Assembly (NCBI RefSeq): GCF_013623775.1
Contig: NZ_JABFAM010000006.1
Location: 186,001 to 250,000, forward strand
Reading direction: 5' to 3'
Source: Rufibacter sp. XAAS-G3-1
Lineage (GTDB): Bacteria; Bacteroidota; Bacteroidia; Cytophagales; Hymenobacteraceae
Length of the DNA stretch: 64,000 nt
Shown: positions 1-64,000 of the stretch, one piece after another
Layout: the number at the start of each line of letters is the position of its first letter
How positions within the stretch are numbered: position 1 is the first letter of the stretch
Translations under genes and position numbers: made by a program
The notes under the pieces: generated by a model
Told to the model about the DNA's origin: nothing
Databases searched by the model: none
Seen by the model: the letters and a program-made list of their open reading frames with translations, nothing else

Positions 1-40
1 TTACGCGGCGGGTTTCACCCTCCAACTGAACCTTAAATAA
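1..40 (+). CDS. 3' end of an unidentified gene (partial)
   Basis: Frame 2 is open from the window edge and ends at the TAA at 38-40, giving a C-terminus YAAGFTLQLNLK. The alternating hydrophobic pattern ending at the stop resembles a terminal beta strand of an outer-membrane or periplasmic protein. In related Bacteroidota a DUF5683 membrane protein often precedes dapB, so this may be its tail, but 12 residues cannot establish that. The stop is 4 bp from the dapB start, which suggests one operon. Confidence 0.4.
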   Translation, partial: YAAGFTLQLNLK

Positions 41-44
41 AACT

Positions 45-761
45 ATGCGCATATTACTCATTGGGTACGGTAAAATGGGCCAAACTATTGAACGCCTGGC
101 CTTGGCCAAAGGCCATGAAATAGTAGGAGCCCTTACCATACATGATGCTGACCAACTTTCTGGCTACACCGCAGACCAGGTAGACGTGGCCATTGAATTC
201 ACCAGCCCAAATGCGGCCGTAGGCAACATTCTTACCTGCTTTGAGAAAAAGATACCGGTAGTGGTGGGTACAACCGGCTGGTTAGAGCACTTGCCCCGGG
301 TGAAAGAGAAATGCCAGGAACTGAACGGAAGCCTTTTCTACGCCTCCAACTTTAGCGTGGGCGTCAATCTTTTCTTCCACTTCAATGAGTACGTGGCGCA
401 AAAGATGCAGCAGTACCCTGGGTATGAGGTGCAGGTAAAAGAAATCCACCACGTGCACAAACTGGACAAACCCAGCGGCACCGCCCTCTCCATCGCCGAC
501 GGGATTCTGCAGCATTTTCCGCAGAAAAAAGGCTGGGTCAATGATGTTTCTGCAAAGCCCGATCAATTAAGCGTGGTTTCTGAGCGCGAAGGTGAAGTTG
601 TAGGGACGCATATTGTGCAATACACCTCAGAAAACGATACCTTTGAGCTACACCACATTGCCCACAGCCGCGAAGGATTCGCGGCTGGTGCCCTTTTGGC
701 CGCTGAGTGGTTACCGGGCCGTGCAGGCATTTACGGCATGCCCCATCTGCTACAACTCTAA
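45..761 (+). CDS. dapB: 4-hydroxy-tetrahydrodipicolinate reductase DapB
   Basis: DapB reduces 4-hydroxy-tetrahydrodipicolinate with NAD(P)H in lysine and meso-diaminopimelate synthesis in the cytoplasm. Visible signatures are the N-terminal Rossmann segment GYGKMGQTI (residues about 7-15), the GTTGW segment after strand 4, and the substrate-binding motif EIHHVHKLDKPSGTA, whose catalytic His and Lys are intact. At 238 residues it is slightly shorter than the roughly 270-residue E. coli enzyme, which is usual in Bacteroidota. The ATG is 4 bp after the preceding stop, and lepB follows after 10 bp, so the two genes are probably cotranscribed. Confidence 0.96.
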   Translation: MRILLIGYGKMGQTIERLALAKGHEIVGALTIHDADQLSGYTADQVDVAIEFTSPNAAVGNILTCFEKKIPVVVGTTGWLEHLPRVKEKCQELNGSLFYASNFSVGVNLFFHFNEYVAQKMQQYPGYEVQVKEIHHVHKLDKPSGTALSIADGILQHFPQKKGWVNDVSAKPDQLSVVSEREGEVVGTHIVQYTSENDTFELHHIAHSREGFAAGALLAAEWLPGRAGIYGMPHLLQL

Positions 762-771
762 ATTTGACTGC

Positions 772-1878
772 ATGAGTATCCGTTTTTGGACTAAGAAGGA
801 AGCCAGGCCTAAACAGAAGAAAGGCTTTTTCAGGGAATGGGGAGATGCCATTCTTTTTGCCGTAGTAGCGGCTACCTTAATCAGGTGGGCCACCTTTGAG
901 GCGTATACCATCCCTACTCCTTCCATGGAGAAAACGTTGCTGGTAGGCGATTATCTTTTCGTGAGCAAACTGCACTACGGCCCCCGTACGCCCATCACGC
1001 CACTACAGGTTCCCCTCACCCACCAAACCATCTGGGGCACCAACATCCCGTCCTACTCAGATGCCATTCAGTTGCAGTCGTACCGTTTGCCCGGCTTCAC
1101 CACCGTCAAGAACAACGATGTGGTTGTGTTCAACTGGCCAGCCGATGTGGCGCACCCTACTGACCTGAGAATGAATTACATCAAACGCTGCATTGGCATT
1201 GCGGGCGATAAAATTCAGATGCGGGACATGCAGGTGTACATCAACGACAAGCTGATGCCAGAGCCGGAGCGGGTGCAATACGCCTATGGTTTGCTGACCA
1301 CTACGCCCATCAACGAGAAGTTTTTCAAAGACCACGACATCACAGATAAACAGGAGGCTTTTGGCGGCATCGGGTACGTGATTAACACCACGCCTGCTAC
1401 CGCCGCCAAGCTGAAAGGCTTTGACTTTATCAAAGAAGTGGTGCTGTACAAAGACAGTATTGGTTCTGTAAGGGCAGATGTTTTTCCGTTCAAGCCTTCT
1501 AGCTACCCGTACAACAAAGACAACTTCGGCCCTTTTATCATCCCCAAAGAAGGCATGACCATTGATATCAACCCCATGACCATTCCTCTGTATGAAATGG
1601 CCATCCGGAAATATGAAGGTTTTGGCAAAGACGAGGTCACCGTTACGGATAATCAAATTCTGATCAATGGACAGGCAATCAAACAATACACCTTCAAGCA
1701 GGACTACTATTGGATGATGGGCGATAACCGCCATAATTCTGAAGACTCGCGGTACTGGGGGTTTGTGCCCGAAGATCACATAGTAGGCAAGGCGGTTCTG
1801 ATCTGGATGTCCGCTGACCCGAACGAAACGCTCTTCAACAAAATCCGCTGGAGCCGGATCTTCAAAGGGATAGAATAA
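772..1878 (+). CDS. lepB: signal peptidase I
   Basis: Membrane serine protease (S26) that removes signal peptides from exported proteins. The ATG at 772 gives 368 residues; the same frame is open upstream inside dapB, but those residues are only dapB read in another frame. After a short basic N-terminus comes one membrane segment (about 21-38), then PTPSMEKTLLVGDYLFV with the catalytic Ser, YIKRCIGIAGD with the catalytic Lys, and the C-terminal GDNRHNSEDSRYWG box. The large insertion between the Lys box and the last box (about 150 residues) explains the length and is typical of Bacteroidota LepB. PAL copy 1 begins 11 bp after the stop. Confidence 0.95.
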   Translation: MSIRFWTKKEARPKQKKGFFREWGDAILFAVVAATLIRWATFEAYTIPTPSMEKTLLVGDYLFVSKLHYGPRTPITPLQVPLTHQTIWGTNIPSYSDAIQLQSYRLPGFTTVKNNDVVVFNWPADVAHPTDLRMNYIKRCIGIAGDKIQMRDMQVYINDKLMPEPERVQYAYGLLTTTPINEKFFKDHDITDKQEAFGGIGYVINTTPATAAKLKGFDFIKEVVLYKDSIGSVRADVFPFKPSSYPYNKDNFGPFIIPKEGMTIDINPMTIPLYEMAIRKYEGFGKDEVTVTDNQILINGQAIKQYTFKQDYYWMMGDNRHNSEDSRYWGFVPEDHIVGKAVLIWMSADPNETLFNKIRWSRIFKGIE

Positions 1879-1888
1879 ACGACAGTTT

Positions 1889-1924
1889 GTTTTTAGGCTG
1901 TTTTTAGGAAAATAGGCCTAAAAC
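1889..1924. repeat. PAL palindromic repeat, copy 1
   Basis: Inverted arms TTTTAGGCTG / (G)GCCTAAAAC around a TTTTAGGAAAA centre, 11 bp past the lepB stop. Member of the 37-bp family described in the findings. Confidence 0.75.
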
Positions 1925-1928
1925 CACT

Positions 1929-2275
1929 GGTGGTTCCTTTCTGCGGTTTAGCCTCTGCTTGGAGCCGGCTTCTTTGGAGAGGTTGGCAGGTGCATGCAGT
2001 CTGCTGTTCCCTTGGCTTTTCTGTTTGTCCCGTGGGTGCAAATACTTTGCTGTTTCATCTTTTCCGCTAAGCGCTCGGGGAAGACTGGAACGGGGAAAGT
2101 AAGTAAAACCTTTTTTCTATGGCGCGGATTTACTTACGTGACTTGCTTTTCGGGTAATCTTAAGTCACGGAAGTTATTTCCTCGCCATAGAGAGATTCCC
2201 CTGCAAAGGCGTATTCCCCTCCCCGGAGGGGTCTCCATCATCTCCTTCCAGGACGCACCAATCACCCACTAGGGG
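1929..2275 (+). repeat. large dispersed repeat R, copy 1 (internally deleted)
   Basis: Shares long stretches with copies at 11793-12280 (+), 34481-34936 (-) and 60230-60625 (-): GGTTCCTTTCTGCG at the start, TGCTGTTCCCTTGGCTT, GTTTCATCTTT, CGGGGAAGACTGGAAC, and CGNATTCCCCTCC near the end. This copy lacks the GC-rich middle: sequence joins directly at GCGCTC, which occurs as a direct repeat on both sides of the missing segment in copy 2. It also carries an inserted palindrome CTATGGCG ... CGCCATAG (about 2128-2190). The ORF of 92 codons inside is not conserved and is not called. Confidence 0.7.
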
Positions 2276-2370
2276 TACCCAAACCACCGAAATACTCATG
2301 AAATGCCAGCTACCGTTTAGCTGGCATTTCTCTTTGATACCTAATAAGTAATGATATAGTAAAGTAGAGC

Positions 2371-2572
2371 ACTCGCTCGCGTCCCGCGCGTGTGGGTTAC
2401 CTGCGGCCTCTGGCCGCTAGGGAGAACATTACGGGTAACTTTCCTTTCAAATAGCAGAAAGGCTTTCAGTTTCTGTTTCGGGCCTGTTTTTCCGAAAATA
2501 GGCCCGAAACAGAGCTGTTCTCCCTAAAGGCCAGAGGCCGTGGGTACCCACACGCGCGGGACGCGAGCGAGT
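2371..2572. repeat. long imperfect inverted repeat (CTCGCTCGCG palindrome, large form)
   Basis: Arms of about 56 bp at 2371-2427 and 2517-2572 pair through ACTCGCTCGCGTCCCGCGCG, GTGGGT, GGCCTCTGGCC and TAGGGAGAAC. The 90-bp centre holds PAL copy 2. A short version with the same outer ends lies at 43119-43145. There is no gene between 1879 and 2673; the gap consists of R copy 1, this palindrome and PAL copies. Confidence 0.75.
2473..2512. repeat. PAL palindromic repeat, copy 2
   Basis: CTGTTTCGGGCC / GGCCCGAAACAG arms, nearly perfect over 13 bp, nested in the centre of the longer inverted repeat at 2371-2572. The paired changes (TTTCGGGCC with GGCCCGAAA) keep the stem intact relative to the consensus. 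Confidence 0.75.
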
Positions 2573-2631
2573 GAAATCATTACACTAGTAGTAAGAAATC
2601 CTTCGCAAAAAAGTAACCTTGAACCTGTTTA

Positions 2632-2667
2632 GAGGCTGATTTTCAGAAATCAGACCCTAAACAGGTT
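2632..2667. repeat. PAL palindromic repeat, copy 3
   Basis: Arms AACCTGTTTAG / CTAAACAGGTT around CTGATTTTCAGAAATCAG; ends 7 bp beyond the ung stop codon (minus strand), so it could end the ung transcript. Confidence 0.75.
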
Positions 2668-2673
2668 TATCAT

Positions 2674-3336
2674 TTACCAGTCAATCTCCGTTAGTCCGTG
2701 TTCCCGAAGGTAGGCATTGGCTTTGCTGAAATGGCGGGTTCCGAAGAAGCCTTTGTCGGCGGCGAATGGGGACGGGTGCGCTGCTTTCAAGACCAAGTGC
2801 TTTTTCTCGTCAATGATCTGGCCCTTCTTCTGGGCATAGGCCCCCCACAGCAGAAACACCACGTGCTCTTTTTCATCAGAGACTTTTTTGATGACGGCAT
2901 CGGTGAATTCCTCCCATCCTTTTTTCTGGTGCGAACCCGCCTGGTGGGCGCGTACCGTGAGCGTGGCGTTCAACAGAAGTACCCCCTGCTCTGCCCAGCG
3001 CTCCAGGTTGCCAGATCTGGGAATGGGTTTTCCCAGATCTGCCTCTATCTCTTTAAATATGTTTAATAGGGACGGGGGAGTACGCATGCCTTCGGCCACT
3101 GAGAACGCCAACCCGTTGGCCTGCCCCTGCCCGTGGTAGGGGTCTTGGCCCAGGATCACCACCCTTGCTTTGTCAAACGGGCATTCGTCAAAGGCATGGA
3201 AGATCTGCTTGCCCGGCGGATAAACTTCGGTGGAGGCGTATTCTGCCTTCACAAAATGGATGAGATTTTGGAAATATGGCTTCTCAAACTCATCTTGTAG
3301 TACTTGTTGCCAGCTACTTTCAATTTTTACCTGCAT
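2674..3336 (-). CDS. ung: uracil-DNA glycosylase (family 1)
   Basis: Removes uracil from DNA as the first step of base excision repair. The water-activating motif GQDPYHGQGQANGLAFSV (around residue 63) carries the catalytic Asp, and the C-terminal HPSPFAADKGFFGTRHFS carries the DNA-intercalation loop; in most Ung proteins this reads HPSPLSAHRGFFG, so Leu-Ser-Ala-His is replaced here by Phe-Ala-Ala-Asp. The 220-residue length is normal. A -7-like TAgtTTTG on the minus strand at 3392-3399 lies about 60 bp upstream, without a clear -33 element. Confidence 0.97.
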   Translation of the reverse strand: MQVKIESSWQQVLQDEFEKPYFQNLIHFVKAEYASTEVYPPGKQIFHAFDECPFDKARVVILGQDPYHGQGQANGLAFSVAEGMRTPPSLLNIFKEIEADLGKPIPRSGNLERWAEQGVLLLNATLTVRAHQAGSHQKKGWEEFTDAVIKKVSDEKEHVVFLLWGAYAQKKGQIIDEKKHLVLKAAHPSPFAADKGFFGTRHFSKANAYLREHGLTEIDW

Positions 3337-3443
3337 AGAAGAGGTACCAGTTAATGGTTTTTAGCGTATTTTTACTTTAGAATCCGGCTGGCAAAACTAT
3401 AACGCCAGAAAGCCTGTTCCATTTATACCAAATTAAGGCACGC

Positions 3444-3830
3444 ATGGATACGAAAACAACCCAAGGAGTCACTGTCAACGTCACGACAAATTACCTCCCT
3501 GACTATTCCAGTCCGGCTCAGCAGCACTTTGTCTTCGCTTACAAGATCACCATCCAGAACAACAGCGAATTTACGGTAAAGTTATTACGCCGCCACTGGC
3601 ATATCTACGATTCTAACAATGAGGTTAGGGAAGTGGAGGGCGAAGGCGTGGTAGGGCAACAGCCGGTGCTGGAGCCTGGTGAAAGTCACCAGTACGTGTC
3701 GGGTTGTAACCTGAAGACCAGCATTGGAAAGATGGCCGGTACCTACCTGATGGAACGTCTGGTGGACGGCCGTCAGTTTCACGTCACCATTCCCGAATTC
3801 ACCCTCATCATTCCTTATAAACTCAATTAA
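3444..3830 (+). CDS. apaG: ApaG family protein
   Basis: Small all-beta (immunoglobulin-like fold) protein of 128 residues. The family signature is visible as FVFAYKITIQNNS, the segment LLRRHWHIYDSN, then GEGVVGQQPVLEPGESHQYVSGC and the MAGTYLM strand. In enterobacteria ApaG is linked to Co2+/Mg2+ resistance, but its biochemical role is unsettled, so only family membership is claimed. It is divergent from ung (107 bp between starts) and is followed after 26 bp by a methyltransferase on the same strand. Confidence 0.93.
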   Translation: MDTKTTQGVTVNVTTNYLPDYSSPAQQHFVFAYKITIQNNSEFTVKLLRRHWHIYDSNNEVREVEGEGVVGQQPVLEPGESHQYVSGCNLKTSIGKMAGTYLMERLVDGRQFHVTIPEFTLIIPYKLN

Positions 3831-3856
3831 TCCCGCCTTTGGTGCAGCACGCCGCC

Positions 3857-4627
3857 ATGATCTACAGGTACGCCTCTTTTTGGTGGCGTTCAGGGAATGC
3901 GCATGGACTGCACTCCCCTTTCGTTTTCAACCTTTATTGCCACATCATCCACCACGAGGGCTATTTCCTGGCCTATGATGCGGTAGAAACCCTTCGGGAA
4001 GAACTGCTCCAAGACCAGACCCTGCTGGAGGTAACCGATTTTGGGGCGGGCTCCCACTCAGGTGCTACCCGCCAGCGGAAAATAGCCGATATTGCCCGCA
4101 CCGCGGCCAAACCCGCCCGCTTGGGTCAGTTGCTGTTCCGGCTGGCCAACCATTTCAAGCCCGCCACTTTGCTGGAGTTGGGCACTTCTCTGGGACTTAC
4201 CACCGGGTACCTGGGCCTGGCCCGAAAAACAGCCGCCTTGTACACCTTTGAAGGCTGCCCTGCCCTTGCGGCGCAAGCCCGTAAGAACTTTAAAACGCTG
4301 GGGCTGCAAAACGTACAACTGGTGGAGGGCAATTTAGACCAAACGCTGGCGCAAACGCTGAACCAGTTGGAAAGAGTGGACTTTGTGTTCTTTGACGGAA
4401 ACCACCGCTATGAACCCACCCTGCGGTACTTTGAGCAATGCCTGACCAAAGCCCACGAGGACAGTGTCTTCATTCTGGATGACATTTATTGGTCAAGTGA
4501 GATGGCCGAGGCCTGGAAAAAGATAAAGCAGCACCCCCAGGTACTGCTCACCGTTGATCTGTTTTACCTGGGCCTGGTCTTTTTCCGAAAGAACCAGCCT
4601 AAGCAGCATTTCACGCTTCGTTTCTGA
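3857..4627 (+). CDS. class I SAM-dependent methyltransferase (O-methyltransferase-like)
   Basis: Probable small-molecule methyltransferase of 256 residues. The SAM-binding strand-loop LLELGTSLGLTTGYLGLA (around residue 115) matches motif I of catechol O-methyltransferase-like enzymes; VDFVFFDGNHRYEPTLRYFEQC and FILDDIYWSSEM give motifs post-I to III. The ATG at 3857 is preferred over an in-frame TTG (3839) and GTG (3842) because MIYRYASFWWRSGNAHGLHS is the usual N-terminus of this Bacteroidota group. Substrate unknown. It converges on kdsA with an 86-bp gap holding one PAL copy. Confidence 0.85.
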   Translation: MIYRYASFWWRSGNAHGLHSPFVFNLYCHIIHHEGYFLAYDAVETLREELLQDQTLLEVTDFGAGSHSGATRQRKIADIARTAAKPARLGQLLFRLANHFKPATLLELGTSLGLTTGYLGLARKTAALYTFEGCPALAAQARKNFKTLGLQNVQLVEGNLDQTLAQTLNQLERVDFVFFDGNHRYEPTLRYFEQCLTKAHEDSVFILDDIYWSSEMAEAWKKIKQHPQVLLTVDLFYLGLVFFRKNQPKQHFTLRF

Positions 4628-4667
4628 AATATACCGCCAAAACAGCCGTCTTATCCAAAGCACTGGT

Positions 4668-4713
4668 AAAACCGTTTAGGGCCTGTTTTCATAAAAACAG
4701 GCCCTAAACGGTT
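4668..4713. repeat. PAL palindromic repeat, copy 4
   Basis: Perfect arms AAACCGTTTAGGGCCTGTTT / AAACAGGCCCTAAACGGTTT with a 6-bp centre, filling the gap between two convergent genes and abutting the kdsA stop codon. T-runs lie on both strands, fitting a bidirectional terminator. Confidence 0.85.
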
Positions 4714-5535
4714 TTATGCCTCAAAGCGGATGGCCTCTCTGATTCTGATGAGCCTTCTCATCAAGCCTTCCAGTTGCGCTAAAGGGAGCATGTTAGCACC
4801 GTCTGAACGGGCGGTCAATGGCTCTGGGTGCGTTTCAATGAACAAACCGTCGGCCCCTACCGCAATAGCCGCTTTCGCGATGGTTTCAATCAATGCTGGG
4901 CGGCCCCCGGTTACGCCCGAGGATTGGTTAGGCTGCTGCAGCGAGTGCGTCACATCCATGACCACGGGCACCTGGTTTTCACGCATGATGGTGATGTTCC
5001 GGTAATCTACCACCAGATCTGAGTAGCCGAACGAGTTGCCCCGGTCTGTCAAGATCACGTTGTCGTTGCCAGACTCTTTCACTTTCTCCACGGCAAACTT
5101 CATGGACTCACCAGACAGGAACTGCCCTTTCTTGATGTTTACCACTTTTCCGGTTTGGGCGGCGGCAATGAGCAAATCGGTCTGGCGGCACAGGAACGCC
5201 GGAATCTGCAGCACATCTACGTACTCGGCGGCCATGGCGGCCTCGTGCGCTTCATGGATGTCGGTGACGGTAGGTACCCCGAAGGTCTCGCTCACTTTCG
5301 CCAGTATTTTCAGGGCTTTTTCGTCCCCTATTCCGGTGAAAGAGTCTTTTCTGGAGCGGTTGGCTTTGCGGTAAGATCCCTTAAAAATCAAAGGAATCTG
5401 CAGGCGGTCAGAAATCCTGACCAGTTCTTCCGCAATGCCCATGGCCATGTCTTCGCCTTCAATGGCACAAGGCCCGGCCATCAGGAAGAAATTTCCGGAA
5501 GCCGTATGCTGTAATTTAGGAATGTTGATGTTCAT
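4714..5535 (-). CDS. kdsA: 3-deoxy-8-phosphooctulonate (KDO8P) synthase
   Basis: Condenses phosphoenolpyruvate with arabinose 5-phosphate to make KDO 8-phosphate for lipopolysaccharide. Recognised from the DAHP synthase/KDSA barrel: MAGPCAIEGEDMA (residues 19-31), FKGSYRKANRSRKDSFTGIG, TDIHEAHEA, LQIPAFLCRQTDLL and TDRGNSFGYSDLVVDYRNI, ending with FIETHPEPLTARSDGANMLP. Both phosphate-binding Lys/Arg clusters are present. Length 273 is normal. It indicates an outer membrane with KDO-containing LPS. It appears monocistronic, with PAL copies on both sides. Confidence 0.97.
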   Translation of the reverse strand: MNINIPKLQHTASGNFFLMAGPCAIEGEDMAMGIAEELVRISDRLQIPLIFKGSYRKANRSRKDSFTGIGDEKALKILAKVSETFGVPTVTDIHEAHEAAMAAEYVDVLQIPAFLCRQTDLLIAAAQTGKVVNIKKGQFLSGESMKFAVEKVKESGNDNVILTDRGNSFGYSDLVVDYRNITIMRENQVPVVMDVTHSLQQPNQSSGVTGGRPALIETIAKAAIAVGADGLFIETHPEPLTARSDGANMLPLAQLEGLMRRLIRIREAIRFEA

Positions 5536-5599
5536 CTGTTAACTCAGTTTATGTCCTTCGGCTGTAAGCCGATGCTTATTTTTTTCCTGCGTTGCCATT

Positions 5600-5637
5600 C
5601 GTTTTAGGCCTGATTTCATAAAAACAGGCCTAAAACG
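5600..5637. repeat. PAL palindromic repeat, copy 5
   Basis: Near-consensus copy: CGTTTTAGGCCTGATTTC, then ATAAAAACAGGCCTAAAACG. Lies 55 bp downstream of the methyltransferase stop (minus strand) and upstream of kdsA. Confidence 0.85.
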
Positions 5638-5691
5638 ACGTGCTTGGCTAAAAGGCGCCGCACTCTTTGCCTAGCCCAAAAGTACAGAATT

Positions 5692-6309
5692 CTACGCGAT
5701 AAACTGCGGCCTATCGCGACGCTCCAGCACCATAAACAACTCTCTTCCCAACCTGGGCTTTACTGAATTATAGCAAGGGGCAAAATGCCTGAACTGGAAA
5801 TACGGCTCAAAATACGCCTGGTACTCCAGAACAGACCCTCCAAACGGTGGCTCCTCTGCTTCAAACTCCCCAGTGAACAATACCCCCGCTAATTTGCCCT
5901 GGGGCTTTAAGATATGGAACATCTGGCGGGCATACGTGGGGCGCAGGTTTCTGGGAAGGGCGCAAAAGAACGTCTGCTCTAATACCAGATCATACTGGTT
6001 AGGCGTTAAGTGAAAGAAATCCTGGTGCAGGAGGTGATCCATAGGGAAAGAGGGCACCCGCTCCTGAAAATTACGGAGCGGAGCGGCCGCGATGTCCAGC
6101 AGGTAGACGTTGGGAAACCCTCTTTGGTGCAGGTATTCTGCCTCATGGCCGTTTCCTCCCCCCGGCACCAATACTTGCAGCGACGTATCTTCCAGTTGAT
6201 CAATATAGGATTTTAAGGGAGGGGTAATTTGCCCAACATCCCACTGGGTACGGTTTTGGGAGTACCTCTGCTCCCAGTACTCCTGGTCTAAATTGTCTTT
6301 TTCACGCAT
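5692..6309 (-). CDS. TPMT-family SAM-dependent methyltransferase
   Basis: Member of the thiopurine S-methyltransferase/DUF938-like branch, 205 residues. Signatures are YWEQRYSQNRTQWDVGQITP at the N-terminus and VLVPGGGNGHEAEYLHQRGF (SAM-binding motif I), then a conserved FFHL and LVLEQTFFCALP strand. The ATG at 6309 is preferred over an in-frame start at 6381: the Trp-Asp-xGxxxP block then sits at its usual distance from the N-terminus, and the longer form would overlap the promoter at 6338-6368. Natural substrate unknown; relatives methylate sulfur, selenium or tellurium compounds. Confidence 0.85.
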   Translation of the reverse strand: MREKDNLDQEYWEQRYSQNRTQWDVGQITPPLKSYIDQLEDTSLQVLVPGGGNGHEAEYLHQRGFPNVYLLDIAAAPLRNFQERVPSFPMDHLLHQDFFHLTPNQYDLVLEQTFFCALPRNLRPTYARQMFHILKPQGKLAGVLFTGEFEAEEPPFGGSVLEYQAYFEPYFQFRHFAPCYNSVKPRLGRELFMVLERRDRPQFIA

Positions 6310-6337
6310 GTGCTGAAGTAAGTATTTTCCCCCGGTA

Positions 6338-6368
6338 TTTGCAAAGGATAGATAGAAACGTATTTTTG
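6338..6368 (+). promoter_or_regulatory. Bacteroidota-type promoter for the 6416 gene
   Basis: TTTG at 6338-6341, exactly 19 bp, then TATTTTTG at 6361-6368: a full match to TTTG-N19-TAnnTTTG. The start codon is 47 bp downstream. Confidence 0.7.
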
Positions 6369-6415
6369 TAAGAATAGGCAATGCCTATAGAACCCTAAAC
6401 ACCCCGTAATCCGCT

Positions 6416-7357
6416 ATGGCGACTGAAACACCCGAAAAGGATAGTAACCGCAAATTGTTGGTTGTAGGCCTTATAATTGTGCTGCTCAGCATTAACGGTA
6501 TCCTTATTTACATGCAGCAGCAGAAAACGCAGCAGAATGAGGAGCAGCAGGAAATCATTAAGGTGAAGAGTACCGAGTTGGAAAACCAGATCAAAGTATT
6601 TGAAACCCTCAAGGCCGATTATGAGCGGCAAAGTGCCGAACTAAGCGCCATGGGTATCTCCAACGACTCGCTGGAAACCAGAATTGCGGCCATCAATGCA
6701 GACCTGGCCCAGCTGCGCGCCTTTAGAAACAGTTCTTTCACGGTGGCAGACCAGCGACGGTTTCAGCAACGGGCCCAAAACCTGGAGTTAGCCCTTCAGA
6801 AAAAAGACGAGGAAGTGGCGAAGCTGAAAGACGACAACGAAGAACTTTTCACCGAAGTAACGGGCCTGAAAACCACACAGAATAAGTTGGCAGACTCTAT
6901 TTCCATGCTTTCCAGCAACAACAAGGAACTGGAAGAGAAAGTGAACCTGGCCTCTAAACTGGAAGCCCAGAACATAGCCGTCACCATCATCAATGACAAC
7001 GGCAAAGAGAAAGAAGACGCTGAGGAAGAATACAAGGCCAAACGCGTAGACAGAATCAAGCTTAGCTTTAGGCTAGGTAAAAACGAAGTGGCGCCCAAAG
7101 AAAACAAAGAGATTCTGATGCGCCTGATTGAGCCCGATGGCTCTGCCCTGTACAACCTGGCCACTGGTTCGGGTACGTTTGAGTTTGAAGGAAAAGAGCA
7201 GTTCTACACCGCCAAACGCGACATTGTCTTTGATAACTCCCAGCAGTTGGTGTCGTTCATCTACTCCAAAGGCACTCCCTACAAAACCGGAAAACACCTG
7301 ATTGAGATCTACTCAGACGGTTTCTTGATTGGTTCCACTTCTTTTACCCTGAAATAG
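6416..7357 (+). CDS. membrane-anchored coiled-coil protein, function unknown
   Basis: A 313-residue protein I cannot assign to a named family. A short charged N-terminus is followed by one membrane segment (about residues 14-33, LLVVGLIIVLLSINGILIYM), then a long heptad-rich coiled coil (about 35-195), then a roughly 100-residue beta-rich C-terminal domain (from RVDRIKLSFRLGKNEVAP to the end). By topology the coiled coil and beta domain should be periplasmic. It has its own canonical promoter, stands alone, and is followed by a terminator. A role in envelope organisation is possible but only inferred. Confidence 0.8.
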   Translation: MATETPEKDSNRKLLVVGLIIVLLSINGILIYMQQQKTQQNEEQQEIIKVKSTELENQIKVFETLKADYERQSAELSAMGISNDSLETRIAAINADLAQLRAFRNSSFTVADQRRFQQRAQNLELALQKKDEEVAKLKDDNEELFTEVTGLKTTQNKLADSISMLSSNNKELEEKVNLASKLEAQNIAVTIINDNGKEKEDAEEEYKAKRVDRIKLSFRLGKNEVAPKENKEILMRLIEPDGSALYNLATGSGTFEFEGKEQFYTAKRDIVFDNSQQLVSFIYSKGTPYKTGKHLIEIYSDGFLIGSTSFTLK

Positions 7358-7380
7358 CATTTACAGCCTGCTTTCAGCAA

Positions 7381-7421
7381 AACAGCCCCTAAACGTTCTG
7401 GCGTTTAGGGGCTGTTTTTTT
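7381..7421 (+). terminator. intrinsic terminator after the coiled-coil gene
   Basis: Stem AACAGCCCCTAAACG / CGTTTAGGGGCTGTT with a 6-nt loop followed by T7, 23 bp after the stop. The left arm is the right half of a PAL-like repeat (about 7364-7395), so the terminator may derive from PAL. Confidence 0.85.
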
Positions 7422-7469
7422 GAATGAATGAGAGAATGAATGAGAGAATGAATGAGAGAATGAATGAGT
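7422..7469. repeat. 12-bp tandem repeat, four units
   Basis: GAATGAATGAGA repeated four times (last unit ends GAGT). A related array lies at 22041-22085 and ends in the same GAGTG. The rest of the gap to 7646 shows no gene. Confidence 0.9.
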
Positions 7470-7646
7470 GTGAAAATTTTGGGCCCATAAAATGGTGACA
7501 TGTAATGCGGTGAGAGGGTTCACGTTTAAGTCTAGTTTTGAGAAACCAGCTCATAAACAGGCAGGCAACTCTAGCTAGCCTACTCCCTGGTTTTTCCACC
7601 ATCTTACATTCACTCCATCATTCCCTCTCGCAATCAATCATTAACC

Positions 7647-10286
7647 TCAGTCCACCATGACACGCCGATCCTGAATGACTTTGAAGTTCTCTATCATCTT
7701 GATCGCCTCCGGAATGTCTTCAGAGAAAATGGTGATAAATGAATTTCGCTCGGCGTGTTCCAGGGCGTAGGCAATGGCCACCATCTCCTGCCCTATCACT
7801 TTGAAGGGCTTAAGAGGGTCTACCTGCAAGATGCCGTTGATCACGCTTTGGTTGATTTCCTCGGCAGTACGGCCCCGCAGGTCTTTATCTGACCGAATGA
7901 TTACTTCATCAAACATCTGCGCCGCCAATTTTCCCAATTCAACCCAGTCTTCCGCCCGCCGGTCACCCACACCCGCTACTATCCCCACTTTTTTGCGGGC
8001 ATCTACGTTCTGCAGAAAATCAGCTATTCCTTTCATGCCTGCCGGGTTGTGGGCGTAATCTACCAGCACCTCAAAGGCGGGGAACTTGAACAGGTTCATT
8101 CTGCCCGGTGTCTTGGCCGCCGAGGGCACAAACGTACGCAATGCGGTTTTGATCTCAGAAATCTCAAAACGGGAGATGTAGCCCGCCAGCGTGGCCGCCA
8201 GTACGTTCTCAATATTGAACTTGGCCCGGCCGCCAAAGGTAAGCGGAATATCCGCCACGCGGTCTACCCGTATTTTGTAGGTGTTTTTGAAAATTGAGAT
8301 AAATCCGTTCTCAAATACCGCGGCTAGTCCACCTTGGGCCACATGCTTGAGAATGCGCGGGTTGTTTTCATCCATGCTGAAGAAAGCCACTTTCGCTTCT
8401 ACTTCCTTGGCCATGTGGTAGACGTTGTCGTCATCGGCGTTCAGGATGGCATACCCGTTTTTGCTTACGCTCTTAGGTACCACGGCCTTTACGCGGGCCA
8501 TGTCTTCCAGGGTGTAGATGTCGCGCAAGCCCATGTGGTCTTCGGCTACGTTAGTTACAATGCCAATGTCGCACTGCTGGAAACCTAAACCCGAGCGCAG
8601 CATTCCGCCCCGGGCGCACTCCAGCACCGCAAAGTTGACGGTTGGGTCACGCAGGACGAACTCGGCGCTTTTGGAACCGGTGGTATCCCCTTTTTCCAGC
8701 AGCGTGTCCTGGATATAGATGCCGTCAGTAGTGGTGAAACCTACCTTGTAGCCCACTGATTTCACCATATGGGCGATAAGCCGGGTGGTTGTGGTTTTGC
8801 CGTTAGTACCCGTAATGGCAATGATGGGAATGCGGGACGGGCAACTGTCTGGGAAGAGCATTTCAATCACCGGGTCTGCCACGTTCCGGGGCAAACCTTC
8901 GGTGGGTGCCACGTGCATCCTAAAGCCTGGTGCCGCGTTCACCTCTATGACTGCCCCTCGGGCCTCTGGTAACGGAATAGCGATGTCTGAGGTGACTACG
9001 TCAATACCGCAGATATCCAAGCCTATGGTTCCGGCAATCCGCTCGGCCATCAGTACATTATAAGGATCAATCAGGTCGGTTACGTCCGTAGCGGTACCAC
9101 CGGTAGAGAGGTTGGCGGTACTTTTCAGGAACAGTTCTTCGCCGTCTGCAATGACTGTGTCAAGGGTATAGCCTTTGCTGTCCAGAATGCCGTTGGTGTC
9201 TTTGTCTACGGTAATCTTGGTAAGTTCTTTCTCGTGGCCCACTCCGCGGCGCGGATCTGTGTTTACCTTATCAATGAGTTGCTGCACGGTAGAAACTCCG
9301 TCTCCCACCACCATGGCCGGGGTGCGTTTGGCGGCGGCCACAAACTTTTTATTCACCACCAGTAAACGGAAGTCATAGCCTTGGATGAACTGCTCTACAA
9401 TAACCGCTTTTTCGGCTTTGGAGTACTTCAGCGCTGTCTCGAAACCCGCCACGGCTTCTTCCCAGTTTTTAATATTGATGCCCGCCCCTTTTCCGTGGTT
9501 ACCGTCCAGTGGTTTTGTCACGATGGGATAGCCCAGAAAGTGAATCGCCTCTTTTAATTCGTCCAGGGTGTACACAATCTCCCCTTCGGGAACAGGCACC
9601 CCTGCTTCGCGCAGCACCTCCTTGGTAGCACTTTTGTCACCGGCTAATTCTACCGCAAACGCCGCCGTACGGCACGTCATGGTAGCCTGAATGCGCTTCT
9701 GATGCACGCCGTAGCCTAACTGGATCAATGAACTTTTGTTCAGGCGGATATAAGGGATACCTCTTGCCACCGCTTCTGACACAATGGAATAGGTACTAGG
9801 CCCAATGTGTTCATCTTCCCTGATCTCGTGTAACTCCTCCACGTCTGGGGCAATGTCATAGGCTTCATTTCTCACCAGCGCCGTGACCACCCGTATGGCC
9901 GCATGCGCCGCGTATTCCCCGGCTTTCTCTTCCTGGTAGGAAAAGACCACGTATTCAAAACCGGGCTGAGGAGCCGGATACGTTCGTCCAAATCCTGATT
10001 CCATGCCGCCTAGGGTTTGCAGTTCCAGGGCTACGTGCTCCACCACATTGCTTAGGGGAACCCCTTCTTCCCGGAGCCTTCTGAGGTAACCTCCTTCCTG
10101 CCCCTCGGTGCTACGATGCGAAATCATACCGGGGAACATGGTTTCCAGCTTTTGGGCGAAACCCGGAAGATCTGAGGTGAGCACCCCGGCAAAATCTTCC
10201 ATGTCCAGTTTTAGTACTACAATTTTCGGGTGTTTCACAGACCAGTAGTTTGGTCCGCGCATGATGCGCAATTCTGCGATTTTCAT
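7647..10286 (-). CDS. cphA: cyanophycin synthetase
   Basis: Polymerises aspartate and arginine into the nitrogen-storage polymer cyanophycin using ATP. The 879 residues show the three CphA parts: an N-terminal domain (1 to about 165), an ATP-grasp domain (about 220-475, with GYPIVTKPLDGNHGKGAGINI and VIEVNAAPGFRMH) that adds Asp, and a C-terminal Mur-ligase domain starting at IIAITGTNGKTTTTRLIAHM with its P-loop, then DYAHNPAGM. All key motifs look intact. It starts 39 bp after cyanophycinase on the same strand, forming a make-and-degrade operon. Confidence 0.95.
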   Translation of the reverse strand: MKIAELRIMRGPNYWSVKHPKIVVLKLDMEDFAGVLTSDLPGFAQKLETMFPGMISHRSTEGQEGGYLRRLREEGVPLSNVVEHVALELQTLGGMESGFGRTYPAPQPGFEYVVFSYQEEKAGEYAAHAAIRVVTALVRNEAYDIAPDVEELHEIREDEHIGPSTYSIVSEAVARGIPYIRLNKSSLIQLGYGVHQKRIQATMTCRTAAFAVELAGDKSATKEVLREAGVPVPEGEIVYTLDELKEAIHFLGYPIVTKPLDGNHGKGAGINIKNWEEAVAGFETALKYSKAEKAVIVEQFIQGYDFRLLVVNKKFVAAAKRTPAMVVGDGVSTVQQLIDKVNTDPRRGVGHEKELTKITVDKDTNGILDSKGYTLDTVIADGEELFLKSTANLSTGGTATDVTDLIDPYNVLMAERIAGTIGLDICGIDVVTSDIAIPLPEARGAVIEVNAAPGFRMHVAPTEGLPRNVADPVIEMLFPDSCPSRIPIIAITGTNGKTTTTRLIAHMVKSVGYKVGFTTTDGIYIQDTLLEKGDTTGSKSAEFVLRDPTVNFAVLECARGGMLRSGLGFQQCDIGIVTNVAEDHMGLRDIYTLEDMARVKAVVPKSVSKNGYAILNADDDNVYHMAKEVEAKVAFFSMDENNPRILKHVAQGGLAAVFENGFISIFKNTYKIRVDRVADIPLTFGGRAKFNIENVLAATLAGYISRFEISEIKTALRTFVPSAAKTPGRMNLFKFPAFEVLVDYAHNPAGMKGIADFLQNVDARKKVGIVAGVGDRRAEDWVELGKLAAQMFDEVIIRSDKDLRGRTAEEINQSVINGILQVDPLKPFKVIGQEMVAIAYALEHAERNSFITIFSEDIPEAIKMIENFKVIQDRRVMVD

Positions 10287-10325
10287 AGATTGGTTAATCT
10301 AGTATGCCAGCGGGTATGTCTTTTG

Positions 10326-11225
10326 TTAAAAAATTTCCAGCGTGTACGTATCTCCTTTTCCAAGGAGATGCACCTTGAGATCTCTCATAGTGACCGGAAC
10401 CCCTTCCTCCACTTCATATATATTGGTTTTGGTGCTGCCCCGCCCGTCCACTATAACCACGAGTCCACTTCCTACCACTTCAAAATTCTTTCCTTCCTTT
10501 ACCACTATTCCGGTGTCTTCCTCTAACCCAACGCCAATAAAAGTTGGGTTGGTAGCCAGCATCTGCACCATACGTACTATACGGCCGCGGGTGATAAAAT
10601 GGGTATCTATGGCCACATCATCTAACAACTCAAGCCCGGCGGTAATGCTCACTGACCCTTTGATAAAACCACCCCCGTTCAGGCCTTGGTAAATCATTTG
10701 GGTGGACATGGCAGCTGCCCCGGCACTGGTTCCGGCTACTACCAAAGAGTCATTGTGATAGCGCTCTTTGATGATTCGTATGAACTCTGTGCCACCCAGA
10801 ATAGCGGTAAGTTTCAACTGATCGCCGCCCGTAAACATAATGCCGGCCGCTTTCTTCACCAGTTCCAGGTACTCTTCTTTACAGGCATCTTCCCGGGAAC
10901 GGATATCCACCACCTGCACATTCTTTACTTTCAGCTTATGGAAGACTTCTATGTACGATGCCCCCATTTCTTCGGGGATGGAGGAAGCGGTAGGAATGAC
11001 CAGCACCAACGGATTGGCGCCTTTCAATTCACTGACCACCCTCTCCAGTATTTCATTTTTCTCGAAGTTTATGTTTTCTGCGTTGGTGGAACCGTCTTCC
11101 GGATCATCTCCTTTGTTTTCTTTTCCGCCAATGGCGATGAGTGTTCCGGTAGGGGTTTTTCCTTCAATTGCTTCTCTTGCCTTAGCACTACTAACTTCTT
11201 CTTTCTCTGAGTGTTTTTTGCTCAT
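10326..11225 (-). CDS. cphB: cyanophycinase
   Basis: Serine exopeptidase of family S51 that cuts cyanophycin to beta-Asp-Arg dipeptides. The nucleophile elbow AGTSAGAAAM is intact, preceded by GIMFTGGDQLKL and followed by IDTHFITRGRIVRM and GVGLEEDTGIVV, all typical of CphB. Compared with many CphB proteins the N-terminus carries an extra hydrophilic stretch of roughly 25 residues plus an acidic insert after IAIGGKENKG. It is the first gene of the cph operon; about 570 bp of AT-rich DNA upstream probably holds its promoter. No isoaspartyl dipeptidase gene is in the window. Confidence 0.94.
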   Translation of the reverse strand: MSKKHSEKEEVSSAKAREAIEGKTPTGTLIAIGGKENKGDDPEDGSTNAENINFEKNEILERVVSELKGANPLVLVIPTASSIPEEMGASYIEVFHKLKVKNVQVVDIRSREDACKEEYLELVKKAAGIMFTGGDQLKLTAILGGTEFIRIIKERYHNDSLVVAGTSAGAAAMSTQMIYQGLNGGGFIKGSVSITAGLELLDDVAIDTHFITRGRIVRMVQMLATNPTFIGVGLEEDTGIVVKEGKNFEVVGSGLVVIVDGRGSTKTNIYEVEEGVPVTMRDLKVHLLGKGDTYTLEIF

Positions 11226-11792
11226 TTTTACGCAATGACTTTAAATCCAATTGTTAAAGCAGGCCCTTAATTTTTCAGGATAGCTTTTCTATTTACCCAG
11301 GAATTAAAAGGGATATTCTGCTTCTATGTTCCTATTAGATGTTCGGGCATACGCATATTTAAGCCAAAAGATTAGAGAATAAGAATATATAGGATTTACC
11401 GACAATCAGTTGCGGGAACTACTTAGAAACAAATTTCATTTCAGTCCTAAAGTGCAGAATTTTCTATATTTTACGTAAAAATTTAAAATTCGTACATCAT
11501 ACAACCCTTACAAAGAAGCTAAATTTTGAAATTTACAATAGTAAAATAAGTTATATGTAAGAACCTATTCTAGAACAAAGTGATGGGCGCATCATTTAAA
11601 CCGATATTTTTGAGGTATTGCTGTTGTTAAGAACTTATGTAATTAGAGTTTTCCGCAACTCTTTTTATAAGCGTTTATCTTTCAATTAGATAAATTATAA
11701 TGCAAGAAAATACTTGGTCAATTAGATAAATAGATCTTTCTCTGTAAACTATTACTGGAGGTAAACTTACCACAAAAGGGTTTACAGTGCTA
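11226..11792. other. AT-rich intergenic region upstream of cphB
   Basis: No ORF or RNA gene seen on either strand. Base composition is clearly more AT-rich than its surroundings. A 13-bp direct repeat TCAATTAGATAAA occurs at 11682-11694 and 11718-11730, 36 bp apart, which could be paired binding sites. No full TTTG-N19-TAnnTTTG promoter facing cphB was found. Confidence 0.4.
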
Positions 11793-12280
11793 TTGGTTCC
11801 TTTCTGCGCTTTAGCCTGTGCGCGGAAAGGTCTTCTATGGGGAGATGAGTAGGGCGCATGCTTTAGGTGTTCCCTTGGCTTTTCTGTCTATTCCGTAGGA
11901 TAAGTAGGTGCACGCGGTTTGCTGTTCCCTTGGCTTGTCCGTTTGTTGCGTGGGTGCAGGTGCTGTATTGTTTCATCTTTGGCGGTATGCGCTCACGGCC
12001 GCGGGGCCTCGTCTTCCCCTCTCGCACTGCCCTTTCGGCCTGAGGAGTCTGCCTCTCTTAGCGGAGGTCTTTCCAGGGCCAAAAGCGAGGCGCGCTCGGG
12101 GAAGACTGGAACTGGGGAAAGTAAGTAAGGGCAGCGGTGATGATAACCCGTAGAGACCAGGCACTGCCTTGTCTCTCACGCATTCCTTTCTTCTTGAAAG
12201 GCGCATTCCCCTCCTGGGAGGGGTTGGGGTGGGTTTTAGCACTCCACCACCACTGAGACACACCTATCACTCAATAGGGA
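11793..12280 (+). repeat. large dispersed repeat R, copy 2 (longest)
   Basis: Runs from GGTTCCTTTCTGCGC to the ATCACTCAATAGGG end. Contains an internal near-duplication of about 60-70 bp around TGTTCCCTTGGCTT, a GC-rich centre (CGGCCGCGGGGCC), and CGGGGAAGACTGGAACTGGG. An 81-codon ORF (11908-12153) has a counterpart in copy 3 but is interrupted in copies 1 and 4, so it is not called as a gene. Confidence 0.75.
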
Positions 12281-12351
12281 TAGGTATATCGGAAGGAATA
12301 GCAGCAAGGTCTTAGGCAATTGAAGGGCAGAGGTGATTATAAGCTAAAAAC

Positions 12352-12384
12352 AAGAAAGCCTGCTTAATATAAGCAGGCTTTCTT
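12352..12384 (-). terminator. terminator of tRNA-Cys
   Basis: Perfect 14-bp stem AAGAAAGCCTGCTT / AAGCAGGCTTTCTT with a 5-nt loop, followed on the minus strand by a T-rich run. It starts 6 bp past the tRNA 3' end. Confidence 0.85.
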
Positions 12385-12390
12385 CGGGTG

Positions 12391-12461
12391 AGGTAACGAG
12401 CGGATTCGAACCGCTGTACGAGCTTTTGCAGAGCTCTGCCTAACCACTCGGCCACGTTACC
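12391..12461 (-). tRNA. tRNA-Cys (GCA)
   Basis: Read on the minus strand: acceptor GGTAACG pairs with CGTTACC, D arm GCCGAGTGGTTAGGC, anticodon stem GAGCT/AGCTC with loop CTGCAAA (anticodon GCA), T arm AGCGG/CCGCT with loop TTCGAAT, and discriminator U, the identity base for Cys. 71 nt, CCA not encoded. Confidence 0.95.
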
Positions 12462-12474
12462 GTGATTGGGAGTG

Positions 12475-12505
12475 CAAATATAGACAGGATTTAATACGGT
12501 CACAA
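12475..12505 (-). promoter_or_regulatory. promoter of tRNA-Cys
   Basis: On the minus strand TATATTTG (12475-12482) matches TAnnTTTG, with TTG 20 bp further upstream (12503-12505). The tRNA 5' end is 13 bp past the box, leaving a leader of only a few nucleotides. Confidence 0.6.
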
Positions 12506-12536
12506 CTCCTTCGCGCTTATTTTTGCGATGAGGCAT

Positions 12537-12567
12537 AAAAAAAGAGCCTCTTTTCAGAGGCCCTTTC
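12537..12567 (-). terminator. terminator of rpsA
   Basis: Hairpin arms GAAAGGGCCTC / GAGGCTCTTT on the minus strand with a T-run after it; begins about 30 bp past the rpsA stop. Confidence 0.8.
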
Positions 12568-12597
12568 TAGAAATCAGGCAGTTACCTACCTAAAAAA

Positions 12598-14499
12598 TTA
12601 TTCAGCTGATTCAGTTGTACCAGCGTCAGTAGCGTCAGAATCAGTAGATTTACCAGCACGGGCTTGCGCAGCCGCGGCTAATTTTTTCTCACCGGCTTCT
12701 TTCTCGTTTTCCATCATCTGGTCTTTCAAGGCAGAAAGAGCATCCAGGTCACCTAAGGTAGAACGAACTTCGTCTTTCTTAGGGGCAGCCGGAGCAGCGG
12801 CAGCTTTAGGAGCGCCTGCGGCAGCCGGAGCGTCTTTCTTCTCAAACTTCTTACGCTTGGCATCTTCTGGCTGGGCCGTGTGTACCGCCGTATGCGACAA
12901 GATGATCTTACGGTCATCTTTAGAGAACTCCGTTACTTTGAAGTCCACTTGCTCACCGGCTTCTACACTAGAACCATCTTCTTTGGTCAACCCTTTAGGG
13001 AAAGCGAATCCTTCAATACCGTACGGCAGCTCCAGCGTGGCACCACGGTCAGATTTCTCTAACACGGTAGCCTTGTGCGTAGATCCTACGTTGAATACGG
13101 TAGCGAACGTATCCCATGGGTTTTCTTCCAGTTGTTTGTGACCAAGGGCCAGACGACGGGCAGAAGCATCAAGCTCCAGCACCACAACGTCTAATCTGTC
13201 ACCAACTTTCACGAACTCAGATGGGTGTTTGATTTTCTTAGTCCAGGATAAGTCAGACACGTGCACCAAGCCGTCTACGCCTTCTTCCAACTCAATGAAC
13301 AGGCCAAAGTTGGTCAGGTTTCTAACCACACCCGTGTGCTTCGTTCCAACGGCATACTTGGTCAATACATCTTCCTTCGTCCAAGGATCTTCAGTCAACT
13401 GCTTGATGCCCAGAGACATTTTGCGGTCGTTACGATCCATGGTCAACACAACCGCCTCAATTTCGTCACCTTGTTTGATGAAGTCTTGTGGGTTGCGCAG
13501 GTGCTGAGACCATGACATTTCTGATACGTGGATCAAGCCTTCTACGCCGGGCATCAGTTCTAAGAACGCGCCGTAATCTGCTACGTTCACGATTCTGCCA
13601 CGTACGCGGGAGCCAACTTCTACTTCCGCAGGGAGAGCATCCCATGGGTGAGGAGTCAACTGCTTCATACCCAAAGAAATACGTTTCTTATCGTCGTCGA
13701 AATCCAACACTACCACGTTTACTTTCTGGTCTAGCTCCAACACCTCTTGCGGGTGGTTGATGCGGCCCCATGAAATATCTGTGATGTGCAACAGACCATC
13801 CACGCCACCAAGGTCAATGAAGACCCCGAAGTTGGTCATGTTTTTGATCACACCTTCCAGAACCTGGCCTTTTTCAAGGTTGTTGAGGATGGCGGCACGT
13901 TGCTGCTCAAGATCTTTCTCAATCAGCACTTTGTGCGATACTACTACGTTGTCAAAAGCGGCGTTGATTTTCACCACTTTCACTTCCATCTTACGACCCA
14001 CATAGATGTCGAAGTCGCGGATTGGTTTCACGTCAATTTGTGAACCTGGTAAGAAGGCTTCTACGCCATACAGGTCGGTGATCAGACCACCTTTGGTTCT
14101 GCGTTTCACCACGCCTTCCAGCACGGTGTCGTTCTCCAAAGCGCCGTAGATCATTTCCCACGCTTTCACGATTTTGGCTTTCTTGCGGGACAGGATCAAC
14201 TGACCGTTCGGGTCTTCCTGGTCTTCAATGAATACCTCCACCTCATCGCCGATTTTCAGATCCGGCATGTCGCGGAATTCAGAAATCGGAACCAGACCAT
14301 CAGATTTAAAGCCGATGTTCAGGATTACGTCGCGCTCAGTGATACCAACCACGGTACCTTTGATCACTTCCTCTTCCTGAACGGTGTTCAGGGTGTCGGC
14401 ATACATTTGTTCCATTTCGGCTCTCTCTGTCGCAGAGTAAGAACCGCCGAAACCCTGAGACTCAAACTTGCCCCAGTCAAAATCTTCTAAATTTGCCAT
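12598..14499 (-). CDS. rpsA: 30S ribosomal protein S1
   Basis: RNA-binding ribosomal protein needed to load mRNAs on the 30S subunit. The 633 residues contain consecutive S1 (OB-fold) repeats, six visible at about 45-110, 130-195, 213-281, 298-367, 385-455 and 470-540. The clearest are GVIKNMTNFGVFIDLGGVDG and GVVRNLTNFGLFIELEEGVD, each followed by LLHITDISW or LVHVSDLSW. The C-terminal 90 residues are a low-complexity Ala/Lys/Glu tail. It stands alone with its own terminator. The leader (14500-14640) has no Shine-Dalgarno-like purine run, in keeping with Bacteroidota genes. Confidence 0.96.
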   Translation of the reverse strand: MANLEDFDWGKFESQGFGGSYSATERAEMEQMYADTLNTVQEEEVIKGTVVGITERDVILNIGFKSDGLVPISEFRDMPDLKIGDEVEVFIEDQEDPNGQLILSRKKAKIVKAWEMIYGALENDTVLEGVVKRRTKGGLITDLYGVEAFLPGSQIDVKPIRDFDIYVGRKMEVKVVKINAAFDNVVVSHKVLIEKDLEQQRAAILNNLEKGQVLEGVIKNMTNFGVFIDLGGVDGLLHITDISWGRINHPQEVLELDQKVNVVVLDFDDDKKRISLGMKQLTPHPWDALPAEVEVGSRVRGRIVNVADYGAFLELMPGVEGLIHVSEMSWSQHLRNPQDFIKQGDEIEAVVLTMDRNDRKMSLGIKQLTEDPWTKEDVLTKYAVGTKHTGVVRNLTNFGLFIELEEGVDGLVHVSDLSWTKKIKHPSEFVKVGDRLDVVVLELDASARRLALGHKQLEENPWDTFATVFNVGSTHKATVLEKSDRGATLELPYGIEGFAFPKGLTKEDGSSVEAGEQVDFKVTEFSKDDRKIILSHTAVHTAQPEDAKRKKFEKKDAPAAAGAPKAAAAPAAPKKDEVRSTLGDLDALSALKDQMMENEKEAGEKKLAAAAQARAGKSTDSDATDAGTTESAE

Positions 14500-14720
14500 A
14501 ATGCACTATTGGTTCACAAAATATAACAGCTAGGCACAGAACCACTTACCTACCCGTAGCTTCTTTTACATACCCGTTTTTCAACATTGAAACCCGGGGC
14601 ATTCACCTTGAACGCGCCGCGAAGGTACAAATTTTTACCAATTAAAAAGGGATTTTACCTCTAAAAACAGCATAAGTAACCTGACTTACAACGAGTTTGC
14701 TTTCACTTCCCCCACTCTCC

Positions 14721-14756
14721 TGTTTTAAGGCCATTTTCAGGAAAACAGGCTATAAA
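14721..14756. repeat. PAL palindromic repeat, copy 6
   Basis: TGTTTTAAGGCCATTTTC, then AGGAAAACAGGCTATAAA; degenerate arms. Lies in the gene-free stretch 14500-15253 together with copies 7 and 8 and the MITE-like element. Confidence 0.6.
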
Positions 14757-14926
14757 TGCCTCCTAACGGTAGGTTGCTCTGAATAAGTACTATAAAGCAA
14801 GGGTCTACAGGTCTTCTATGGGTTCTGCTTCAAGTTCTCAACTTGGAACTCTCATAGCTCAGGTTTTCAACTCACGGTAAAAAGCTTTAGAGTTCTGGAA
14901 GTTGCAAACTTGTGGTTTGGTTTCTT

Positions 14927-14962
14927 GTTTTAGAGCTTTTTGACGAAATCAGCCCTAAAACG
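14927..14962. repeat. PAL palindromic repeat, copy 7
   Basis: GTTTTAGAGCTTTTTGACG, then AAATCAGCCCTAAAACG. Next to it, 14976-15009 holds a second palindrome, CTCTAAGGCGCGGAAGTT / ACTTCCCCGTGCCTTAGAG, related to sequences at about 2128-2190 and 60188-60220. Confidence 0.6.
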
Positions 14963-15009
14963 TTCTTCTATGACCCTCTAAGGCGCGGAAGTTACTTCCC
15001 CGTGCCTTA

Positions 15010-15169
15010 GAGCATGTATAAATTTCATCTTAGCACTGCAAATGGCCATAAAAAGAACCTGCGTTCGCCTTTTTCTCGCCCCGTAGTGCTGCTACGCCGC
15101 TCAAAAAACGCTTCCGCAGAACCTTTCTCTGGTTAGTTGAGCCTGCAAACCTGAAATTCAGACAAGCTC
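15010..15169. mobile_element. MITE-like element, copy 1 (160 bp)
   Basis: Ends GAGCATGTATAAATTTC ... GAAATTCAGACAAGCTC are degenerate terminal inverted repeats, flanked by a TTA duplication (15007-15009 and 15170-15172). The interior matches the element at 49336-49474 in inverse orientation: AAGAACC, GCGTTCGC, GCTGCTACGC, TTCCGCAGAACCTTTCTCTGG (split here by comparison only). No ORF. Size, TIRs and 3-bp TNA duplications fit a non-autonomous derivative of an IS5-like insertion sequence (inference). Confidence 0.8.
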
Positions 15170-15197
15170 TTAGAATAGTATAAACCTATTTTAGACT

Positions 15198-15234
15198 CGT
15201 TTCGAGCCTGATTTTGTAAAAGTAAGCTTAAAAC
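15198..15234. repeat. PAL palindromic repeat, copy 8
   Basis: CGTTTCGAGCCTGATTTTG, then TAAAAGTAAGCTTAAAAC; 20 bp past the HNH gene stop on the minus strand. Confidence 0.65.
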
Positions 15235-15253
15235 AGGAGCAGGGTAGGCTTTC

Positions 15254-15763
15254 TTACGCCCGTGCCTTTTCCCGCAGGAAAGGAATCCAGGCATGGTCGG
15301 TATCCTGGATGCTGTCGCGCAGGAAGGAAACCAGAGAAGGCTTGAAGGGTTTGGAAAAGAGTTTCATGGAAACTTCTTCGGGGGTGCGGTCGCCTTTTTT
15401 GGAGTTGCAGCGGGAACAGGCGGTAATCAGGTTGTACCACGTGCTCTCCCCGCCTCTGGAGCGGGGTAGCAGATGATCTAAGGTAAGGTTTCTGGTGGAG
15501 CCGCAGTACTGGCACTTGTTGCGGTCGCGGCGCATGATGTTCTGGCGCGTGAGGGAGATGCCCTTGTACGGCACCCGCACATAGCGGTGCAACCGGATCA
15601 CAAGCGGTTTGGGGTACGTCTGGCGTACCGTGCGCAGCCCGTTTAGCTGGTCTTCCGCAATGAGCTCTGCTTTCTGGAGATAAATCAAGACAAAAGCCTT
15701 GTGCAGACTGCACGTGGCTATGGCGGAGTAATCTTGATTAAGTAAGAGTACCTTATCATTCAT
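15254..15763 (-). CDS. HNH endonuclease family protein
   Basis: 169-residue protein with a compact HNH domain in its second half: zinc-binding CQYCG and CSRC pairs bracket the catalytic LDHLLPRSRGG, followed by the Asn of WYNLITAC. The N-terminal half (LLNQDYSAIATCSLHKAFVL) is typical of a widespread stand-alone HNH family in Bacteroidota that is often kept in the core genome. That distribution argues against a recent homing endonuclease, but its cellular role is unknown. It lies upstream of PAL copy 8 and next to the MITE-like element, with NlpC/P60 about 100 bp upstream. Confidence 0.88.
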   Translation of the reverse strand: MNDKVLLLNQDYSAIATCSLHKAFVLIYLQKAELIAEDQLNGLRTVRQTYPKPLVIRLHRYVRVPYKGISLTRQNIMRRDRNKCQYCGSTRNLTLDHLLPRSRGGESTWYNLITACSRCNSKKGDRTPEEVSMKLFSKPFKPSLVSFLRDSIQDTDHAWIPFLREKARA

Positions 15764-15860
15764 ACGAAAACCTGCTCAGTAGATCCTTTAAGTAAGATAC
15801 GAAAAATTATCTTACCACAGATTTTTCTAACTGATTTTCAGGCGTTCGTGTTACACAGAT

Positions 15861-16640
15861 TTACTCTGGAAGAATGCGTTTTATGATGCGGAGCTTGTGG
15901 GAATAGCGTTTGCGGTCGCGGTTGTAGATGCCGTGGTGGTCTAGCTGGTCAATGCGCACCTCGCCGGAGGCATGAATGATCTTCTGGTCTTCCAGCACAA
16001 TGCCCACGTGAATGATGCGGCCTTCCTCATTGTCAAAGAAGGCGACATCGCCGGGACGGGTCTGGCTCACGAAATGCACTTCCTGCCCGTGTTCCACCTG
16101 CTGGTACGCGTCGCGGCGGAGCTGGTAGCCGCACACGCCGTACACCTGCTGCACAAACCCGGAGCAGTCAATCCCGAAGATGGATTTGCCCCCCCATACA
16201 TAGGGGGCGCGCATGAATTGCAGGGCAATCTTCTGCAGGAAATTCTCGCGGTAAGGCATGGTGGGGTTAGAGGCGCGGCCGTTGTAGAGCAGCCGTTCCT
16301 CCCCTACCCGTATGCTCATGCCGTCAAAGAACGGCAACACACTGCCCAAGCCGATGGGCGTCACCGTGTCTCCGCAGCTCACCGTTTGCACCAGATCCAT
16401 GGAACGGGGGTGCTGGGCGTTCCGCCATTCCTGGAAATACGCATCAGAAACCGGGAAGTGCTGCTTGAAATCAATCCAACCTTCGTAGTCATCGGCGGCG
16501 TTTCTGACCTGCACCCATTTTTCCTGGGTCTGGAGCAGTTCATAGCATTCCCCGAAGATGAGTTGGGTGATCTGTTCGCTTTTATCTGACGGCTCCCGGC
16601 GCACCGGCACCAGACTCAATTTGCAAATCCCGAAGTTCAA
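15861..16640 (-). CDS. NlpC/P60 (C40) cell-wall hydrolase with SH3 domain
   Basis: Probable dipeptidyl-peptidase acting on peptidoglycan stem peptides (gamma-D-Glu to diamino-acid bond). The 259 residues hold an N-terminal bacterial SH3 region (about 1-70; LVPVRREPSDKSEQITQLIFGE) and a second SH3-like part, then the papain-like domain with FGIDCSGFVQQVYG (catalytic Cys) and RIIHVGIVL (catalytic His). No signal peptide is evident, which resembles the Bacteroides YkfC-type enzymes that act on recycled murein peptides. It may be linked to the D-Glu genes at 22.3-24.4 kb, though it is not in their operon. Confidence 0.9.
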   Translation of the reverse strand: MNFGICKLSLVPVRREPSDKSEQITQLIFGECYELLQTQEKWVQVRNAADDYEGWIDFKQHFPVSDAYFQEWRNAQHPRSMDLVQTVSCGDTVTPIGLGSVLPFFDGMSIRVGEERLLYNGRASNPTMPYRENFLQKIALQFMRAPYVWGGKSIFGIDCSGFVQQVYGVCGYQLRRDAYQQVEHGQEVHFVSQTRPGDVAFFDNEEGRIIHVGIVLEDQKIIHASGEVRIDQLDHHGIYNRDRKRYSHKLRIIKRILPE

Positions 16641-16645
16641 GGTAT

Positions 16646-16682
16646 TAATGTGCTAATTTGAAAATGTGCTGATGTGCTAATG
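16646..16682. repeat. short degenerate tandem (GATGTGCTAA units)
   Basis: TAATGTGCTAATTTG, AAAATGTGCT, GATGTGCTAATG: three imperfect 10-12 bp units. The same style of purine-rich GATGTG/ATTTGAA sequence flanks the four-helix-bundle gene at 40 kb. Confidence 0.6.
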
Positions 16683-16745
16683 CAACAAGCTTAGGTGCGA
16701 TTGGCGCAGGAATTTCAGTGGTCTAATAAGAAACCTAATTCCTAA

Positions 16746-17219
16746 TTAATATTTCTCACGGGCCATTTCTCGTTTCACGTCGCGCTCTTTGATGTCTTCG
16801 CGCTTGTCATAGAGTTTTTTCCCTTTGGCCAGGGCGATGTCTACTTTGGCAAAGCCGCGGTCTGAGATGAACAGCCGGGTAGGGATGATGGTCACGCCTT
16901 GCTCCTGGGCTCCTTCCTTCAGCTTCTTCAACTCGCGTTTGTTCAACAGCAGCTTGCGGTCACGGGTGGGTTCATGGTTGTAGTGCGTGCCCTCCGTGTA
17001 TTTGGAGATGGTGACCTGGTGCAGGAACAGCTCGTTGCCGTGGAAAGTACAGTAGCCGTCTGAAAGGTTCACGTTGCCTTCCCTAATGGATTTGATCTCG
17101 GTGCCGCGCAGCATGATGCCGGCGGTGTATTTGTCTAGAAACTGATACTCATAAGAGGCCCGCCGGTTTGAGATATTCACCGTTTTCTGCAGCCTGTCTT
17201 TCTCGCTTGATTTCGCCAT
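16746..17219 (-). CDS. smpB: SsrA-binding protein SmpB
   Basis: Partner of tmRNA in trans-translation, which frees stalled ribosomes and tags their products. The 157 residues show the SmpB pattern: NRRASYEYQFLDKYTAGIML, GTEIKSIREGNVNLSDGYC, then the C-terminal GKKLYDKREDIKERDVKREM tail that enters the empty mRNA channel. Its start codon directly abuts the stop of the upstream thioesterase gene (0 bp), so translation is likely coupled. Confidence 0.97.
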   Translation of the reverse strand: MAKSSEKDRLQKTVNISNRRASYEYQFLDKYTAGIMLRGTEIKSIREGNVNLSDGYCTFHGNELFLHQVTISKYTEGTHYNHEPTRDRKLLLNKRELKKLKEGAQEQGVTIIPTRLFISDRGFAKVDIALAKGKKLYDKREDIKERDVKREMAREKY

Positions 17220-17615
17220 TTAGTTTCTACTGTTCGTCAAAAGTCGGTGGATCTTCTCTTTTTTCAAAATTTTTTGCCCGGTTTGCCCGGTAGCTACCAA
17301 TCGCTGGGCGGCCTTTACGGTTATCTCGCAACGTAGTTCGTTCTGGTGCAGGGTCTTGAAAGTTGCCTCAAGGAGAAGATTTTCTCCGGCAAAAGCCGGG
17401 CTGTGGTGCTCAATATGGAGCATAGTGCCAATCCCTTCTTCGTCTTCTTCCTTCATTTCCAGCACAAACAGCCGGGAAGCCCACTCCATGGCCTGCGCCA
17501 GCGCGAAGGTGGAACACACCGGATGCACCAACCCAGATTCAAACCGGGCAAAATCGGCTTCGGTGATGAGTTTCTGGTAACGCCTGGTATCTCCTTTCTG
17601 GAACGGGTTTCGCAT
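17220..17615 (-). CDS. hotdog-fold thioesterase family protein
   Basis: 131-residue protein resembling the small fluoroacetyl-CoA thioesterase-like (FlK) hotdog family: the central helix region VHPVCSTFALAQAMEWASRLFV, then MLHIEHHSPAFAGENLLLEATF, where the His-His-Ser-Pro-Ala and Gly-Glu positions are characteristic. Substrate is unknown; acyl-CoA is inferred from the family. It is the first gene of a two-gene unit with smpB, and an association of this thioesterase with smpB appears fixed only by adjacency here. Confidence 0.75.
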   Translation of the reverse strand: MRNPFQKGDTRRYQKLITEADFARFESGLVHPVCSTFALAQAMEWASRLFVLEMKEEDEEGIGTMLHIEHHSPAFAGENLLLEATFKTLHQNELRCEITVKAAQRLVATGQTGQKILKKEKIHRLLTNSRN

Positions 17616-17691
17616 ATTTAGTGGGACTAAGAACGAAGATTAAAAAATTCTACGCATATTCAACCCTTCCGTCTATATCTCTTGCAATCCT

Positions 17692-18960
17692 ATGAAAAAG
17701 TCTTTCCTGGGTCTCTCCCTGCTTCTGCTGGGTTCCACCCTCGTATCGGCCCAAGCCAAAACCGATTTGTTTCTCTCTCAATTGCTGCAACGGCACCCCG
17801 AGAAATTCAAAACCCTGCTGGAGCAGCCAGAGAAATACAGAATTCAGATTCTCTACACCCAGATAGACCGCGACAAGAACAATGCGCCCTCTTTCAAGAC
17901 GTACCGGTATAGGGTAAACGCCCAGGAGTATTTTAACCCGGCCAGCACGGTGAAACTGCCGGCCACCTTAATGGCTTTGGAGAAGATCAATACGCTTAAA
18001 GCACCGGGTCTGTCCAAAGAAACCACTATGTTCACAGATAGTGCTTTTACCGGGCAAACCAACGTATTACGAGATCCCACTTCGGCCAACGGATTTCCTT
18101 CCATTGCGCACTACATCAGGAAGATTCTGGTCACCAGTGACAATGACGCCTATAACCGCCTCTATGAATTTGTTGGACAGGAACCCCTGAACGAAGGCTT
18201 AAAAGCGAAAGGCTATTCCAGTATACGGCTGCCCATCAGGTTAACCACGTTTCTGCCTATTGAGTTAGACCAATACACCAACCCCGTTCGGTTTCTGCAA
18301 GATGGCAAGGTGGTGTACCAGCAGGGGCTGGTGAAAAGCAACAAGAGCTATCAAAACCCCACCCCTATTCTCCTAGGCAAAGGCAACATGACCAACGACG
18401 ACAAACTGGTGATGGAGCCCCGGGATTTTGCGTACTCCAACACGTTTGCCTTAGAAGACCAGCACCAGATGCTGCGGGCGCTTTTTTTCCCTGAATCTGT
18501 TCCGGCCAAGAACCGTTTCAACCTCACGCCTGAAGATTACAGGTTCATGTACCAATACATGTCGCAGTTGCCCCGCGAAACGGCGCACCCGGCTTATAGT
18601 GAAAAAGAGTACCCAGATGCCTTTGTGAAGTACCTGCTCTATGGCGGCCCCACCCGGGAAGAGAGAATCCCTGCCAACATCAGAATCTTCAACAAGATTG
18701 GTCAGTCCTTCGGGTTCCTGACGGACAACGCGTACGTGGTGGATTTTGAGAAAAACATTGAATTTCTGCTCACCGCCACTGTGCACGTGAACGAAGACGA
18801 GATTTACAACGATGGCAAGTATGAGTACGACTCCATCGGGTTTCCTTTCCTGCGTGATCTAGGGCAGGTAGTGTACGACTATGAACTGCACCGCAAAAGG
18901 AAGCACCAGCCAGACCTGAGTCGTTTTAAGCTCGTTTATGATAAACCAGCCCAAAAATGA
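17692..18960 (+). CDS. class A beta-lactamase-like serine hydrolase, exported
   Basis: 422-residue protein with a signal peptide (KKSFLGLSLLLLGSTLVSAQA). The active-site STVK tetrad follows ASTVKLPATLMALEKI at about residue 85, and TSDNDAYNRLYEF supplies the SDN motif, so this is a penicillin-recognising fold. It is much longer than true class A enzymes (about 290) and has long inserts between SDN and the C-terminus. This fits a Bacteroidota family of uncharacterised serine hydrolases rather than a resistance enzyme. It is divergent from the thioesterase and followed 4 bp later by a strong hairpin. Confidence 0.8.
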   Translation: MKKSFLGLSLLLLGSTLVSAQAKTDLFLSQLLQRHPEKFKTLLEQPEKYRIQILYTQIDRDKNNAPSFKTYRYRVNAQEYFNPASTVKLPATLMALEKINTLKAPGLSKETTMFTDSAFTGQTNVLRDPTSANGFPSIAHYIRKILVTSDNDAYNRLYEFVGQEPLNEGLKAKGYSSIRLPIRLTTFLPIELDQYTNPVRFLQDGKVVYQQGLVKSNKSYQNPTPILLGKGNMTNDDKLVMEPRDFAYSNTFALEDQHQMLRALFFPESVPAKNRFNLTPEDYRFMYQYMSQLPRETAHPAYSEKEYPDAFVKYLLYGGPTREERIPANIRIFNKIGQSFGFLTDNAYVVDFEKNIEFLLTATVHVNEDEIYNDGKYEYDSIGFPFLRDLGQVVYDYELHRKRKHQPDLSRFKLVYDKPAQK

Positions 18961-18964
18961 CCTA

Positions 18965-19009
18965 CAACGCAGCGGCCCCGCCTGATGATCAGGCGGGGCC
19001 GCTGCGTTG
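18965..19009. terminator. bidirectional terminator hairpin
   Basis: Perfect 21-bp stem (CAACGCAGCGGCCCCGCCTGA on the left) with a 3-nt loop, between the convergent hydrolase (stop 18960) and the small minus-strand gene (stop 19021). Very GC-rich, without a long T-run. Confidence 0.8.
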
Positions 19010-19020
19010 ATTGTATCCTC

Positions 19021-19260
19021 TTAACGGCTGCCGGTGGAGCTGCCGTTCACGTCTCCGCCATCTTCCACGCTGGTATTTCCTCTTCGGCCACTGCCGCCAG
19101 TGATAATGCCGGGATTACCCTCTACAGCATCTCCAGGGTTGTCGTTCACATCAGTAGGCAAAGGCAATTTACCAATGGCTTGCGGCACTCGGCCTGGTTC
19201 TGCTTGGTTGCTTACGGTGTTCTGACTGTTATTCAGGTTTATATTTTTCTCGTTGTCCAT
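19021..19260 (-). CDS. small low-complexity protein, unknown
   Basis: 79 residues from the ATG at 19260 (MDNEKNINLNNSQNTVSNQ); the frame extends upstream but that part overlaps a PAL copy and has no protein-like character. The protein is rich in Asn, Gly, Asp and Pro, with no Cys, no signal peptide and no hydrophobic segment, so it is likely soluble and disordered. I recognise no family. The reading frame ends exactly beyond a strong terminator shared with the convergent gene, which supports it being a real gene. Confidence 0.5.
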   Translation of the reverse strand: MDNEKNINLNNSQNTVSNQAEPGRVPQAIGKLPLPTDVNDNPGDAVEGNPGIITGGSGRRGNTSVEDGGDVNGSSTGSR

Positions 19261-19366
19261 TTCGGTTCTGTTTAGGTGAAAACTCTTTTCCTCTAAATAC
19301 GGGGAAGTCACCAGAACGGATACTCCTTTCAGCAGGAAAGAGCGCGGAAAACAACATTGGCCGAAG

Positions 19367-19403
19367 CGTTTTGACTCTCTTTTGGGTAAAACAGGCCTAA
19401 AAC
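19367..19403. repeat. PAL palindromic repeat, copy 9
   Basis: CGTTTTGACTCTCTTTTG, then GGTAAAACAGGCCTAAAAC; 55 bp past the metallohydrolase stop on the minus strand. The left arm is degenerate. Confidence 0.6.
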
Positions 19404-19457
19404 CCATTCCCTCTCTCATCATTTCTTCCTTCTGAAAGATTACTGTGGGGATTCTAT

Positions 19458-20450
19458 TCATGAAAAGTGCAGCGCCTCTCCAATGGCTAAAATCTTCAAC
19501 CGGCCCGGAATTTCGCCAGCCGATTCCATTTGCTGTAGCCAACGCACCGGTTCACTGATGGGCTCATCAGAAAGATCAAAGGTGCCGTAGTGCATGGGAA
19601 CCAACGTACCACCCTGCAAATCCTGGAATGCCCGTACCGCTTCCGCGGGATTGGTATGGCTTGGCCGCATCAGGAATGCCGGGCTGTAGGCCCCCACTCC
19701 CAACAAGCAGGTATCAATCTTCGGAAACAGCTTCTGTATCTCCCTGAAATGCTGGTCATAGCCAGAATCTGCGCCAAAATAAAGGGTGTGCTCTGGGGTT
19801 TGCAGCATAAAGCTTCCCCAGAGAATTTGGTTGTTGTCCGTAAGGCCGCGTTTGTGCCAGTGGAAAGCCGGTAGGTAAAAGACTTGGGGCTGGTTGTCCC
19901 GCAGGGCATACTCCTGGTACCAACCCGCTTCCTGAACGGTTATGTCTGGGAGCCAGCCCTGAATCAGGGCCTTCATTTTCAGGGAGGTAAGCACGGTAAA
20001 GGCGTGGGTTTTACGCAGCGTTTTTAGGCTGTCCTTGTCGCAATGGTCAAAGTGGCCGTGCGAGAGCAGCACGTAATCTACATGCGGCAGGGCGCTGGGC
20101 TTCACCGGAAAAGGCACTTTCCGCTTGAGCATGGAGACCCCGTAGAACAGCGGATCGGTTAGGAAGGTCACTCCTCCCAACCTGATAAAAAACGTTGCGT
20201 GCCCCAGCCACACCATCCCGTCCTGCTTTCCGTGCAGAAAATCCCTTGGGTCTACTACCGCTGGTAACCAGGTGTCTTTCTCCTTCTCCTCTTTTTGCGG
20301 ATTTGTGGTCAACTTCCACTTCAGGGCCAGCAACATAGATGGGCTGCTTTGCTTGAACTCATTCAAGAAGCGACCGTTCTGTACCGGGTTGCCTTTCCAA
20401 TTGGGACGGATGATGGGGAGCTCAGGATTGAGTAGAAAGTTATTGGCCAT
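19458..20450 (-). CDS. metallo-beta-lactamase-fold hydrolase (UlaG/NAPE-PLD-like)
   Basis: 330 residues. The fold's metal ligands are visible: SHGHFDHCDKDSL (HxHxDH), LGVGAYSP for the later ligand region, and the C-terminal MHYGTFDL His. The spacing and the MVWLGHATFFIRLGGVTFLTDPLF opening match the cytosolic or membrane-associated lipid phosphodiesterase-like group (NAPE-PLD/RomA/UlaG) rather than beta-lactamases. An upstream in-frame ATG at 20501 would add a hydrophobic 17-residue N-terminus (ALALWANVFLAYKIS) and could make a membrane anchor; the start is therefore uncertain. Substrate unknown. Confidence 0.85.
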   Translation of the reverse strand: MANNFLLNPELPIIRPNWKGNPVQNGRFLNEFKQSSPSMLLALKWKLTTNPQKEEKEKDTWLPAVVDPRDFLHGKQDGMVWLGHATFFIRLGGVTFLTDPLFYGVSMLKRKVPFPVKPSALPHVDYVLLSHGHFDHCDKDSLKTLRKTHAFTVLTSLKMKALIQGWLPDITVQEAGWYQEYALRDNQPQVFYLPAFHWHKRGLTDNNQILWGSFMLQTPEHTLYFGADSGYDQHFREIQKLFPKIDTCLLGVGAYSPAFLMRPSHTNPAEAVRAFQDLQGGTLVPMHYGTFDLSDEPISEPVRWLQQMESAGEIPGRLKILAIGEALHFS

Positions 20451-20649
20451 AGAGATTTTGTAAGCTAAAAACACGTTAGCCCAAAGTGCCAACGCCATCA
20501 TTTTACCTAAAAGAACGCTGCTAAGTTATTCTTTCGCCTTCTGCGCGCCCTGGTTGTTGGGCAGAAAAGAACTTCAGCCTTGGTAAGCAGTTGAAGCGAA
20601 ACAGGTTAAGGAAAATCACTGAATATACGCCTTACCCCTTCCATACTCT

Positions 20650-20689
20650 AAACAAAGAGGGCTTCCAGATCTGGAAGCCCTCTTTGTTT
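20650..20689. terminator. terminator palindrome downstream of the SpmAB gene
   Basis: Perfect 40-bp palindrome; left arm AAACAAAGAGGGCTTCCAGA. It follows the SpmAB stop by about 100 bp on the minus strand and carries T-runs at both ends. The gap 20451-20790 holds this hairpin and PAL copy 10 but no gene. Confidence 0.8.
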
Positions 20690-20748
20690 TACCTCTATTT
20701 TTAGAAAATGAGCCGGTAAACCACCGGTTCAATCTTCCGCTAAAACCT

Positions 20749-20784
20749 ATTTTAGGGCTAATTTCTGCAAACCAGCCCTAAAAC
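20749..20784. repeat. PAL palindromic repeat, copy 10
   Basis: ATTTTAGGGCTAATTTCTG, then CAAACCAGCCCTAAAAC; 7 bp past the SpmAB stop. Confidence 0.75.
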
Positions 20785-20790
20785 GGGCCC

Positions 20791-22023
20791 TTAATGGAAG
20801 AACAGGTATGCCAACCAGATAGCGGCCACAATCCCTATTAAATCGGCGATGAGCCCACAGATGACGGCGTACCTGGTTTTGCGGATGCCCACCGAGCCGA
20901 AGTAAACGGCCAGAATGTAAAAAGTGGTTTCGGTGGAGCCCTGGATCACCGCGGCCACATTCCCCACAAAGGAATCTACGCCGTAGGTTTTCATGGCATC
21001 TACCATCAGGCCGCGGGCACCGCTGCCGCTTAACGGTTTCATCAAGGCCACCGGCAAGGCCGGCACAAAGTCGGTGTTGAAGCCCAGCCAGGCAAAAAGT
21101 GCCCCGATTCCGTTCACCAGAATATCCAGCGCCCCCGAAGCCCGGAACACCCCAATGGCCACCAACATGGCTACCAGGTACGGAATAATGGAAACCGCCA
21201 CGCCAAACCCTTCCTTGGCACCTTCAATAAACGCCTCGTACACGTTCACTTTCCTAACCAGGGCCAAGGCTATAAAGGAGATGATGACGGAGAATAGGAT
21301 GATGTTGCTGGCTACCGAGGAGATGGTGGCAATCCGTTCCTGCGAGATGGTGCTGAAATAGTAGATTAAGCCGCCAATCAAGAGGCCCATGGTGCCCAAA
21401 TACAGCACCACCACTTTGTCTAAGAGATTGATGCGCTGGTAAAGGGCCACCGCCAGTAATCCTCCCAGAAGTGAGAAAAAGGTACCCAATAGAATAGGAA
21501 TGAACACCGCCGAAGGATCTACGGAGCCCATCTGCGACCGGAACACCAGCACACTGATGGGAATCAACGTAAGCCCGGCGGTATTGAGTACCAGGAACAT
21601 GATTTGGGCATTGGAGGCGGTATCTTCACTGGGGTTCAGCTCCTGCAGCTCTTTCATGGCTTTCAAACCCAAAGGCGTAGCCGCGTTATCCAGCCCCAGC
21701 ATGTTGGCCGAGAAGTTCATCAGGATGGAACCGAACACCGGGTGATTTTTGGGTACTTCGGGGAAAAGACGGTTAAAGAATGGCCCTACCGCTTTGGCAA
21801 AGATGGCGATGATGCCCCCGCGCTCCCCTACTTTCATGAGCCCCAACCACAAGGTCATAACGCCGGTTAAACCCAAAGAGATCTCAAAACCGGTTTTGGC
21901 ACTGTCAAACGTACTGGTCACCAATTTCTGGAAAACCTCTACGTCCTGGAAAAAGATGAGCTTGAACAATGCAATGCAGAAGGCAATGAGAAAGAACGCC
22001 GCCCACAGATAATTTAAAACCAT
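20791..22023 (-). CDS. fused SpmA/SpmB nucleoside-recognition-domain membrane protein
   Basis: 410-residue polytopic membrane protein. The N-terminal half (LTGVMTLWLGLMKVGERGGI, FGSILMNFSANMLGLDNAATPLG) matches SpmA and the C-terminal half (GFGVAVSIIPYLVAMLVAIGV, VALMKPLSGSGARGLMVDAM, IQGSTETTFYILAVYFGSVG) matches SpmB; both are 'nucleoside recognition' (Gate) domains. Bacillus keeps them as two spore-maturation proteins, whereas Bacteroidota often have this single fused form and make no spores. The transported substrate is not known. It lies downstream of the dgcN/dgcA-like pair on the same strand (about 230 bp gap with a tandem repeat). Confidence 0.88.
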   Translation of the reverse strand: MVLNYLWAAFFLIAFCIALFKLIFFQDVEVFQKLVTSTFDSAKTGFEISLGLTGVMTLWLGLMKVGERGGIIAIFAKAVGPFFNRLFPEVPKNHPVFGSILMNFSANMLGLDNAATPLGLKAMKELQELNPSEDTASNAQIMFLVLNTAGLTLIPISVLVFRSQMGSVDPSAVFIPILLGTFFSLLGGLLAVALYQRINLLDKVVVLYLGTMGLLIGGLIYYFSTISQERIATISSVASNIILFSVIISFIALALVRKVNVYEAFIEGAKEGFGVAVSIIPYLVAMLVAIGVFRASGALDILVNGIGALFAWLGFNTDFVPALPVALMKPLSGSGARGLMVDAMKTYGVDSFVGNVAAVIQGSTETTFYILAVYFGSVGIRKTRYAVICGLIADLIGIVAAIWLAYLFFH

Positions 22024-22040
22024 GCGAGATGAAGATTATT

Positions 22041-22085
22041 GAGAGAATGAGGGATTGAGAGAATGAATGAGAGAATGAATGAGTG
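22041..22085. repeat. degenerate 12-bp tandem repeat
   Basis: GAGAGAATGAGG, GATTGAGAGAATGAAT, GAGAGAATGAAT, then GAGTG. Same unit and same end as the array at 7422-7469. It sits between the ATG of the SpmAB gene and the upstream epimerase gene. Confidence 0.85.
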
Positions 22086-22252
22086 GCAGATGACGTACTA
22101 TGGCGGAAAGATACACAGCCGAGATAAAAAAACCGCTACTCTCTATTTAGACCAGCGGTTTTTCTCTTTGGACTTCCATTTTCTTTCACGGGAAGAGAGC
22201 ACAGAAAGAAAACTCATTCTGTCATTCTCCCAAGCATTCAATCTCTCACTAA

Positions 22253-23320
22253 CTAAACCCTTTCTACTCCCAAGCCGGGTTTTCCGTTGGGGCGCATGAT
22301 GCCGTTTTCCAGGATAAACCCACCAGACACCACATCGCGGGCCAGGTCTAGGCTGCCGTCCAGGTCAATGTAACGGGTGTTGGCGCAGGAAAAGGCCGCG
22401 TGCAGGGCCGCTGAGATGCTGATGATGCTTTCATCGTTGCAGCCCCACATCAGGCTGATGCCCGCCTGTTGCGCAATGGTGCCAATCTGACGGGCAGCGT
22501 ACACCCCGCCGCATTTCATCAGTTTGATGTTGTAGATGCCACAGGCGCGGGGCGATTGGGCCAACTGAAAAGCATCGGCCGGAACCAATAGAGATTCATC
22601 GGCGGCCACCAGGTCTTTCACCGCGTCTGGCAACTCCCGCAAATCATCTATCATGGGGGCGGGAAGTGGCTGCTCAATCAACTCAATGTCCAGGGGCTGG
22701 GCTTGGGTACAGAAATTGGCCAGGTCATAGCTTGTCCAGCCCTGGTTGGCATCAATCCGGATGGTGACGTTGTTGCCGTGCGCTTCACGGAGTTTTACCA
22801 GGCGCTCCAAGTCCCGCTCCACAGTTTCGCCCACTTTTACTTTCAGGTGCGTAAAGCCGCGGCCCACGTATTCTTCGGCCTCCGCCAGGGTCTCTTCCAC
22901 AGACTTGATCCCAATAGTGATGGACGTAGGCAGAGACTCCAATCGCTGGCCCAGGAAAGACACCAGCGGCACGCCCAGGTATTTTGAAAACACATCATGC
23001 AGGGCAATGTCCAGCGCCGCCCGGGCGGCAGGATTGCGGGGGAGTCGCTGCGGCAATTCATCGCAGAGTAACTGGAAACTGCGGATGTCCTGCCCCATAA
23101 GCCACTCCAGGTTCTCTGGTTGGAGCACGGCCCAGGTTTCAGCGAGCTTCTCTCCTACCACCTCTGAGCTGGGGTTTCCGGCACCTAAACCGGTCAATCC
23201 ATTTTCGGTGACAATCTCCACCAACACATTCTCTACCGCAGAAACCGTTTTAAAGGCGATGGTGTACGGGCGGGTTAACTCCAGATTGGTTTTCCAGACG
23301 TTGATTTCCTTTATCTTCAT
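22253..23320 (-). CDS. dgcA: enolase-superfamily racemase/epimerase (dipeptide epimerase or N-acetyl-D-Glu racemase DgcA)
   Basis: 355-residue member of the muconate-lactonizing subgroup. Catalytic parts are intact: FTHLKVKVGET (KxK base), IRIDANQGW (Asp), IELIEQPLP (Glu) and LVAADESLL (Asp) as metal ligands, and GIYNIKLMKCGG with the second catalytic Lys. Such proteins are usually called L-Ala-D/L-Glu epimerases of murein recycling. Here its start overlaps the stop of a DUF1611 gene by 4 bp, the arrangement of dgcN-dgcA, where the enzyme racemises N-acetyl-D-glutamate. I favour the DgcA reading from context, but the sequence alone does not decide between the two. Confidence 0.8.
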   Translation of the reverse strand: MKIKEINVWKTNLELTRPYTIAFKTVSAVENVLVEIVTENGLTGLGAGNPSSEVVGEKLAETWAVLQPENLEWLMGQDIRSFQLLCDELPQRLPRNPAARAALDIALHDVFSKYLGVPLVSFLGQRLESLPTSITIGIKSVEETLAEAEEYVGRGFTHLKVKVGETVERDLERLVKLREAHGNNVTIRIDANQGWTSYDLANFCTQAQPLDIELIEQPLPAPMIDDLRELPDAVKDLVAADESLLVPADAFQLAQSPRACGIYNIKLMKCGGVYAARQIGTIAQQAGISLMWGCNDESIISISAALHAAFSCANTRYIDLDGSLDLARDVVSGGFILENGIMRPNGKPGLGVERV

Positions 23321-24393
23321 ACGGCAGCGGCTCCCTCCTTCTCCAGCACTTGTTTTACCAGGTCAATGATTGGGCCTACCCCGTCTTCCAGAGGAAGGAT
23401 CACCGGCAGCCCCAACTCTTCCTGGTATTGCTTCTGGTACGTGCGCGCTTGTTCCAACGTGAGCCCGGCGGTATTCAGGGTTACGGCTAACACCTGGGCC
23501 CCATACAGTTCTATCAATTGGATCTCGGTGGAAAGGGGCGGGATTTTGAAGCCGAGTACCTCATTGTCATCAAAGTACACGCGGGCGGGCGCGTGTTGCA
23601 GCACCACATATTTCACCTGACCAGACACCAGGTACTCAGAACCGCAGGGGCCGCTGGGGTTCCGCAGGGCCGCCTGCCCTTCTACAAAGAAAACATCAGG
23701 CTGGTGCTCTTCATAGCTGGACAGAATAGCGTATTCCAGCTCGCCCGAAACAAAGTCGTTGTAGGTGGAGTCCAGGATAAAACCTTTGCCGCGGCCCTGC
23801 ATCCAACCGGTTTGCCCCGTGAAAATCATCTGCGCTTTCAGTCCGGCGGCTTCGGCGGCTTGCGTGAGCAGACGCGTGGTGGTGCGTTTTCCCATCCGTA
23901 CATCGGTACCTAACACAGCTACGCGCGGGGCCGGAATGTCTTTGATCTTTCCCGTCCAGAAATGCAGCTCGCTTTTGGGTTTGGGTTTGCGCACATCAAT
24001 CAACTGCACACCGTGCTCCTGCGCCAAGGCGGCCAGATCAGGCATATCGCTCAGGTACTCGTGCAGGCCGCTCACAATGCTCATTTTCTGGCGGATGGCC
24101 TCAGAAATGGTCTGTTTCATGCTGGCGGGCAGTTTCCCGCCCTTCGGGGCGATGCCCACCAGGCAGTACTGCGCGGTTTCAGGGCTGTTTTCCAGAAAAT
24201 CAACCAAATCTGCGTACACCGGGATGTCGCGTTTTTTCCCGTCTACTACTTCTCCGGCATCCTGGCCGGCAGAAACAGCATCTATGACGCCAATGATTTT
24301 GAACCGCTCTGTGCCTCTGATAAGGCCGTGCGCTGTTTTAGCCGGATACTGATGTAGTAATCCGTTGGTGAGGATAATGGCATTTCCGTCCAT
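23317..24393 (-). CDS. dgcN: DUF1611 protein, probable D-glutamate N-acetyltransferase DgcN
   Basis: 358 residues. The N-terminal Rossmann-like part (ILTNGLLHQYPAKTAHGLIR, FKIIGVIDAVSAGQDAGEVV) and the C-terminal DUF1611 domain with a P-loop-like VLGTDVRMGKRTTTRLL (about residues 190-206) and IFTGQTGWMQG identify the family. Members called DgcN acetylate D-glutamate, feeding DgcA; this is established for a few proteobacterial and archaeal proteins and is transferred here by family and gene order. The 4-bp overlap with the epimerase gene implies coupled translation. A TATGTTCG box on the minus strand at 24430-24437 could be part of its promoter. Confidence 0.8.
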   Translation of the reverse strand: MDGNAIILTNGLLHQYPAKTAHGLIRGTERFKIIGVIDAVSAGQDAGEVVDGKKRDIPVYADLVDFLENSPETAQYCLVGIAPKGGKLPASMKQTISEAIRQKMSIVSGLHEYLSDMPDLAALAQEHGVQLIDVRKPKPKSELHFWTGKIKDIPAPRVAVLGTDVRMGKRTTTRLLTQAAEAAGLKAQMIFTGQTGWMQGRGKGFILDSTYNDFVSGELEYAILSSYEEHQPDVFFVEGQAALRNPSGPCGSEYLVSGQVKYVVLQHAPARVYFDDNEVLGFKIPPLSTEIQLIELYGAQVLAVTLNTAGLTLEQARTYQKQYQEELGLPVILPLEDGVGPIIDLVKQVLEKEGAAAV

Positions 24394-24439
24394 TGTTTTA
24401 GCTAGGGTTTAGGAAGAAGGTGAATAATGCGAACATAAT

Positions 24440-24477
24440 TGTTTAATGGCCAATTTCTTAAAAACAGCCTCAAAACG
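24440..24477. repeat. PAL palindromic repeat, copy 11
   Basis: TGTTTAATGGCCAATTTC, then TTAAAAACAGCCTCAAAACG; 10 bp past the M14 peptidase stop on the minus strand. Confidence 0.65.
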
Positions 24478-24486
24478 GAGAGATGC

Positions 24487-25983
24487 CTATAAAACCAGAC
24501 CATGAAAAAGAGCGGGTTTAGGTTTGCTGAGATCATAGATGAACCCATTCACGATGGCGTACCGCACCTGACCGTCTGGGGTTTTGAGCGTGAAGTTAGC
24601 CCCCCGGCCCAGGCCCAAGATGTGGTTGGCACTCCCAGATCTGGAGAGCACATTCATAGGCAAGTTTACCGGGTTCAAGCCTCGGGGAACCCGCTCTAGT
24701 TTGACGGTGGTGTAGCCCGCTTGCAGCAATTCCTTCGTCCGCTCGGGGGTGAGCGCCTCTACGTTCGCCAGCGGTGTGGCATAAACTTTTCCCGGGGTTA
24801 GGATAAGTTCATCGCCGTTGAGTTCTTCGTAGCTATTGAAGACGCTCATGTCGCCAATTTCCTCCACGGTACTGCGGTAATAGAATCCTTGCGGCGTATT
24901 GGCGGTGGTTTCATAGCGGTTGATCCCGATGTCTACCAACGTGTTGCGGCCTTTCTCGCGGTAGCGCACTTTCCTGAGTACCAAATCATACAGATACCGC
25001 TCATTCTGCGGAATTTTGAAGTAGTCTTTGCTGGAGTAGTCTTTGTATCCTTCTTCGCCAATTAGCTGCAAAGCGGCCAGAATAGCCGCAAAGTTCACCT
25101 GCCGGATGTACTGCTTCTCGGGGTCGCCCTGGTACCCACCAGATTCAATCAAAATCAGGCTGGTGCCCCATTTCTGGATGTTATCGCCGAAGGCTCTGGG
25201 TTCATGCTCATCTGAGTACTTGGCCACCTGCCCCGGCAAAAACTGCTGGATACTTTCGTTCATGCCCACAATGGTGCGCATGGCCCGTTCCCGCACGTCG
25301 TTCACGCTCTGGGCATAATTATACGCCGGGGCCAGAAAGGAAATGGTGGCCGGCCGGCCGGTGGTACCTACCGTGTACAGCCTGCTTTGGTCATGCAGGT
25401 TAAACCCGAAGGAGGGATTGATGCTGTCGCGCAGGCTTTTCAGAAGTCGGGCCTCGGGACTCTGGAGCCGAAGGGCATCACGGTTCAGGTCAATCTCCAG
25501 GGCATTCCGGCGGGTGAACTTCTCGGCCCCGTCTGGGTTGAGCATGGGCACAAAGTAGAGCGTGTTGTTCTCCAGTATCTCCTGCCTAATGGGGTTCAGT
25601 TCGTCTGATGCCTGTAGAAAGTGGAAGATGTCCAGCAGCGCCATGGTGGCGGTAGACTCATCGCCGTGCATCTGCGACCAGAGCATGACCTTGTTTTTGC
25701 CGGTACCCGCTTTAATGAGGTAAATGTCTCGCTGTTCTACTGATTTGCCCGCCACCTGTACCTCAAACAGCGGATTCTGTCTCAATTTCTCCAGCAACGG
25801 CACCAAGTCTTTATGTTTAAACCGGCGGGTAGAGATACTGGCTTCTTTGTACCGGGCATGTTGGTCAAATACTTGCCGCGCCATTTTTGCGGTTTCGCCG
25901 TTCTGCCCCGAAACAAAGCTGTTTTGGCACTGCGCCCCCAGAAGTGTCATGAATGATAAAAGGTAAATAAGGAGTTTCCGCAT
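24487..25983 (-). CDS. M14 zinc carboxypeptidase family protein, exported
   Basis: 498 residues with a signal peptide (RKLLIYLLSFMTLLGAQC); the Cys near its end could be a lipoprotein Cys but the box is weak because Gln precedes it. The M14 zinc site is complete: SQMHGDEST (His and Glu ligands), GFNLHDQS (third ligand), with the catalytic Glu probably in LILIESGGYQGD. A further roughly 200 residues after the catalytic domain are beta-rich. Probable substrate is an exogenous peptide or murein peptide. It lies directly upstream of the dgcN/dgcA-like pair, so it may supply D-Glu-containing peptides; that link is inference. Confidence 0.88.
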   Translation of the reverse strand: MRKLLIYLLSFMTLLGAQCQNSFVSGQNGETAKMARQVFDQHARYKEASISTRRFKHKDLVPLLEKLRQNPLFEVQVAGKSVEQRDIYLIKAGTGKNKVMLWSQMHGDESTATMALLDIFHFLQASDELNPIRQEILENNTLYFVPMLNPDGAEKFTRRNALEIDLNRDALRLQSPEARLLKSLRDSINPSFGFNLHDQSRLYTVGTTGRPATISFLAPAYNYAQSVNDVRERAMRTIVGMNESIQQFLPGQVAKYSDEHEPRAFGDNIQKWGTSLILIESGGYQGDPEKQYIRQVNFAAILAALQLIGEEGYKDYSSKDYFKIPQNERYLYDLVLRKVRYREKGRNTLVDIGINRYETTANTPQGFYYRSTVEEIGDMSVFNSYEELNGDELILTPGKVYATPLANVEALTPERTKELLQAGYTTVKLERVPRGLNPVNLPMNVLSRSGSANHILGLGRGANFTLKTPDGQVRYAIVNGFIYDLSKPKPALFHGLVL

Positions 25984-26299
25984 GGTACCACAGTTTTTAA
26001 GTGGTGCACCTTAGCCACCCAGGGCAAGCGTTTCCCTCTGGTAGTGGCTAAGGCTGTTCAGGGCGTCAATGTACCTACGAATTCTGGGTTACGGAAAAGT
26101 TTTTAGCAGAATTTACTTTACAGAGGGCTCTGTAAAGCATTTACTAAATCAGAAGGTATCAGTCGATCTTCCCGCCTGAAGACTTCGGAACCTATTTAGT
26201 TAAGTATTTGAGCAAAATAAAACATACATTCTGTCATTCTGGAAGGATCCGTTTTCAGCCTGATTTCTCCAAAACAAGCCTAAAACAGCCTCCCTACTC
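25984..26299. other. intergenic region between M14 peptidase and tsaD
   Basis: 316 bp with no ORF. Contains AT-rich sequence upstream of the M14 gene and PAL copy 12 near tsaD. No full promoter match was found. Confidence 0.4.
26250..26286. repeat. PAL palindromic repeat, copy 12
   Basis: CGTTTTCAGCCTGATTTC, then TCCAAAACAAGCCTAAAAC; 14 bp past the tsaD stop. Confidence 0.75.
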
Positions 26300-27304
26300 T
26301 CACACCTTCAGCCTTGGGTCTGGGCTGGCGTATTGGGTGGTGAAATCTCCGGCCAGGTATTGGTAATGGGCGGCCATGGCAATCATGGCGGCATTGTCTG
26401 TGCAGTATTCAAAGGCGGGCAGGTACACGTTCCAGTTGTGTTTTTGGGCGTATTCCTGCAAAGTAGCCCGTAAACCGGAGTTCGCGGAGACGCCTCCGGC
26501 AATGGCGATTTCTTTGATGTTCTGCTCTTTGGCAGCCAGCACCAGTTTCTTGAGGAGCGTCTGTATCAAAGCCCACTGGATGCTGGCGCAGATATCTGGC
26601 AGGTTGTGCTGCACAAAGTCCGGCTCGGCGGCGGTGTTCTTCTTCACGAAGTTGAGGATAGACGTTTTAATACCGCTGAAGGAAAAATCATAGCCCTCCA
26701 TGTTCACGATGGGGAAAGAGAAACGGTTTGGGTTACCGGTGGCGGCTATTTTGTCCAGCATAGGGCCGCCGGGATAGGGCAAGCCCAGCAGTTTAGCAGA
26801 CTTGTCAAAGGCTTCACCCACGGCGTCATCGGTGGTTTGGCCCAATACTTCCATGTCCAGGTGGCTGCGCACGAGCACAATCTGGGTGTGGCCGCCGCTC
26901 ACGGTGAGGCAGAGAAACGGGAAGTTGGGTTGGGGCGCGTCAATGAAATGGGCCAGAATGTGGGCCTGCATGTGGTTCACCTCAATGAGCGGCAGATTCA
27001 AACCCAGGGCGAAGGATTTGGCGAACGAACAGCCTACCAGTAAGGCTCCTAAAAGTCCGGGGCCACGGGTAAAAGCCACCGCATCTAATTGGCTTTTTGC
27101 TATATTTGCTCGTTGAAGCGCCTGAGAAACCACTGGGATGATGTTTTGCTGGTGCGCCCGCGAGGCTAACTCTGGCACCACGCCGCCGTATTGCTCATGG
27201 ATTGCCTGCGTGGCTACAATGTTGGACAACACGCGGCCGTTTTGAATGACAGAAGCCGATGTTTCATCACAAGACGATTCTATTGCTAAAATTGTAGGGT
27301 TCAT
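26300..27304 (-). CDS. tsaD: tRNA threonylcarbamoyladenosine synthase subunit TsaD
   Basis: Transfers the threonylcarbamoyl group to A37 of ANN-decoding tRNAs with TsaB and TsaE. Start at 27304 gives MNPTILAIESSCDETSASV, the family's standard N-terminus; an in-frame start 60 bp upstream is rejected. 334 residues. The iron-binding HMQAHILAHF (HxxxH) is intact, with TVSGGHTQIVLV, GLPYPGGPMLDKIA, IAGGVSANSGLR and YCTDNAAMIAMAA. Its start codon is only 6 bp from the divergent TTG start of the TamB-like gene, so the two control regions must overlap the coding sequences. Confidence 0.97.
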   Translation of the reverse strand: MNPTILAIESSCDETSASVIQNGRVLSNIVATQAIHEQYGGVVPELASRAHQQNIIPVVSQALQRANIAKSQLDAVAFTRGPGLLGALLVGCSFAKSFALGLNLPLIEVNHMQAHILAHFIDAPQPNFPFLCLTVSGGHTQIVLVRSHLDMEVLGQTTDDAVGEAFDKSAKLLGLPYPGGPMLDKIAATGNPNRFSFPIVNMEGYDFSFSGIKTSILNFVKKNTAAEPDFVQHNLPDICASIQWALIQTLLKKLVLAAKEQNIKEIAIAGGVSANSGLRATLQEYAQKHNWNVYLPAFEYCTDNAAMIAMAAHYQYLAGDFTTQYASPDPRLKV

Positions 27305-27310
27305 ATTCCG

Positions 27311-30300
27311 TTGGAGACGCAAGACCAAGAAGAGACGCAAGAAAAAAAGAAAAACTACCCGCAAGTTATAGCAAAAGCTCTGTTAAAAATAATTCTGGGC
27401 CTGCTAATACTAACGGTAGTGCTGGTGGGTGGCCTCGCCCTGGCCTTGCGTTTTCCGGCCGTTCAGACCAAAGTAGCCCAAAAAGCCGCCGGCATTCTCT
27501 CCCAAACCATCCACCACCAGGTGACCATTGGCCGCGTAGACATTGAGTTCTTCAAGAGCGTGGTGCTCACCAACGTGCGGGTGCTGGACCGCCAGAAGAA
27601 AACGCTTTTCTACATCGGCGAAGCCGATGCGGACATCAGTTTTTTCCAGCTCTTCAAATCTGACCGTTGGCACATTCCCTTGTTTGGAGACCGGGAAATT
27701 TCTGTTCCCACGGTCAAATTCCAACCGAACCGGTTGCACATTGCTTCGCTGGCCCTCACCCAACCCCAGGCCAACCTCATTCAGTACCAAGGGTCAGATA
27801 CCCTGAACATGAGTACGTTCATTAGGGCGTTGTCTAACCTGGTGACCAAAGACACCACCAAGGCCAAAACCCCCTTCTACTTTAAGATTGACGAGATTGT
27901 GCTCAAAGACGGGCATTTCAGCTACCATAACTACAACAAGCCCTTCGCGGCGTACGGGTTAGATTACCAGCACATGGATCTGGAGCGGATTAACGGCCGT
28001 TTTTCAGAAATCAACATCAAAGGAGACACCATCCAGACGGTGGTCACCAGCCTTACCACCATGGACCGGAAATCCAAGACGTACCTGAAAGACCTGGACA
28101 CGCGCATGACCTACGCCTCCAAGTTCTGGGAATGGGACAACCTGAACATGCGCGTAAACAACAGCCACCTGGCCAGTTACGTGCGGTTTGACTACAACAC
28201 GTTCAGCAACTTCAAGCAGTTCAATGACAGCATGAACGTGACCGCCACCTTTGACAGCACGTACGTGAACTCAGACGATATCTCCTTGTTTGCCTCGGTA
28301 CTCAAGGACTGGGATGAGGAAGTGCTGGTGTCGGGCAAGGTGAAGGGCAAGGTCAGGAACTTTCGGGCGCAGGACATAGACGTGCGCTACGGACAGCACA
28401 CCCACATCACCGGCGATATTTCGGCCGACGGCCTGCCTAATTTCAAGAACACCTTTGCCGATCTGGTGTTGGGGCCCAGTACCATCAATGCCCGGGACAT
28501 CAAGAAGTTCCTGCCCAAGAAGGCCTATGAAATGGCGGCCCGGGCCGGAACGGTGAAACTGGAGGGCGAGTTCACGGGGTTTTACAATGACTTTGTGGCC
28601 AACGGTTCTTTCCAGAGTGCGCTGGGAAATGTGGTGTCAGACATCAACCTCAAGTTTGATAAAAACAACTTTGACCGCTCGGCGTATCGGGGCTATCTGC
28701 AGACCAGTGGCTTTGACGTGGGCGGTTTGCTGGGCGACCGCAGTGTTATAAAAAGGGTGGCCATGAACGGGAAGGTACAGGGCAGCGGCTTCAGTTTGGC
28801 CACGGCTAACCTGAACCTGGACGCGACCATCAACGCGATTAACATCAACAATTACAACTTCCGTAACATAGTGGTCAACGCAGACCTGAGCCGCCAGACC
28901 TTTAACGGCGACTTCAGCATCAATGACCCCCACCTGAAAATGTCGGCCTCGGGGCAGATTAACCTGCAGAACAACCGGCAGGTTTTTGATCTGAAAACCA
29001 ACATCCGCACCGCCGATTTGCGCGCCCTTGGGTTCACAAACCAAACCATTGTGCTTTCCACCGCCGCCGATGTTGATTTCACGGGCATTAAACTGGATGA
29101 GATTGCCGGGCTCGCCCACTTCAGGAACACCACGCTGGCGTACAATGGCCGCCAGGTAGCCATTGACTCGCTGACCATTGAATCGCATTTCCATGACGGC
29201 ATTCGGGAACTGCACGTGGGGTCTGAGGTGCTAGCCTTGCAGGCGGGCGGCAATTTCCTGTACTCCAGGTTCTTCCAAGATCTGCAAACCCTGTATGAAG
29301 AGTACCGCCTGAACCTGGAGAACAACCCGGTTAAAATCGTGAACTATTATCGCCGTAAATCTCCCGCTCCACCCGCCGACTATGAAGTAGACCTGGATGT
29401 GAACCTGCGGGACGTAAACCCGGTGTTGCACGCGTTTGCCCCAGATATTTCCATCTCCAACTTCTCTACGCTGGAAGGCACTTTCCGGAGCGGGCCTACC
29501 ACCATGCTCACCCTCATCAGCCGGATTGACACCATTCTGTACGGCAAAAACGAGTTCTACCGCAACCACATTGAGCTAACGTCCTCCAAGCTCTGGAACA
29601 CCCCAGATGTACTGGCCAACGCCATCATCACCTCTGAGCGGCAGAAACTGGGCAACGCCGGTAATACCGAGCAGCTGTACGTGGAAGGGGTCTGGAATGA
29701 GCGCCTTATCAATTTCTCCAGCAACATTGCCCAGAGCGGCACCACCAACCGCGCCAACATCAGCGGGAACGTGTCGTTTGAGCAGGATCAGATTCAGGTG
29801 GTCTTTAACCGCTCCAACATCAACGTCCTGGACAAAGTCTGGACTATCTCCCCCAACAACACCATCGTCTTTGATGACGGGGCCCTGCGGTTCGACAACA
29901 TCACTTTATCCAATGGCCCGCAGAGCGTGAACGTTTTCGGGGTACTTTCCAGAAATCCGCAGGATCTGCTTACCGTGAACCTCTCCAACTTTAGGCTGGA
30001 AAACCTGAACCCGCTGCTGCCCGACAAGATTGACGGCCGCCTGAACGGCGAACTGCAACTAAGGGATATCTACCATGAAGTGAACCTGTCTTCCACCTTA
30101 ACGGTAGACACCTTTCTGCTGGGCAATCAGTTAATTGGCAACGTGGCGGGCACCACCAATTGGGACAATCGCCTGCGGCGGATGAACGTGGACTTGGGCA
30201 TTAGCCGCGATGACAAGAAAGTGCTGTCGCTCACGGGTACCTACAACCCCAGCGGCGGCAACGAGGAACTGGATTTGCTGGCCGTGCTGGACGATGCCCA

Positions 30301-31972
30301 TCTAAGGATTGTGGAGCCCGTTCTAAAAACCATTATGTCTGACCTGGGCGGCACCATGGACGGGCGGGTGCGCATCTCGGGCCGGCTTTCGGGGCCTATC
30401 TTAAAAGGGTCCGTGATGGTGACTGAGGGGGCCTTTGTGTTCAATTACCTCAACACCCGGTACACCTTCTCTGACCGGGTTTTCTTCTCTGAGAACGATA
30501 TCTCTTTCCAGAACGTGCGCATACGCGATATTTACAACAACACGGCCATATTAAACGGCGGGGTTTTCCATGACGGCTTCCAGAACATGGTACTAGACCT
30601 TAAAGCCCGCTTCAACAAGTTCATGGTGCTGAATACCACCCGGGCCGACAACCCCCTGTATTACGGCACCGCCTTCGCCACCGGCGAGGTAACCGCCCTG
30701 GGCTCTACCTCTAACCTACAGGTCAACATCACCGCCCGAAGCGAGAACAACACCAATATCTCTATTCCGCTGGACAACACCACGGCCCTGGAAAGGCAGA
30801 ACTTTATCACGTTCGTGAACAACAACCCCGCCAAGCAGGACACCGCCGCCACGGCCGCCGTTCCGCTGGTGAAAAAAGGGGTGGATCTGAGTGGCATCCG
30901 GCTCAACTTCAACCTGGACGTAAATGAAAACGCCTACATAGAGTTGATTTTTGACGAACGTACCGGTGACATTATCAGGGGGAAAGGCCGGGGCAACATC
31001 CGCATGGAAATTGATACCCGGGGCGAATTCGCCATGTACGGAAACTACGAAATTGTGCAGGGTCGCTACAACTTCACTATGTTGGGCCTCATTAACAAAG
31101 AATTCAACGTGCGCCCCGGCGGCACCGTCACCTGGAACGGAGACCCGCTGGAAGGCCTTTTGAAGATTACCGCCACCTATACCCAGCGGGTTTCCCTGGC
31201 TCCTATCTTAGCAGATTTGAACGAACAGGAACAGCAGTCTGCGGCGGCCCGTACCCGCTATCCGGTTACGGCCGTAATGGATCTGGACGGCCCGCTCACC
31301 ACGCCCCAGATCAGGCTGAACCTGGAGTTCAATGACACGCCCAGCCTGCTGGAAGACCAGATTACCCGTTACCTGAACAACATCCGGAACGATGAACAGG
31401 AACTGAACCGCCAGGTCTTTTCCCTGCTGGCGTTCAAACGTCTATCGGCGCAGGACGAGTTACAGGTGGGCCTGGGCGTTGGGGATTTAGGAAGCAGCGT
31501 GGGCGAGTTGTTCTCCAACCAGCTCAGTTACTGGCTCTCCCAGATTGACACCAACCTGGAAGTAGACATTGGGGTCAGCGGCTACGGAAACCAGGTGCTG
31601 GACGACGTGCAGTTGCGTTTAAGCTATACCTTTTTGGAGGGCCGCCTGAAAGTAACCCGCGAGGGCAGCGTGAACAACAACCGCTTAGGAAACAACCGCT
31701 CCACGGCCGCCGGCGACTGGTCTGTAGAGTATTACCTGAGCCAAAGCGGCCAACTCCGGCTCCGGGCCACCTATGAAACCACACCCCGCGACTTTGAAGC
31801 CAATGCCACCGCCAGCCGCCAGACCATAAGCGTGCTGCACCAGGCCAACTTTGACACCTTCGGGGAGCTGTTCCGGCGCCGGAGACTAAGCAAACGCGCC
31901 CTACGGGCCGCCGAAAGAGAACGCATGCTCCGGTTAGAAGACGATGTCCGCACCCCCATTCAGGATCTCTAA
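27311..31972 (+). CDS. tamB: TamB/AsmA-like translocation-assembly protein
   Basis: 1,553 residues. N-terminal membrane anchor (about 20-45, ALLKIILGLLILTVVLVGG), an AsmA-like start (VQTKVAQKAAGILSQTIHHQ, VTIGRVDIEF), long beta-helical repeats, and a C-terminal DUF490/TamB domain (about 1080-1553). Such proteins bridge the inner and outer membrane and take part in lipid transport or outer-membrane protein insertion. The only in-frame start near the beginning is a TTG at 27311 after an in-frame stop at 27287; no ATG lies before the membrane segment, so either TTG is used or the start lies further in. Largest gene of the window. Confidence 0.9.
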   Translation: METQDQEETQEKKKNYPQVIAKALLKIILGLLILTVVLVGGLALALRFPAVQTKVAQKAAGILSQTIHHQVTIGRVDIEFFKSVVLTNVRVLDRQKKTLFYIGEADADISFFQLFKSDRWHIPLFGDREISVPTVKFQPNRLHIASLALTQPQANLIQYQGSDTLNMSTFIRALSNLVTKDTTKAKTPFYFKIDEIVLKDGHFSYHNYNKPFAAYGLDYQHMDLERINGRFSEINIKGDTIQTVVTSLTTMDRKSKTYLKDLDTRMTYASKFWEWDNLNMRVNNSHLASYVRFDYNTFSNFKQFNDSMNVTATFDSTYVNSDDISLFASVLKDWDEEVLVSGKVKGKVRNFRAQDIDVRYGQHTHITGDISADGLPNFKNTFADLVLGPSTINARDIKKFLPKKAYEMAARAGTVKLEGEFTGFYNDFVANGSFQSALGNVVSDINLKFDKNNFDRSAYRGYLQTSGFDVGGLLGDRSVIKRVAMNGKVQGSGFSLATANLNLDATINAININNYNFRNIVVNADLSRQTFNGDFSINDPHLKMSASGQINLQNNRQVFDLKTNIRTADLRALGFTNQTIVLSTAADVDFTGIKLDEIAGLAHFRNTTLAYNGRQVAIDSLTIESHFHDGIRELHVGSEVLALQAGGNFLYSRFFQDLQTLYEEYRLNLENNPVKIVNYYRRKSPAPPADYEVDLDVNLRDVNPVLHAFAPDISISNFSTLEGTFRSGPTTMLTLISRIDTILYGKNEFYRNHIELTSSKLWNTPDVLANAIITSERQKLGNAGNTEQLYVEGVWNERLINFSSNIAQSGTTNRANISGNVSFEQDQIQVVFNRSNINVLDKVWTISPNNTIVFDDGALRFDNITLSNGPQSVNVFGVLSRNPQDLLTVNLSNFRLENLNPLLPDKIDGRLNGELQLRDIYHEVNLSSTLTVDTFLLGNQLIGNVAGTTNWDNRLRRMNVDLGISRDDKKVLSLTGTYNPSGGNEELDLLAVLDDAHLRIVEPVLKTIMSDLGGTMDGRVRISGRLSGPILKGSVMVTEGAFVFNYLNTRYTFSDRVFFSENDISFQNVRIRDIYNNTAILNGGVFHDGFQNMVLDLKARFNKFMVLNTTRADNPLYYGTAFATGEVTALGSTSNLQVNITARSENNTNISIPLDNTTALERQNFITFVNNNPAKQDTAATAAVPLVKKGVDLSGIRLNFNLDVNENAYIELIFDERTGDIIRGKGRGNIRMEIDTRGEFAMYGNYEIVQGRYNFTMLGLINKEFNVRPGGTVTWNGDPLEGLLKITATYTQRVSLAPILADLNEQEQQSAAARTRYPVTAVMDLDGPLTTPQIRLNLEFNDTPSLLEDQITRYLNNIRNDEQELNRQVFSLLAFKRLSAQDELQVGLGVGDLGSSVGELFSNQLSYWLSQIDTNLEVDIGVSGYGNQVLDDVQLRLSYTFLEGRLKVTREGSVNNNRLGNNRSTAAGDWSVEYYLSQSGQLRLRATYETTPRDFEANATASRQTISVLHQANFDTFGELFRRRRLSKRALRAAERERMLRLEDDVRTPIQDL

Positions 31973-32410
31973 CCTGTTTACGGGCCTTTTTCTCTTCGCT
32001 CCTCTTGTTCTACCTGCCCTTTCACAAGAGATAGCTTCCCCCCCCCTTAGCCGACTCTCCAGTAGAGATGCGTTTTGGGGCTGTTTTGCGGAAAACGGGC
32101 CGGAAACGGCGTAGACACTCGTAGGAACTGCGCACACTCTACGAGGTCTTTTGGAGCAGGCGGTATGGCAGGGAGAGCCAAAAAAATTTCTAAGCATCTC
32201 ATTACAAATCGCTTTCTTTTAGTAAACAGAAAGCAAAAGAAACCAACTACTAAAATTAACCTCACAAGGTTTCGCACTATTTGAAAGTTTATATTTTTTA
32301 CCAATAAACTGACTTACATTACTTAAAATTGTTCTATAATTTAGCATTTCCAAAGAGCGGCGTCAAAGTGGCTGCTGGCTTGTGTTGGAGCATCTGCTTA
32401 AGACGATTAT
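31973..32410. other. intergenic region with PAL copy and a hairpin
   Basis: No gene. Holds PAL copy 13 (32070-32109), a hairpin with stem CTCGTAG / CTACGAG (32118-32145, 14-nt loop) followed by GTCTTTTGG, and then AT-rich DNA leading to the next gene. A matching hairpin lies at 34427-34452. Confidence 0.5.
32070..32109. repeat. PAL palindromic repeat, copy 13
   Basis: GCGTTTTGGGGCTGTTTTGC, then GGAAAACGGGCCGGAAACGGC; 98 bp past the TamB-like stop. Confidence 0.65.
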
Positions 32411-34231
32411 TTGAGAACAATTATTACGCTCCTCGTCAGTTTCATTACGCTTACCGCCTCCGCCCAAACGGGAATACAGGTACCCCAGTTAACTGGTTTT
32501 GATGCCACTATTCAGAAATTCATCAAGAAATGGAAGGTAACGGGGGCCTCGGTCGCCGTGAGCAGGGAGGGCAGGCTGGTATATTCCCGGGGGTTTGGCT
32601 ATGCCGATGTCGCCCAAAGCACTCCTTTGCAGCCTCACCACCTTATGCGGGTGGCTAGCGTGTCCAAGATGGTGACCGCGGTGGCTATCATGAGATTGGT
32701 GCAGAACGGACGCCTTAGTTTGTCTCACAAGGTGTTTGGGCCGGGCGGTTACTTACAGAACGACTACTATGCCACCGGCACCACCGATGCGCGCCTGCGG
32801 GACATTACGGTACAGCACCTGCTGGAGCACTCGGCGGGCTGGGATCGTACCATAGGGTGTGACGGCTACGCGGGCTGCGACCCTATTGACTTTCCGGTGC
32901 ACGTGGCGAAGGTTATGAAAGCGCGTAATCCGGTGGCAGACTCCACCCTTATCCGTTTTCTGCTGGTCAAGGGCCTTGATTTCGCCCCGGGCACCCGTTC
33001 AGCGTATTCCAACATTGGGTATCTGGTGCTGGGGAAAGTGCTGGAAGCGGTGACCCAGCAACCGTACGAGCAATGGGTGCAGGAGAATATTTTGCGGCCC
33101 AGCGGCGTACTGGAAGCGCATTTAGGCCGGAACTTACTCAAAGACAAGCTGGAACGCGAAAGTGAGTACCTGAGCAACTTCCGCATGGCTTCCTGCTACG
33201 GAACCAAAGAGCAGGTGCCCTCGGCGTACGGCGGCTTTAACCTGGAAGCCATGAACGCCCACGGCGGCTGGCTTTTCTCGGCCCGCGATCTGGTGCGCCT
33301 GCTGCTGTCAGTTGACGGCTTTTCTACGCAGCCTGATTTGCTGGATCAGAATACGCTGGCCAACATGGTGGAACCCTCCGCCATGCATCCGTGGCGCGCC
33401 AAAGGCTGGCAGGTGAACCTTCACAACAACTGGTGGGTCAACGGTTGTCTGGACGGCACCGCCAGTTACCTGGTGCGCACCAGCAGCGGCTACACCTGGG
33501 CCATCTTGCTGAACACCTACAACTCTACTGACGAGTTCTGGCAGGAACTGGATGAACTGGGGTGGAAATGCCTCAACACCGCCAATGGCTGGCCCATGCA
33601 GAACCTCTTTCCGCCCAACCAGAATGCAGCGCACCTCACCGCCGTTCCGTTAGATTCCATGACCACGCAACTGAACTGGGTTCAGGGCAACGGAAACCAC
33701 CGCTTGGTTCTGGTTAAAGCCGATACGCCCATTTCAGCCTTCCCTCTGGATGGAACCCATTACACCGCCCACGACACCTTCGGCAAGGGAGCCCAACTGC
33801 CCGACGGCACCTTTGTGGTCGCCACTGAATCAAGTTCGTCCGCCCTCATTCGGGGTTTAGATCCGCTCCGGGCGTATCATGTCAGAGTGGTGGAGTATTA
33901 CCAGAATGCCGCCACCGCAGATTGGCCCGTGTACACGCTGGAAGGCAATCCTACGCTCCTGCTCCACCAAAGCATCAATGCGCAGCAAAGGGCCATCGCC
34001 TCAGCCCCTGAGTTGTTGCTGTACCCCAACCCGGTTACTACCGAAGTTCGCGTGCAGGGCATCCAGAACCCGGTAGCCTATGAGGTGCGGAACGTGCAGG
34101 GTTCTACGCTGCGAACCGGTACGCTCTACCCCGGACAGGCCATCTCCACCCTCCAGTTTGCCCCCGGCTTGTATATCATCCGCCTCCGCGACCAGGGGCA
34201 GGACATTGTGCGTAGATTCGTGAAGCAATAA
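32411..34231 (+). CDS. secreted class C beta-lactamase-like serine hydrolase with T9SS signal
   Basis: 606 residues. Signal peptide (RTIITLLVSFITLTASAQ) from a TTG start, then a beta-lactamase family C / esterase domain: SxxK in RVASVSKMVTAVAIM, YxN in AYSNIGYLVLG, and HGG in AHGGWLFSARDL. After about residue 380 comes a roughly 150-residue linker region, then a type A T9SS C-terminal domain: LLLYPNPVTTEVRVQG and APGLYIIRL, ending RRFVKQ. It should be exported by Sec and then by the type IX system to the cell surface or medium. Esterase or D-aminopeptidase activity is likelier than antibiotic resistance. Confidence 0.9.
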   Translation: MRTIITLLVSFITLTASAQTGIQVPQLTGFDATIQKFIKKWKVTGASVAVSREGRLVYSRGFGYADVAQSTPLQPHHLMRVASVSKMVTAVAIMRLVQNGRLSLSHKVFGPGGYLQNDYYATGTTDARLRDITVQHLLEHSAGWDRTIGCDGYAGCDPIDFPVHVAKVMKARNPVADSTLIRFLLVKGLDFAPGTRSAYSNIGYLVLGKVLEAVTQQPYEQWVQENILRPSGVLEAHLGRNLLKDKLERESEYLSNFRMASCYGTKEQVPSAYGGFNLEAMNAHGGWLFSARDLVRLLLSVDGFSTQPDLLDQNTLANMVEPSAMHPWRAKGWQVNLHNNWWVNGCLDGTASYLVRTSSGYTWAILLNTYNSTDEFWQELDELGWKCLNTANGWPMQNLFPPNQNAAHLTAVPLDSMTTQLNWVQGNGNHRLVLVKADTPISAFPLDGTHYTAHDTFGKGAQLPDGTFVVATESSSSALIRGLDPLRAYHVRVVEYYQNAATADWPVYTLEGNPTLLLHQSINAQQRAIASAPELLLYPNPVTTEVRVQGIQNPVAYEVRNVQGSTLRTGTLYPGQAISTLQFAPGLYIIRLRDQGQDIVRRFVKQ

Positions 34232-34323
34232 ACCCGCATGAGAGTAGTTGCTCAGGATGATCAGATTTTATAACCGGCGTAGCGTCTGCTGGCGCCCCCG
34301 CCATCAGAGAGAATGCATTTTTA

Positions 34324-34353
34324 ACGTTTTTTGGAGAAAGTAGCCCTAAAACG
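34324..34353. repeat. PAL palindromic repeat, copy 14 (shortened)
   Basis: ACGTTTTTTGGAGAAAGTAG, then CCCTAAAACG; the left arm is damaged. About 93 bp past the hydrolase stop. Confidence 0.5.
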
Positions 34354-34383
34354 GCGTACCAAGGAAACGCGGCGTCCGTTCAT

Positions 34384-34452
34384 GTGCCAAAATGAGGACT
34401 TCGTGGAAACGGCATTGGCACAGACGCTCGCACGTTTGGAAAACGCTGCGAG
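34384..34452 (+). other. paired hairpins related to 32118-32145
   Basis: First hairpin GTGCCAA / TTGGCAC (34384-34390 and 34415-34421). Second hairpin CTCGCA / TGCGAG (34427-34432 and 34447-34452) with a 14-nt loop, followed by GCCTTTTGG. The second matches 32118-32145 in loop length and 3' flank, with paired base changes in the stem. Confidence 0.45.
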
Positions 34453-34480
34453 GCCTTTTGGGTAGGCGTCATTCCGTAAG

Positions 34481-34936
34481 GAACCAACTCACCCCTCCCA
34501 GGAGGGAAATACGCCTTTGCAGAGAGGAAAGGCAATGCGTGCTAGAGACAAGGCAGTGCCTGGTCTCTACAGGTTCCATCATCACCGCTTCTGCTACTTT
34601 CCCCAGTTCCAGTCTTCCCCGAGCGCGCCTCGCTTTTGGCCCTAGATAAACACCAACTAAGAGAGACAGACCGTGCAGGCCGAAAGGGCAGTGCGAGAGG
34701 GGAAGGCGGGGCCCCGCGGCCGTGAGCGCATACCGCCAAAGATGAAACAATACAGCACTTGCACCCACGAAACAAGCGCACAAGCCAAGGGAACAGCATA
34801 AGGCGTGCACCTGCTAACCTCCATTTAACAAGCAGATAAGCCAAAGGAACACCGTAAGGCATGCACCTGCCAATCCTCTCAATAAAAGCCATTTCCAAAC
34901 AGAGACCAAAGCGCAGAAAAGGGCCAATAGCAGTAT
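34481..34936 (-). repeat. large dispersed repeat R, copy 3
   Basis: Inverse orientation to copies 1 and 2. Holds the CGCGGGGCCCCGC-type GC-rich centre, GTTTCATCTTTGGCGGTATG as read on the minus strand, and two tandem units with TGTTCC(C/T)TTGGCTT. A 113-codon ORF reads through it but is not called. The gap 34232-35104 holds this repeat, hairpins and PAL copies 14 and 15, with no gene. Confidence 0.75.
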
Positions 34937-35011
34937 CATACCTCACAAATTCCCCATTTTGGAGCAGCCATTACAAGAGCAGCAAGGAATTATTCCCCAT
35001 CTTTCACCTGC

Positions 35012-35049
35012 CGTTTCAAGGCTCTTTTTCAGAAATAAGGTTAAAAACG
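35012..35049. repeat. PAL palindromic repeat, copy 15
   Basis: CGTTTCAAGGCTCTTTTTC, then AGAAATAAGGTTAAAAACG; 55 bp upstream of ftsX. Confidence 0.6.
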
Positions 35050-35081
35050 CCTACTCGGCCGTTCTTCTTCTAAATTATTAC

Positions 35082-35089
35082 TATTTTTG
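35082..35089 (+). promoter_or_regulatory. possible -7 box upstream of ftsX
   Basis: TATTTTTG matches TAnnTTTG, 15 bp before the ATG. No TTTG lies 19 bp upstream, so only half of the promoter is supported. Confidence 0.35.
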
Positions 35090-35104
35090 TCGGCACACTT
35101 ACCT

Positions 35105-36004
35105 ATGGCTGCTAAACCGCTTAAACATACCCGCAAGAAGAAGCTCGGCAATTACCCGCATACCATGGTGATCTTCAGTATCACGTTGGCTTTGTTTGTG
35201 ATTGGCTCTTTTGGGCTGCTGCTCATTTTTGCCAGCAAGCTCTCCAATCTGGTGAAACAGAACATTGAGGTACAGGTCTACCTTGACCGCGAGATCTCTC
35301 CCCTGGAGATTGAGAAGCTGAAAAAAACGCTGGGCCGAAAGGAATACATCGCCTATGAAGAAAGCCAGCCCATGGTTCTCTTCATGTCCAAAGAGCAGGG
35401 CGCCAAGGAATTCATTGATGAAAGCGGCGAAGACTTCCTGACCTTCTTAGGGGAAAACCCGCTCCGCGATGCGTTCATTTTGCGCATCAATCCTGAGTTT
35501 GCCACCTCTGAGCAACTCAAAAACATCAAACAAGACCTTCAGAATACGACGGGCGTGTACGAGGTAGATTACGTGGAAAGCCTCATTGACTCCATCAACC
35601 ATAACCTGCGGCGGGTGAGCATTGTGCTGTTGGCGTTCGCGGCCATTCTGGTGCTGGTGGTCATCATTCTCATCAACAACACCATTAAATTGGCCTTGTA
35701 TTCCCAGCGGTTCCTGATCAGGAGCATGCAGTTGGTGGGCGCCACTTCCTTTTTTATTCAGCGGCCCTTCCTGAACCGAGCCACGTTTCAGGGACTGGTG
35801 AGCGGGGCCATGGCCTCCCTCCTGCTTTTCGGATTGCTGCAATACGCCTACCACGAGATAAGCGAGCTATACCTGCTGCGCGATGAAAAACAGATGCTCA
35901 TTCTCATGGCCGCTCTGCTGATTCTGGGTGGGGTGCTGGGCTTTTTCAGTTCGTACCGGGCGGTGAAAAAATACCTCCGGGCTTCTCTAGACGATTTATA
36001 TTAA
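35105..36004 (+). CDS. ftsX: cell division protein FtsX
   Basis: Membrane half of the FtsEX complex that controls septal murein hydrolases. 299 residues from the ATG at 35105; an in-frame start 18 bp upstream would overlap the possible promoter. One N-terminal membrane segment (about 20-45), a periplasmic domain (IEVQVYLDREISPLEIEKLK, FLGENPLRDAFILRINPE), then three segments after about 165, with SIVLLAFAAILVLVVIILI and YSQRFLIRSMQLVGATSFF. ftsE is not next to it, as is normal in Bacteroidota. First gene of a tight five-gene operon. Confidence 0.95.
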   Translation: MAAKPLKHTRKKKLGNYPHTMVIFSITLALFVIGSFGLLLIFASKLSNLVKQNIEVQVYLDREISPLEIEKLKKTLGRKEYIAYEESQPMVLFMSKEQGAKEFIDESGEDFLTFLGENPLRDAFILRINPEFATSEQLKNIKQDLQNTTGVYEVDYVESLIDSINHNLRRVSIVLLAFAAILVLVVIILINNTIKLALYSQRFLIRSMQLVGATSFFIQRPFLNRATFQGLVSGAMASLLLFGLLQYAYHEISELYLLRDEKQMLILMAALLILGGVLGFFSSYRAVKKYLRASLDDLY

Positions 36005-36018
36005 AGATAATATCCTGC

Positions 36019-36240
36019 ATGGAAAACAAAAATCAGCCGAACTTCTCTTTTGGGCGCCGCAATTACCAGATCATGTTGGTGGGCTTGGTAGTGATGGGCA
36101 TTGGTTTCATTTTGATGGCCATGGACTCTGCGCCGTACGGTTACGGTTTTCTGGGCCTGACCTTGGGGCCAATTGTCCTGGTGATTGGCTTCATCATTCA
36201 ATTCTTCGCCATTCTGGCAAAACCGCGCAAAAACGTTTAG
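36019..36240 (+). CDS. DUF3098 small membrane protein
   Basis: 73 residues with two membrane segments: IMLVGLVVMGIGFILMAM and LTLGPIVLVIGFIIQFFAI. The pattern MENKNQPNFSFGRRNYQIML at the N-terminus, with the YGFLG loop between the helices, identifies the DUF3098 family, found between ftsX and uppP in many Bacteroidota. Function unknown; constant position suggests a role with FtsX or with undecaprenyl phosphate recycling. 14 bp after ftsX; its stop is directly followed by the uppP ATG. Confidence 0.9.
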   Translation: MENKNQPNFSFGRRNYQIMLVGLVVMGIGFILMAMDSAPYGYGFLGLTLGPIVLVIGFIIQFFAILAKPRKNV

Positions 36241-37083
36241 ATGAGTATCTGGCAAGCCATCATCCTGGCCATAGTGGAAGGATTGACGGAATTTTTACCG
36301 GTTTCCTCTACCGGGCACATGGTGATTGCGTCCAGTCTTATGGGCATCAACGCGTTTGAGTTTACCAAGATGTTCACGGTCACCATCCAGTTCGGGGCCA
36401 TCCTGTCGGTGGTGGTGTTGTACTGGAAGCGGTTCATCAACTCCTTTGATTTTTACAAAAAACTTCTAGTGGCGGTGATTCCGGCTCTGGCCATTGGCTT
36501 TGTGCTGAAGGATATTGTGAATGCCATGCTGGAACGCGTGGAGGTAGTGGCTATCAGTCTGCTGCTGGGTGGTATTCTGCTTATTTTTGTAGACCGCTGG
36601 TTTAAAGAGAAGGAAAACCCGGTGACCACGCCCAGTTACAGGAATGCCTTCATCATTGGCTTGTTCCAGTGTATCGCCATGATTCCGGGGGTTTCGCGCT
36701 CCGCTTCTTCCATCATTGGCGGACTTACCCAGAACATGACCCGCAAATCGGCCGCGGAGTTTTCGTTTTTCATGGCGGTTCCCACCATGTTGGCCGCCGC
36801 TACGTACGCGGTGCTCACAGATTTACTGCACCTGGAGATTTCAGACGTAGTCAAGTTTAACCTGCCCAAAATTCAGCAGGGCTTTGCGTCCATTACGCCG
36901 CAGGAGTGGCAGGTGCTCCTGATAGGAAACCTAGTGGCCTTTGTGGTAGCCATGGCCGCCATCAAGTTCTTTGTAGGTTTCTTAACCAAATACGGGTTCA
37001 AACTGTTTGGCTATTACCGCATAGTGGTAGGATTGATCATTCTCCTGTTAATGGCCTTGGGAGTTGAAATACAGATAGTGTAA
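36241..37083 (+). CDS. uppP: undecaprenyl-diphosphatase UppP (BacA)
   Basis: Recycles the lipid carrier by removing a phosphate from undecaprenyl diphosphate. 280 residues, eight predicted membrane segments. Family motifs are [17 protein letters not shown] at the N-terminus and [14 protein letters not shown]; the usual PGxSRSG(A/S)T reads [10 protein letters not shown] here, a change seen in Bacteroidota. The ATG immediately follows the DUF3098 stop and its own stop overlaps the truB start by 1 bp (TAATG). Confidence 0.95.
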
Positions 37084-37793
37084 TGCAAGAAACTCCTTAT
37101 GATTTTGAGGCGGGGGCTATCCTTCTGATGGACAAACCCCTCACCTGGACGTCTTTTGACGTGGTGAAGAAAACCAAGTTTTCCCTCCGCATCAAGAAAA
37201 TCGGCCACGCCGGCACCTTAGACCCTTTGGCCAGCGGCCTCCTGATTCTGTGCACCGGTAAGTTCACCAAACGCATTGAAGAGATTCAGGCGCAGGAAAA
37301 AGAGTATACCGGTACCTTTGTGTTAGGCCATACCACGCCCTCTTTTGACTTGGAGACCGAAATTGACAGCACCGCTCCCACCGATCACCTGACCGAAGAA
37401 ATGCTGCGCGAAGCGACGAACTCGTTTTTAGGGGAGATTGACCAGACCCCGCCCATTTACTCGGCGGTAAAGATTAATGGGGAAAGAGCCTACGCGTTGG
37501 CCCGCCGGGGCGAAGAGGCTGAAATCAAATCTAAACGCATCACCATTAAGCAATTTGAGCTCACTTCCATAGCGGGCAACCAAGTAGCGTTTAAGGTAGT
37601 ATGCTCAAAAGGAACCTATATTCGCAGTCTGGCGCGCGATTTCGGCCTGAAATTGGGTTGTGGGGCGTATCTCTCCAAGTTGGTGCGTACCCGCATTGGG
37701 GAGTACCGGCTGGAAGATGCCATGAGCTTGGAACAATTGCAGGAACTCCGCGAAAAACAATTGGCGCACCATGATCGTCATCCGGGAGCTTAG
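37083..37793 (+). CDS. truB: tRNA pseudouridine(55) synthase TruB
   Basis: Makes pseudouridine 55 in the T loop of tRNAs. 236 residues. LLMDKPLTWTSFDVVKK and KIGHAGTLDPLASGLL hold the catalytic Asp; YSAVKINGERAYALARRGEE, CSKGTYIRSLARDFG and GAYLSKLVRTRIGEY follow in family order. The PUA domain of E. coli TruB is absent, as usual for short Bacteroidota forms. Its last 23 bp overlap the start of ribF. Confidence 0.96.
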   Translation: MQETPYDFEAGAILLMDKPLTWTSFDVVKKTKFSLRIKKIGHAGTLDPLASGLLILCTGKFTKRIEEIQAQEKEYTGTFVLGHTTPSFDLETEIDSTAPTDHLTEEMLREATNSFLGEIDQTPPIYSAVKINGERAYALARRGEEAEIKSKRITIKQFELTSIAGNQVAFKVVCSKGTYIRSLARDFGLKLGCGAYLSKLVRTRIGEYRLEDAMSLEQLQELREKQLAHHDRHPGA

Positions 37794-38697
37794 TTTATTT
37801 CCTTCCCTTTCGCATGCCGTAGTTACGTCCGGCACGTTTGACGGGGTGCACGTGGGCCACCAGAAAATCCTTTCCAGGTTGATAGAAACGGCACGTCAGT
37901 GCGATGGGCAAAGTGTGGTCATCACCTACTGGCCCCACCCCCGCACCGTTCTAAACCCGCAAGACAATTCGTTACGCCTGCTTTCCACCATTGAGGAACG
38001 GATTGCCGCGCTCAGGGCCTTTGGGGTAGATTATCTGTTACTGCTGCCGTTCACGAAGGAATTCGCCCAGCTCTCCTCAGAGGAATACATCCAACAAATC
38101 CTTATCCAGACCATCCAGACCAAAAAACTGGTGATAGGCTATGACCACCGGTTCGGGAAAAACCGTGAGGGTAGCTTTGATTACCTGCAACAGAATGCCC
38201 AACGCTACGGCTTTGCCGTGGAGGAAATCCCGCGGCAGGACATTGATGCCGTGGGGGTAAGTTCCTCAAAGATCAGAACCGCCCTGGAACGCGGCGACGT
38301 TTCTACGGCCGCCCGCTACCTGGGCAGACCCTATTCCCTTACCGGAACCGTGGTGCAAGGCAAACAACTGGGCCGCACCATTGGGTACCCTACCGCCAAT
38401 GTAGAACCCCAGGAGAAACTGAAGCTGGTGCCCGCCCAAGGCATCTATGCCGTTGCCGTTCAAACCCCTCAGGGTCATTTCAAGGGAATGCTGAGCATCG
38501 GTACCAACCCCACCGTGCAGGGCACCCACCAAACCATTGAGGTGAACATCTTTGATTTCGAGGCAGATCTGTACGGCCAGGAAATCACGCTCTTCTTTGT
38601 CGCCTATCTGCGGCCCGAAGAGAACTTTGACGGACTGGATGCGCTTACCCAACAACTCCACCAAGACAAACTCGCCGCCTTACAAGTGTTAGGATAA
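37771..38697 (+). CDS. ribF: bifunctional riboflavin kinase / FAD synthetase
   Basis: Turns riboflavin into FMN and then FAD. N-terminal nucleotidyltransferase domain with VTSGTFDGVHVGHQKIL (about 18-34) and the SSSKIRTALERGDV segment; C-terminal kinase domain (about 190-308) with GKQLGRTIGYPTANVEP and the EVNIFDFEADLYG strand. 308 residues is normal. Starts inside truB (23-bp overlap), so the five genes ftsX to ribF appear to be one transcript with translational coupling. Confidence 0.95.
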   Translation: MIVIRELSLFPSLSHAVVTSGTFDGVHVGHQKILSRLIETARQCDGQSVVITYWPHPRTVLNPQDNSLRLLSTIEERIAALRAFGVDYLLLLPFTKEFAQLSSEEYIQQILIQTIQTKKLVIGYDHRFGKNREGSFDYLQQNAQRYGFAVEEIPRQDIDAVGVSSSKIRTALERGDVSTAARYLGRPYSLTGTVVQGKQLGRTIGYPTANVEPQEKLKLVPAQGIYAVAVQTPQGHFKGMLSIGTNPTVQGTHQTIEVNIFDFEADLYGQEITLFFVAYLRPEENFDGLDALTQQLHQDKLAALQVLG

Positions 38698-38790
38698 ATC
38701 TGGTAAATCCGTAACTTCACCTCAGGCTTACACGATAAAGGCAGAGGGGAAGAAAGCTGGTGCTGGTTTTTCACTTAACCTACTTGTGCT

Positions 38791-39195
38791 ATGTTCAGAA
38801 GCATTCTAGCCGTTCTAGGCGGAGCCGCGATTGGGGTTTTTACCATCAGTCTGGTGGAATACATGAGCCATCAGCTCTACCCCTTGCCTACGCAACTTAA
38901 TCTTAATGACCGGGCGGCCATGGGCGCGGCATTAACGAATCAACCTGATGCGGCCTTGCTGCTGGTGTTGTTTGGCTATGCCATAGGTTCCTTTTTTGGC
39001 GGCATGGTGGCTGCCCGCTTCGCACGCTCCAGACGCGTAGCCCATGCGGTAGCCGTGGGTCTTCTGTTGCTGGTGATGGGCATTGCCAACTTATTCGCTT
39101 TCCCGCACCCGCTTTGGTTTGTGGTGGTTTCTCTGCTGCTTTACCTGCCCATGGCCTACTTTGGCGGCATGATGTCGGCCCGCCGCATTCCTTAA
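38791..39195 (+). CDS. small multi-pass membrane protein, unknown
   Basis: 134 residues with about four hydrophobic segments (near 3-22, 55-76, 87-108 and 110-128). The motif GYAIGSFFGGMVAARFARSRR and the repeated GGM(V/M)(A/S)AR-type ends suggest an internally similar helix pair. I recognise no named family. It stands alone, 93 bp after ribF, and a PAL copy starts 6 bp after its stop. Confidence 0.8.
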   Translation: MFRSILAVLGGAAIGVFTISLVEYMSHQLYPLPTQLNLNDRAAMGAALTNQPDAALLLVLFGYAIGSFFGGMVAARFARSRRVAHAVAVGLLLLVMGIANLFAFPHPLWFVVVSLLLYLPMAYFGGMMSARRIP

Positions 39196-39200
39196 CGCTG

Positions 39201-39237
39201 CGTTTTAGGGCTATTTTTCGTAAAACAGGCCAAAAAC
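39201..39237. repeat. PAL palindromic repeat, copy 16
   Basis: CGTTTTAGGGCTATTTTTC, then GTAAAACAGGCCAAAAAC; 6 bp past the previous stop and 61 bp before scoA. Confidence 0.8.
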
Positions 39238-39297
39238 CCGCTCCTTTTGTTCGCTTTACAACTGATAAAATACACTCCACGCTTTTTAAATAATACG

Positions 39298-40011
39298 ATG
39301 ATCAATAAAGTGGTACAAGATGCCGCCTCGGCTTGCCAGGACATTCCAGATGGCGCGACGCTTATGCTGGGCGGCTTCGGGCTTTGCGGCATTCCAGAGA
39401 ACTCCATCCAGGAGATTTTGCGCAAAGGCATCAAAAACCTGACCTGCATTTCCAACAATGCCGGGGTAGATGATTTCGGGATTGGGCTGATGCTACAGCA
39501 ACGCCAGGTAAAGAAGATGATTTCCAGCTACGTAGGCGAAAATGCCGAGTTTGAGCGCCAATTGCTTTCCGGCGAACTGGAAGTGGAACTGATTCCGCAG
39601 GGCACCCTGGCCGAAAGAATTCGCGCGGGCGGCGCGGGCATCCCCGCTTTCTTCACGCCGGCCGGGTACGGCACCGAAGTGGGTGAAGGCAAAGAAAGCC
39701 GCGCGTTCCACGGCAAAATGTACCTCATGGAAACCTGGCTCAAAGCCGATTTCGCCTTAGTCAAAGCCTGGAAAGGCGATACCGCCGGCAACCTCATCTA
39801 CAAAGGAACCGCCCGCAACTTCAACCCCATGATGGCCACCGCCGGCCGCATCACTATTGCCGAGGTGGAGGAACTCGTCCCCGAAGGCGAACTAGACCCC
39901 AACCAAATTCACACGCCCGGCATCTACGTGCAGCGCATTTTCCAGGGCAAAGACTACGAGAAACGCATTGAACAGAGAACCGTTCGGCAGGCGGAGCCTG
40001 CCTCTTCTTGA
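39298..40011 (+). CDS. scoA: 3-oxoacid CoA-transferase subunit A
   Basis: Alpha subunit of succinyl-CoA:3-ketoacid CoA-transferase, which swaps CoA between succinyl-CoA and acetoacetate. ATG at 39298 (237 residues); [13 protein letters not shown] is the family's CoA-binding loop, followed by [36 protein letters not shown] and [21 protein letters not shown]. The body ends with the usual RIEQRTVR; the final residues QAEPASS come from a short hairpin (GGCAGGC/GCCTGCC, 39986-40002) at the edge of the cassette that separates it from scoB, so the C-terminus may have been altered by that insertion. Confidence 0.93.
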
Positions 40012-40090
40012 TGTGAAGATTTGGAGATGTGGAAATTTGAAGATGGGGAGATGAGGAAATTTGAAGATGTGAGAATGTAGAGATTTAATA
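40012..40090. repeat. left inverted repeat of the four-helix-bundle cassette
   Basis: Purine-rich sequence with GATGTGAAGATTTGGAGATG, TGGAAATTTGAAGA and GATGAGGAAATTTGAAGATG. Pairs with 40487-40570 read in reverse: GATGTGATGATTTGGAAATG, TGGTGATGAGGAAATTTGAA, GAAAATGTGGAGATG. Confidence 0.75.
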
Positions 40091-40109
40091 ATGGCCTTAT
40101 GATTTGAAT

Positions 40110-40466
40110 ATGGAGAAACCGCAGCCTCAGAATTTGGTTTTGAACCTGTCGCGTGACTTTTCAGTGGCTTTGATTGAATATGCCGAAGTGTTAGAGGCGC
40201 AAAGAAAATTTGTGGTTGCTAACCAGGTTCTGAAAAGTGGCACCTCCATTGGGGCCAACGTAAGAGAGGCGCAGAATGCGGAGAGCAAAGCTGATTTCAT
40301 CCATAAGTTCAAAATAGCCGCCAAAGAAGCAGATGAAACAGAATATTGGCTTCTGCTTTGCCAGCGCGCTCCCACTTACCCAAACCCAGAACATCTTCAG
40401 AAAGCCCTTCAATCCATAAAAAAGATCATCTCCAAAATCATCATCAGTGCCAAATCAAAAAAATAA
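40110..40466 (+). CDS. four-helix-bundle protein (23S rRNA IVP / bAvd-like)
   Basis: 118 residues from the ATG at 40110. LSRDFSVALIEYAEVLEAQR, then NQVLKSGTSIGANVREAQNAESKADFIHKF (shown here only in part as SIGANVREAQNAESKADF), then EADETEYWLLL match the TIGR02436 four-helix-bundle family, first seen inside 23S rRNA intervening sequences and related to the Avd accessory protein of diversity-generating retroelements. No reverse transcriptase or rRNA lies nearby. It sits between scoA and scoB, which are normally adjacent, and is bounded by inverted repeats, so it looks like an inserted cassette. Function unknown. Confidence 0.88.
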   Translation: MEKPQPQNLVLNLSRDFSVALIEYAEVLEAQRKFVVANQVLKSGTSIGANVREAQNAESKADFIHKFKIAAKEADETEYWLLLCQRAPTYPNPEHLQKALQSIKKIISKIIISAKSKK

Positions 40467-40486
40467 AACTTAAAGAGAGGCGCAGT

Positions 40487-40570
40487 TCATCTCCACATTT
40501 TCAATTCTTCAAATTTCCTCATCACCACATTTCCAAATCATCACATCTACACATCTTCTCATTTTCAAAT
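40487..40570. repeat. right inverted repeat of the four-helix-bundle cassette
   Basis: Pyrimidine-rich complement of the left repeat (CATCTCCACATTTTC, TTCAAATTTCCTCATCACCA, CATTTCCAAATCATCACATC). Ends about 10 bp before the scoB ATG. Confidence 0.75.
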
Positions 40571-40579
40571 ACGAATAAC

Positions 40580-41236
40580 ATGAGTCTTGATAAACACGGT
40601 ATTGCCAAAAGAATCGCCCAAGAAGTACAGGAAGGCTATTATGTGAACCTGGGGATTGGGATACCTACGCTGGTGGCCAATTACATTCCCGAGGGAATGA
40701 ACGTGGTCTTGCAGAGCGAGAACGGGCTGCTGGGCATGGGCCCCTTCCCTACCGAGGAAGAAGTAGACCCAGATTTAATCAACGCGGGGAAACAGACGGT
40801 GACCACGCTACCCGGCTCGGCGCTGTTCAGCTCTGCCGAGAGTTTTGCCATGATTAGGGGCGAGCACGTGCACCTCACCATTCTGGGCGCCATGGAAGTC
40901 TCTGAACGGGGCGACATTGCCAATTGGAAGATTCCGGGCAAGATGGTGAAAGGCATGGGCGGCGCCATGGACTTGGTGGCCTCGGCCAAAAACATCATTG
41001 TAGCCATGCAGCACACCTCCAAAGACGGGCAGTCCAAACTTCTGAAAAACTGCAGTCTGCCCATTACGGGCTTGCAGTGCGTGAAGAAGATTGTGACTGA
41101 TTTAGCCGTACTGGAAGTAACAGCAGAGGGGTTCAGGCTGTTAGAACGCGCGCCCGGCGTAACGGTGGAACAGATACAGGCGGCCACCGAAGGAAAATTA
41201 ATAGTAGAAGGCGAGATTCCGGAAATTACTGTGTAA
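40580..41236 (+). CDS. scoB: 3-oxoacid CoA-transferase subunit B
   Basis: Beta subunit partner of scoA. ATG at 40580 (218 residues); the frame is open far upstream through the cassette, but MSLDKHGIAKRIAQEVQEGY is the standard start. VNLGIGIPTLVANYIPEGM and QSENGLLGMGPFPTEEEVD contain the catalytic Glu (SENGLLG), which forms the CoA thioester. ILGAMEVSERGDIANWKIPG and GMGGAMDLVASAKNIIVAM follow. It is 568 bp from scoA because of the inserted cassette, which may change the balance of expression. Confidence 0.94.
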   Translation: MSLDKHGIAKRIAQEVQEGYYVNLGIGIPTLVANYIPEGMNVVLQSENGLLGMGPFPTEEEVDPDLINAGKQTVTTLPGSALFSSAESFAMIRGEHVHLTILGAMEVSERGDIANWKIPGKMVKGMGGAMDLVASAKNIIVAMQHTSKDGQSKLLKNCSLPITGLQCVKKIVTDLAVLEVTAEGFRLLERAPGVTVEQIQAATEGKLIVEGEIPEITV

Positions 41237-41285
41237 AACTATTTGTTACACAACGGCTCCTAGCCAATGGAACAGGGGTTGAAGG

Positions 41286-41324
41286 CTGTTTTTGAACTGT
41301 TTTCAGCAAAAGAAGCGCAAAACG
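41286..41324. repeat. PAL palindromic repeat, copy 17
   Basis: CTGTTTTTGAACTGTTTTC, then AGCAAAAGAAGCGCAAAACG; 50 bp past the scoB stop. Confidence 0.55.
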
Positions 41325-41350
41325 CCGTATACGTCCTATTACCTCTGGGC

Positions 41351-41381
41351 TTTGCCGCCTTTTAAAGCTTTCGTAACTTTG
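41351..41381 (+). promoter_or_regulatory. Bacteroidota-type promoter for the GNAT/nitrilase gene
   Basis: TTTG at 41351-41354, exactly 19 bp, then TAACTTTG at 41374-41381. Full match to TTTG-N19-TAnnTTTG, 73 bp before the start codon. Confidence 0.75.
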
Positions 41382-41428
41382 AAGGAATGCCTTTCTGAGT
41401 GGCAGGTGGGAATCACCTGCGGCCGAAA

Positions 41429-41454
41429 GCGTTTTTAACCTGATTTTACCAAAT
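41429..41454. repeat. PAL half-copy 18 touching the GNAT/nitrilase start
   Basis: GCGTTTTTAACCTGATTTTA, then CCAAAT; the right arm is missing and the ATG follows at once, so the repeat forms the 3' end of the leader. Confidence 0.55.
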
Positions 41455-43008
41455 ATGAGTGAAAATACCGAGCATAAATTAATTCTTCGTCAGCTTACCA
41501 CGTCTGATTACAAGGAAGTGAAACAAATCATGGAGCTGGTCTACACCACCATTGGCGGCTCCTGGACTCAAAAAGAATTCTCCTCCCTGCTGAAACGCTT
41601 CCCAGACGGGCAGCTCTGTATTGAGGACAAGGGCCGGGTAGTAGCCGCCGCGCTCAGCATCATCGTGAAATACTCAGAGTACGGCGATAAGCACACCTAC
41701 GAGCAAATAACCGGCGGCGGTAAATTTGATACCCATGACGATGAGGGCGACACGCTCTACGGCGTAGATGTGTTTGTGCACCCAGAATACCGCAACCTGC
41801 GCCTGGGCCGCCGTTTGTACGATGCCCGGAAAGAGCTTTGCGAGAACCTGAACCTGCGGGGCATCATCCTGGGGGGCCGAATTCCCGGCTATAAGGAGCA
41901 CTCAGACAAGATGACGCCCGGCAAGTACATAGAGCAGGTGCGGAACAAGGAGATTTATGACCCTATCCTTACCTTCCAACTCAGCAACGGTTTCCACGTC
42001 CGGAAAATCATTAGGGGGTACATGCCGCAGGACAAAGAATCCAAGGCGTATGCCTCGTTGCTGGAGTGGATCAACGTCTATTATGAGGAAAAGGAAACGC
42101 TGGTAGGCGGTACCAAACGCGTCGTCCGGATTGGGGTAATCCAGTGGCAGATGCGCCAGATGACCTCCTTGGAAGACTTTGAGCAGCAGGTAGAGTTCTT
42201 CGTGGACACGGTGAGTTCCTACAAAGCAGATTTGGTCATGTTCCCCGAGTTCTTCAATGCGCCTTTGATGGCTCTTTCTGATGAGAAGTCACCATCGGCC
42301 GCCATTAGAAAATTGGCTGAGTACACCGATGGCATTAGAGAACGGCTCATTCACCTGGCACTGTCTTACAACATCAACATCATTGCCGGCAGCATGCCCG
42401 AGTACATTGACAATAAGTTGCACAATGTAAGCTACCTCTGCCGCCGTGATGGAACGTATGACAAACAGTACAAACTGCACGTGACCCCAGATGAGTCACA
42501 ATACTGGGGGATGCGCGGCGGTAACAAACTGAACATCTTTGAGACGGATTTCGGGAAAGTGGGTCTTCTCATCTGCTATGACGTGGAATTCCCCGAACTG
42601 GCCCGCATGCTCTCTGACCAGGACATGAAAATCCTGTTCGTACCCTACCAGACCGATACCAAGAACGCCTATCTGCGGGTGCGCCACTGCGCCCAGGCCC
42701 GGGCCATTGAGAACGAGTGTTACGTGGCCATCACGGGCAGCGTAGGTAACTTGCCACGGGTGGAGAACATGGACATCCAGTACTCACAATCAGCGGTCTT
42801 CTCCCCTTCTGACGTGGCCTTCCCGCACGACGCCATCATTGCCGAGGCTACGCCGAATACTGAGATGACCCTCATTGCCGACTTGGATTTGGATCTATTG
42901 AAAGACCTGAACACCACCGGCAGCGTAAGAAACCTGAGAGATCGCCGGAAAGACCTCTACAACCTGAGCTGGTTGCATCAGAAAGAAGATGATTTAACCG
43001 AGATTTAA
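41455..43008 (+). CDS. bifunctional GNAT acetyltransferase / carbon-nitrogen hydrolase
   Basis: 517 residues. N-terminal GNAT domain (about 1-210; VDVFVHPEYRNLRLGRRLYD is the acetyl-CoA-binding segment) joined to a nitrilase-superfamily domain (about 225-500) with the complete Glu-Lys-Cys triad: MFPEFFNAP, DKQYKLHVTPDE and LLICYDVEFPE. This fusion is common in Bacteroidota and Proteobacteria; the substrate is not established. It has its own canonical promoter and a very strong terminator, so it is a single-gene unit. Confidence 0.93.
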   Translation: MSENTEHKLILRQLTTSDYKEVKQIMELVYTTIGGSWTQKEFSSLLKRFPDGQLCIEDKGRVVAAALSIIVKYSEYGDKHTYEQITGGGKFDTHDDEGDTLYGVDVFVHPEYRNLRLGRRLYDARKELCENLNLRGIILGGRIPGYKEHSDKMTPGKYIEQVRNKEIYDPILTFQLSNGFHVRKIIRGYMPQDKESKAYASLLEWINVYYEEKETLVGGTKRVVRIGVIQWQMRQMTSLEDFEQQVEFFVDTVSSYKADLVMFPEFFNAPLMALSDEKSPSAAIRKLAEYTDGIRERLIHLALSYNINIIAGSMPEYIDNKLHNVSYLCRRDGTYDKQYKLHVTPDESQYWGMRGGNKLNIFETDFGKVGLLICYDVEFPELARMLSDQDMKILFVPYQTDTKNAYLRVRHCAQARAIENECYVAITGSVGNLPRVENMDIQYSQSAVFSPSDVAFPHDAIIAEATPNTEMTLIADLDLDLLKDLNTTGSVRNLRDRRKDLYNLSWLHQKEDDLTEI

Positions 43009-43009
43009 G

Positions 43010-43072
43010 GAAAACAGCTGATAAACGGAAAGGCCGGTAAGTTACCGGCCTTTCCGTTTATCAGCTGTTTTC
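43010..43072. terminator. 31-bp perfect-stem terminator palindrome
   Basis: Left arm GAAAACAGCTGATAAACGGA (continuing AAGGCCGGTAA) and its exact complement flank a single G at 43041. It begins 2 bp after the GNAT/nitrilase stop. The outer part (GAAAACAGCTGATAAACGG) resembles PAL ends. Confidence 0.9.
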
Positions 43073-43118
43073 TTCAGAACTAACGCAAAAAAGCGAAACC
43101 TGATAAACGTAAAGCAGA

Positions 43119-43145
43119 GCGCTCGCTCGCGTCCCGCGAGCGAGT
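43119..43145. repeat. CTCGCTCGCG palindrome, short form
   Basis: CGCTCGCTCGCGTCCCGCGA, then GCGAG. Shares both outer flanks (AAAGYAGAGC on the left, GAGTGAAA on the right) with the long palindrome at 2371-2572, as if the centre had been deleted or never acquired. Confidence 0.75.
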
Positions 43146-43186
43146 GAAAACAATACTTTTGATAACTACCCCATAAACCATTTCAT

Positions 43187-44074
43187 TCATTTGGTTCTAC
43201 GGGATTCCAGCCGTAATACAAGAAGAAGCGCCAGGGTAAACCCGAACAGCGTGCCCAGCGCTAGGTACCACTTCAGTTTTGGCCCAGACGGATGTAGAAG
43301 CGGCGCGAAGCCCACCACCACCTGCACCGTCTCCAGATTTCTTAGTTCCGCCTCTAAACCGGTTTGGGTCTCAAACAACGCCGCGCTCTGTTTGTACAGA
43401 TTGGTAGGGTCTAGGGGCTCTCCGTAGACAAACCCATGGGCCGGGCCTCTAAGGTTCACCGCCGCCTGCTTCATACTATCAATGGAAGCGATATCCTGTT
43501 TCAGTTTGGCAACCATGGCCCGTAGCTGCTCCTGCCTGACTTGGGTAACCCTGGAAAAAAAAGGATTGCGTTGAAAATACCCTACCAGAGCCTCTTGAAA
43601 AGGAGCAAAGTACTGGTTGTCATACAACTCCACATCTACCCTAAACGGGGAGCCTTCCATGACACTATCCTGGGCCACCCTTACATGGTCAATACTGATA
43701 TACCTGACAGATTTTACTTTGGCAGCTTCTTGGGGGGTAATGTGAAGATCAGCAGCTACCACGTCATGGTTGGCATCATTCACCAGCAAGGAAAGGCGGT
43801 TTACCTGGTCGGCAAAATATTCATTCCTGATTTTTGACGGAGCCAACGTGATAGAAGCCATGTAATAGGGCCGTTTCAACGAGCACAATACGTACCCCAC
43901 GCCAATTCCTAACAGGGTCACCGCCAGCACCAGGAACCACCAGCGCAAAACCAGGAAAAATGCGCTTTTTATCTGATGCAGGGCTGATCTGAAAAAAGAG
44001 CCTAGTTTCCGGAAAACTATTCTCAGGTCTATTTCATCTGCAACTCTTTCCTCTCTCAGAGATGGTTTGTCCAT
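43187..44074 (-). CDS. Wzz-like chain-length determinant protein
   Basis: 295 residues from the ATG at 44074. Two membrane segments, near residues 45-68 (VLRWWFLVLAVTLLGIGVGY) and near the C-terminus (YLALGTLFGFTLALLLVL), enclose a periplasmic helical region: the Wzz/polysaccharide co-polymerase layout, without a cytoplasmic kinase. Proteins of this type set the length of O-antigen or capsule chains made by Wzy. It is divergent from the flippase gene, 150 bp apart, and fits the polysaccharide locus that follows. Confidence 0.8.
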   Translation of the reverse strand: MDKPSLREERVADEIDLRIVFRKLGSFFRSALHQIKSAFFLVLRWWFLVLAVTLLGIGVGYVLCSLKRPYYMASITLAPSKIRNEYFADQVNRLSLLVNDANHDVVAADLHITPQEAAKVKSVRYISIDHVRVAQDSVMEGSPFRVDVELYDNQYFAPFQEALVGYFQRNPFFSRVTQVRQEQLRAMVAKLKQDIASIDSMKQAAVNLRGPAHGFVYGEPLDPTNLYKQSAALFETQTGLEAELRNLETVQVVVGFAPLLHPSGPKLKWYLALGTLFGFTLALLLVLRLESRRTK

Positions 44075-44164
44075 GGGGCACCTACGTTGTACTAAAGCAC
44101 TCAAAAATAGAAAAACTTTGTAGAATGTCCCCGAAAAGCTTTCCCGGGCCCGAGGTACTCCCAG

Positions 44165-44196
44165 TTGGTGCTTCCGTTTATTAAAGGCTACCTTTG
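44165..44196 (+). promoter_or_regulatory. promoter of the polysaccharide locus
   Basis: TACCTTTG at 44189-44196 matches TAnnTTTG; TTG at 44165-44167 lies 21 bp upstream, slightly long. The flippase start is 29 bp downstream. Confidence 0.5.
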
Positions 44197-44224
44197 CACC
44201 TATCCTTGACCCAACGTCTGTCCT

Positions 44225-45526
44225 TTGTTTAAAAACACCCCAAACGGCAAAGTGTTTATTGGCGGCAGAATCCTGCAGAACATGGCGTCACTTGGCTCCT
44301 TGCAGTTGCTTAATTTCCTGATTCCGCTGGTGCTCTCGCCGTATCTGGTACGCACCATCGGGCTGGAGAACTTTGGGCGGGTAATGGTGGCCCAGGCCAT
44401 CATCACTTACTTCAACAACTTGACCGATTATGGATTCTATTTTACCGCCACCAAGGAAATCTCCCAAAACAGAACAAACAAAAGGGTAATTGGCGCGCTT
44501 TACAATGAGGTGCTCACCACCAAGTGTTTTCTGCTGGTTTTTAGTTTATTGCTCTTGCTGGGGCTCGTGGCCCTTTTCAGCACCCCAGAGACTAATCCGT
44601 CCCTTTATTTCTTGTCGTTCACGCTGGTCATAGGGCAGACAGTATTCCCGGTCTGGCTGTTTCATGGGCTTGAGGACATGAAGTTTATCAGTGTTGTGAA
44701 TTCGGTCTCTAAAGTACTTTCATTGATGCTGATTGTTCTGTTTGTGACTAAGCCGGAAGACTATATTTACATCAATTTTTATTCGGGTTTAGGAACTATG
44801 TCGGCGGCCGCCTATAGCCTCTTCTTCATAAAAAGAAAATATGGCCTGGCTTTTCAACCTGCTACCTTCCACAAGGTACGGCACCATTTAAAGGAGGGGA
44901 AAGACATCTTCATCTCCAATTTAGCAGTTAACCTGTATTCCAACTCCAACATCCTCATCTTGGGCCTTTTTGCATCGGTTGAAATAGTGGGGTTCTACAG
45001 TGTGGCCGAAAAGGTCATTACCACGGTACGGCAAATGTTAAGTGTTTATTTCCAGGCCATTTACCCTACCCTGTGTACCCTGGTATCTAAAACGAAAAAG
45101 GAAATCATAGCATTTACCCTGCGCCTCCACTTGCCTTTTTTATTTTGCATTCTTTTGTTGTGTTCCGGCATCTATTACTTCTCAGATGAGCTAACCACTT
45201 ACTTCGCGGGTAGTTCCATTCCAGAGATTCGTAGTCTTATACGGCTCTTAAGTTTCGTGCCGTTTATTGTGGCCCTGAATATTCCGTCTAACCAGTTCCT
45301 GCTTATTTACGGCTTCAAAGAAAGCTACAGAACCACCCTGCTCACCGGGACTTTCCTGAACTTACTTTTAAACTCCTTTCTAAGTTATTTCTATCTGGCC
45401 CAAGGCACTGCCCTGGCTGTTATCCTTACCGAAATTTTCATTACCGTAGGGCTGTTCACAGTCTTAGAAATCAAGAACCCCGTTTTTAGCCTACTTTTCT
45501 CAAAACAGGCATTAAACCAAAAATAA
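44225..45526 (+). CDS. Wzx-type polysaccharide flippase
   Basis: 433 residues with about 12 membrane segments; IPLVLSPYLVRTIGLENFGRV and YGFYFTATKEISQN are typical of the Wzx/MATE-like polysaccharide transporter family that flips lipid-linked repeat units. The frame opens at a TTG (44225); an ATG at 44282 would start right at the first membrane segment. The last 15 codons (45481-45526) are read out of a PAL repeat, so the C-terminal tail PVFSLLFSKQALNQK is repeat-derived. Confidence 0.88.
   Translation: MFKNTPNGKVFIGGRILQNMASLGSLQLLNFLIPLVLSPYLVRTIGLENFGRVMVAQAIITYFNNLTDYGFYFTATKEISQNRTNKRVIGALYNEVLTTKCFLLVFSLLLLLGLVALFSTPETNPSLYFLSFTLVIGQTVFPVWLFHGLEDMKFISVVNSVSKVLSLMLIVLFVTKPEDYIYINFYSGLGTMSAAAYSLFFIKRKYGLAFQPATFHKVRHHLKEGKDIFISNLAVNLYSNSNILILGLFASVEIVGFYSVAEKVITTVRQMLSVYFQAIYPTLCTLVSKTKKEIIAFTLRLHLPFLFCILLLCSGIYYFSDELTTYFAGSSIPEIRSLIRLLSFVPFIVALNIPSNQFLLIYGFKESYRTTLLTGTFLNLLLNSFLSYFYLAQGTALAVILTEIFITVGLFTVLEIKNPVFSLLFSKQALNQK
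45481..45517. repeat. PAL palindromic repeat, copy 19 (inside the flippase 3' end)
   Basis: CGTTTTTAGCCTACTTTTC, then TCAAAACAGGCATTAAAC. Overlaps the last codons of the flippase gene. Confidence 0.7.
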
Positions 45527-45847
45527 CCCAGCAGTGATCTGGTGCAGCGAATGCTCTGGTTGAACATTTACATTGTCTCTTCTAGGTTTAAATGAAGGAC
45601 TACTTTCAAAAATATTTTTTTTCCGAAAGCACCCGATTCTATCTTCGTTTTAGGGCCGATTTTAGGAAAATAGCCCGAAAACAGAAATTTTATATGGATA
45701 AATGCACCAGCAGATGTCTGCACTAGAAACAAAATTAAAAACGCTAAACAGGCTTTATTTCTAACTAATTACTTAGATTCTATTCAGAAAGATATTTGTA
45801 GCCAGAGAGTTGTTTTGCCTATCCTATTCCGTACAAATCTTACACCA
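45527..45847. other. AT-rich gap inside the polysaccharide locus
   Basis: 321 bp without a gene. Contains PAL copy 20 and A/T-rich DNA. An in-frame TTG at 45815 precedes the chosen glycosyltransferase start. Confidence 0.4.
45646..45682. repeat. PAL palindromic repeat, copy 20
   Basis: CGTTTTAGGGCCGATTTTA, then GGAAAATAGCCCGAAAAC; near-consensus, between flippase and glycosyltransferase. Confidence 0.75.
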
Positions 45848-46885
45848 ATGACCGCCCGTAGAGACCTTCCCGCAAACCTTCCCTGGGTAAGTATCATTGT
45901 CTTGCATTACAGTAACTATCAAGACACCATTGAGTGCCTTGATAATTTGCTTAAGCTGGAATACGCGCGTTTCTCTATGGTTGTGGTCGATAATCATTCC
46001 CCTAATAACTCCCTTGCTTATATAAAAACCTGGCTGCTGGAGGGCGATTTTACCGGGTATGATTTAAAGAGTAAAGTAGAACAGCTAGAGACTTTCCAAC
46101 AACACGTAATTTATGGGAAAGGAAAGGATTGGGATTCCGTTCCATCAGAAAAGGCTTTCCTTACCACCATCCAGGTAGGCGAAAACCTGGGGTTTGCGGG
46201 CGGCAACAACGTGGGGATTGACTTCGCCCTGCATCACTTCTCCCCTGATTTTGTCTGGCTGCTGAATAATGACACGGTGGTGGCCCCTAATAGCCTGTCT
46301 GAACTGGTGCACCAAGCGCAGGCGCAGTTGGGGGAAGGCAGCAACATAGGCATCTGGGGCTCCAAACTCCTGTATTACCACCAACCAGATACCATTCAGG
46401 CCATTGGCGGAAAACTGAATTTAACTACTTTTACCACCAGCCATCTCGCCCAGGGACTTAAAGACACCCCCGCCAACGAGGAAGAATACCCAAACCAGGA
46501 TTACGTGGTGGGGGCTTCGCTTTTTGTTTGCCGAAAGTTTCTGGAAGAGGTTGGGCTGTTAAGCGAAGAGTATTTTCTTTACTTTGAAGAACTGGATTGG
46601 GCGAAACGAGGGCAAAAAGCTGGTTTCTCGCTGGGGTATGTGGCTGCCAGTAAGGTTTACCACAAAGAGGGTGCCTCCATCGGCTCCAATTCGGTGGGCA
46701 GGCAGAAAAGTGATCTGGCAGATTACCACGGCATCAGAAGCAAAATCATCTTCTTCAAGAAGTTCTACCCAGAAAAGTCCCTGCACCTGTACACGTGGCT
46801 GCTGGCTTCGGTTTTCCTGCGGTTAGGCCGGGGGCAATTCAAGAGAGCTTTTAGGGTACTTAGCCTCCTACACCGCACAAAATGA
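45848..46885 (+). CDS. family 2 glycosyltransferase
   Basis: 345 residues. GT-A fold: PWVSIIVLHYSNYQDTIECL at the start, MVVVDNHSPNNS for the nucleotide-sugar site, ENLGFAGGNNVGID, and WLLNNDTVVAP as the DxD-like metal site; the later FEELDWAKRGQKAGF is the usual ED-type acceptor motif. It resembles rhamnosyltransferase-like GT2 enzymes, but the sugar cannot be told. Its stop overlaps the next gene's start by 4 bp (ATGA). Confidence 0.92.
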   Translation: MTARRDLPANLPWVSIIVLHYSNYQDTIECLDNLLKLEYARFSMVVVDNHSPNNSLAYIKTWLLEGDFTGYDLKSKVEQLETFQQHVIYGKGKDWDSVPSEKAFLTTIQVGENLGFAGGNNVGIDFALHHFSPDFVWLLNNDTVVAPNSLSELVHQAQAQLGEGSNIGIWGSKLLYYHQPDTIQAIGGKLNLTTFTTSHLAQGLKDTPANEEEYPNQDYVVGASLFVCRKFLEEVGLLSEEYFLYFEELDWAKRGQKAGFSLGYVAASKVYHKEGASIGSNSVGRQKSDLADYHGIRSKIIFFKKFYPEKSLHLYTWLLASVFLRLGRGQFKRAFRVLSLLHRTK

Positions 46886-48192
46886 AGATAACGTTTACCC
46901 CTAAGGTCTCCCTTTCCTATACGCTGCTGGTTAGCCTTATTCTCACGCTTTTATTCAGCGGTTTCGTCACTAATTTTATTTCATTTACTACGGTTAACCT
47001 GGGCACGGCGCTGGTAGATCTGGTCGTATTCCTGATCATGATTCACACGCTTCTAACCCTGGCGTTCTTTTATTTATCAGGTAAAAAGATAGACAAAGAG
47101 TACGTTATTTTCGCCGCCTTCTTGCTTTTGCTGTTAATACTCACGTTAAGTAAAATCTTCTTTATAGACGAAAATCCTGTGCGGGAAAGGGTATTAGGCC
47201 TCCGAAATAACCTCATTTACTGTCTGCCTGTAGTATATATTCCCCTGCTTCTGCAAAAGGAAAAACACATTGCCAAAAGCATTCAGATTCTGCTGACTGC
47301 CGGTTTGGTTTTGTGTGTATTTGCCGTTTTCCAATACACTTTTGCCTCCCGGCTGCCCCTCTCTTTTCTGGCGTTAAGGGGCGAAGGGACTTTTCATTTC
47401 TATGAGCAGGAAATTACCCGGCCCACTGCCCTTATTGGCAACACCATCATCTTCGCCAGCTTTACCCTGCTGTTGTCCAGCCTGTTTTTCACCAAGTACA
47501 TTACCTACAGAAAAAAGCTCTATCTAATCTTTATGGCCCTCATTCTCATGGTCAATGTCATGACATTTACCAGGGCTACTCTGGTGGGGTTTGTCTTGTC
47601 TGGCGGCATCATTCTGGCGTTGTACTACGGTCGGTTTACGTTACTTTATACCATCAAGCTTCTGGTGGTGCTCACTACCTTTCTTTCGGTTATGCTGCTG
47701 GTGGGCTATCACTACAAAGACACCTTTTTAGTGCGCAGGATGACGGGACGTGAAATGAGCACTATTTCCTCCAATGAAGGCCATTTCAGTATGATTGACA
47801 ACGCTGTTGCTTACCTGAAAGAACATTATCTGGCGGGTTCGGGCATTGGATCACAAGGCCCCAGCGGAGATCCTGAAAAGGTACTTATTACCGACGGGTA
47901 TTGGTTTCAGTTGTTCCTGGAGAACGGGGCAATTTTGGGGCTACTGTATCTGGCGTTTTATCTTCTCTGTTTCTTTTATGCGCTGCAGGCATTTCTTAAA
48001 ACAGACAATATTCTGCTCAAGCAATTATGCCTCGCCTTTCTAGGGATAAGCGCCTATTACTATGGAGCTTCGTTCATTAATTCGGCGTTTATTGGCAGAG
48101 TGAATTTCATCTTGTACTGGATGCTGTTTGGCTTTATCATGGCGCAACGCCTCATCACCAAAAAACAAGCACATGCCGTCTCTGGTGATTGA
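46882..48192 (+). CDS. O-antigen polymerase/ligase-like membrane protein
   Basis: 436 residues with about 11 hydrophobic segments and one large periplasmic loop before the last helices (YLKEHYLAGSGIGSQGPSGD, LFLENGAILGLLYLAFYLL), the layout of Wzy polymerases and WaaL ligases. The cluster holds two such proteins (the other at 50593-51870), so one may polymerise and the other ligate; sequence does not say which. Overlaps the glycosyltransferase before it by 4 bp and the one after it by 20 bp. Confidence 0.8.
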   Translation: MKITFTPKVSLSYTLLVSLILTLLFSGFVTNFISFTTVNLGTALVDLVVFLIMIHTLLTLAFFYLSGKKIDKEYVIFAAFLLLLLILTLSKIFFIDENPVRERVLGLRNNLIYCLPVVYIPLLLQKEKHIAKSIQILLTAGLVLCVFAVFQYTFASRLPLSFLALRGEGTFHFYEQEITRPTALIGNTIIFASFTLLLSSLFFTKYITYRKKLYLIFMALILMVNVMTFTRATLVGFVLSGGIILALYYGRFTLLYTIKLLVVLTTFLSVMLLVGYHYKDTFLVRRMTGREMSTISSNEGHFSMIDNAVAYLKEHYLAGSGIGSQGPSGDPEKVLITDGYWFQLFLENGAILGLLYLAFYLLCFFYALQAFLKTDNILLKQLCLAFLGISAYYYGASFINSAFIGRVNFILYWMLFGFIMAQRLITKKQAHAVSGD

Positions 48193-49309
48193 TGCCCGCA
48201 TGGTGCATGCTTCGGGAATTGGGGTGTACCTGAGGCAGCTTATTCCTTTTTTAGCGGAACATTTTACCATTTCCCTTTTAGGCAAAGAAGAAGAGTTGCA
48301 GGAAGCGGCTATGGGTTCTTCCGGAAAGATTATTCCGGTGAACGCGCCTATTTACTCTTTGCAAGAGCAGGTAGCGCTTTTTACAGAAATCCCGGTCTGT
48401 GACATCTTCTGGTCGCCGCACTACAACATCCCGCTTTTACCTGTTAAAGCCCTAAAAAGAGTGGTCACCATCCATGACACCTACCACCGGGCGTACCAAC
48501 ACACCTTACCCCTCGCCCAGAAAGCCTACGCCGCGGTTCTGTTGAATGCTGCCGTCTTGCGGTCAGATAAAGTGGTGACGGTTTCTGCATTTTCTAAAAA
48601 AGAAATCAAAACCTACACCAAGTGCCCGGAGCAAAAGCTGCACGTCATTCACAATGGCGTGAACCCCGCCCTGTTTTCGGCCTATTTTCCAGAAAACGCC
48701 CCCGAAACCCTCCGCAGCCACCTTCCTGAACTGCCGAAGAAGTTTATTCTGTACGTGGGCAATGTGAAACCCCATAAGAACCTGATTACGCTGCTAAAGG
48801 CGTATGCCCAGCTTCCATTAGCGCTAAAGGCCCAGTACGGGATAGTGATTGTGGGAAAGCAGGAAGGGTTTATCACGCCAGACCAGGAAGTGTTTCAGTT
48901 TCTGCAGCAGGAGCCCTCCCTCCAGAACCGGGTTCATTTCACGGGCCTGGTGCCCGATGAGCTATTGCCATTCCTCTATAAATGCGCATCTTTGTTTGTC
49001 TTTCCGTCTTTTTACGAGGGGTTCGGCCTGCCGCCGCTGGAGGCGATGGCCTGCGGTTGCCCGGTTCTGGTGTCCAGCGCGGCCAGTATTCCGGAGGTTT
49101 GCGGGGATGCTGCCCTTTACTTTAATCCGCTGGACGTAAACGAGCTGGCGCAGCAGATGGAAAAAGTGTTAAACGATGAAACGCTACGGCAAGCGTTGAT
49201 TAAGAAAGGAGTTCGGCGGAGCAGCCTTTTCTCCTGGCAGGAGTCGGGAAACCGGCACCTGGCGCTGTTTCAGGAACTTTTAGCGCCGGTACCAATGGGC
49301 CCGTTTTGA
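48173..49309 (+). CDS. family 4 glycosyltransferase
   Basis: 378 residues from the ATG at 48173 ([20 protein letters not shown]). GT-B fold: the [14 protein letters not shown]-terminal loop, [29 protein letters not shown], and the C-terminal [20 protein letters not shown] with the EX7E pair that binds the sugar nucleotide. Mannosyl- or related transferase; donor uncertain. Its final codons lie in PAL copy 21, which was later split by a MITE-like element. Confidence 0.92.
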
Positions 49310-49335
49310 AGCAGTTTTACCAAAAACAAGCCTAA
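49302..49335. repeat. PAL palindromic repeat, copy 21 (interrupted by the MITE-like element)
   Basis: CGTTTTGAAGCAGTTTTAC, then CAAAAACAAGCCTAA; the remaining arm TAAAAC resumes at 49475. Removing the element plus one TAA copy restores GCCTAAAAC. Confidence 0.75.
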
Positions 49336-49474
49336 GAGCTTGTTTACATTTGAGGTTTGCAAGCGAAAACGGCCAGAGAAAGGTTCTGCGGAAACTTTTC
49401 TTGAGCAGCGTAGCAGCGAACGCTGGTTCTTGCTATGGGCTTTTGCAGCGCAAAGATGAAATGTAAACAAGCTC
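49336..49474. mobile_element. MITE-like element, copy 2 (139 bp)
   Basis: Perfect 16-bp terminal inverted repeats GAGCTTGTTTACATTT / AAATGTAAACAAGCTC, flanked by TAA on both sides (49333-49335, 49475-49477). No ORF. The interior matches the element at 15010-15169 in inverse orientation. It interrupts PAL copy 21, so it moved after that repeat was in place. Confidence 0.88.
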
Positions 49475-49499
49475 TAAAACATCAGTTAGCAGAAAAGGG

Positions 49500-50615
49500 G
49501 TGAGAGTAGCGATTGTACATGAATGGTTTGTGGATTACTCGGGGTCTGAAAGGGTGGTGGAACAGCTTTTGCAGATTTTCCCCGAGGCAAGTCTGTTCGC
49601 GGTGATTGATTTCATGCCTGCCCACCTGCGGAAACACATTCTTCATAAACCGGTCACTACCACGTTCATCCAGAAGCTTCCTTTCGCGCAGAAATACTAC
49701 CGCAATTACCTGTTTTTGATGCCCCTGGCCATTGAGCAACTGGATGTAAGCGGGTACGATGTGGTCATTTCCAGTAGCCACGCCGTGGCGAAAGGCGTTT
49801 TAACCCACGCCAACCAGCTTCATATCTGCTACTGCCATTCGCCCGCCCGCTACGCCTGGGACTTGTACCACCAATACCTGAAGGAAACCGGGCTGGACAA
49901 AGGCCTGAAAGGCATGCTGGCGAAGCTCATCCTACACCGTTTCAGAAGCTGGGATCTGGCTACCGCGCAGCGGGTAGACTATTTCATTGCCAACTCCCAC
50001 TACATCGCCCGGCGCATCAGAAAAAACTACCACCGCACCTCTACGATCATTCACCCACCGGTAGACGTGGAGAATTTCACCGCCGCCGGCCGTAAAGAAA
50101 GCTTTTACCTTACCGCCTCCCGCATGGTGCCCTACAAACGGATTGATCTGATTGTGGAAGCGTTCAACGACATGCCAGACAAACAGCTCCTGGTGATTGG
50201 CGAAGGGCCCGACTTTGAGAAAATAAAAGCCATGGCCGCCCCCAACGTGGTGTTGCTGGGCTACCAGCCTTTTGAGGTGCTCAAAGACCACCTACAGCGG
50301 GCCAAAGCCTTTGTTTTTGCGGCCGAGGAAGATTTTGGCATTACGCCCGTAGAAGCCCAGGCCTGCGGAACACCGGTTATTGCCTTCGGGAAAGGCGGTG
50401 CGCTGGAGACCGTTGCTCCCCACACCGGGGTCTTCTTTTACGCCCAAGAAAAAAACGCCCTCAAAGCCGCCGTGGAGCAGTTTGAAACGAATGGTTTACC
50501 CTACCACCCCCTATCCGTTAGGGCCTCGGTAGAAAGATTCAACCAAAAAAGATTCAGGGAAGAGTTACGGCAATTTGTTTCAGAGAAATACCATGAGCTT
50601 CAGCAAGGTTTTTAG
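49500..50615 (+). CDS. family 4 glycosyltransferase
   Basis: 371 residues from a GTG start (49500) giving MRVAIVHEWFVDYSGSERVV. GT-B fold with YCHSPARYAWDLYHQYLKE, a SRMVPYKRIDLIVEAFNDMP strand, LVIGEGPDFEKIKAMA, and EEDFGITPVEAQACGTPVIA for the donor site. Similar proteins transfer mannose. Its 3' end overlaps the next gene by 23 bp. Confidence 0.92.
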   Translation: MRVAIVHEWFVDYSGSERVVEQLLQIFPEASLFAVIDFMPAHLRKHILHKPVTTTFIQKLPFAQKYYRNYLFLMPLAIEQLDVSGYDVVISSSHAVAKGVLTHANQLHICYCHSPARYAWDLYHQYLKETGLDKGLKGMLAKLILHRFRSWDLATAQRVDYFIANSHYIARRIRKNYHRTSTIIHPPVDVENFTAAGRKESFYLTASRMVPYKRIDLIVEAFNDMPDKQLLVIGEGPDFEKIKAMAAPNVVLLGYQPFEVLKDHLQRAKAFVFAAEEDFGITPVEAQACGTPVIAFGKGGALETVAPHTGVFFYAQEKNALKAAVEQFETNGLPYHPLSVRASVERFNQKRFREELRQFVSEKYHELQQGF

Positions 50616-51870
50616 GGGAACGTCTGGCCTTTGGCATGATGCTTATGGGAATGTCCTCTATCTGTACGCCTTCGTTTTTCCCTGGCGCTCTAACCTGAAG
50701 TCTGCCTTGTTTCTTCTTCTTTTGGGGGCATTCCTGTGGCAAACTGCCCGTAAAAAAAACCTCGATCTTTCTATTCTGAAGAGCAAGGTTTACCGGACAA
50801 TGATCGCGTACTTTTCCCTTTGCGTGCTATCCCTGTTTTACTCGGTTAACCAAGAAGGCACCCTGCAATTCATTGTTTTACAGGCTAGTATTTTCCTGTT
50901 GCCGCTATTGGTTTACCGGCGATTTTCGGCAAAACAGGTGCAAAACGCGCTGCTGCTTTTCTGTTTGAGTTGCTTTGTTTTGGCGGTGTACGCCACTATG
51001 CTTACCGCACTTGAGTACCTCAAGGTAATTCCTCCTCATGCACATTCCTTAGCTACGTTGGACTGGACTTTTTTCTCGTATCATATTCCGCAAAGCATCC
51101 GTTTCCATGCTCCATATTTCAGCTTGTACATTGGTACTTGCTTAATCATCCACTCGTATTTCCTGTACACTCTTCGTTATTCAGAGCACCGGAAGACCTT
51201 TCTTTTTCATTTATTTTTCTGGCTGTTTTTCTTTTCTTTTCTGGCGCTTTTGTCTTCCAGAACCGCCTTGGTGGCCACGGTGGTAGTGCTGGCGGTGGCA
51301 GCGGTGTACCTGGCACTAAAGGCCAGGAAATACCTGCTGTTGGCGGCCGTTGTGGTCTTCACGGCAGGTACCAGCTTGCTGATTTTTGAGAAAGTAACCT
51401 ATTTAAAAACGAAATTCAGCCAAAACGCGGGAGTGACCGAACGGAAAATGATGTGGCTTTCTGCGTTGGACATTATCAAAGAACGCCCCATAACAGGCGT
51501 TAGCCCCGGCGGCTCCAGAGATGCCGTGGTGGAGAGCTACCGCAAACACAACTTTAAAGAAGGAGTGGAAGCCCGGTTTGATGCGCACAACCAGTTTCTC
51601 ATGTATGGCGTCTCGCTGGGTTTACCAGGAGTTCTGGTTTTTCTGCTGCTCCTGCTCTTTCTCCTGAAAGCCGCTTACCAGAGGCAGGACTTTATCCTTT
51701 TCGCGTTTGTGGCGGTTTTTGGCATTTGCTGCCTCACCGAATCTTTGCTCCAGCGCAGAGACGGCACCCTGTTGTTTTCCTTTGTCACCTCCCTCCTGCT
51801 TTTCGCCCCCAAAGACCAGCCGATTCCCAGGCAAACTCTGGTAAAACAGAAGAAGCCGCTGAAAAATTAA
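50593..51870 (+). CDS. O-antigen ligase family membrane protein
   Basis: 425 residues from the ATG at 50593, with about 11 membrane segments and the Wzy_C-type periplasmic loop: ALDIIKERPITGVSPGGSRD then ARFDAHNQFLMYGVSLGLPG, whose His-Asn-Gln matches the conserved His region of WaaL ligases. This makes it the better ligase candidate of the two. Last gene of the visible cluster. Confidence 0.85.
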   Translation: MSFSKVFRGTSGLWHDAYGNVLYLYAFVFPWRSNLKSALFLLLLGAFLWQTARKKNLDLSILKSKVYRTMIAYFSLCVLSLFYSVNQEGTLQFIVLQASIFLLPLLVYRRFSAKQVQNALLLFCLSCFVLAVYATMLTALEYLKVIPPHAHSLATLDWTFFSYHIPQSIRFHAPYFSLYIGTCLIIHSYFLYTLRYSEHRKTFLFHLFFWLFFFSFLALLSSRTALVATVVVLAVAAVYLALKARKYLLLAAVVVFTAGTSLLIFEKVTYLKTKFSQNAGVTERKMMWLSALDIIKERPITGVSPGGSRDAVVESYRKHNFKEGVEARFDAHNQFLMYGVSLGLPGVLVFLLLLLFLLKAAYQRQDFILFAFVAVFGICCLTESLLQRRDGTLLFSFVTSLLLFAPKDQPIPRQTLVKQKKPLKN

Positions 51871-51916
51871 TCGCGCAGAAACCTCCTGCTGGCATTATCC
51901 AGAAGATAGTTGGTTC

Positions 51917-51954
51917 CGTTTTAAAGGTTCTTTTACCAAAACAGGCTTAAAACG
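51917..51954. repeat. PAL palindromic repeat, copy 22
   Basis: CGTTTTAAAGGTTCTTTTAC, then CAAAACAGGCTTAAAACG; 47 bp past the ligase stop. Confidence 0.75.
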
Positions 51955-52028
51955 GGAGGTTTGCCTTTGCTAATTCTCGTGGGCCCGCTTGACAATCTAT
52001 AAACATCCATTATATTGTAAGGAACATA

Positions 52029-52264
52029 GTGATTACTATCGTTGAAAGAGTGCCAAAGAAATCCCTGCAATACATGGAAGGAACGGACGGGCTTTACGAA
52101 GTCCGTATAGAGGTAGGGAGCAATATCTTCAGGGTTTTCTGTTGTTTTGATGAGGGAAGCTAGTGGTGCTTTTTAACGGATTCCAGAAAAAGACACAGAA
52201 AACACCGAAGTCGGAAATTGAACGAGCAAAGAAGCTTAAAGCAGCGTATTTCGCACAAAAGTAA
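52029..52264 (+). pseudogene. HigB/RelE-type (Gp49-like) toxin, frameshifted
   Basis: Frame 1 from the GTG at 52029 reads VPKKSLQYMEGTDGLYEVRI, then GSNIFRVFCCFDEGS and a stop (52161-52163). The next frame continues KLVVLFNGFQKKTQKTPKSE to a stop at 52262-52264. Joining them needs one extra A in GGGAAGC (about 52155-52158), giving the family's DEGKLVVLFNGFQKKT. The usual N-terminal third is not visible either, so the toxin is truncated and frameshifted. An XRE antitoxin follows. Confidence 0.8.
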
Positions 52265-52386
52265 AACCTAAAATCTTAAGGAGGCGGCAACTCAATAAAT
52301 GCGGCAGAAAGCTTATAGACACTAGAAATAAAAACTTTACAACTTTTGAGGAGCATCTTGATAAAAGATACGGAAAAGCCGGCTCA

Positions 52387-52617
52387 TTGAAAAGGGCCGA
52401 ATTTGAAATAAAAGCTAAGGCATTCGCTATTGGAGAGGTCATCAAGGAGGACAGGAAACTGGCAAAGATGACACAAGAACAACTTGCGGAGAAAACAGGA
52501 ACAAAAAAGAGTTTCATATCAAGGATAGAGAATGGACACAGCGACATTCAACTGTCTACTCTTTACCGAATCCTTGAAATTGGACTTGGGCGTAAGATTT
52601 CTTTGTCAATAGAATAA
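52387..52617 (+). CDS. XRE-family antitoxin (HigA-like), start codon probably lost
   Basis: 76 residues from a TTG: helix-turn-helix KMTQEQLAEKTGTKKSFISR, then IENGHSDIQLSTLYRILEIG. Homology to the family clearly extends upstream in the same frame (NFTTFEEHLDKRYGKAGS, from about 52327), but that part has no ATG, GTG or TTG; where the family would begin there is AAT AAA AAC. Either the internal TTG at 52387 is used, giving a shortened antitoxin, or the gene is dead together with the toxin. Confidence 0.75.
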   Translation: MKRAEFEIKAKAFAIGEVIKEDRKLAKMTQEQLAEKTGTKKSFISRIENGHSDIQLSTLYRILEIGLGRKISLSIE

Positions 52618-52972
52618 AAAGGCGATGGCATAACCACACCTAAACGTCAACTGGGTTTCCTCCATACAGCAGGCCAATTACATTCTACTATAAAAAAAGC
52701 CAGAGTGGCTGGTAAGCAAGCAAACCTCCCAGCCGTCGTTTACACGAGACCGTTGTGGCAAATTTGAATAACGGCTTCTAGGTGAGGCAGTCAGAAAAAA
52801 TTATCGGCAAGAGTAGCAGAAGTAAAAGATAAAAATCGGCAGGAGAATTTAGTCAGCTTAGCAGACATTGGGAACACCACCCGATTCTGATCGGCTAGAG
52901 TTGCAGAAGAGGGATTGACGTTGCGTTTGAGCAGGAACTGACGCAAAATGCCCGCATCCCGACTTCGGGAAT

Positions 52973-53010
52973 GCGTTTTCGGCCTGATTTCCGGAAAACA
53001 AGCCAAAAGC
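52973..53010. repeat. PAL palindromic repeat, copy 23
   Basis: GCGTTTTCGGCCTGATTTC, then CGGAAAACAAGCCAAAAGC. Confidence 0.7.
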
Positions 53011-53039
53011 AGACGGGCAGAAAAAAAGCTCCGAGAAGC

Positions 53040-53076
53040 TGTTTTCGGTCTTTTTTCGAAAAACAGGCTGGAAACA
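53040..53076. repeat. PAL palindromic repeat, copy 24
   Basis: TGTTTTCGGTCTTTTTTC, then GAAAAACAGGCTGGAAACA; only 30 bp from copy 23, the closest pair in the window. Confidence 0.65.
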
Positions 53077-53183
53077 GAAACTGTGAAAAAAGTAAAAGAA
53101 AAACTACAGGTAACAATGAACTGTCACCTTCCGATTACCTTCTAAAACGATATAATTATTCAAACAAATATAGACCTACTGTC

Positions 53184-53690
53184 ATGAGCGAAAAATTTGA
53201 AGCTTCAAAAACCTCGGGTGCCCATTTCCAACTAAGCAGACTAGTAGGGGAATGGAAAGGCACTGCCAGAACCTGGTTTGATCCCAATAAGCTAGAGGAT
53301 GAATCTCCCGTAAGTGGAACCATGAGGCTCATTCTGGATGGCAAATTCATCCTGCATGAATACAAGGGAAGCTTTGGTGAGAATCCAATCACTGGTATGG
53401 CCCTTTACGGGTATCACCTGGAACTGGGGAAATTCCAGTGCGCCTGGATTGACTCTTTTCACAATGGAACGGCCATCATGTTTTCAGAAGGCAAAAAGGG
53501 GGAGAAAGACATTTCGGTTTTGGGCAGCTATGCTTATGTGACGCCAGAAATGGAACAGCACTGGGGGTGGCGAACAAATATCGAGTTCATGAGCGATGAT
53601 GAAATAGTAATTACCGCTTACAATATTTCCCCGGAAGGCCAGGAATCAAAAGCGACTGAGACTACTTACAGAAAAGTAAATCAACTTTAG
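53184..53690 (+). CDS. DUF1579 family protein
   Basis: 168 residues from the ATG at 53184; the frame is open further upstream but runs through PAL copies and is not protein-like. LVGEWKGTARTWFDPNKLED, GTMRLILDGKFILHEYKGSF, GMALYGYHLELGKFQCAWID and the final strand EIVITAYNISPEGQESKATE match the DUF1579 lipocalin-like beta-barrel family. Function unknown. A terminator hairpin follows at 53712. Confidence 0.85.
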   Translation: MSEKFEASKTSGAHFQLSRLVGEWKGTARTWFDPNKLEDESPVSGTMRLILDGKFILHEYKGSFGENPITGMALYGYHLELGKFQCAWIDSFHNGTAIMFSEGKKGEKDISVLGSYAYVTPEMEQHWGWRTNIEFMSDDEIVITAYNISPEGQESKATETTYRKVNQL

Positions 53691-53711
53691 AATAAGAAGG
53701 CGAACGCAGCG

Positions 53712-53746
53712 CAAACCCTAAAAGCATTAAGGGCTTTTAGGGTTTG
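53712..53746 (+). terminator. terminator hairpin after the DUF1579 gene
   Basis: 14-bp stem CAAACCCTAAAAGC / GCTTTTAGGGTTTG with a 7-nt loop. The rest of the gap to 54213 has no gene; PAL copy 25 lies before hisS. Confidence 0.65.
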
Positions 53747-54115
53747 TGGTGCGTTAGTTGAACATATAAATGCCAGCCTTGGGCCGCCACTTACCCAAGG
53801 TTTTGCAACACAAATAAGCGCTCAGCCCTACCCAGCACATAGCCTGTTCCAAGACATTTTAAGCAAATAACATATGAGTGCCAATGGGAGATAAAAAATG
53901 CGGACAAAATTAGTTTGACTTACTTTTCTTGTTGTCCTCCTGGAAGGATCTTGGTGGCGAACGGCAATTGCGCTCCATCAAAGCTATTCTAGTTCGCCCA
54001 CAAGAGGAAGACAGATAGTATAAGGTAATGCTGTCTCCAGACTTACATGCGAGCAAATTCAGCCTACGTTACTTATATCAGAAGAAGAAAGCCTTCCTTA
54101 AAATGAAAATTAAGT

Positions 54116-54153
54116 TGTTTAAAGGCTCTTTTTTCAAAAACAAGCCAAAAACG
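54116..54153. repeat. PAL palindromic repeat, copy 25
   Basis: TGTTTAAAGGCTCTTTTTTC, then AAAAACAAGCCAAAAACG; 60 bp upstream of hisS. Confidence 0.6.
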
Positions 54154-54213
54154 TCGCCAGGAAGCTCACCCCAGAGCAGGAAGATTCTTTTCTGAAATTG
54201 CTATCTTCGCGGC

Positions 54214-55596
54214 ATGAGCAAAGACAAACCATCCATCCCCAAGGGCACCCGTGATTTCGGGCCGGCCACGGTGGTGAAACGCAACTATATCTTCTCCATC
54301 ATCAAGCGTACTTTTGAGAAATTCGGGTTTCTGCCGCTAGAAACGCCCGCCATGGAAAACCTGTCGGTGTTGACCGGCAAGTACGGCGACGAGGGCGACC
54401 AACTGATTTTCAAAGTCCTGAACTCCGGCGATTTCCTGAGCAAGGTTTCGGCCCCAGATCTGGAAAACGGCTATAAACCGCTTACCCCCAGAATTTCAGA
54501 AAAAGCCCTGCGCTATGACCTTACCGTGCCCTTCGCCCGGTTTGTGGTCATGAACCGCAACGAAATCGCCTTCCCTTTTAAACGTTACCAAATCCAGCCT
54601 GTCTGGCGCGCCGACCGTCCGCAGCGGGGCCGTTACCGGGAGTTTTACCAGTGCGACGCCGATGTGGTAGGCACCAATTCCCTGCTCTGCGAAGCCGAAA
54701 TCATTCTCATGATGGACGAGGTGCTGAGCACGCTGGGCCTGGACGATTTCACCATCAAATTCAACCACCGCGGGCTGCTAGCGGGCATCGCCGAAGCCAT
54801 TGGGGCCAAAGGCCGCGAAGCGGACTTGTGCGTGGCCATTGACAAACTGGACAAAATTGGCCAGGATGCGGTGAATGAAGAACTTCGGCAGAAAGGCATT
54901 GTGGAAGAATCGCTGGTGAAGTTGCAGCCCATTCTGGGTTTATCGGGTGAAATTTCAGATTTACTGCCAAAACTGGATGAGTTGTTACAGGAATCGGAAG
55001 AAGGCCAACGCGGTTTGAAGGATATTCGTAGCATGCTATCTTTCCTGGAAAGCTTTGCCGTGCACAAAGCCAAGGTACAGCTGGACGTAACCTTGGCGCG
55101 CGGACTCTCCTATTATACCGGCTGCATTTTTGAGGTGAAAGTAAACAACGCGCAGATGGGCAGCATTAGCGGCGGCGGCCGGTACGACAACCTTACCGGT
55201 ATGTTCGGGTTGCCCGGCGTGTCGGGCGTGGGGTTCTCGTTCGGCGTAGACCGCATCTTTGACGTGCTGGAAGAACTCAACCTGTTTCCGCAGGACAGCC
55301 AAATCCTTACGCAGGTGCTTATCTCCAACTTTGACGAGGCGAGCATGCGCTACTCCCTGCCGGTACTCCAAACGTTGCGCGAAGCCGGTATCTCCGCTGA
55401 ATTATATCCCGAAGCGGCCAAGCTGAAAAAGCAGATGGCCTACGCCGACCAGAAAAGCATTCCGTACGTGCTCCTGATTGGTTCTGAGGAAATGGAGAGC
55501 GGCCTGCTGAATCTTCGTAACATGCGCACCGGCGTTCAGGAACGCCTGACGGTACAAGAGATCTTAGGCGTGTTACAAGCCAACGCAACCCACTAA
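54214..55596 (+). CDS. hisS: histidyl-tRNA synthetase
   Basis: Charges tRNA-His. 460 residues. Class II motif 1 region (IKRTFEKFGFLPLETPAMEN), motif 2 QIQPVWRADRPQRGRYREFY, the His-binding LARGLSYYTGCIFEV, and motif 3 VGFSFGVDRIFDVLEE, then the C-terminal anticodon-binding domain (from about 365). A TATCTTCG -7-like box lies shortly upstream of the ATG. The stop shares one base with the hutH start (TAATG), an unusual coupling of histidine use and histidine breakdown. Confidence 0.97.
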   Translation: MSKDKPSIPKGTRDFGPATVVKRNYIFSIIKRTFEKFGFLPLETPAMENLSVLTGKYGDEGDQLIFKVLNSGDFLSKVSAPDLENGYKPLTPRISEKALRYDLTVPFARFVVMNRNEIAFPFKRYQIQPVWRADRPQRGRYREFYQCDADVVGTNSLLCEAEIILMMDEVLSTLGLDDFTIKFNHRGLLAGIAEAIGAKGREADLCVAIDKLDKIGQDAVNEELRQKGIVEESLVKLQPILGLSGEISDLLPKLDELLQESEEGQRGLKDIRSMLSFLESFAVHKAKVQLDVTLARGLSYYTGCIFEVKVNNAQMGSISGGGRYDNLTGMFGLPGVSGVGFSFGVDRIFDVLEELNLFPQDSQILTQVLISNFDEASMRYSLPVLQTLREAGISAELYPEAAKLKKQMAYADQKSIPYVLLIGSEEMESGLLNLRNMRTGVQERLTVQEILGVLQANATH

Positions 55597-57101
55597 TGGC
55601 AACGCAGCACCTCGTTTCCCTAGGCCCACTCTCCCTGCCGGAGATTAAAAAGATTCTGCAAACCAAAGCCACCCTGGCCCTTTCTGAGGAGGTGGAGCAA
55701 CGGATTCTGAGAGCACACGCGTACCTGCACCAACATCTGCAAGCCGCTCCGGCCCCGGTGTACGGCATCAATACCGGATTCGGGGCGCTTTGCAACACCA
55801 CTATTTCCCCCGAGAAACTGGAGGCCTTGCAGCGCAATCTGGTCATGTCGCATGCTTGCGGCACCGGCGAAGAAGTACCCGCCGAGGTGGTGAAACTGAT
55901 GCTGTTGCTCAAGGTGCAGTCGCTGGGTTACGGGTACAGCGGCGTGCAGCTAACCACGGTGCAGCGCCTGCTCTCCTTCTTTAATAGAGAGGTGTACCCC
56001 ATTGTCTACCAACAAGGCTCTTTGGGGGCCAGCGGCGATTTAGCCCCTTTGGCGCACCTGTGCCTGCCCTTGATTGGGCTGGGCGAGGTGCGGTTTCAGG
56101 ACTTCAAACTGAAAGGCCACGAAATACTGGATATTTTCAGTTGGGAGCCCATCAAACTGCAAGCCAAGGAAGGGCTGGCGCTACTGAACGGCACCCAACT
56201 GATGGCGGCTTACGGAACCATCATTTGTCTGCGCGCCCGCCAGATATCGGCCGCGGCCGATGTGCTGGCTGCTCTATCCCTGGAAGCGTTCAACGGACTC
56301 AGCACTCCGTTTTGGCCCCAGATTCACAAAATCAGGCCACATTCGGGTCAGGTAAAAACTGCCGCCCGCATTCTGGGCTTACTCACCGGCAGCGAACTCC
56401 AGCAACAACCCAAAACCCAGGTGCAAGACCCGTACTCGTTCCGGTGCGTGCCGCAGGTGCACGGTGCCAGTCTGGATGCGCTGGAATACGCCGAGAAAGT
56501 GTTCACCACTGAGGTGAATTCCGTAACCGATAACCCCAATGTTTTCCCCGAGGAGGAACTAGTGCTTTCGGGCGGTAACTTCCACGGGCAACCTTTGGCG
56601 CTGGCGTTGGACTTCCTGAGCATCGGCTTGGCCGAGTGGGGCAGTATCTCAGAGCGGCGTACCTTCCAGCTTCTATCGGGGCAGCGGGGCTTGCCCCAGT
56701 TCCTCATTCAGGAGCCGGGCCTTAATTCTGGTCTCATGATTCCGCAATACACGGCGGCTTCCATCGTTAGCCAGAATAAGCAACTGTGTACCCCCGCCAG
56801 CGTTGATTCCATAGTCTCGTCTAACGGGCAGGAAGACCACGTGAGCATGGGCGCGAACGGAGCCACCAAAGCGTACCAGGTGGTGCAGAACGTGGAGCGG
56901 ATTTTAGCCATTGAGTTGATGGCCGCCGTACAGGCCCTGGAATTCCGCCGTCCGCTGCGCACCTCTCCGGCGCTGGAGAAAGTAGTGGAGGCGTACCGCC
57001 GGCAGGTAGCGCCGCTGGAGCAGGATCGCGTGTTGCAGCCCGACATTGAAAAGAGTATCAAGTTTATCCAGGAGTTTCCCTTTGACGAGTTGATGGCGTG
57101 A
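55596..57101 (+). CDS. hutH: histidine ammonia-lyase
   Basis: Deaminates histidine to urocanate. 501 residues. The MIO-forming Ala-Ser-Gly is in YQQGSLGASGDLAPLAHL (about residue 145); YGINTGFGAL and the FRCVPQVHGASLDALEY block follow the HAL pattern, and SSNGQEDHVSMGANGATKAY has the substrate-binding Gln-Glu-Asp-His typical of HAL. No hutU, hutI or hutG are present in this window. It overlaps hisS by 1 bp and the next gene by 4 bp. Confidence 0.93.
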   Translation: MATQHLVSLGPLSLPEIKKILQTKATLALSEEVEQRILRAHAYLHQHLQAAPAPVYGINTGFGALCNTTISPEKLEALQRNLVMSHACGTGEEVPAEVVKLMLLLKVQSLGYGYSGVQLTTVQRLLSFFNREVYPIVYQQGSLGASGDLAPLAHLCLPLIGLGEVRFQDFKLKGHEILDIFSWEPIKLQAKEGLALLNGTQLMAAYGTIICLRARQISAAADVLAALSLEAFNGLSTPFWPQIHKIRPHSGQVKTAARILGLLTGSELQQQPKTQVQDPYSFRCVPQVHGASLDALEYAEKVFTTEVNSVTDNPNVFPEEELVLSGGNFHGQPLALALDFLSIGLAEWGSISERRTFQLLSGQRGLPQFLIQEPGLNSGLMIPQYTAASIVSQNKQLCTPASVDSIVSSNGQEDHVSMGANGATKAYQVVQNVERILAIELMAAVQALEFRRPLRTSPALEKVVEAYRRQVAPLEQDRVLQPDIEKSIKFIQEFPFDELMA

Positions 57102-58744
57102 GAAAACGGTTGGCATTTCTGCTTTTTTGGCTGGGTACTTCAGCTGGTGCGTGGGCGCAGCAATCTCCTCCTTTTCTGGCCTACAATCAGCAAAACCAAC
57201 CCGTAGAATCCTTCTGCGTGGGGGAAACCATTGCCTTCAAAGACAATTCCGGCCAAAGCAACGTCACCGAATATTATGATTTTGACAAACGCGATGGCGT
57301 AAATGCCATTGAACCTCCTACGCATGTATTCACCGCCCCCGGCACGTACGTGGTGACACAGCTCACCGGCGTTGGCAATTTCAAGGAACGCAGCTTTGTG
57401 GTAAAAGCCGCCGCGCCGCCCTCGGCCCCCGTGGTGCAAAGAATCACGCTTCAGGGCACATCCATTCAGGTTCAACTGCAAACCACCGGCGTGAATGATT
57501 TGGTGGTGGAAAGAGCGGTTTCCCCTGCGGGTACTTTTACGGCCATCCAAACCTTGTCCTCTGTAGCGGTGGGGCAAAGCCAGCACACCATCACCGTTTC
57601 TCCCGTGACCGGCTGCTACCGGGTGCGGGTCACCAATAGCTGCTCGGGCCGGGAGGATATTGTTTCCAATGTGGTTTGTGCCCAGACCTTGACGGCGAGG
57701 GCCGGAGACCAGCAAAATATCCTTTCTTGGGCTCCTAATTTAAGTTCCAGCAGTGTGGTCAGTTACCAGGTACTCAGAGGCAGTCAGTTGTACCAGACGC
57801 TTCCTGGTACCCAGACCTCGTTCACAGATGCCCAGGTGGCCTGCGGCCGAAAGTACTCTTATCAGTTGGTGGCTCTGCTGCAGAATGGCGCGCAGAGCGC
57901 TTCTTTGCCCGTGGAAGTCACCACCACCGGCACTACTCCTCCCACGGCTCCCTTGCTGGTGGCCAGCTTTGATTTGCAGAACCGGGTCACGGTAGAAACC
58001 ATTGTGCCCGCCCAAGAGACGTTTATGGAGCAAACCGTTTTCCGAAGCCAGAACGGGGCTGCTTTTAGCCAGATTTTGGAAAAACAGCCCAAAAACACAA
58101 TAGACCCAACTTCCCTTAACCTGACCGCTCCGGTATGTTACCAAGTGGCCTACACAGATTCCTGCCAGCTTGTTTCGCCCAGAAGCGCTAGGGTTTGCCC
58201 TACCCTTTTAACTGCCACCCTCCAGCCCGAGGGCAGTGTCCAACTCACCTGGAACTCGTACGAAGGCTTTCCATCTGGCATAGGCACCCAAACGCTGGAA
58301 CTACTGGACGAACAGGGCGCGGTGTATTGGAGCGTCCCGGTTACGGGCCAAAGCTACCTTGATGCGCAGCCGCAGGAGAAATTCCAGCGCCTGACCTACC
58401 GCCTGGTAACCTCAGCGTTGAACGCCCCTTACCAGAGTTCTTCCAATACCGCCACGGTAGACCAGGGCTTCCAGTTTCAATTCCCCACCGCCTTCACCCC
58501 TAACAACGATGGCCTGAATGATGTCTTCCGGCCCGTAGGCGCTCCGTTTTCCTCTTCGTACACCCTGCAAATCCTGAACCGCTGGGGTCAGATTATCTTT
58601 GAGAGCAAAGACCCTAAAACCGGCTGGGACGGCACCCACGGCGGCAAACCAGCCCCTCCCGAAACCTACCTCTTCCGCTTTGAGGCCATTGATGTGAACG
58701 GCCAGCGAATTACCCAGAAAGGAACGGTTACGCTGCTGAGGTAA
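57098..58744 (+). CDS. secreted T9SS protein with PKD-like and CHU_C (type B) domains
   Basis: 548 residues from a GTG start that overlaps the hutH stop (GTGA). Signal peptide (RKRLAFLLFWLGTSAGAWAQ), a PKD-like domain (about 35-105; FTAPGTYVVTQL), fibronectin III-like stretches (about 110-440), and the gliding-motility-associated type B C-terminal domain: FPTAFTPNNDGLNDVFRPVG and LQILNRWGQIIFESKDPKTG, ending GTVTLLR. Probable surface adhesin exported by the type IX system. A PAL copy lies inside the coding sequence (58061-58096), encoding AFSQILEKQPKN. Confidence 0.92.
   Translation: MRKRLAFLLFWLGTSAGAWAQQSPPFLAYNQQNQPVESFCVGETIAFKDNSGQSNVTEYYDFDKRDGVNAIEPPTHVFTAPGTYVVTQLTGVGNFKERSFVVKAAAPPSAPVVQRITLQGTSIQVQLQTTGVNDLVVERAVSPAGTFTAIQTLSSVAVGQSQHTITVSPVTGCYRVRVTNSCSGREDIVSNVVCAQTLTARAGDQQNILSWAPNLSSSSVVSYQVLRGSQLYQTLPGTQTSFTDAQVACGRKYSYQLVALLQNGAQSASLPVEVTTTGTTPPTAPLLVASFDLQNRVTVETIVPAQETFMEQTVFRSQNGAAFSQILEKQPKNTIDPTSLNLTAPVCYQVAYTDSCQLVSPRSARVCPTLLTATLQPEGSVQLTWNSYEGFPSGIGTQTLELLDEQGAVYWSVPVTGQSYLDAQPQEKFQRLTYRLVTSALNAPYQSSSNTATVDQGFQFQFPTAFTPNNDGLNDVFRPVGAPFSSSYTLQILNRWGQIIFESKDPKTGWDGTHGGKPAPPETYLFRFEAIDVNGQRITQKGTVTLLR
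58061..58096. repeat. PAL palindromic repeat, copy 26 (inside coding sequence)
   Basis: GCTTTTAGCCAGATTTTG, then GAAAAACAGCCCAAAAAC; translated in frame as AFSQILEKQPKN within the CHU_C protein. Confidence 0.6.
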
Positions 58745-58782
58745 GCGTTTTTGGCCTTATTTTTCGAAAAGAGTTGATAAAC
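58745..58782. repeat. PAL palindromic repeat, copy 27
   Basis: GCGTTTTTGGCCTTATTTTTC, then GAAAAGAGTTGATAAAC; begins directly after the CHU_C gene stop. Confidence 0.6.
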
Positions 58783-58835
58783 AGATTCGCTGAAAAGTAT
58801 GTCTTCCCCTTTTTAAGCATTTACTATTGTGCAAA

Positions 58836-59921
58836 ATGAGAAAAGTCTTGATAATATTTTTGTCACTTCTGCTCTCCCTTTCTGGCCAAGCGCAATCTTC
58901 TGAGCGGTGGAAGGCCTTCTGGGACAGCAACCTAAAGCTGAAAGGCTTTAAAGATTCTAATGGTGTGGTAAAAATTGAACCTAAGTATTCTGATATCATA
59001 GCCAACTACTTTGAAGACATCATGGCTGTGACGGAAAATAGGAATGGCAAGTACCAATCTTACTACCTGACCAAAACAGGAAAAATTGTTGGAAGAGATA
59101 GCTTGCACTATTATGACAATGGAACAGATTGTGAAAGTGAGGGCTTTATTCGGTTTAGAGACAAGAAAACTGGCCTAGTCGGAATGTTTGACAAGCATGG
59201 ACACATTGTTATTCCAGCCGTTTACAACAGTCTATCAAAGGTGCAAAATGGCCTTGTTTGGGCCCTGAAAGGTGCAAGTAAGAAGTACCTAGATGAGCAC
59301 AAAGAGCATTATTCTTATGAAGGGGGAGAAAAAATGCTCATCAACACAAAAAATGAAGTTATCTTAAGAAACACTTATCACCAGGCATTTCTGAACTTGT
59401 ATTCTTTAGAAATCCACTCAAAAGTTACTACAGCCCCTAACAGGCAAAGCTTTGAAAGTGATAATGGTAAATACTACTCCTTCATTGACTATGAGAAGGA
59501 ATTCAAAGGTTGGCTTGACACAGAATTACTCAACTCCTTGGAACCAGAAAACCTACGTAAGGCTTCTCATGACAGCATCACCTTTTGGCAGGAACCAAAC
59601 GGCTGGAAAGCCGAAGCAAAAGCCAGCTTTATCAATAGAAACTTTAAAGTAATCAGGGCAAGACTGCTCGCGTTAAAAGAAGAAAAAGCAGATTTCTTCT
59701 TTTCCATTGATGGACTTAACCATTATATATTTACCGGGCCGAGCTTTGATAAGTACTATAATAACTGCGGTGAAGCCCTCCAAGAAAAATACCCAACCAT
59801 GAACTTGATTATAAATACAAAATTAAAGGGTGACCTGTCCCAAGACCATTTTGAGTTTTTACGAACTGAAAACGGATATAAACTCATTAGTATCTCAATT
59901 AGGGATGCAAACCTGAAATAG
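58836..59921 (+). CDS. WG-repeat-like exported protein
   Basis: 361 residues from the ATG (MRKVLIIFLSLLLSLSGQAQ), a clear signal peptide. Segments FKDSNGVVKIEPKYSDIIAN and GLVGMFDKHGHIVIPAVYNS follow the pattern of WG beta-propeller repeats (here with Leu/Met at the Trp position). The second half shows no family I recognise. Its base composition is visibly more AT-rich than hutH and hisS next to it, which may indicate transfer. Function unknown. Confidence 0.75.
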   Translation: MRKVLIIFLSLLLSLSGQAQSSERWKAFWDSNLKLKGFKDSNGVVKIEPKYSDIIANYFEDIMAVTENRNGKYQSYYLTKTGKIVGRDSLHYYDNGTDCESEGFIRFRDKKTGLVGMFDKHGHIVIPAVYNSLSKVQNGLVWALKGASKKYLDEHKEHYSYEGGEKMLINTKNEVILRNTYHQAFLNLYSLEIHSKVTTAPNRQSFESDNGKYYSFIDYEKEFKGWLDTELLNSLEPENLRKASHDSITFWQEPNGWKAEAKASFINRNFKVIRARLLALKEEKADFFFSIDGLNHYIFTGPSFDKYYNNCGEALQEKYPTMNLIINTKLKGDLSQDHFEFLRTENGYKLISISIRDANLK

Positions 59922-60078
59922 CAGCAGTCACTAAATTAAAGTCACTACTCGCCTTAGATATAAGTAATAATATACCTGCACAAAATACCACTTCGTGGCC
60001 TACTATCTGGTGACCACGGCGCTAAATTCCTCATACCAGTGTAATTCCAATATAGCCAGCATACGTTACTCTGGTAAG

Positions 60079-60117
60079 CGTTTTCTGCCTATCTTTCCAT
60101 AATTAGGCCAAAAACAG
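60079..60117. repeat. PAL palindromic repeat, copy 28
   Basis: GCGTTTTCTGCCTATCTTTC, then CATAATTAGGCCAAAAACA; degenerate. Confidence 0.5.
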
Positions 60118-60229
60118 GATGGACAGAAACAAGAGGGATTTTTTTGTTTCTTTGAAGGTTGCTCCCCTAAACACTTTTTGCAGTCATAGCAAGAGCCACG
60201 GAAGTAACTTCCGCGCCATAGTTAAGATT

Positions 60230-60625
60230 ACGCCTTTACAGGAAAACACAGGTAATGCAACCAAGGCCCGCTACAGCCTGCTACTTTTACCACCTCCTTT
60301 ACTTTCCCCAGTTCCAGTCTTCCCCGAGCGCGCCTCGCTTTTGGCCATAGATAGGCAAAACTAAGCGAAAAAGGCGTCACAGGCCGAAAGGGCAGTGCGA
60401 GAGGGGAAGACGGGGCCCCGCGGCCGTGAGCGCTTAGCGGAAGCTATGAAACAACACAGCACTTGCACCCACGCAACAAACGGACAAACCTAGGGAACAG
60501 CAAACTGCGTGCACCTGCTAATTACCCACGCATTAAGCAATCTAATAAAGAGAACTGCATAAGACCTGCACCATTCCCTTAAAGAAGCCAGTTCCAAGCA
60601 GTGGTAAAAGCGTAGAAATGAACCG
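60230..60625 (-). repeat. large dispersed repeat R, copy 4
   Basis: Same order of blocks as copy 3 on the minus strand: GGTGCACGCAG, TGCTGTTCCCTAGG, GTTTGTTGCGTGGGTGCAAG, GTTTCATAGCTTCCGC, the GC-rich centre, GCGCGCTCGGGGAAGACTGG. The ORF found in copies 2 and 3 is broken here by an in-frame stop (TTCCGCTAA). Confidence 0.7.
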
Positions 60626-60634
60626 ATAGAGGTT

Positions 60635-61627
60635 TTAGCTAACCAGCAGGTTACACCCTCTAATATCTGAATTGTCAAACCGGCCCAGTATCTCAAAAGA
60701 ACCATCGGCATAGAGTTTTCCTAAGTCTTTGGTTTCTAGAAAGGCACAGGAATCTACGTTGGCCAGGTCAATGACATTCACCCCGCCAGAACCAGCGTCA
60801 CCGGTTACGGAAAAAGGATCGTTCACATCGCGCACCAACACCCGCAACGTGCGCGCTGGCTGGAAAATACCTGCTCCGGTAGAATATGCCTGCGACAGGA
60901 GTTCGGTCATGCCGTATTCTGAATGGATCTTGTCCACCCCCAAAGCCTTGGTTAACACCGCGTGCAGTTCTTCCCGTACCATTTCACGCCGACGGCCTTT
61001 CATGCCTCCGGTCTCAAAAATAGTGATTGCGCTGAATGCCTGATGATCTACTTCCTCGGCCAAATCCAGCAGCGCATAGGTCACCCCGAAGAGATAGACT
61101 TTCTTGTTTGCGGCTTTGGCCTCACCAACGGCTTGGCGCAGGTCTGCATGGTTCTTAAGGTAGAACCCGGGGTGGGGTTGGCCGCTCACCTGCATGAAAT
61201 GGTCTACCATCATGACCAGCGAAGAATCTCCCTGTTCCAGGTAAGAAGGCAGCAAGGCCAACACCACACAGTTTTCCAGCGGGCCGTAGGTTTCCTCAAA
61301 CAGATGTTGGGCGTGTTGTGTATAGAAGTCCGTTTCGGCCACCAGGTGCTGGCTTCTCTGTTGCAAGGTGGTGCCGCTGCTCTTGAAGATTGCCTGCGGG
61401 GTGAAGGGGTGCGACTGAACCGTATGCGTTTTGAAAAATTCGATGGGCAGAAAAGGAATCTGATGAAGCTGCTGTACGTTTTGGGGGTCTTTTCTTAAAA
61501 AGGCCAGATAATCACGGTACAAAGGGGTGTGCTTGGCTTGGTACTGGAATAATTCCAGCGCCACCGCTTCAAAATTCTGGGGGCCTTGATGGATGATATT
61601 CTTTTTGAACGCTTCAGGAAAACCCAT
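60635..61627 (-). CDS. LuxE-like acyl-protein synthetase / adenylate-forming enzyme
   Basis: 330 residues from the ATG at 61627; an upstream in-frame start (61654) is possible. IFKSSGTTLQQRSQHL, FETGGMKGRRREMVREELHA and the core SEYGMTELLSQAYSTGAGIF match the LuxE/phenylacetyl-CoA ligase-like ANL group, with the tyrosine-glycine-methionine-threonine-glutamate ATP-binding motif. In luminous bacteria LuxE activates fatty acids, but no lux genes are here; Bacteroidota homologues are usually annotated as acyl transferases. Substrate unknown. Confidence 0.82.
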   Translation of the reverse strand: MGFPEAFKKNIIHQGPQNFEAVALELFQYQAKHTPLYRDYLAFLRKDPQNVQQLHQIPFLPIEFFKTHTVQSHPFTPQAIFKSSGTTLQQRSQHLVAETDFYTQHAQHLFEETYGPLENCVVLALLPSYLEQGDSSLVMMVDHFMQVSGQPHPGFYLKNHADLRQAVGEAKAANKKVYLFGVTYALLDLAEEVDHQAFSAITIFETGGMKGRRREMVREELHAVLTKALGVDKIHSEYGMTELLSQAYSTGAGIFQPARTLRVLVRDVNDPFSVTGDAGSGGVNVIDLANVDSCAFLETKDLGKLYADGSFEILGRFDNSDIRGCNLLVS

Positions 61628-61705
61628 GGGGGATGATGCTAAATTATACAACAAAGTAATTAAGTGCGCGTTATGATTTGTACCTTAGGTGCTCATAAAT
61701 ACTCT

Positions 61706-62272
61706 ATGAAAAAACGTAGACTCCTGTTTGGTCTGGCCTTAGTATTTGGTTCACTGGGCTTACCCTCCTGTTACGAAGAACCTGAATTTGACTTAACCCC
61801 CAACCTCACTTTCAGAGGCATTGAACAACGTACCCTGCGCAATCCACAGAACGTCACCTATGACTCCCTTATTCTGGTGACCCGCTTTCAGGACGGCGAC
61901 GGAAATCTGGGCCTGTCAGAAACCTTGTATCCTGAAGATATTCAGCCTCCCTTTAACGTAGGCGGATCTAGCTTTCATAACATGCTCTGCAACGTCTATA
62001 AGAAAACAAACGGCAGGTTTGAGCAAATCAGATTTCAAGGAAATCCAATTAACTATAATGGGCGTTTCCCACGCGTTTCTACCATAGAAAGGGAAGAACC
62101 GTTGGAAGGCGATATCCGGTACAGCATCAATATTTTTGAGGAAACCAGAAACCCCAATGCGCTTCTAAGACGCGGCGATACCATACGGTTTGATGTGCAA
62201 ATAATGGATCGTTCAGGCAATAAAAGTCCGGTAGTGACTACCTCAGAAGTGATCTTGTTCTCCCAACAGTAA
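61706..62272 (+). CDS. putative lipoprotein, unknown
   Basis: 188 residues from the ATG at 61706: KKRRLLFGLALVFGSLGLPSC is a lipoprotein signal with lipobox LPSC (Cys at about 25). The rest is beta-rich (FDLTPNLTFRGIEQRTL, DSLILVTRFQDGDGNLGLSE), resembling short Bacteroidota outer-surface lipoproteins with a DGDGNLG loop that could bind Ca2+. No family assigned. The opposite-strand LuxE-like gene starts 79 bp away. Confidence 0.78.
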   Translation: MKKRRLLFGLALVFGSLGLPSCYEEPEFDLTPNLTFRGIEQRTLRNPQNVTYDSLILVTRFQDGDGNLGLSETLYPEDIQPPFNVGGSSFHNMLCNVYKKTNGRFEQIRFQGNPINYNGRFPRVSTIEREEPLEGDIRYSINIFEETRNPNALLRRGDTIRFDVQIMDRSGNKSPVVTTSEVILFSQQ

Positions 62273-62292
62273 TTTACAATTTCCTTTACTTC

Positions 62293-62348
62293 AATCTCAA
62301 AAGCCAACGGCCTGCTTTCATGAAAGCAGGCCGTTGGCTTTTGAGATT
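62293..62348. terminator. 28-bp perfect-stem bidirectional terminator
   Basis: Left arm AATCTCAAAAGCCAACGGCC (continuing TGCTTTCA) and its exact complement, no loop bases beyond the axis. Sits between the convergent lipoprotein gene and the dehydrogenase gene, with A/T runs for both directions. Confidence 0.9.
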
Positions 62349-62357
62349 TTTCACTGG

Positions 62358-64000
62358 CTAGTAAAGCGCAGGGAAACTCTCCGGGTCTGCCTCGTGCATT
62401 ATGGCGTACACTCTTTCAAAGACATCCTCGGCGCTTGGCTTAGAGAAGTAGTCTCCGTCTGTTGAGTACGAGGGGCGGTGATCCTGGGCCGAAAGCGTAG
62501 CCGGCTTGGAATCCAGCCAACGCCAGGCCTCCTGCTCATCAATCACTTTCTGCAGCATATACCCGGTGGCCCCGCCCGAAACGTCTTCATCCGTAATCAA
62601 CACCCGATTGGTTTTCCGGATAGAATCAGTAATCAAATGCTCTAGGTCAAAGGGCAAAAGGGTTTGTACGTCAATCACTTCCGCGGAAATGCCTACGGTC
62701 TGCAATTGCCCGGCGGCGTCCATGACCACTTTGCACATAGAACCGTAGGTGACAATCGTGATATCAGTACCGGTTCTCAAAACCTCGGGCATTCCCAACG
62801 GAACGGTGAATTCGCCAATGTTGGCCGGGATGCGCTCTTTTAAACGGTATCCGTTCAGAGGCTCCACTACTAAAGCCGGTTCATCAGACTTCAACAACAG
62901 ATTGTAGAACCCAGCGGCTTGCGTCATGTTACGGGGCACCAACACGTGCATACCGCGCAAACTGTTCACAATCATACCCATGGGGGAGCCTGAGTGCCAA
63001 ACGCCTTCCAGACGGTGCCCGCGCGTCCGGACAATCAGCGGTGCTTTCTGCCCGCCTTTGGTGCGGTACTGCAAGCTGGCCACGTCATCGCTCAGAATCT
63101 GGATGGCATACAGTAAATAATCCAGGTACTGGATCTCGGTAATGGGACGGAGACCTCTTAAGGCAGCCCCTATGCCCTGACCAACAATGGTACACTCCCT
63201 GATGCCGGTATCGGTGACGCGCAACTCGCCGTATTTATCCTGCAAACCGGCAAACGCCTGGTTCACGTCGCCAATCTTTCCTACGTCTTCGCCAATGGCG
63301 AATAAACGGGGCTCCCGGGCCAGTGCGGCATCAAAACAAGCCTGTAGCACTTCGCGGCCATCTACCAAGGGGCTGTTCTCTGTGTATTCGGGCTTTATTT
63401 CTTCCACCAGCAAAGCAGATTCCTCTGACTGGCTGTAGAGGTACGAGTTGTAGCGCTCGGCATTTTCGCCCTGTACGGTTTCCAGCCATTTCACCAAATC
63501 GCGTTTGGCCGCGCTTCTTTCCTTCCGGACGTAGCGCAAGACTCTTCTGGCCGCCCTGATGGCATCTGACCGAAGCGGGTTGATCACTTTGCTCAGTTCC
63601 TCTCTGATGGAAGCGATCTCTGAGACATTTTGCCCGCTGCTGCTTACCAGTTGGTCTAGCAGGTGCAGGCATTGTTTATGGTCTACCTGTATGGCGTTGT
63701 TGAAGGAAGTCCAGGCATTGGCCCGGGCAAGGCGTACGGCTTCTTTCGCTTCGGCCTCAATCTGGTTCAGTTCAGCGTGCTGGGCGTAACCGTTGGTGAT
63801 CAACCAATTGCGCATCTGCTTGATGCAGTCATACTCTTCTTCCCAGGCTAACCGCTCTTTTGATTTGTAGCGCTCATGCGAGCCAGAGGTGGAATGGCCC
63901 TGCGGCTGGGTTACTTCCTCTACGTGAATCAATACGGGTACGTGCTGCTCACGGCAGATTTGGGTTGCCTGGTGGTAGACCTCACAAAGACCCGCGTAAT
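62358..64000 (-). CDS. fused 2-oxoacid dehydrogenase E1 alpha/beta (5' end outside window)
   Basis: The frame is open to the right edge (codons before 63932 read YAGLCEVYHQATQICREQHV), so about 547 residues of a likely 700-800-residue protein are visible. First part: end of the E1 alpha subunit, GHSTSGSHERYKSKERLAWE. From about VDGREVLQACFDAALAREPR to the stop: complete E1 beta (transketolase-like) with FAIGEDVGKIGDVNQAF, TEIQYLDYLLYAIQILSDDV and LITDEDVSGGATGYML. It decarboxylates a 2-oxoacid (pyruvate or branched-chain) with thiamine diphosphate; the acid cannot be told. Confidence 0.92.
   Translation of the reverse strand, partial: YAGLCEVYHQATQICREQHVPVLIHVEEVTQPQGHSTSGSHERYKSKERLAWEEEYDCIKQMRNWLITNGYAQHAELNQIEAEAKEAVRLARANAWTSFNNAIQVDHKQCLHLLDQLVSSSGQNVSEIASIREELSKVINPLRSDAIRAARRVLRYVRKERSAAKRDLVKWLETVQGENAERYNSYLYSQSEESALLVEEIKPEYTENSPLVDGREVLQACFDAALAREPRLFAIGEDVGKIGDVNQAFAGLQDKYGELRVTDTGIRECTIVGQGIGAALRGLRPITEIQYLDYLLYAIQILSDDVASLQYRTKGGQKAPLIVRTRGHRLEGVWHSGSPMGMIVNSLRGMHVLVPRNMTQAAGFYNLLLKSDEPALVVEPLNGYRLKERIPANIGEFTVPLGMPEVLRTGTDITIVTYGSMCKVVMDAAGQLQTVGISAEVIDVQTLLPFDLEHLITDSIRKTNRVLITDEDVSGGATGYMLQKVIDEQEAWRWLDSKPATLSAQDHRPSYSTDGDYFSKPSAEDVFERVYAIMHEADPESFPALY

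Follow-up and report, generated by a model that had tools for sequence, protein, structure and literature searches.

What is the palindromic word that recurs throughout this 64-kb stretch of Rufibacter DNA (hereafter the window), and what keeps it there? The initial annotation had described a 37-bp palindrome in about 28 copies. The repeat is real, and the copies that it named at 5600–5637, 39201–39237, and 2473–2512 were all present, but the count was too low. With a profile refined on 400 kb, the repeated element of the window was a 40-bp dyad, roughly GTTTnnGGCCTGnTTTnnnnAAAnCAGGCCnnAAAC, with 44 copies at a score of at least 16; an alternative count at a score of at least 14 gave 47 copies, compared with 0, 0, 0, 3, and 0 in five second-order Markov controls. 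The motif is symmetric about a dyad axis and contains four A/T tracts that are fixed. A scan of the whole 5.3-Mb genome (G000; other G-numbers denote the genomes of the compared set) found 1047 near-consensus copies and none of the reversed pattern. Of the known RNA families, tRNA alone was found in the window at gathering scores. Within the genus, 15 of 16 genomes were sampled over 100–400 kb each, with G063 left out. The sampled densities of these 15 species were 0.31–0.78 per kb, which extrapolates to roughly 1,600–4,100 sites per Rufibacter genome. Half-sites outside full copies showed no overall enrichment (43 vs. 43.0 in shuffles at a score of at least 14, summed over species); therefore, the full word is the unit, and the half-site was ruled out in that role. 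Half-sites exceeded their own shuffles at this score in G000 (12 vs. 7.7) and G042 (6 vs. 3.0).

Genes in the window were called with a simple script, with a Pfam check on ten genes in its first 11 kb. Convergent gaps contained copies at 1887–1926 (profile score 47.2; stop codon 8 bp away), 2473–2512 (45.4; near-perfect hairpin), 2625–2664 (39.9; hairpin, stop 9 bp away), and 60078–60117 (30.8), and degenerate copies at 7521–7560 (24.0) and 43054–43093 (20.2). Copies in tandem gaps were located at 5599–5638 (49.6; near-perfect hairpin), 14720–14759 (42.5), 19366–19405 (37.6), 20684–20723 (30.4), 32070–32109 (47.0), 34315–34354 (33.6), 35011–35050 (40.3), 41286–41325 (37.4), 45645–45684 (45.9), 52973–53012 (43.3), 53038–53077 (32.0), and 54115–54154 (40.6), with degenerate ones at 14924–14963 (24.4) and 52166–52205 (16.0). 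The sequence of the copy at 41286–41325 is among those of a set of orthologous sites from 10 species. Further copies lay 4 bp (20747–20786, score 40.4; 39200–39239, 47.7), 8 bp (24439–24478, 40.0), 11 bp (26249–26288, 44.6), 17 bp (15197–15236, 38.4), or 45 bp (51916–51955, 39.2) from a stop codon, at the stop of the 6416–7357 gene (7357–7396, 36.5), or immediately 3′ of the stop at 58744 (58745–58784, 33.5). The copy 3′ of kdsA (4672–4711, 48.6) was extended to a perfect hairpin at 4670–4713. Stop codons were spanned at 4606–4645 (degenerate, 23.5; gene 3839–4627), 42989–43028 (24.8; gene 41455–43008), and 49301–49340 (22.3; gene 48173–49309), and one degenerate copy was found at a gene start (41429–41468, 24.2).

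The initial annotation had noted an association with stop codons, and this was confirmed against random placement: a called stop lay no more than 60 bp from 20 of the 44 copies, whereas the same was true of 12% of positions drawn at random and of 26% of those drawn at random from intergenic DNA. Over 400 kb of G000, counting gaps of at least 60 bp, copies occupied 39 of the 49 gaps between convergent genes, 69 of the 111 between tandem genes, and 22 of the 49 between divergent genes. The corresponding figures in G017 were 17 of 19 for convergent and 6 of 25 for divergent gaps, and the very strong 3′-end bias in such species suggests a gene-end role. The copies were also evenly spaced, with a coefficient of variation of 0.69–1.06 vs. 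1.21–1.52 for random intergenic placement in all 15 samples. DNA gyrase binding is known for the BIMEs of Escherichia coli. The dyad may be bound 3′ of transcription units by gyrase or by an abundant genus-specific protein and there form a roadblock in both directions or a sink for supercoils, with ordinary selection keeping the sites. The 3′-end distribution and the nearly complete occupancy of convergent gaps in G017 are in its favor, and the even spacing could also be explained by one site per transcription unit.

A function in transcription termination was considered next to protein binding. The word had been read as a two-way terminator or 3′-end stabilizer with frequent paired changes in its stem, and bidirectional intrinsic terminators or stabilizers with an unusually constrained stem would account for several observations. 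The paired changes hold for some copies only: near-perfect hairpins exist at 2473, 4672, and 5599. A hairpin with the motif core was found 3′ of kdsA in 14 of 16 genomes, its outer stem differing and yet still pairing. Among copies near a stop codon, strong stems (score of at least 16) were more frequent than after arm swapping in 14 of 15 species, as in G017 (0.18 vs. 0.04) and G000 (0.10 vs. 0.01); in all 15, arm swapping also lowered the mean stem score. However, strong stems made up only 0–40% of near-stop copies, and the highest fraction (0.40, G048) was mostly reached by arm swapping already (0.33). Over all copies, pairing between the arms exceeded only slightly the level expected from column frequencies or after arm swapping, and it was close to column expectation in most classes of the five species examined by column. 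No run of T followed the motif, and most copies lacked a U-tract. The terminator claim fits only extended hairpins like that of kdsA, which are a minority, and general intrinsic termination as the main function was rejected on the missing U-tract and the weak arm covariation; we consider this explanation improbable. A dyad with little arm covariation would suit a protein dimer on double-stranded DNA.

Copies within genes, which were missing from the initial annotation, bear on both explanations. Eleven of the 44 window copies lay within called genes, two of them at the 3′ end (18921–18960, score 30.4, across the end of the 17692–18960 gene; 45480–45519, 39.2, gene 44225–45526). Strong copies were present at 48671–48710 (40.5; gene 48173–49309), ungapped against G006, G027, and G045, and at 58059–58098 (39.8; gene 57218–58744), ungapped against four species. 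The others were at 24174–24213 (24.5; gene 23317–24393; ungapped against G045, G027, and G006), 26438–26477 (26.6; gene 26300–27232; ungapped against four species), 27448–27487 (19.1) and 27986–28025 (20.9) in the 27311–31972 gene, 50909–50948 (31.0; gene 50593–51870), 56307–56346 (18.1; gene 55596–57101), and 61476–61515 (24.3), whose gene (60635–61627) had no orthologue in the sampled stretches. Across the 15 species, 122 intragenic copies were counted at a score of at least 16, approximately eight times the 14.8 left after synonymous-codon shuffling, with a single reversed motif; the profile training set included intragenic copies, which biases this count slightly in their favor. When the G000 profile was applied to other species (score of at least 12), intragenic copies numbered 18 vs. 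2.0 shuffled in G027, 11 vs. 1.0 in G006, and 3 vs. 2.0 in G017. They were few in the six species with a sharp dialect (18 vs. 5.2 in total), and the excess was not clear in G017 (2 vs. 1.3) or G022 (3 vs. 1.7) alone. Intragenic copies were spread over the whole gene length, which is unfavorable to protein sites at gene ends, and their presence within genes also counts against terminators. In orthologue comparisons, 370 of 396 were ungapped at the copy, without insertions or deletions, and both orthologues had a copy at 239 of these 370 positions, compared with 91.7 when the codons of the orthologue were shuffled synonymously.

The word is restricted to the genus. All 16 Rufibacter genomes were positive, with 49–1742 near-consensus copies each and none of the reversed control, and 176 of 184 genomes from five other genera of the family had no copy, the remaining eight having one to three. 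Sites were mostly held in place between species while their flanks had diverged. Among 34 convergent or tandem orthologous gaps of G017 and G022, a copy was present in both species in 20, in one only in 1, and in neither in 13; among 36 such gaps of G000 and G045, the numbers were 21, 4, and 11. Conserved positions are also compatible with protein sites at gene ends. Recent gains and losses were not traceable because even the closest species were only ~85% identical in kdsA DNA; in this comparison, values for pairs of loci in opposite orientation carry no meaning.

The same data bear on the suggestion that the word is a REP-like mobile element, that is, a REP or MITE mobilized by a RAYT-type Y1 transposase. 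The proposed search for such genes found Y1_Tnp genes in 15 of 16 Rufibacter genomes. The 20 Y1 loci held 46 copies vs. 32.7 expected from the sample density, and nine of the 20 genes (0.45) were bracketed by copies within 450 bp, compared with 0.12 of 593 size-matched genes. The bracketing excess is nonetheless small, because 0.31 of 170 solitary genes were bracketed likewise. Moreover, the nine RAYT loci with inspected flanks carried other repeated palindromes, and G017, with 927 copies, gave no match to the Y1 transposase family (PF01797) at an E value of 0.001 or below. Together with the conserved positions and the ungapped intragenic sites, these results led us to reject RAYT/REP mobility: the word is neither confined to intergenic DNA nor spread by insertion, and the signals in favor shrank against solitary-gene controls. 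This explanation appears highly improbable.

The spelling of the word differed between species. Sharp and differing dialects were found in 6 of the 15 sampled species, for example, GGgCTCATTTC in G048, GTTTAGgGGCTg in G045, and GTTTTTGGcCTg in G017 and G022, and a loose consensus in nine. Copy identity was compared in ten selected species pairs. For eight site pairs of G045 and G048, orthologous copies were 0.66 identical, compared with 0.82 and 0.86 for non-orthologous copies within each species and 0.26 for the flanks. In pairs with looser dialects, the identity of orthologous copies equalled or exceeded that of copies from one species (G000–G045, 0.70 vs. 0.67/0.73; G000–G027, 0.68 vs. 0.67/0.63; G027–G006, 0.63 vs. 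0.60/0.53); therefore, concerted drift is demonstrated for the sharp dialects only. A joint change of dialect at many sites would probably be hard for an essential regulator, which weakens the case for protein sites at gene ends.

Some DNA was nearly devoid of the word. Two plasmid-like contigs had 2 copies (G048:C2) and 1 copy (G006:C2) in their first 80 kb, whereas the chromosome samples of G048 and G006 had 0.44 and 0.56 copies per kb, respectively; the 7.5-kb contig G006:C3 was an exception with 3 copies. G048:C2 encodes a conjugative-transposon TraM, and no mobile-element genes were found among four proteins scanned on G006:C2. Gene content was read in two motif-free stretches (22 kb and 26 kb; three of 9–11 kb were left out), and these contained a restriction/nuclease cluster and a phage integrase. 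Rarity in candidate recently acquired DNA combined with even spacing is the distribution expected of DNA uptake sequences (DUS/USS). The two plasmid-like contigs also have gene ends and are almost without the word; on balance, we regard binding of a protein or gyrase at gene ends as rather unlikely, if the most serious of the alternatives.

The word behaves like a self-DNA label for DNA uptake, not like a jumping repeat. We propose, judging the chance to be about even, that it is part of a DNA-uptake-sequence-like system driven by biased uptake. The element would be a double-stranded DNA recognition word of ~40 bp whose sites arise and stay in place between and within genes, their spelling drifting in concert within a species. 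A trans-acting recognizer, probably a cell-surface or competence-pathway component of a putatively transformable cell, would prefer DNA with the spelling of its own species. Own-spelling alleles would then be taken up and recombined more often, so that sites build up and stay standardized. Copies would persist where they do least harm, which is in intergenic DNA and most of all at 3′ ends; there, a minority have become full hairpins that may double as bidirectional terminators.

Genes for such a pathway were partly found. ComEC was present in all 16 Rufibacter genomes and DprA in G000, both being widespread and not specific. DUF5689, which is tied to transformation in Riemerella and was considered as a lead to the receptor, was present in only 8 of 16. 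No PilT/PilB-type ATPase (PF00437) scored above the family cut-off in G000, the one genome searched for this one family, and this counts against the uptake reading because the DUS systems known so far rely on proteins of the type IV pilus. The word is also far longer than a 10–12-mer, with an information content of 22–57 bits across the sampled species. The partly accessible literature yielded no report of competence in Rufibacter.

Earlier studies describe the DUS of Neisseriaceae as present in thousands of copies with species dialects and inverted pairs linked to terminators (PMC3630211), and as enriched in the core genome, missing from recently acquired genes, and spaced to match conversion fragments, with preliminary results indicating a similar distribution for USS (PMC2397512). 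The Rufibacter word resembles DUS in its thousands of copies, location in and between genes, dialects, depletion in acquired DNA, spacing (recombination-linked in DUS), and hairpins (PMC3630211; PMC2397512). It differs in that the 40-bp dyad itself is the unit, whereas Neisseriaceae use a 10–12-bp word whose inverted pairs form hairpins, and in lacking a pilus ATPase over the cut-off in G000; its uptake role is putative. The USS of Pasteurellaceae is a long motif with a conserved core and phased A/T tracts, directional and non-palindromic. The Rufibacter word, likewise of putative uptake function, is similar in length and A/T tracts but different in dyad symmetry and phylum. REP/BIME elements with RAYT in E. 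coli and Pseudomonas are imperfect palindromes of 35–40 bp that number several hundred or more and lie mainly 3′ of genes. The size, copy number, and 3′ placement are shared; unlike them, the Rufibacter word is also intragenic and position-conserved, shows dialects at orthologous sites, and occurs without a detected RAYT gene. The cyanobacterial HIP1, an 8-bp palindrome of debated cause that is very abundant in coding and non-coding DNA, shares this abundance but differs in length and in gene-end bias, none being known to us for HIP1.

To our knowledge, uptake sequences have been described in two proteobacterial families and nowhere else, and both families use type IV pili. In the part of the literature available, searches on Rufibacter repeats or palindromes, intergenic palindromes in Bacteroidetes, and uptake sequences in Pontibacter or Bacteroidetes/Bacteroidota yielded no report on this motif and none of uptake sequences in Bacteroidota. 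More tentatively, at somewhat less than an even chance, Hymenobacteraceae may possess pilus-independent uptake systems that evolved apart from those of Neisseriaceae and Pasteurellaceae. A dimeric or symmetric receptor would recognize the 40-bp palindromic word of Rufibacter, Pontibacter would use a 10-bp word (ARGTATARMC dialects), and receptor–word co-evolution would raise species barriers to gene exchange. Even if uptake is not the driver, an explanation is required for very many conserved sites drifting together. If the uptake reading is true, this would be a third, palindromic system, located in Bacteroidota, and a sister genus would have a word of its own, so that origin, dialect change, and receptor co-evolution become testable, and it would indicate a route of natural transformation in a phylum where this process has been little studied.

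Within the window (G000:C36:186001–250000), iterated profile refinement identified a 40-bp dyad in 44–47 copies. Its firmest features were four A/T tracts (columns 4–6, 16–18, 23–25 and 35–37) together with G3, C12/T13 and their complements, with columns 8, 9 and 11 and the four-base centre being far less constrained. The strict pattern (at most three mismatches) matched 1047 times in the 5.30-Mb genome carrying the window (G000), against 0 for the reversed control. A 400-kb sample of this genome yielded 248–254 copies by profile (0.62–0.64 per kb), compared with 0–2 scoring at least 8 in a single second-order Markov sequence, and extrapolation from this density gives approximately 3,300 copies in this genome. 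When 200 genomes of the family were searched, all 16 Rufibacter genomes contained 49–1742 strict matches, and the 184 genomes of five other genera contained 1–3 in eight cases and none in 176. The low strict counts of Rufibacter G006 (49) and G057 (88) are attributable to looser spelling, as their own profiles gave sample densities of 0.61 and 0.78 per kb, respectively. Across 80 named loci (1.45 Mb) at a score of 16, eight copies were found in the Rufibacter locus, one weak match in one Dyadobacter locus, and none in the rest.

The copies were located mainly between genes. In the G000 sample, 208 of 248 lay between genes, 32 well within called genes, and 8 no more than 30 bp from a gene's stop, against a baseline of 76% of random positions being genic. 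Gap density was highest between convergent and lowest between divergent genes (convergent, tandem and divergent: 6.0, 3.7 and 0.9 copies per kb in G017; 2.8, 2.5 and 1.6 in G000). Tandem-gap copies were nearer the upstream stop than the next start in 72/112 (G000), 38/52 (G045), 30/41 (G027), 39/46 (G017) and 22/36 (G006) cases. The main rival to an uptake-sequence reading is that the motif is a gene-end binding site. In each of the 15 species samples, copies were also more evenly spaced than if placed at random between genes, an effect that could equally arise from one site per transcription unit. The called coding fraction of G000:C36:1-400000 was 0.78 versus 0.84–0.88 in four other samples of the genus, and its intergenic DNA appears expanded. 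In the window, a cyanophycin synthetase-like gene adjoins a peptidase S51 (cyanophycinase-like) gene at 7647–11225.

The initial annotation had inferred that the palindrome works as a two-way terminator or 3′-end stabiliser. When arm pairing in five species was compared, one column pair at a time, with column-frequency expectation, observed pairing approximated expectation in most classes, with an excess near stops at columns 7–9 (G000), just outside the motif (G045 and G017), and in a few other cells. Near-stop copies had a longer mean stem than arm-swapped controls in 15/15 species (7.3 versus 5.6 in G000), and thus some covariation is present. Strong stems were a minority (0–40% of near-stop copies), exceeding arm-swapped controls in 14/15 species, and no T-run was found 3′ of the motif, where per-column T content was mostly 0.2–0.45. 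In general the motif is not a hairpin, and a terminator function may apply only to the true extended hairpins found at some sites. Downstream of kdsA, for example, 14 of 16 genomes carry an extended hairpin with the motif core, whose outer stem differs yet stays paired; G054 has a different hairpin without the core, and G051 has none at the threshold used. Long near-perfect hairpins were also observed in the window at 62299–62342, 18966–19008, 43020–43062 and 20650–20689. The first of these has the core GGCCTGCTTTCATGAAAGCAGGCC, lacks the outer GTTT, and is a possible terminator intermediate.

Site positions were largely shared among species. In orthologous convergent or tandem gaps, copies occurred in both, one or neither genome in 20, 1 and 13 of 34 gaps (G017–G022), 21, 4 and 11 of 36 (G000–G045), and 33, 9 and 8 of 50 (G027–G006). 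Divergent gaps were fewer and agreed more poorly in some pairs (3, 0 and 7 of 10 for G000–G045; 2, 6 and 5 of 13 for G027–G006). The distance from copy to gap edge was often, not always, equal within a few bases, and ungapped flank identity was only 0.26–0.40. At intragenic copies, orthologous proteins aligned ungapped in 370/396 comparisons. A search for the RAYT-type Y1 transposase succeeded in 15 of 16 Rufibacter genomes and detected none in G017. A link to these genes was first favoured by 46 motif copies at Y1 loci versus 32.7 expected and by 9 of 20 Y1 genes being bracketed by copies within 450 bp; it was weakened by the similar bracketing of 31% of 170 solitary genes and by other repeated palindromes at the Y1 loci, such as those around GTGTCCGCACGCATT and CCGCAAGTTTAGCG (nine flanks read, plus short blastn matches). 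Among loci L005–L024 (e.g., L011, L015, L016 and L020–L024), Y1 genes lie amid their own repeated palindromes, unlike the window motif. The agreement of gaps, the ungapped intragenic sites and the result for G017 argue against the REP-like mobile palindrome proposed initially. Separate from the palindrome, an unrelated interspersed repeat (up to ~220 bp, both orientations, 80–97% alike) occurs in the window at 1979–2076, 11900–12176, 34544–34873 and 60289–60522, and a 12-bp unit like GAATGAATGAGA forms tandem arrays at 7401–7494 and 22024–22097.

Refinement of the profile per species gave differing consensus words among the 15 species, with sharp dialects (46–57 bits) in six (G017, G022, G045, G048, G012 and G060) and looser ones (22–39 bits) in nine. 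Between sharp dialects (7–14 site pairs each), orthologous copies were less alike than non-orthologous copies within one species: identities were 0.66 against 0.82 and 0.86 (G045–G048), 0.67 against 0.76 and 0.77 (G045–G017), 0.69 against 0.79 and 0.84 (G045–G022), 0.69 against 0.77 and 0.87 (G012–G048), and 0.72 against 0.77 and 0.74 (G045–G012). They were called equal for G045–G060 (0.80 against 0.82 and 0.80) and for G017–G022, which have a common dialect (0.81 against 0.81 and 0.82). In loose-dialect pairs, orthologous copies were equally or more alike (G000–G027, 0.68 versus 0.67 and 0.63; G027–G006, 0.63 versus 0.60 and 0.53). Together with the shared positions, these comparisons indicate that the sites are old and that their spelling has been renewed jointly where dialects are sharp.

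A drive acting on the DNA word itself was assessed inside genes by shuffling synonymous codons per gene, leaving protein and codon usage unchanged. Over 15 species, 122 intragenic copies scored at least 16 (14.8 shuffled; 1 for the reversed motif) and 52 at least 25 (4.5 shuffled), spread along the full length of genes. The excess was greatest in G000, G027, G006, G057, G051, G037 and G032; G017 (2 versus 1.3) and G022 (3 versus 1.7) showed little or none. Where a gene held a copy scoring at least 20, 239 of 370 ungapped orthologous positions elsewhere also held one (score at least 10), compared with 9/1810 random positions and 91.7/370 after synonymous shuffling of the orthologue; protein conservation therefore accounts for part, not all, of the sharing. 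Half-sites outside full copies showed no excess (43 versus 43.0 shuffled; score at least 14, summed).

Some regions were poor in the motif. The first 80 kb of contig G048:C2 (155 kb) held 2 copies, against 0.44 per kb in the chromosome sample, and one of ten proteins scanned there was a conjugative-transposon TraM. In G006:C2 (235 kb), 1 copy was found in the initial 80 kb, against 0.56 per kb in the chromosome sample, with no mobile-element gene among four proteins scanned; as an exception, G006:C3 (7.5 kb) carries 3. Five motif-free stretches longer than 9 kb were found in the samples, and partial annotation covered the two longest, each of which runs to the edge of its sample: that in G037 includes a phage integrase (one of ten proteins scanned, five having no Pfam match), and that in G054 a UvrD/PD-(D/E)XK, N6-methylase and AAA cluster adjoining mutL.

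DNA uptake sequences (DUS) are described, in the excerpts used here, as having thousands of copies, dialects and inverted pairs tied to terminators (PMC3630211), and as enriched in the core genome and missing from recently acquired genes (PMC2397512). Taken together, the findings on the Rufibacter motif resemble these properties. The motif was not classed as a DUS, as it differs in being longer, in having dyad symmetry and in lacking the usual receptor machinery. ComEC was found in 16/16 Rufibacter genomes and DprA in G000, where no pilus-type ATPase scored above the cut-off. In Riemerella, also of the Bacteroidota, natural competence involves four proteins of unknown function besides ComEC, DprA, ComF and RecA; the excerpt of that study names no type IV pilus gene as essential, although it includes one predicted fimbrial protein (PMC8459023). 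The reading that the motif works like a DUS has about an even chance of being correct.

A different word was observed in the sister genus, Pontibacter. Two 20.8-kb loci contained 13 and 10 copies of CAGGTATAGC, 7 and 4 of them in genes (0.0 after synonymous shuffling), and a 60-kb stretch of G008 contained 39 copies of AAGTATAAA, of which 17 were intragenic (1.3 shuffled). In 26 genomes of the genus of G008, presumably Pontibacter, ARGTATARMC matched 94 to 2,482 times on both strands (reversed control, 40–101), exceeding the control 13–55-fold in 20 genomes and 3–8-fold in five, and lying near it in one (G028). The observations on this word, which has the dialects CAGGTATAGC and AAGTATAAAC, cover L114–L117, G008 and the 25 other genomes. 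ARGTATARMC may represent a second uptake-sequence-like word, unrelated to the Rufibacter motif, and it supports a wider occurrence of such words in the family.
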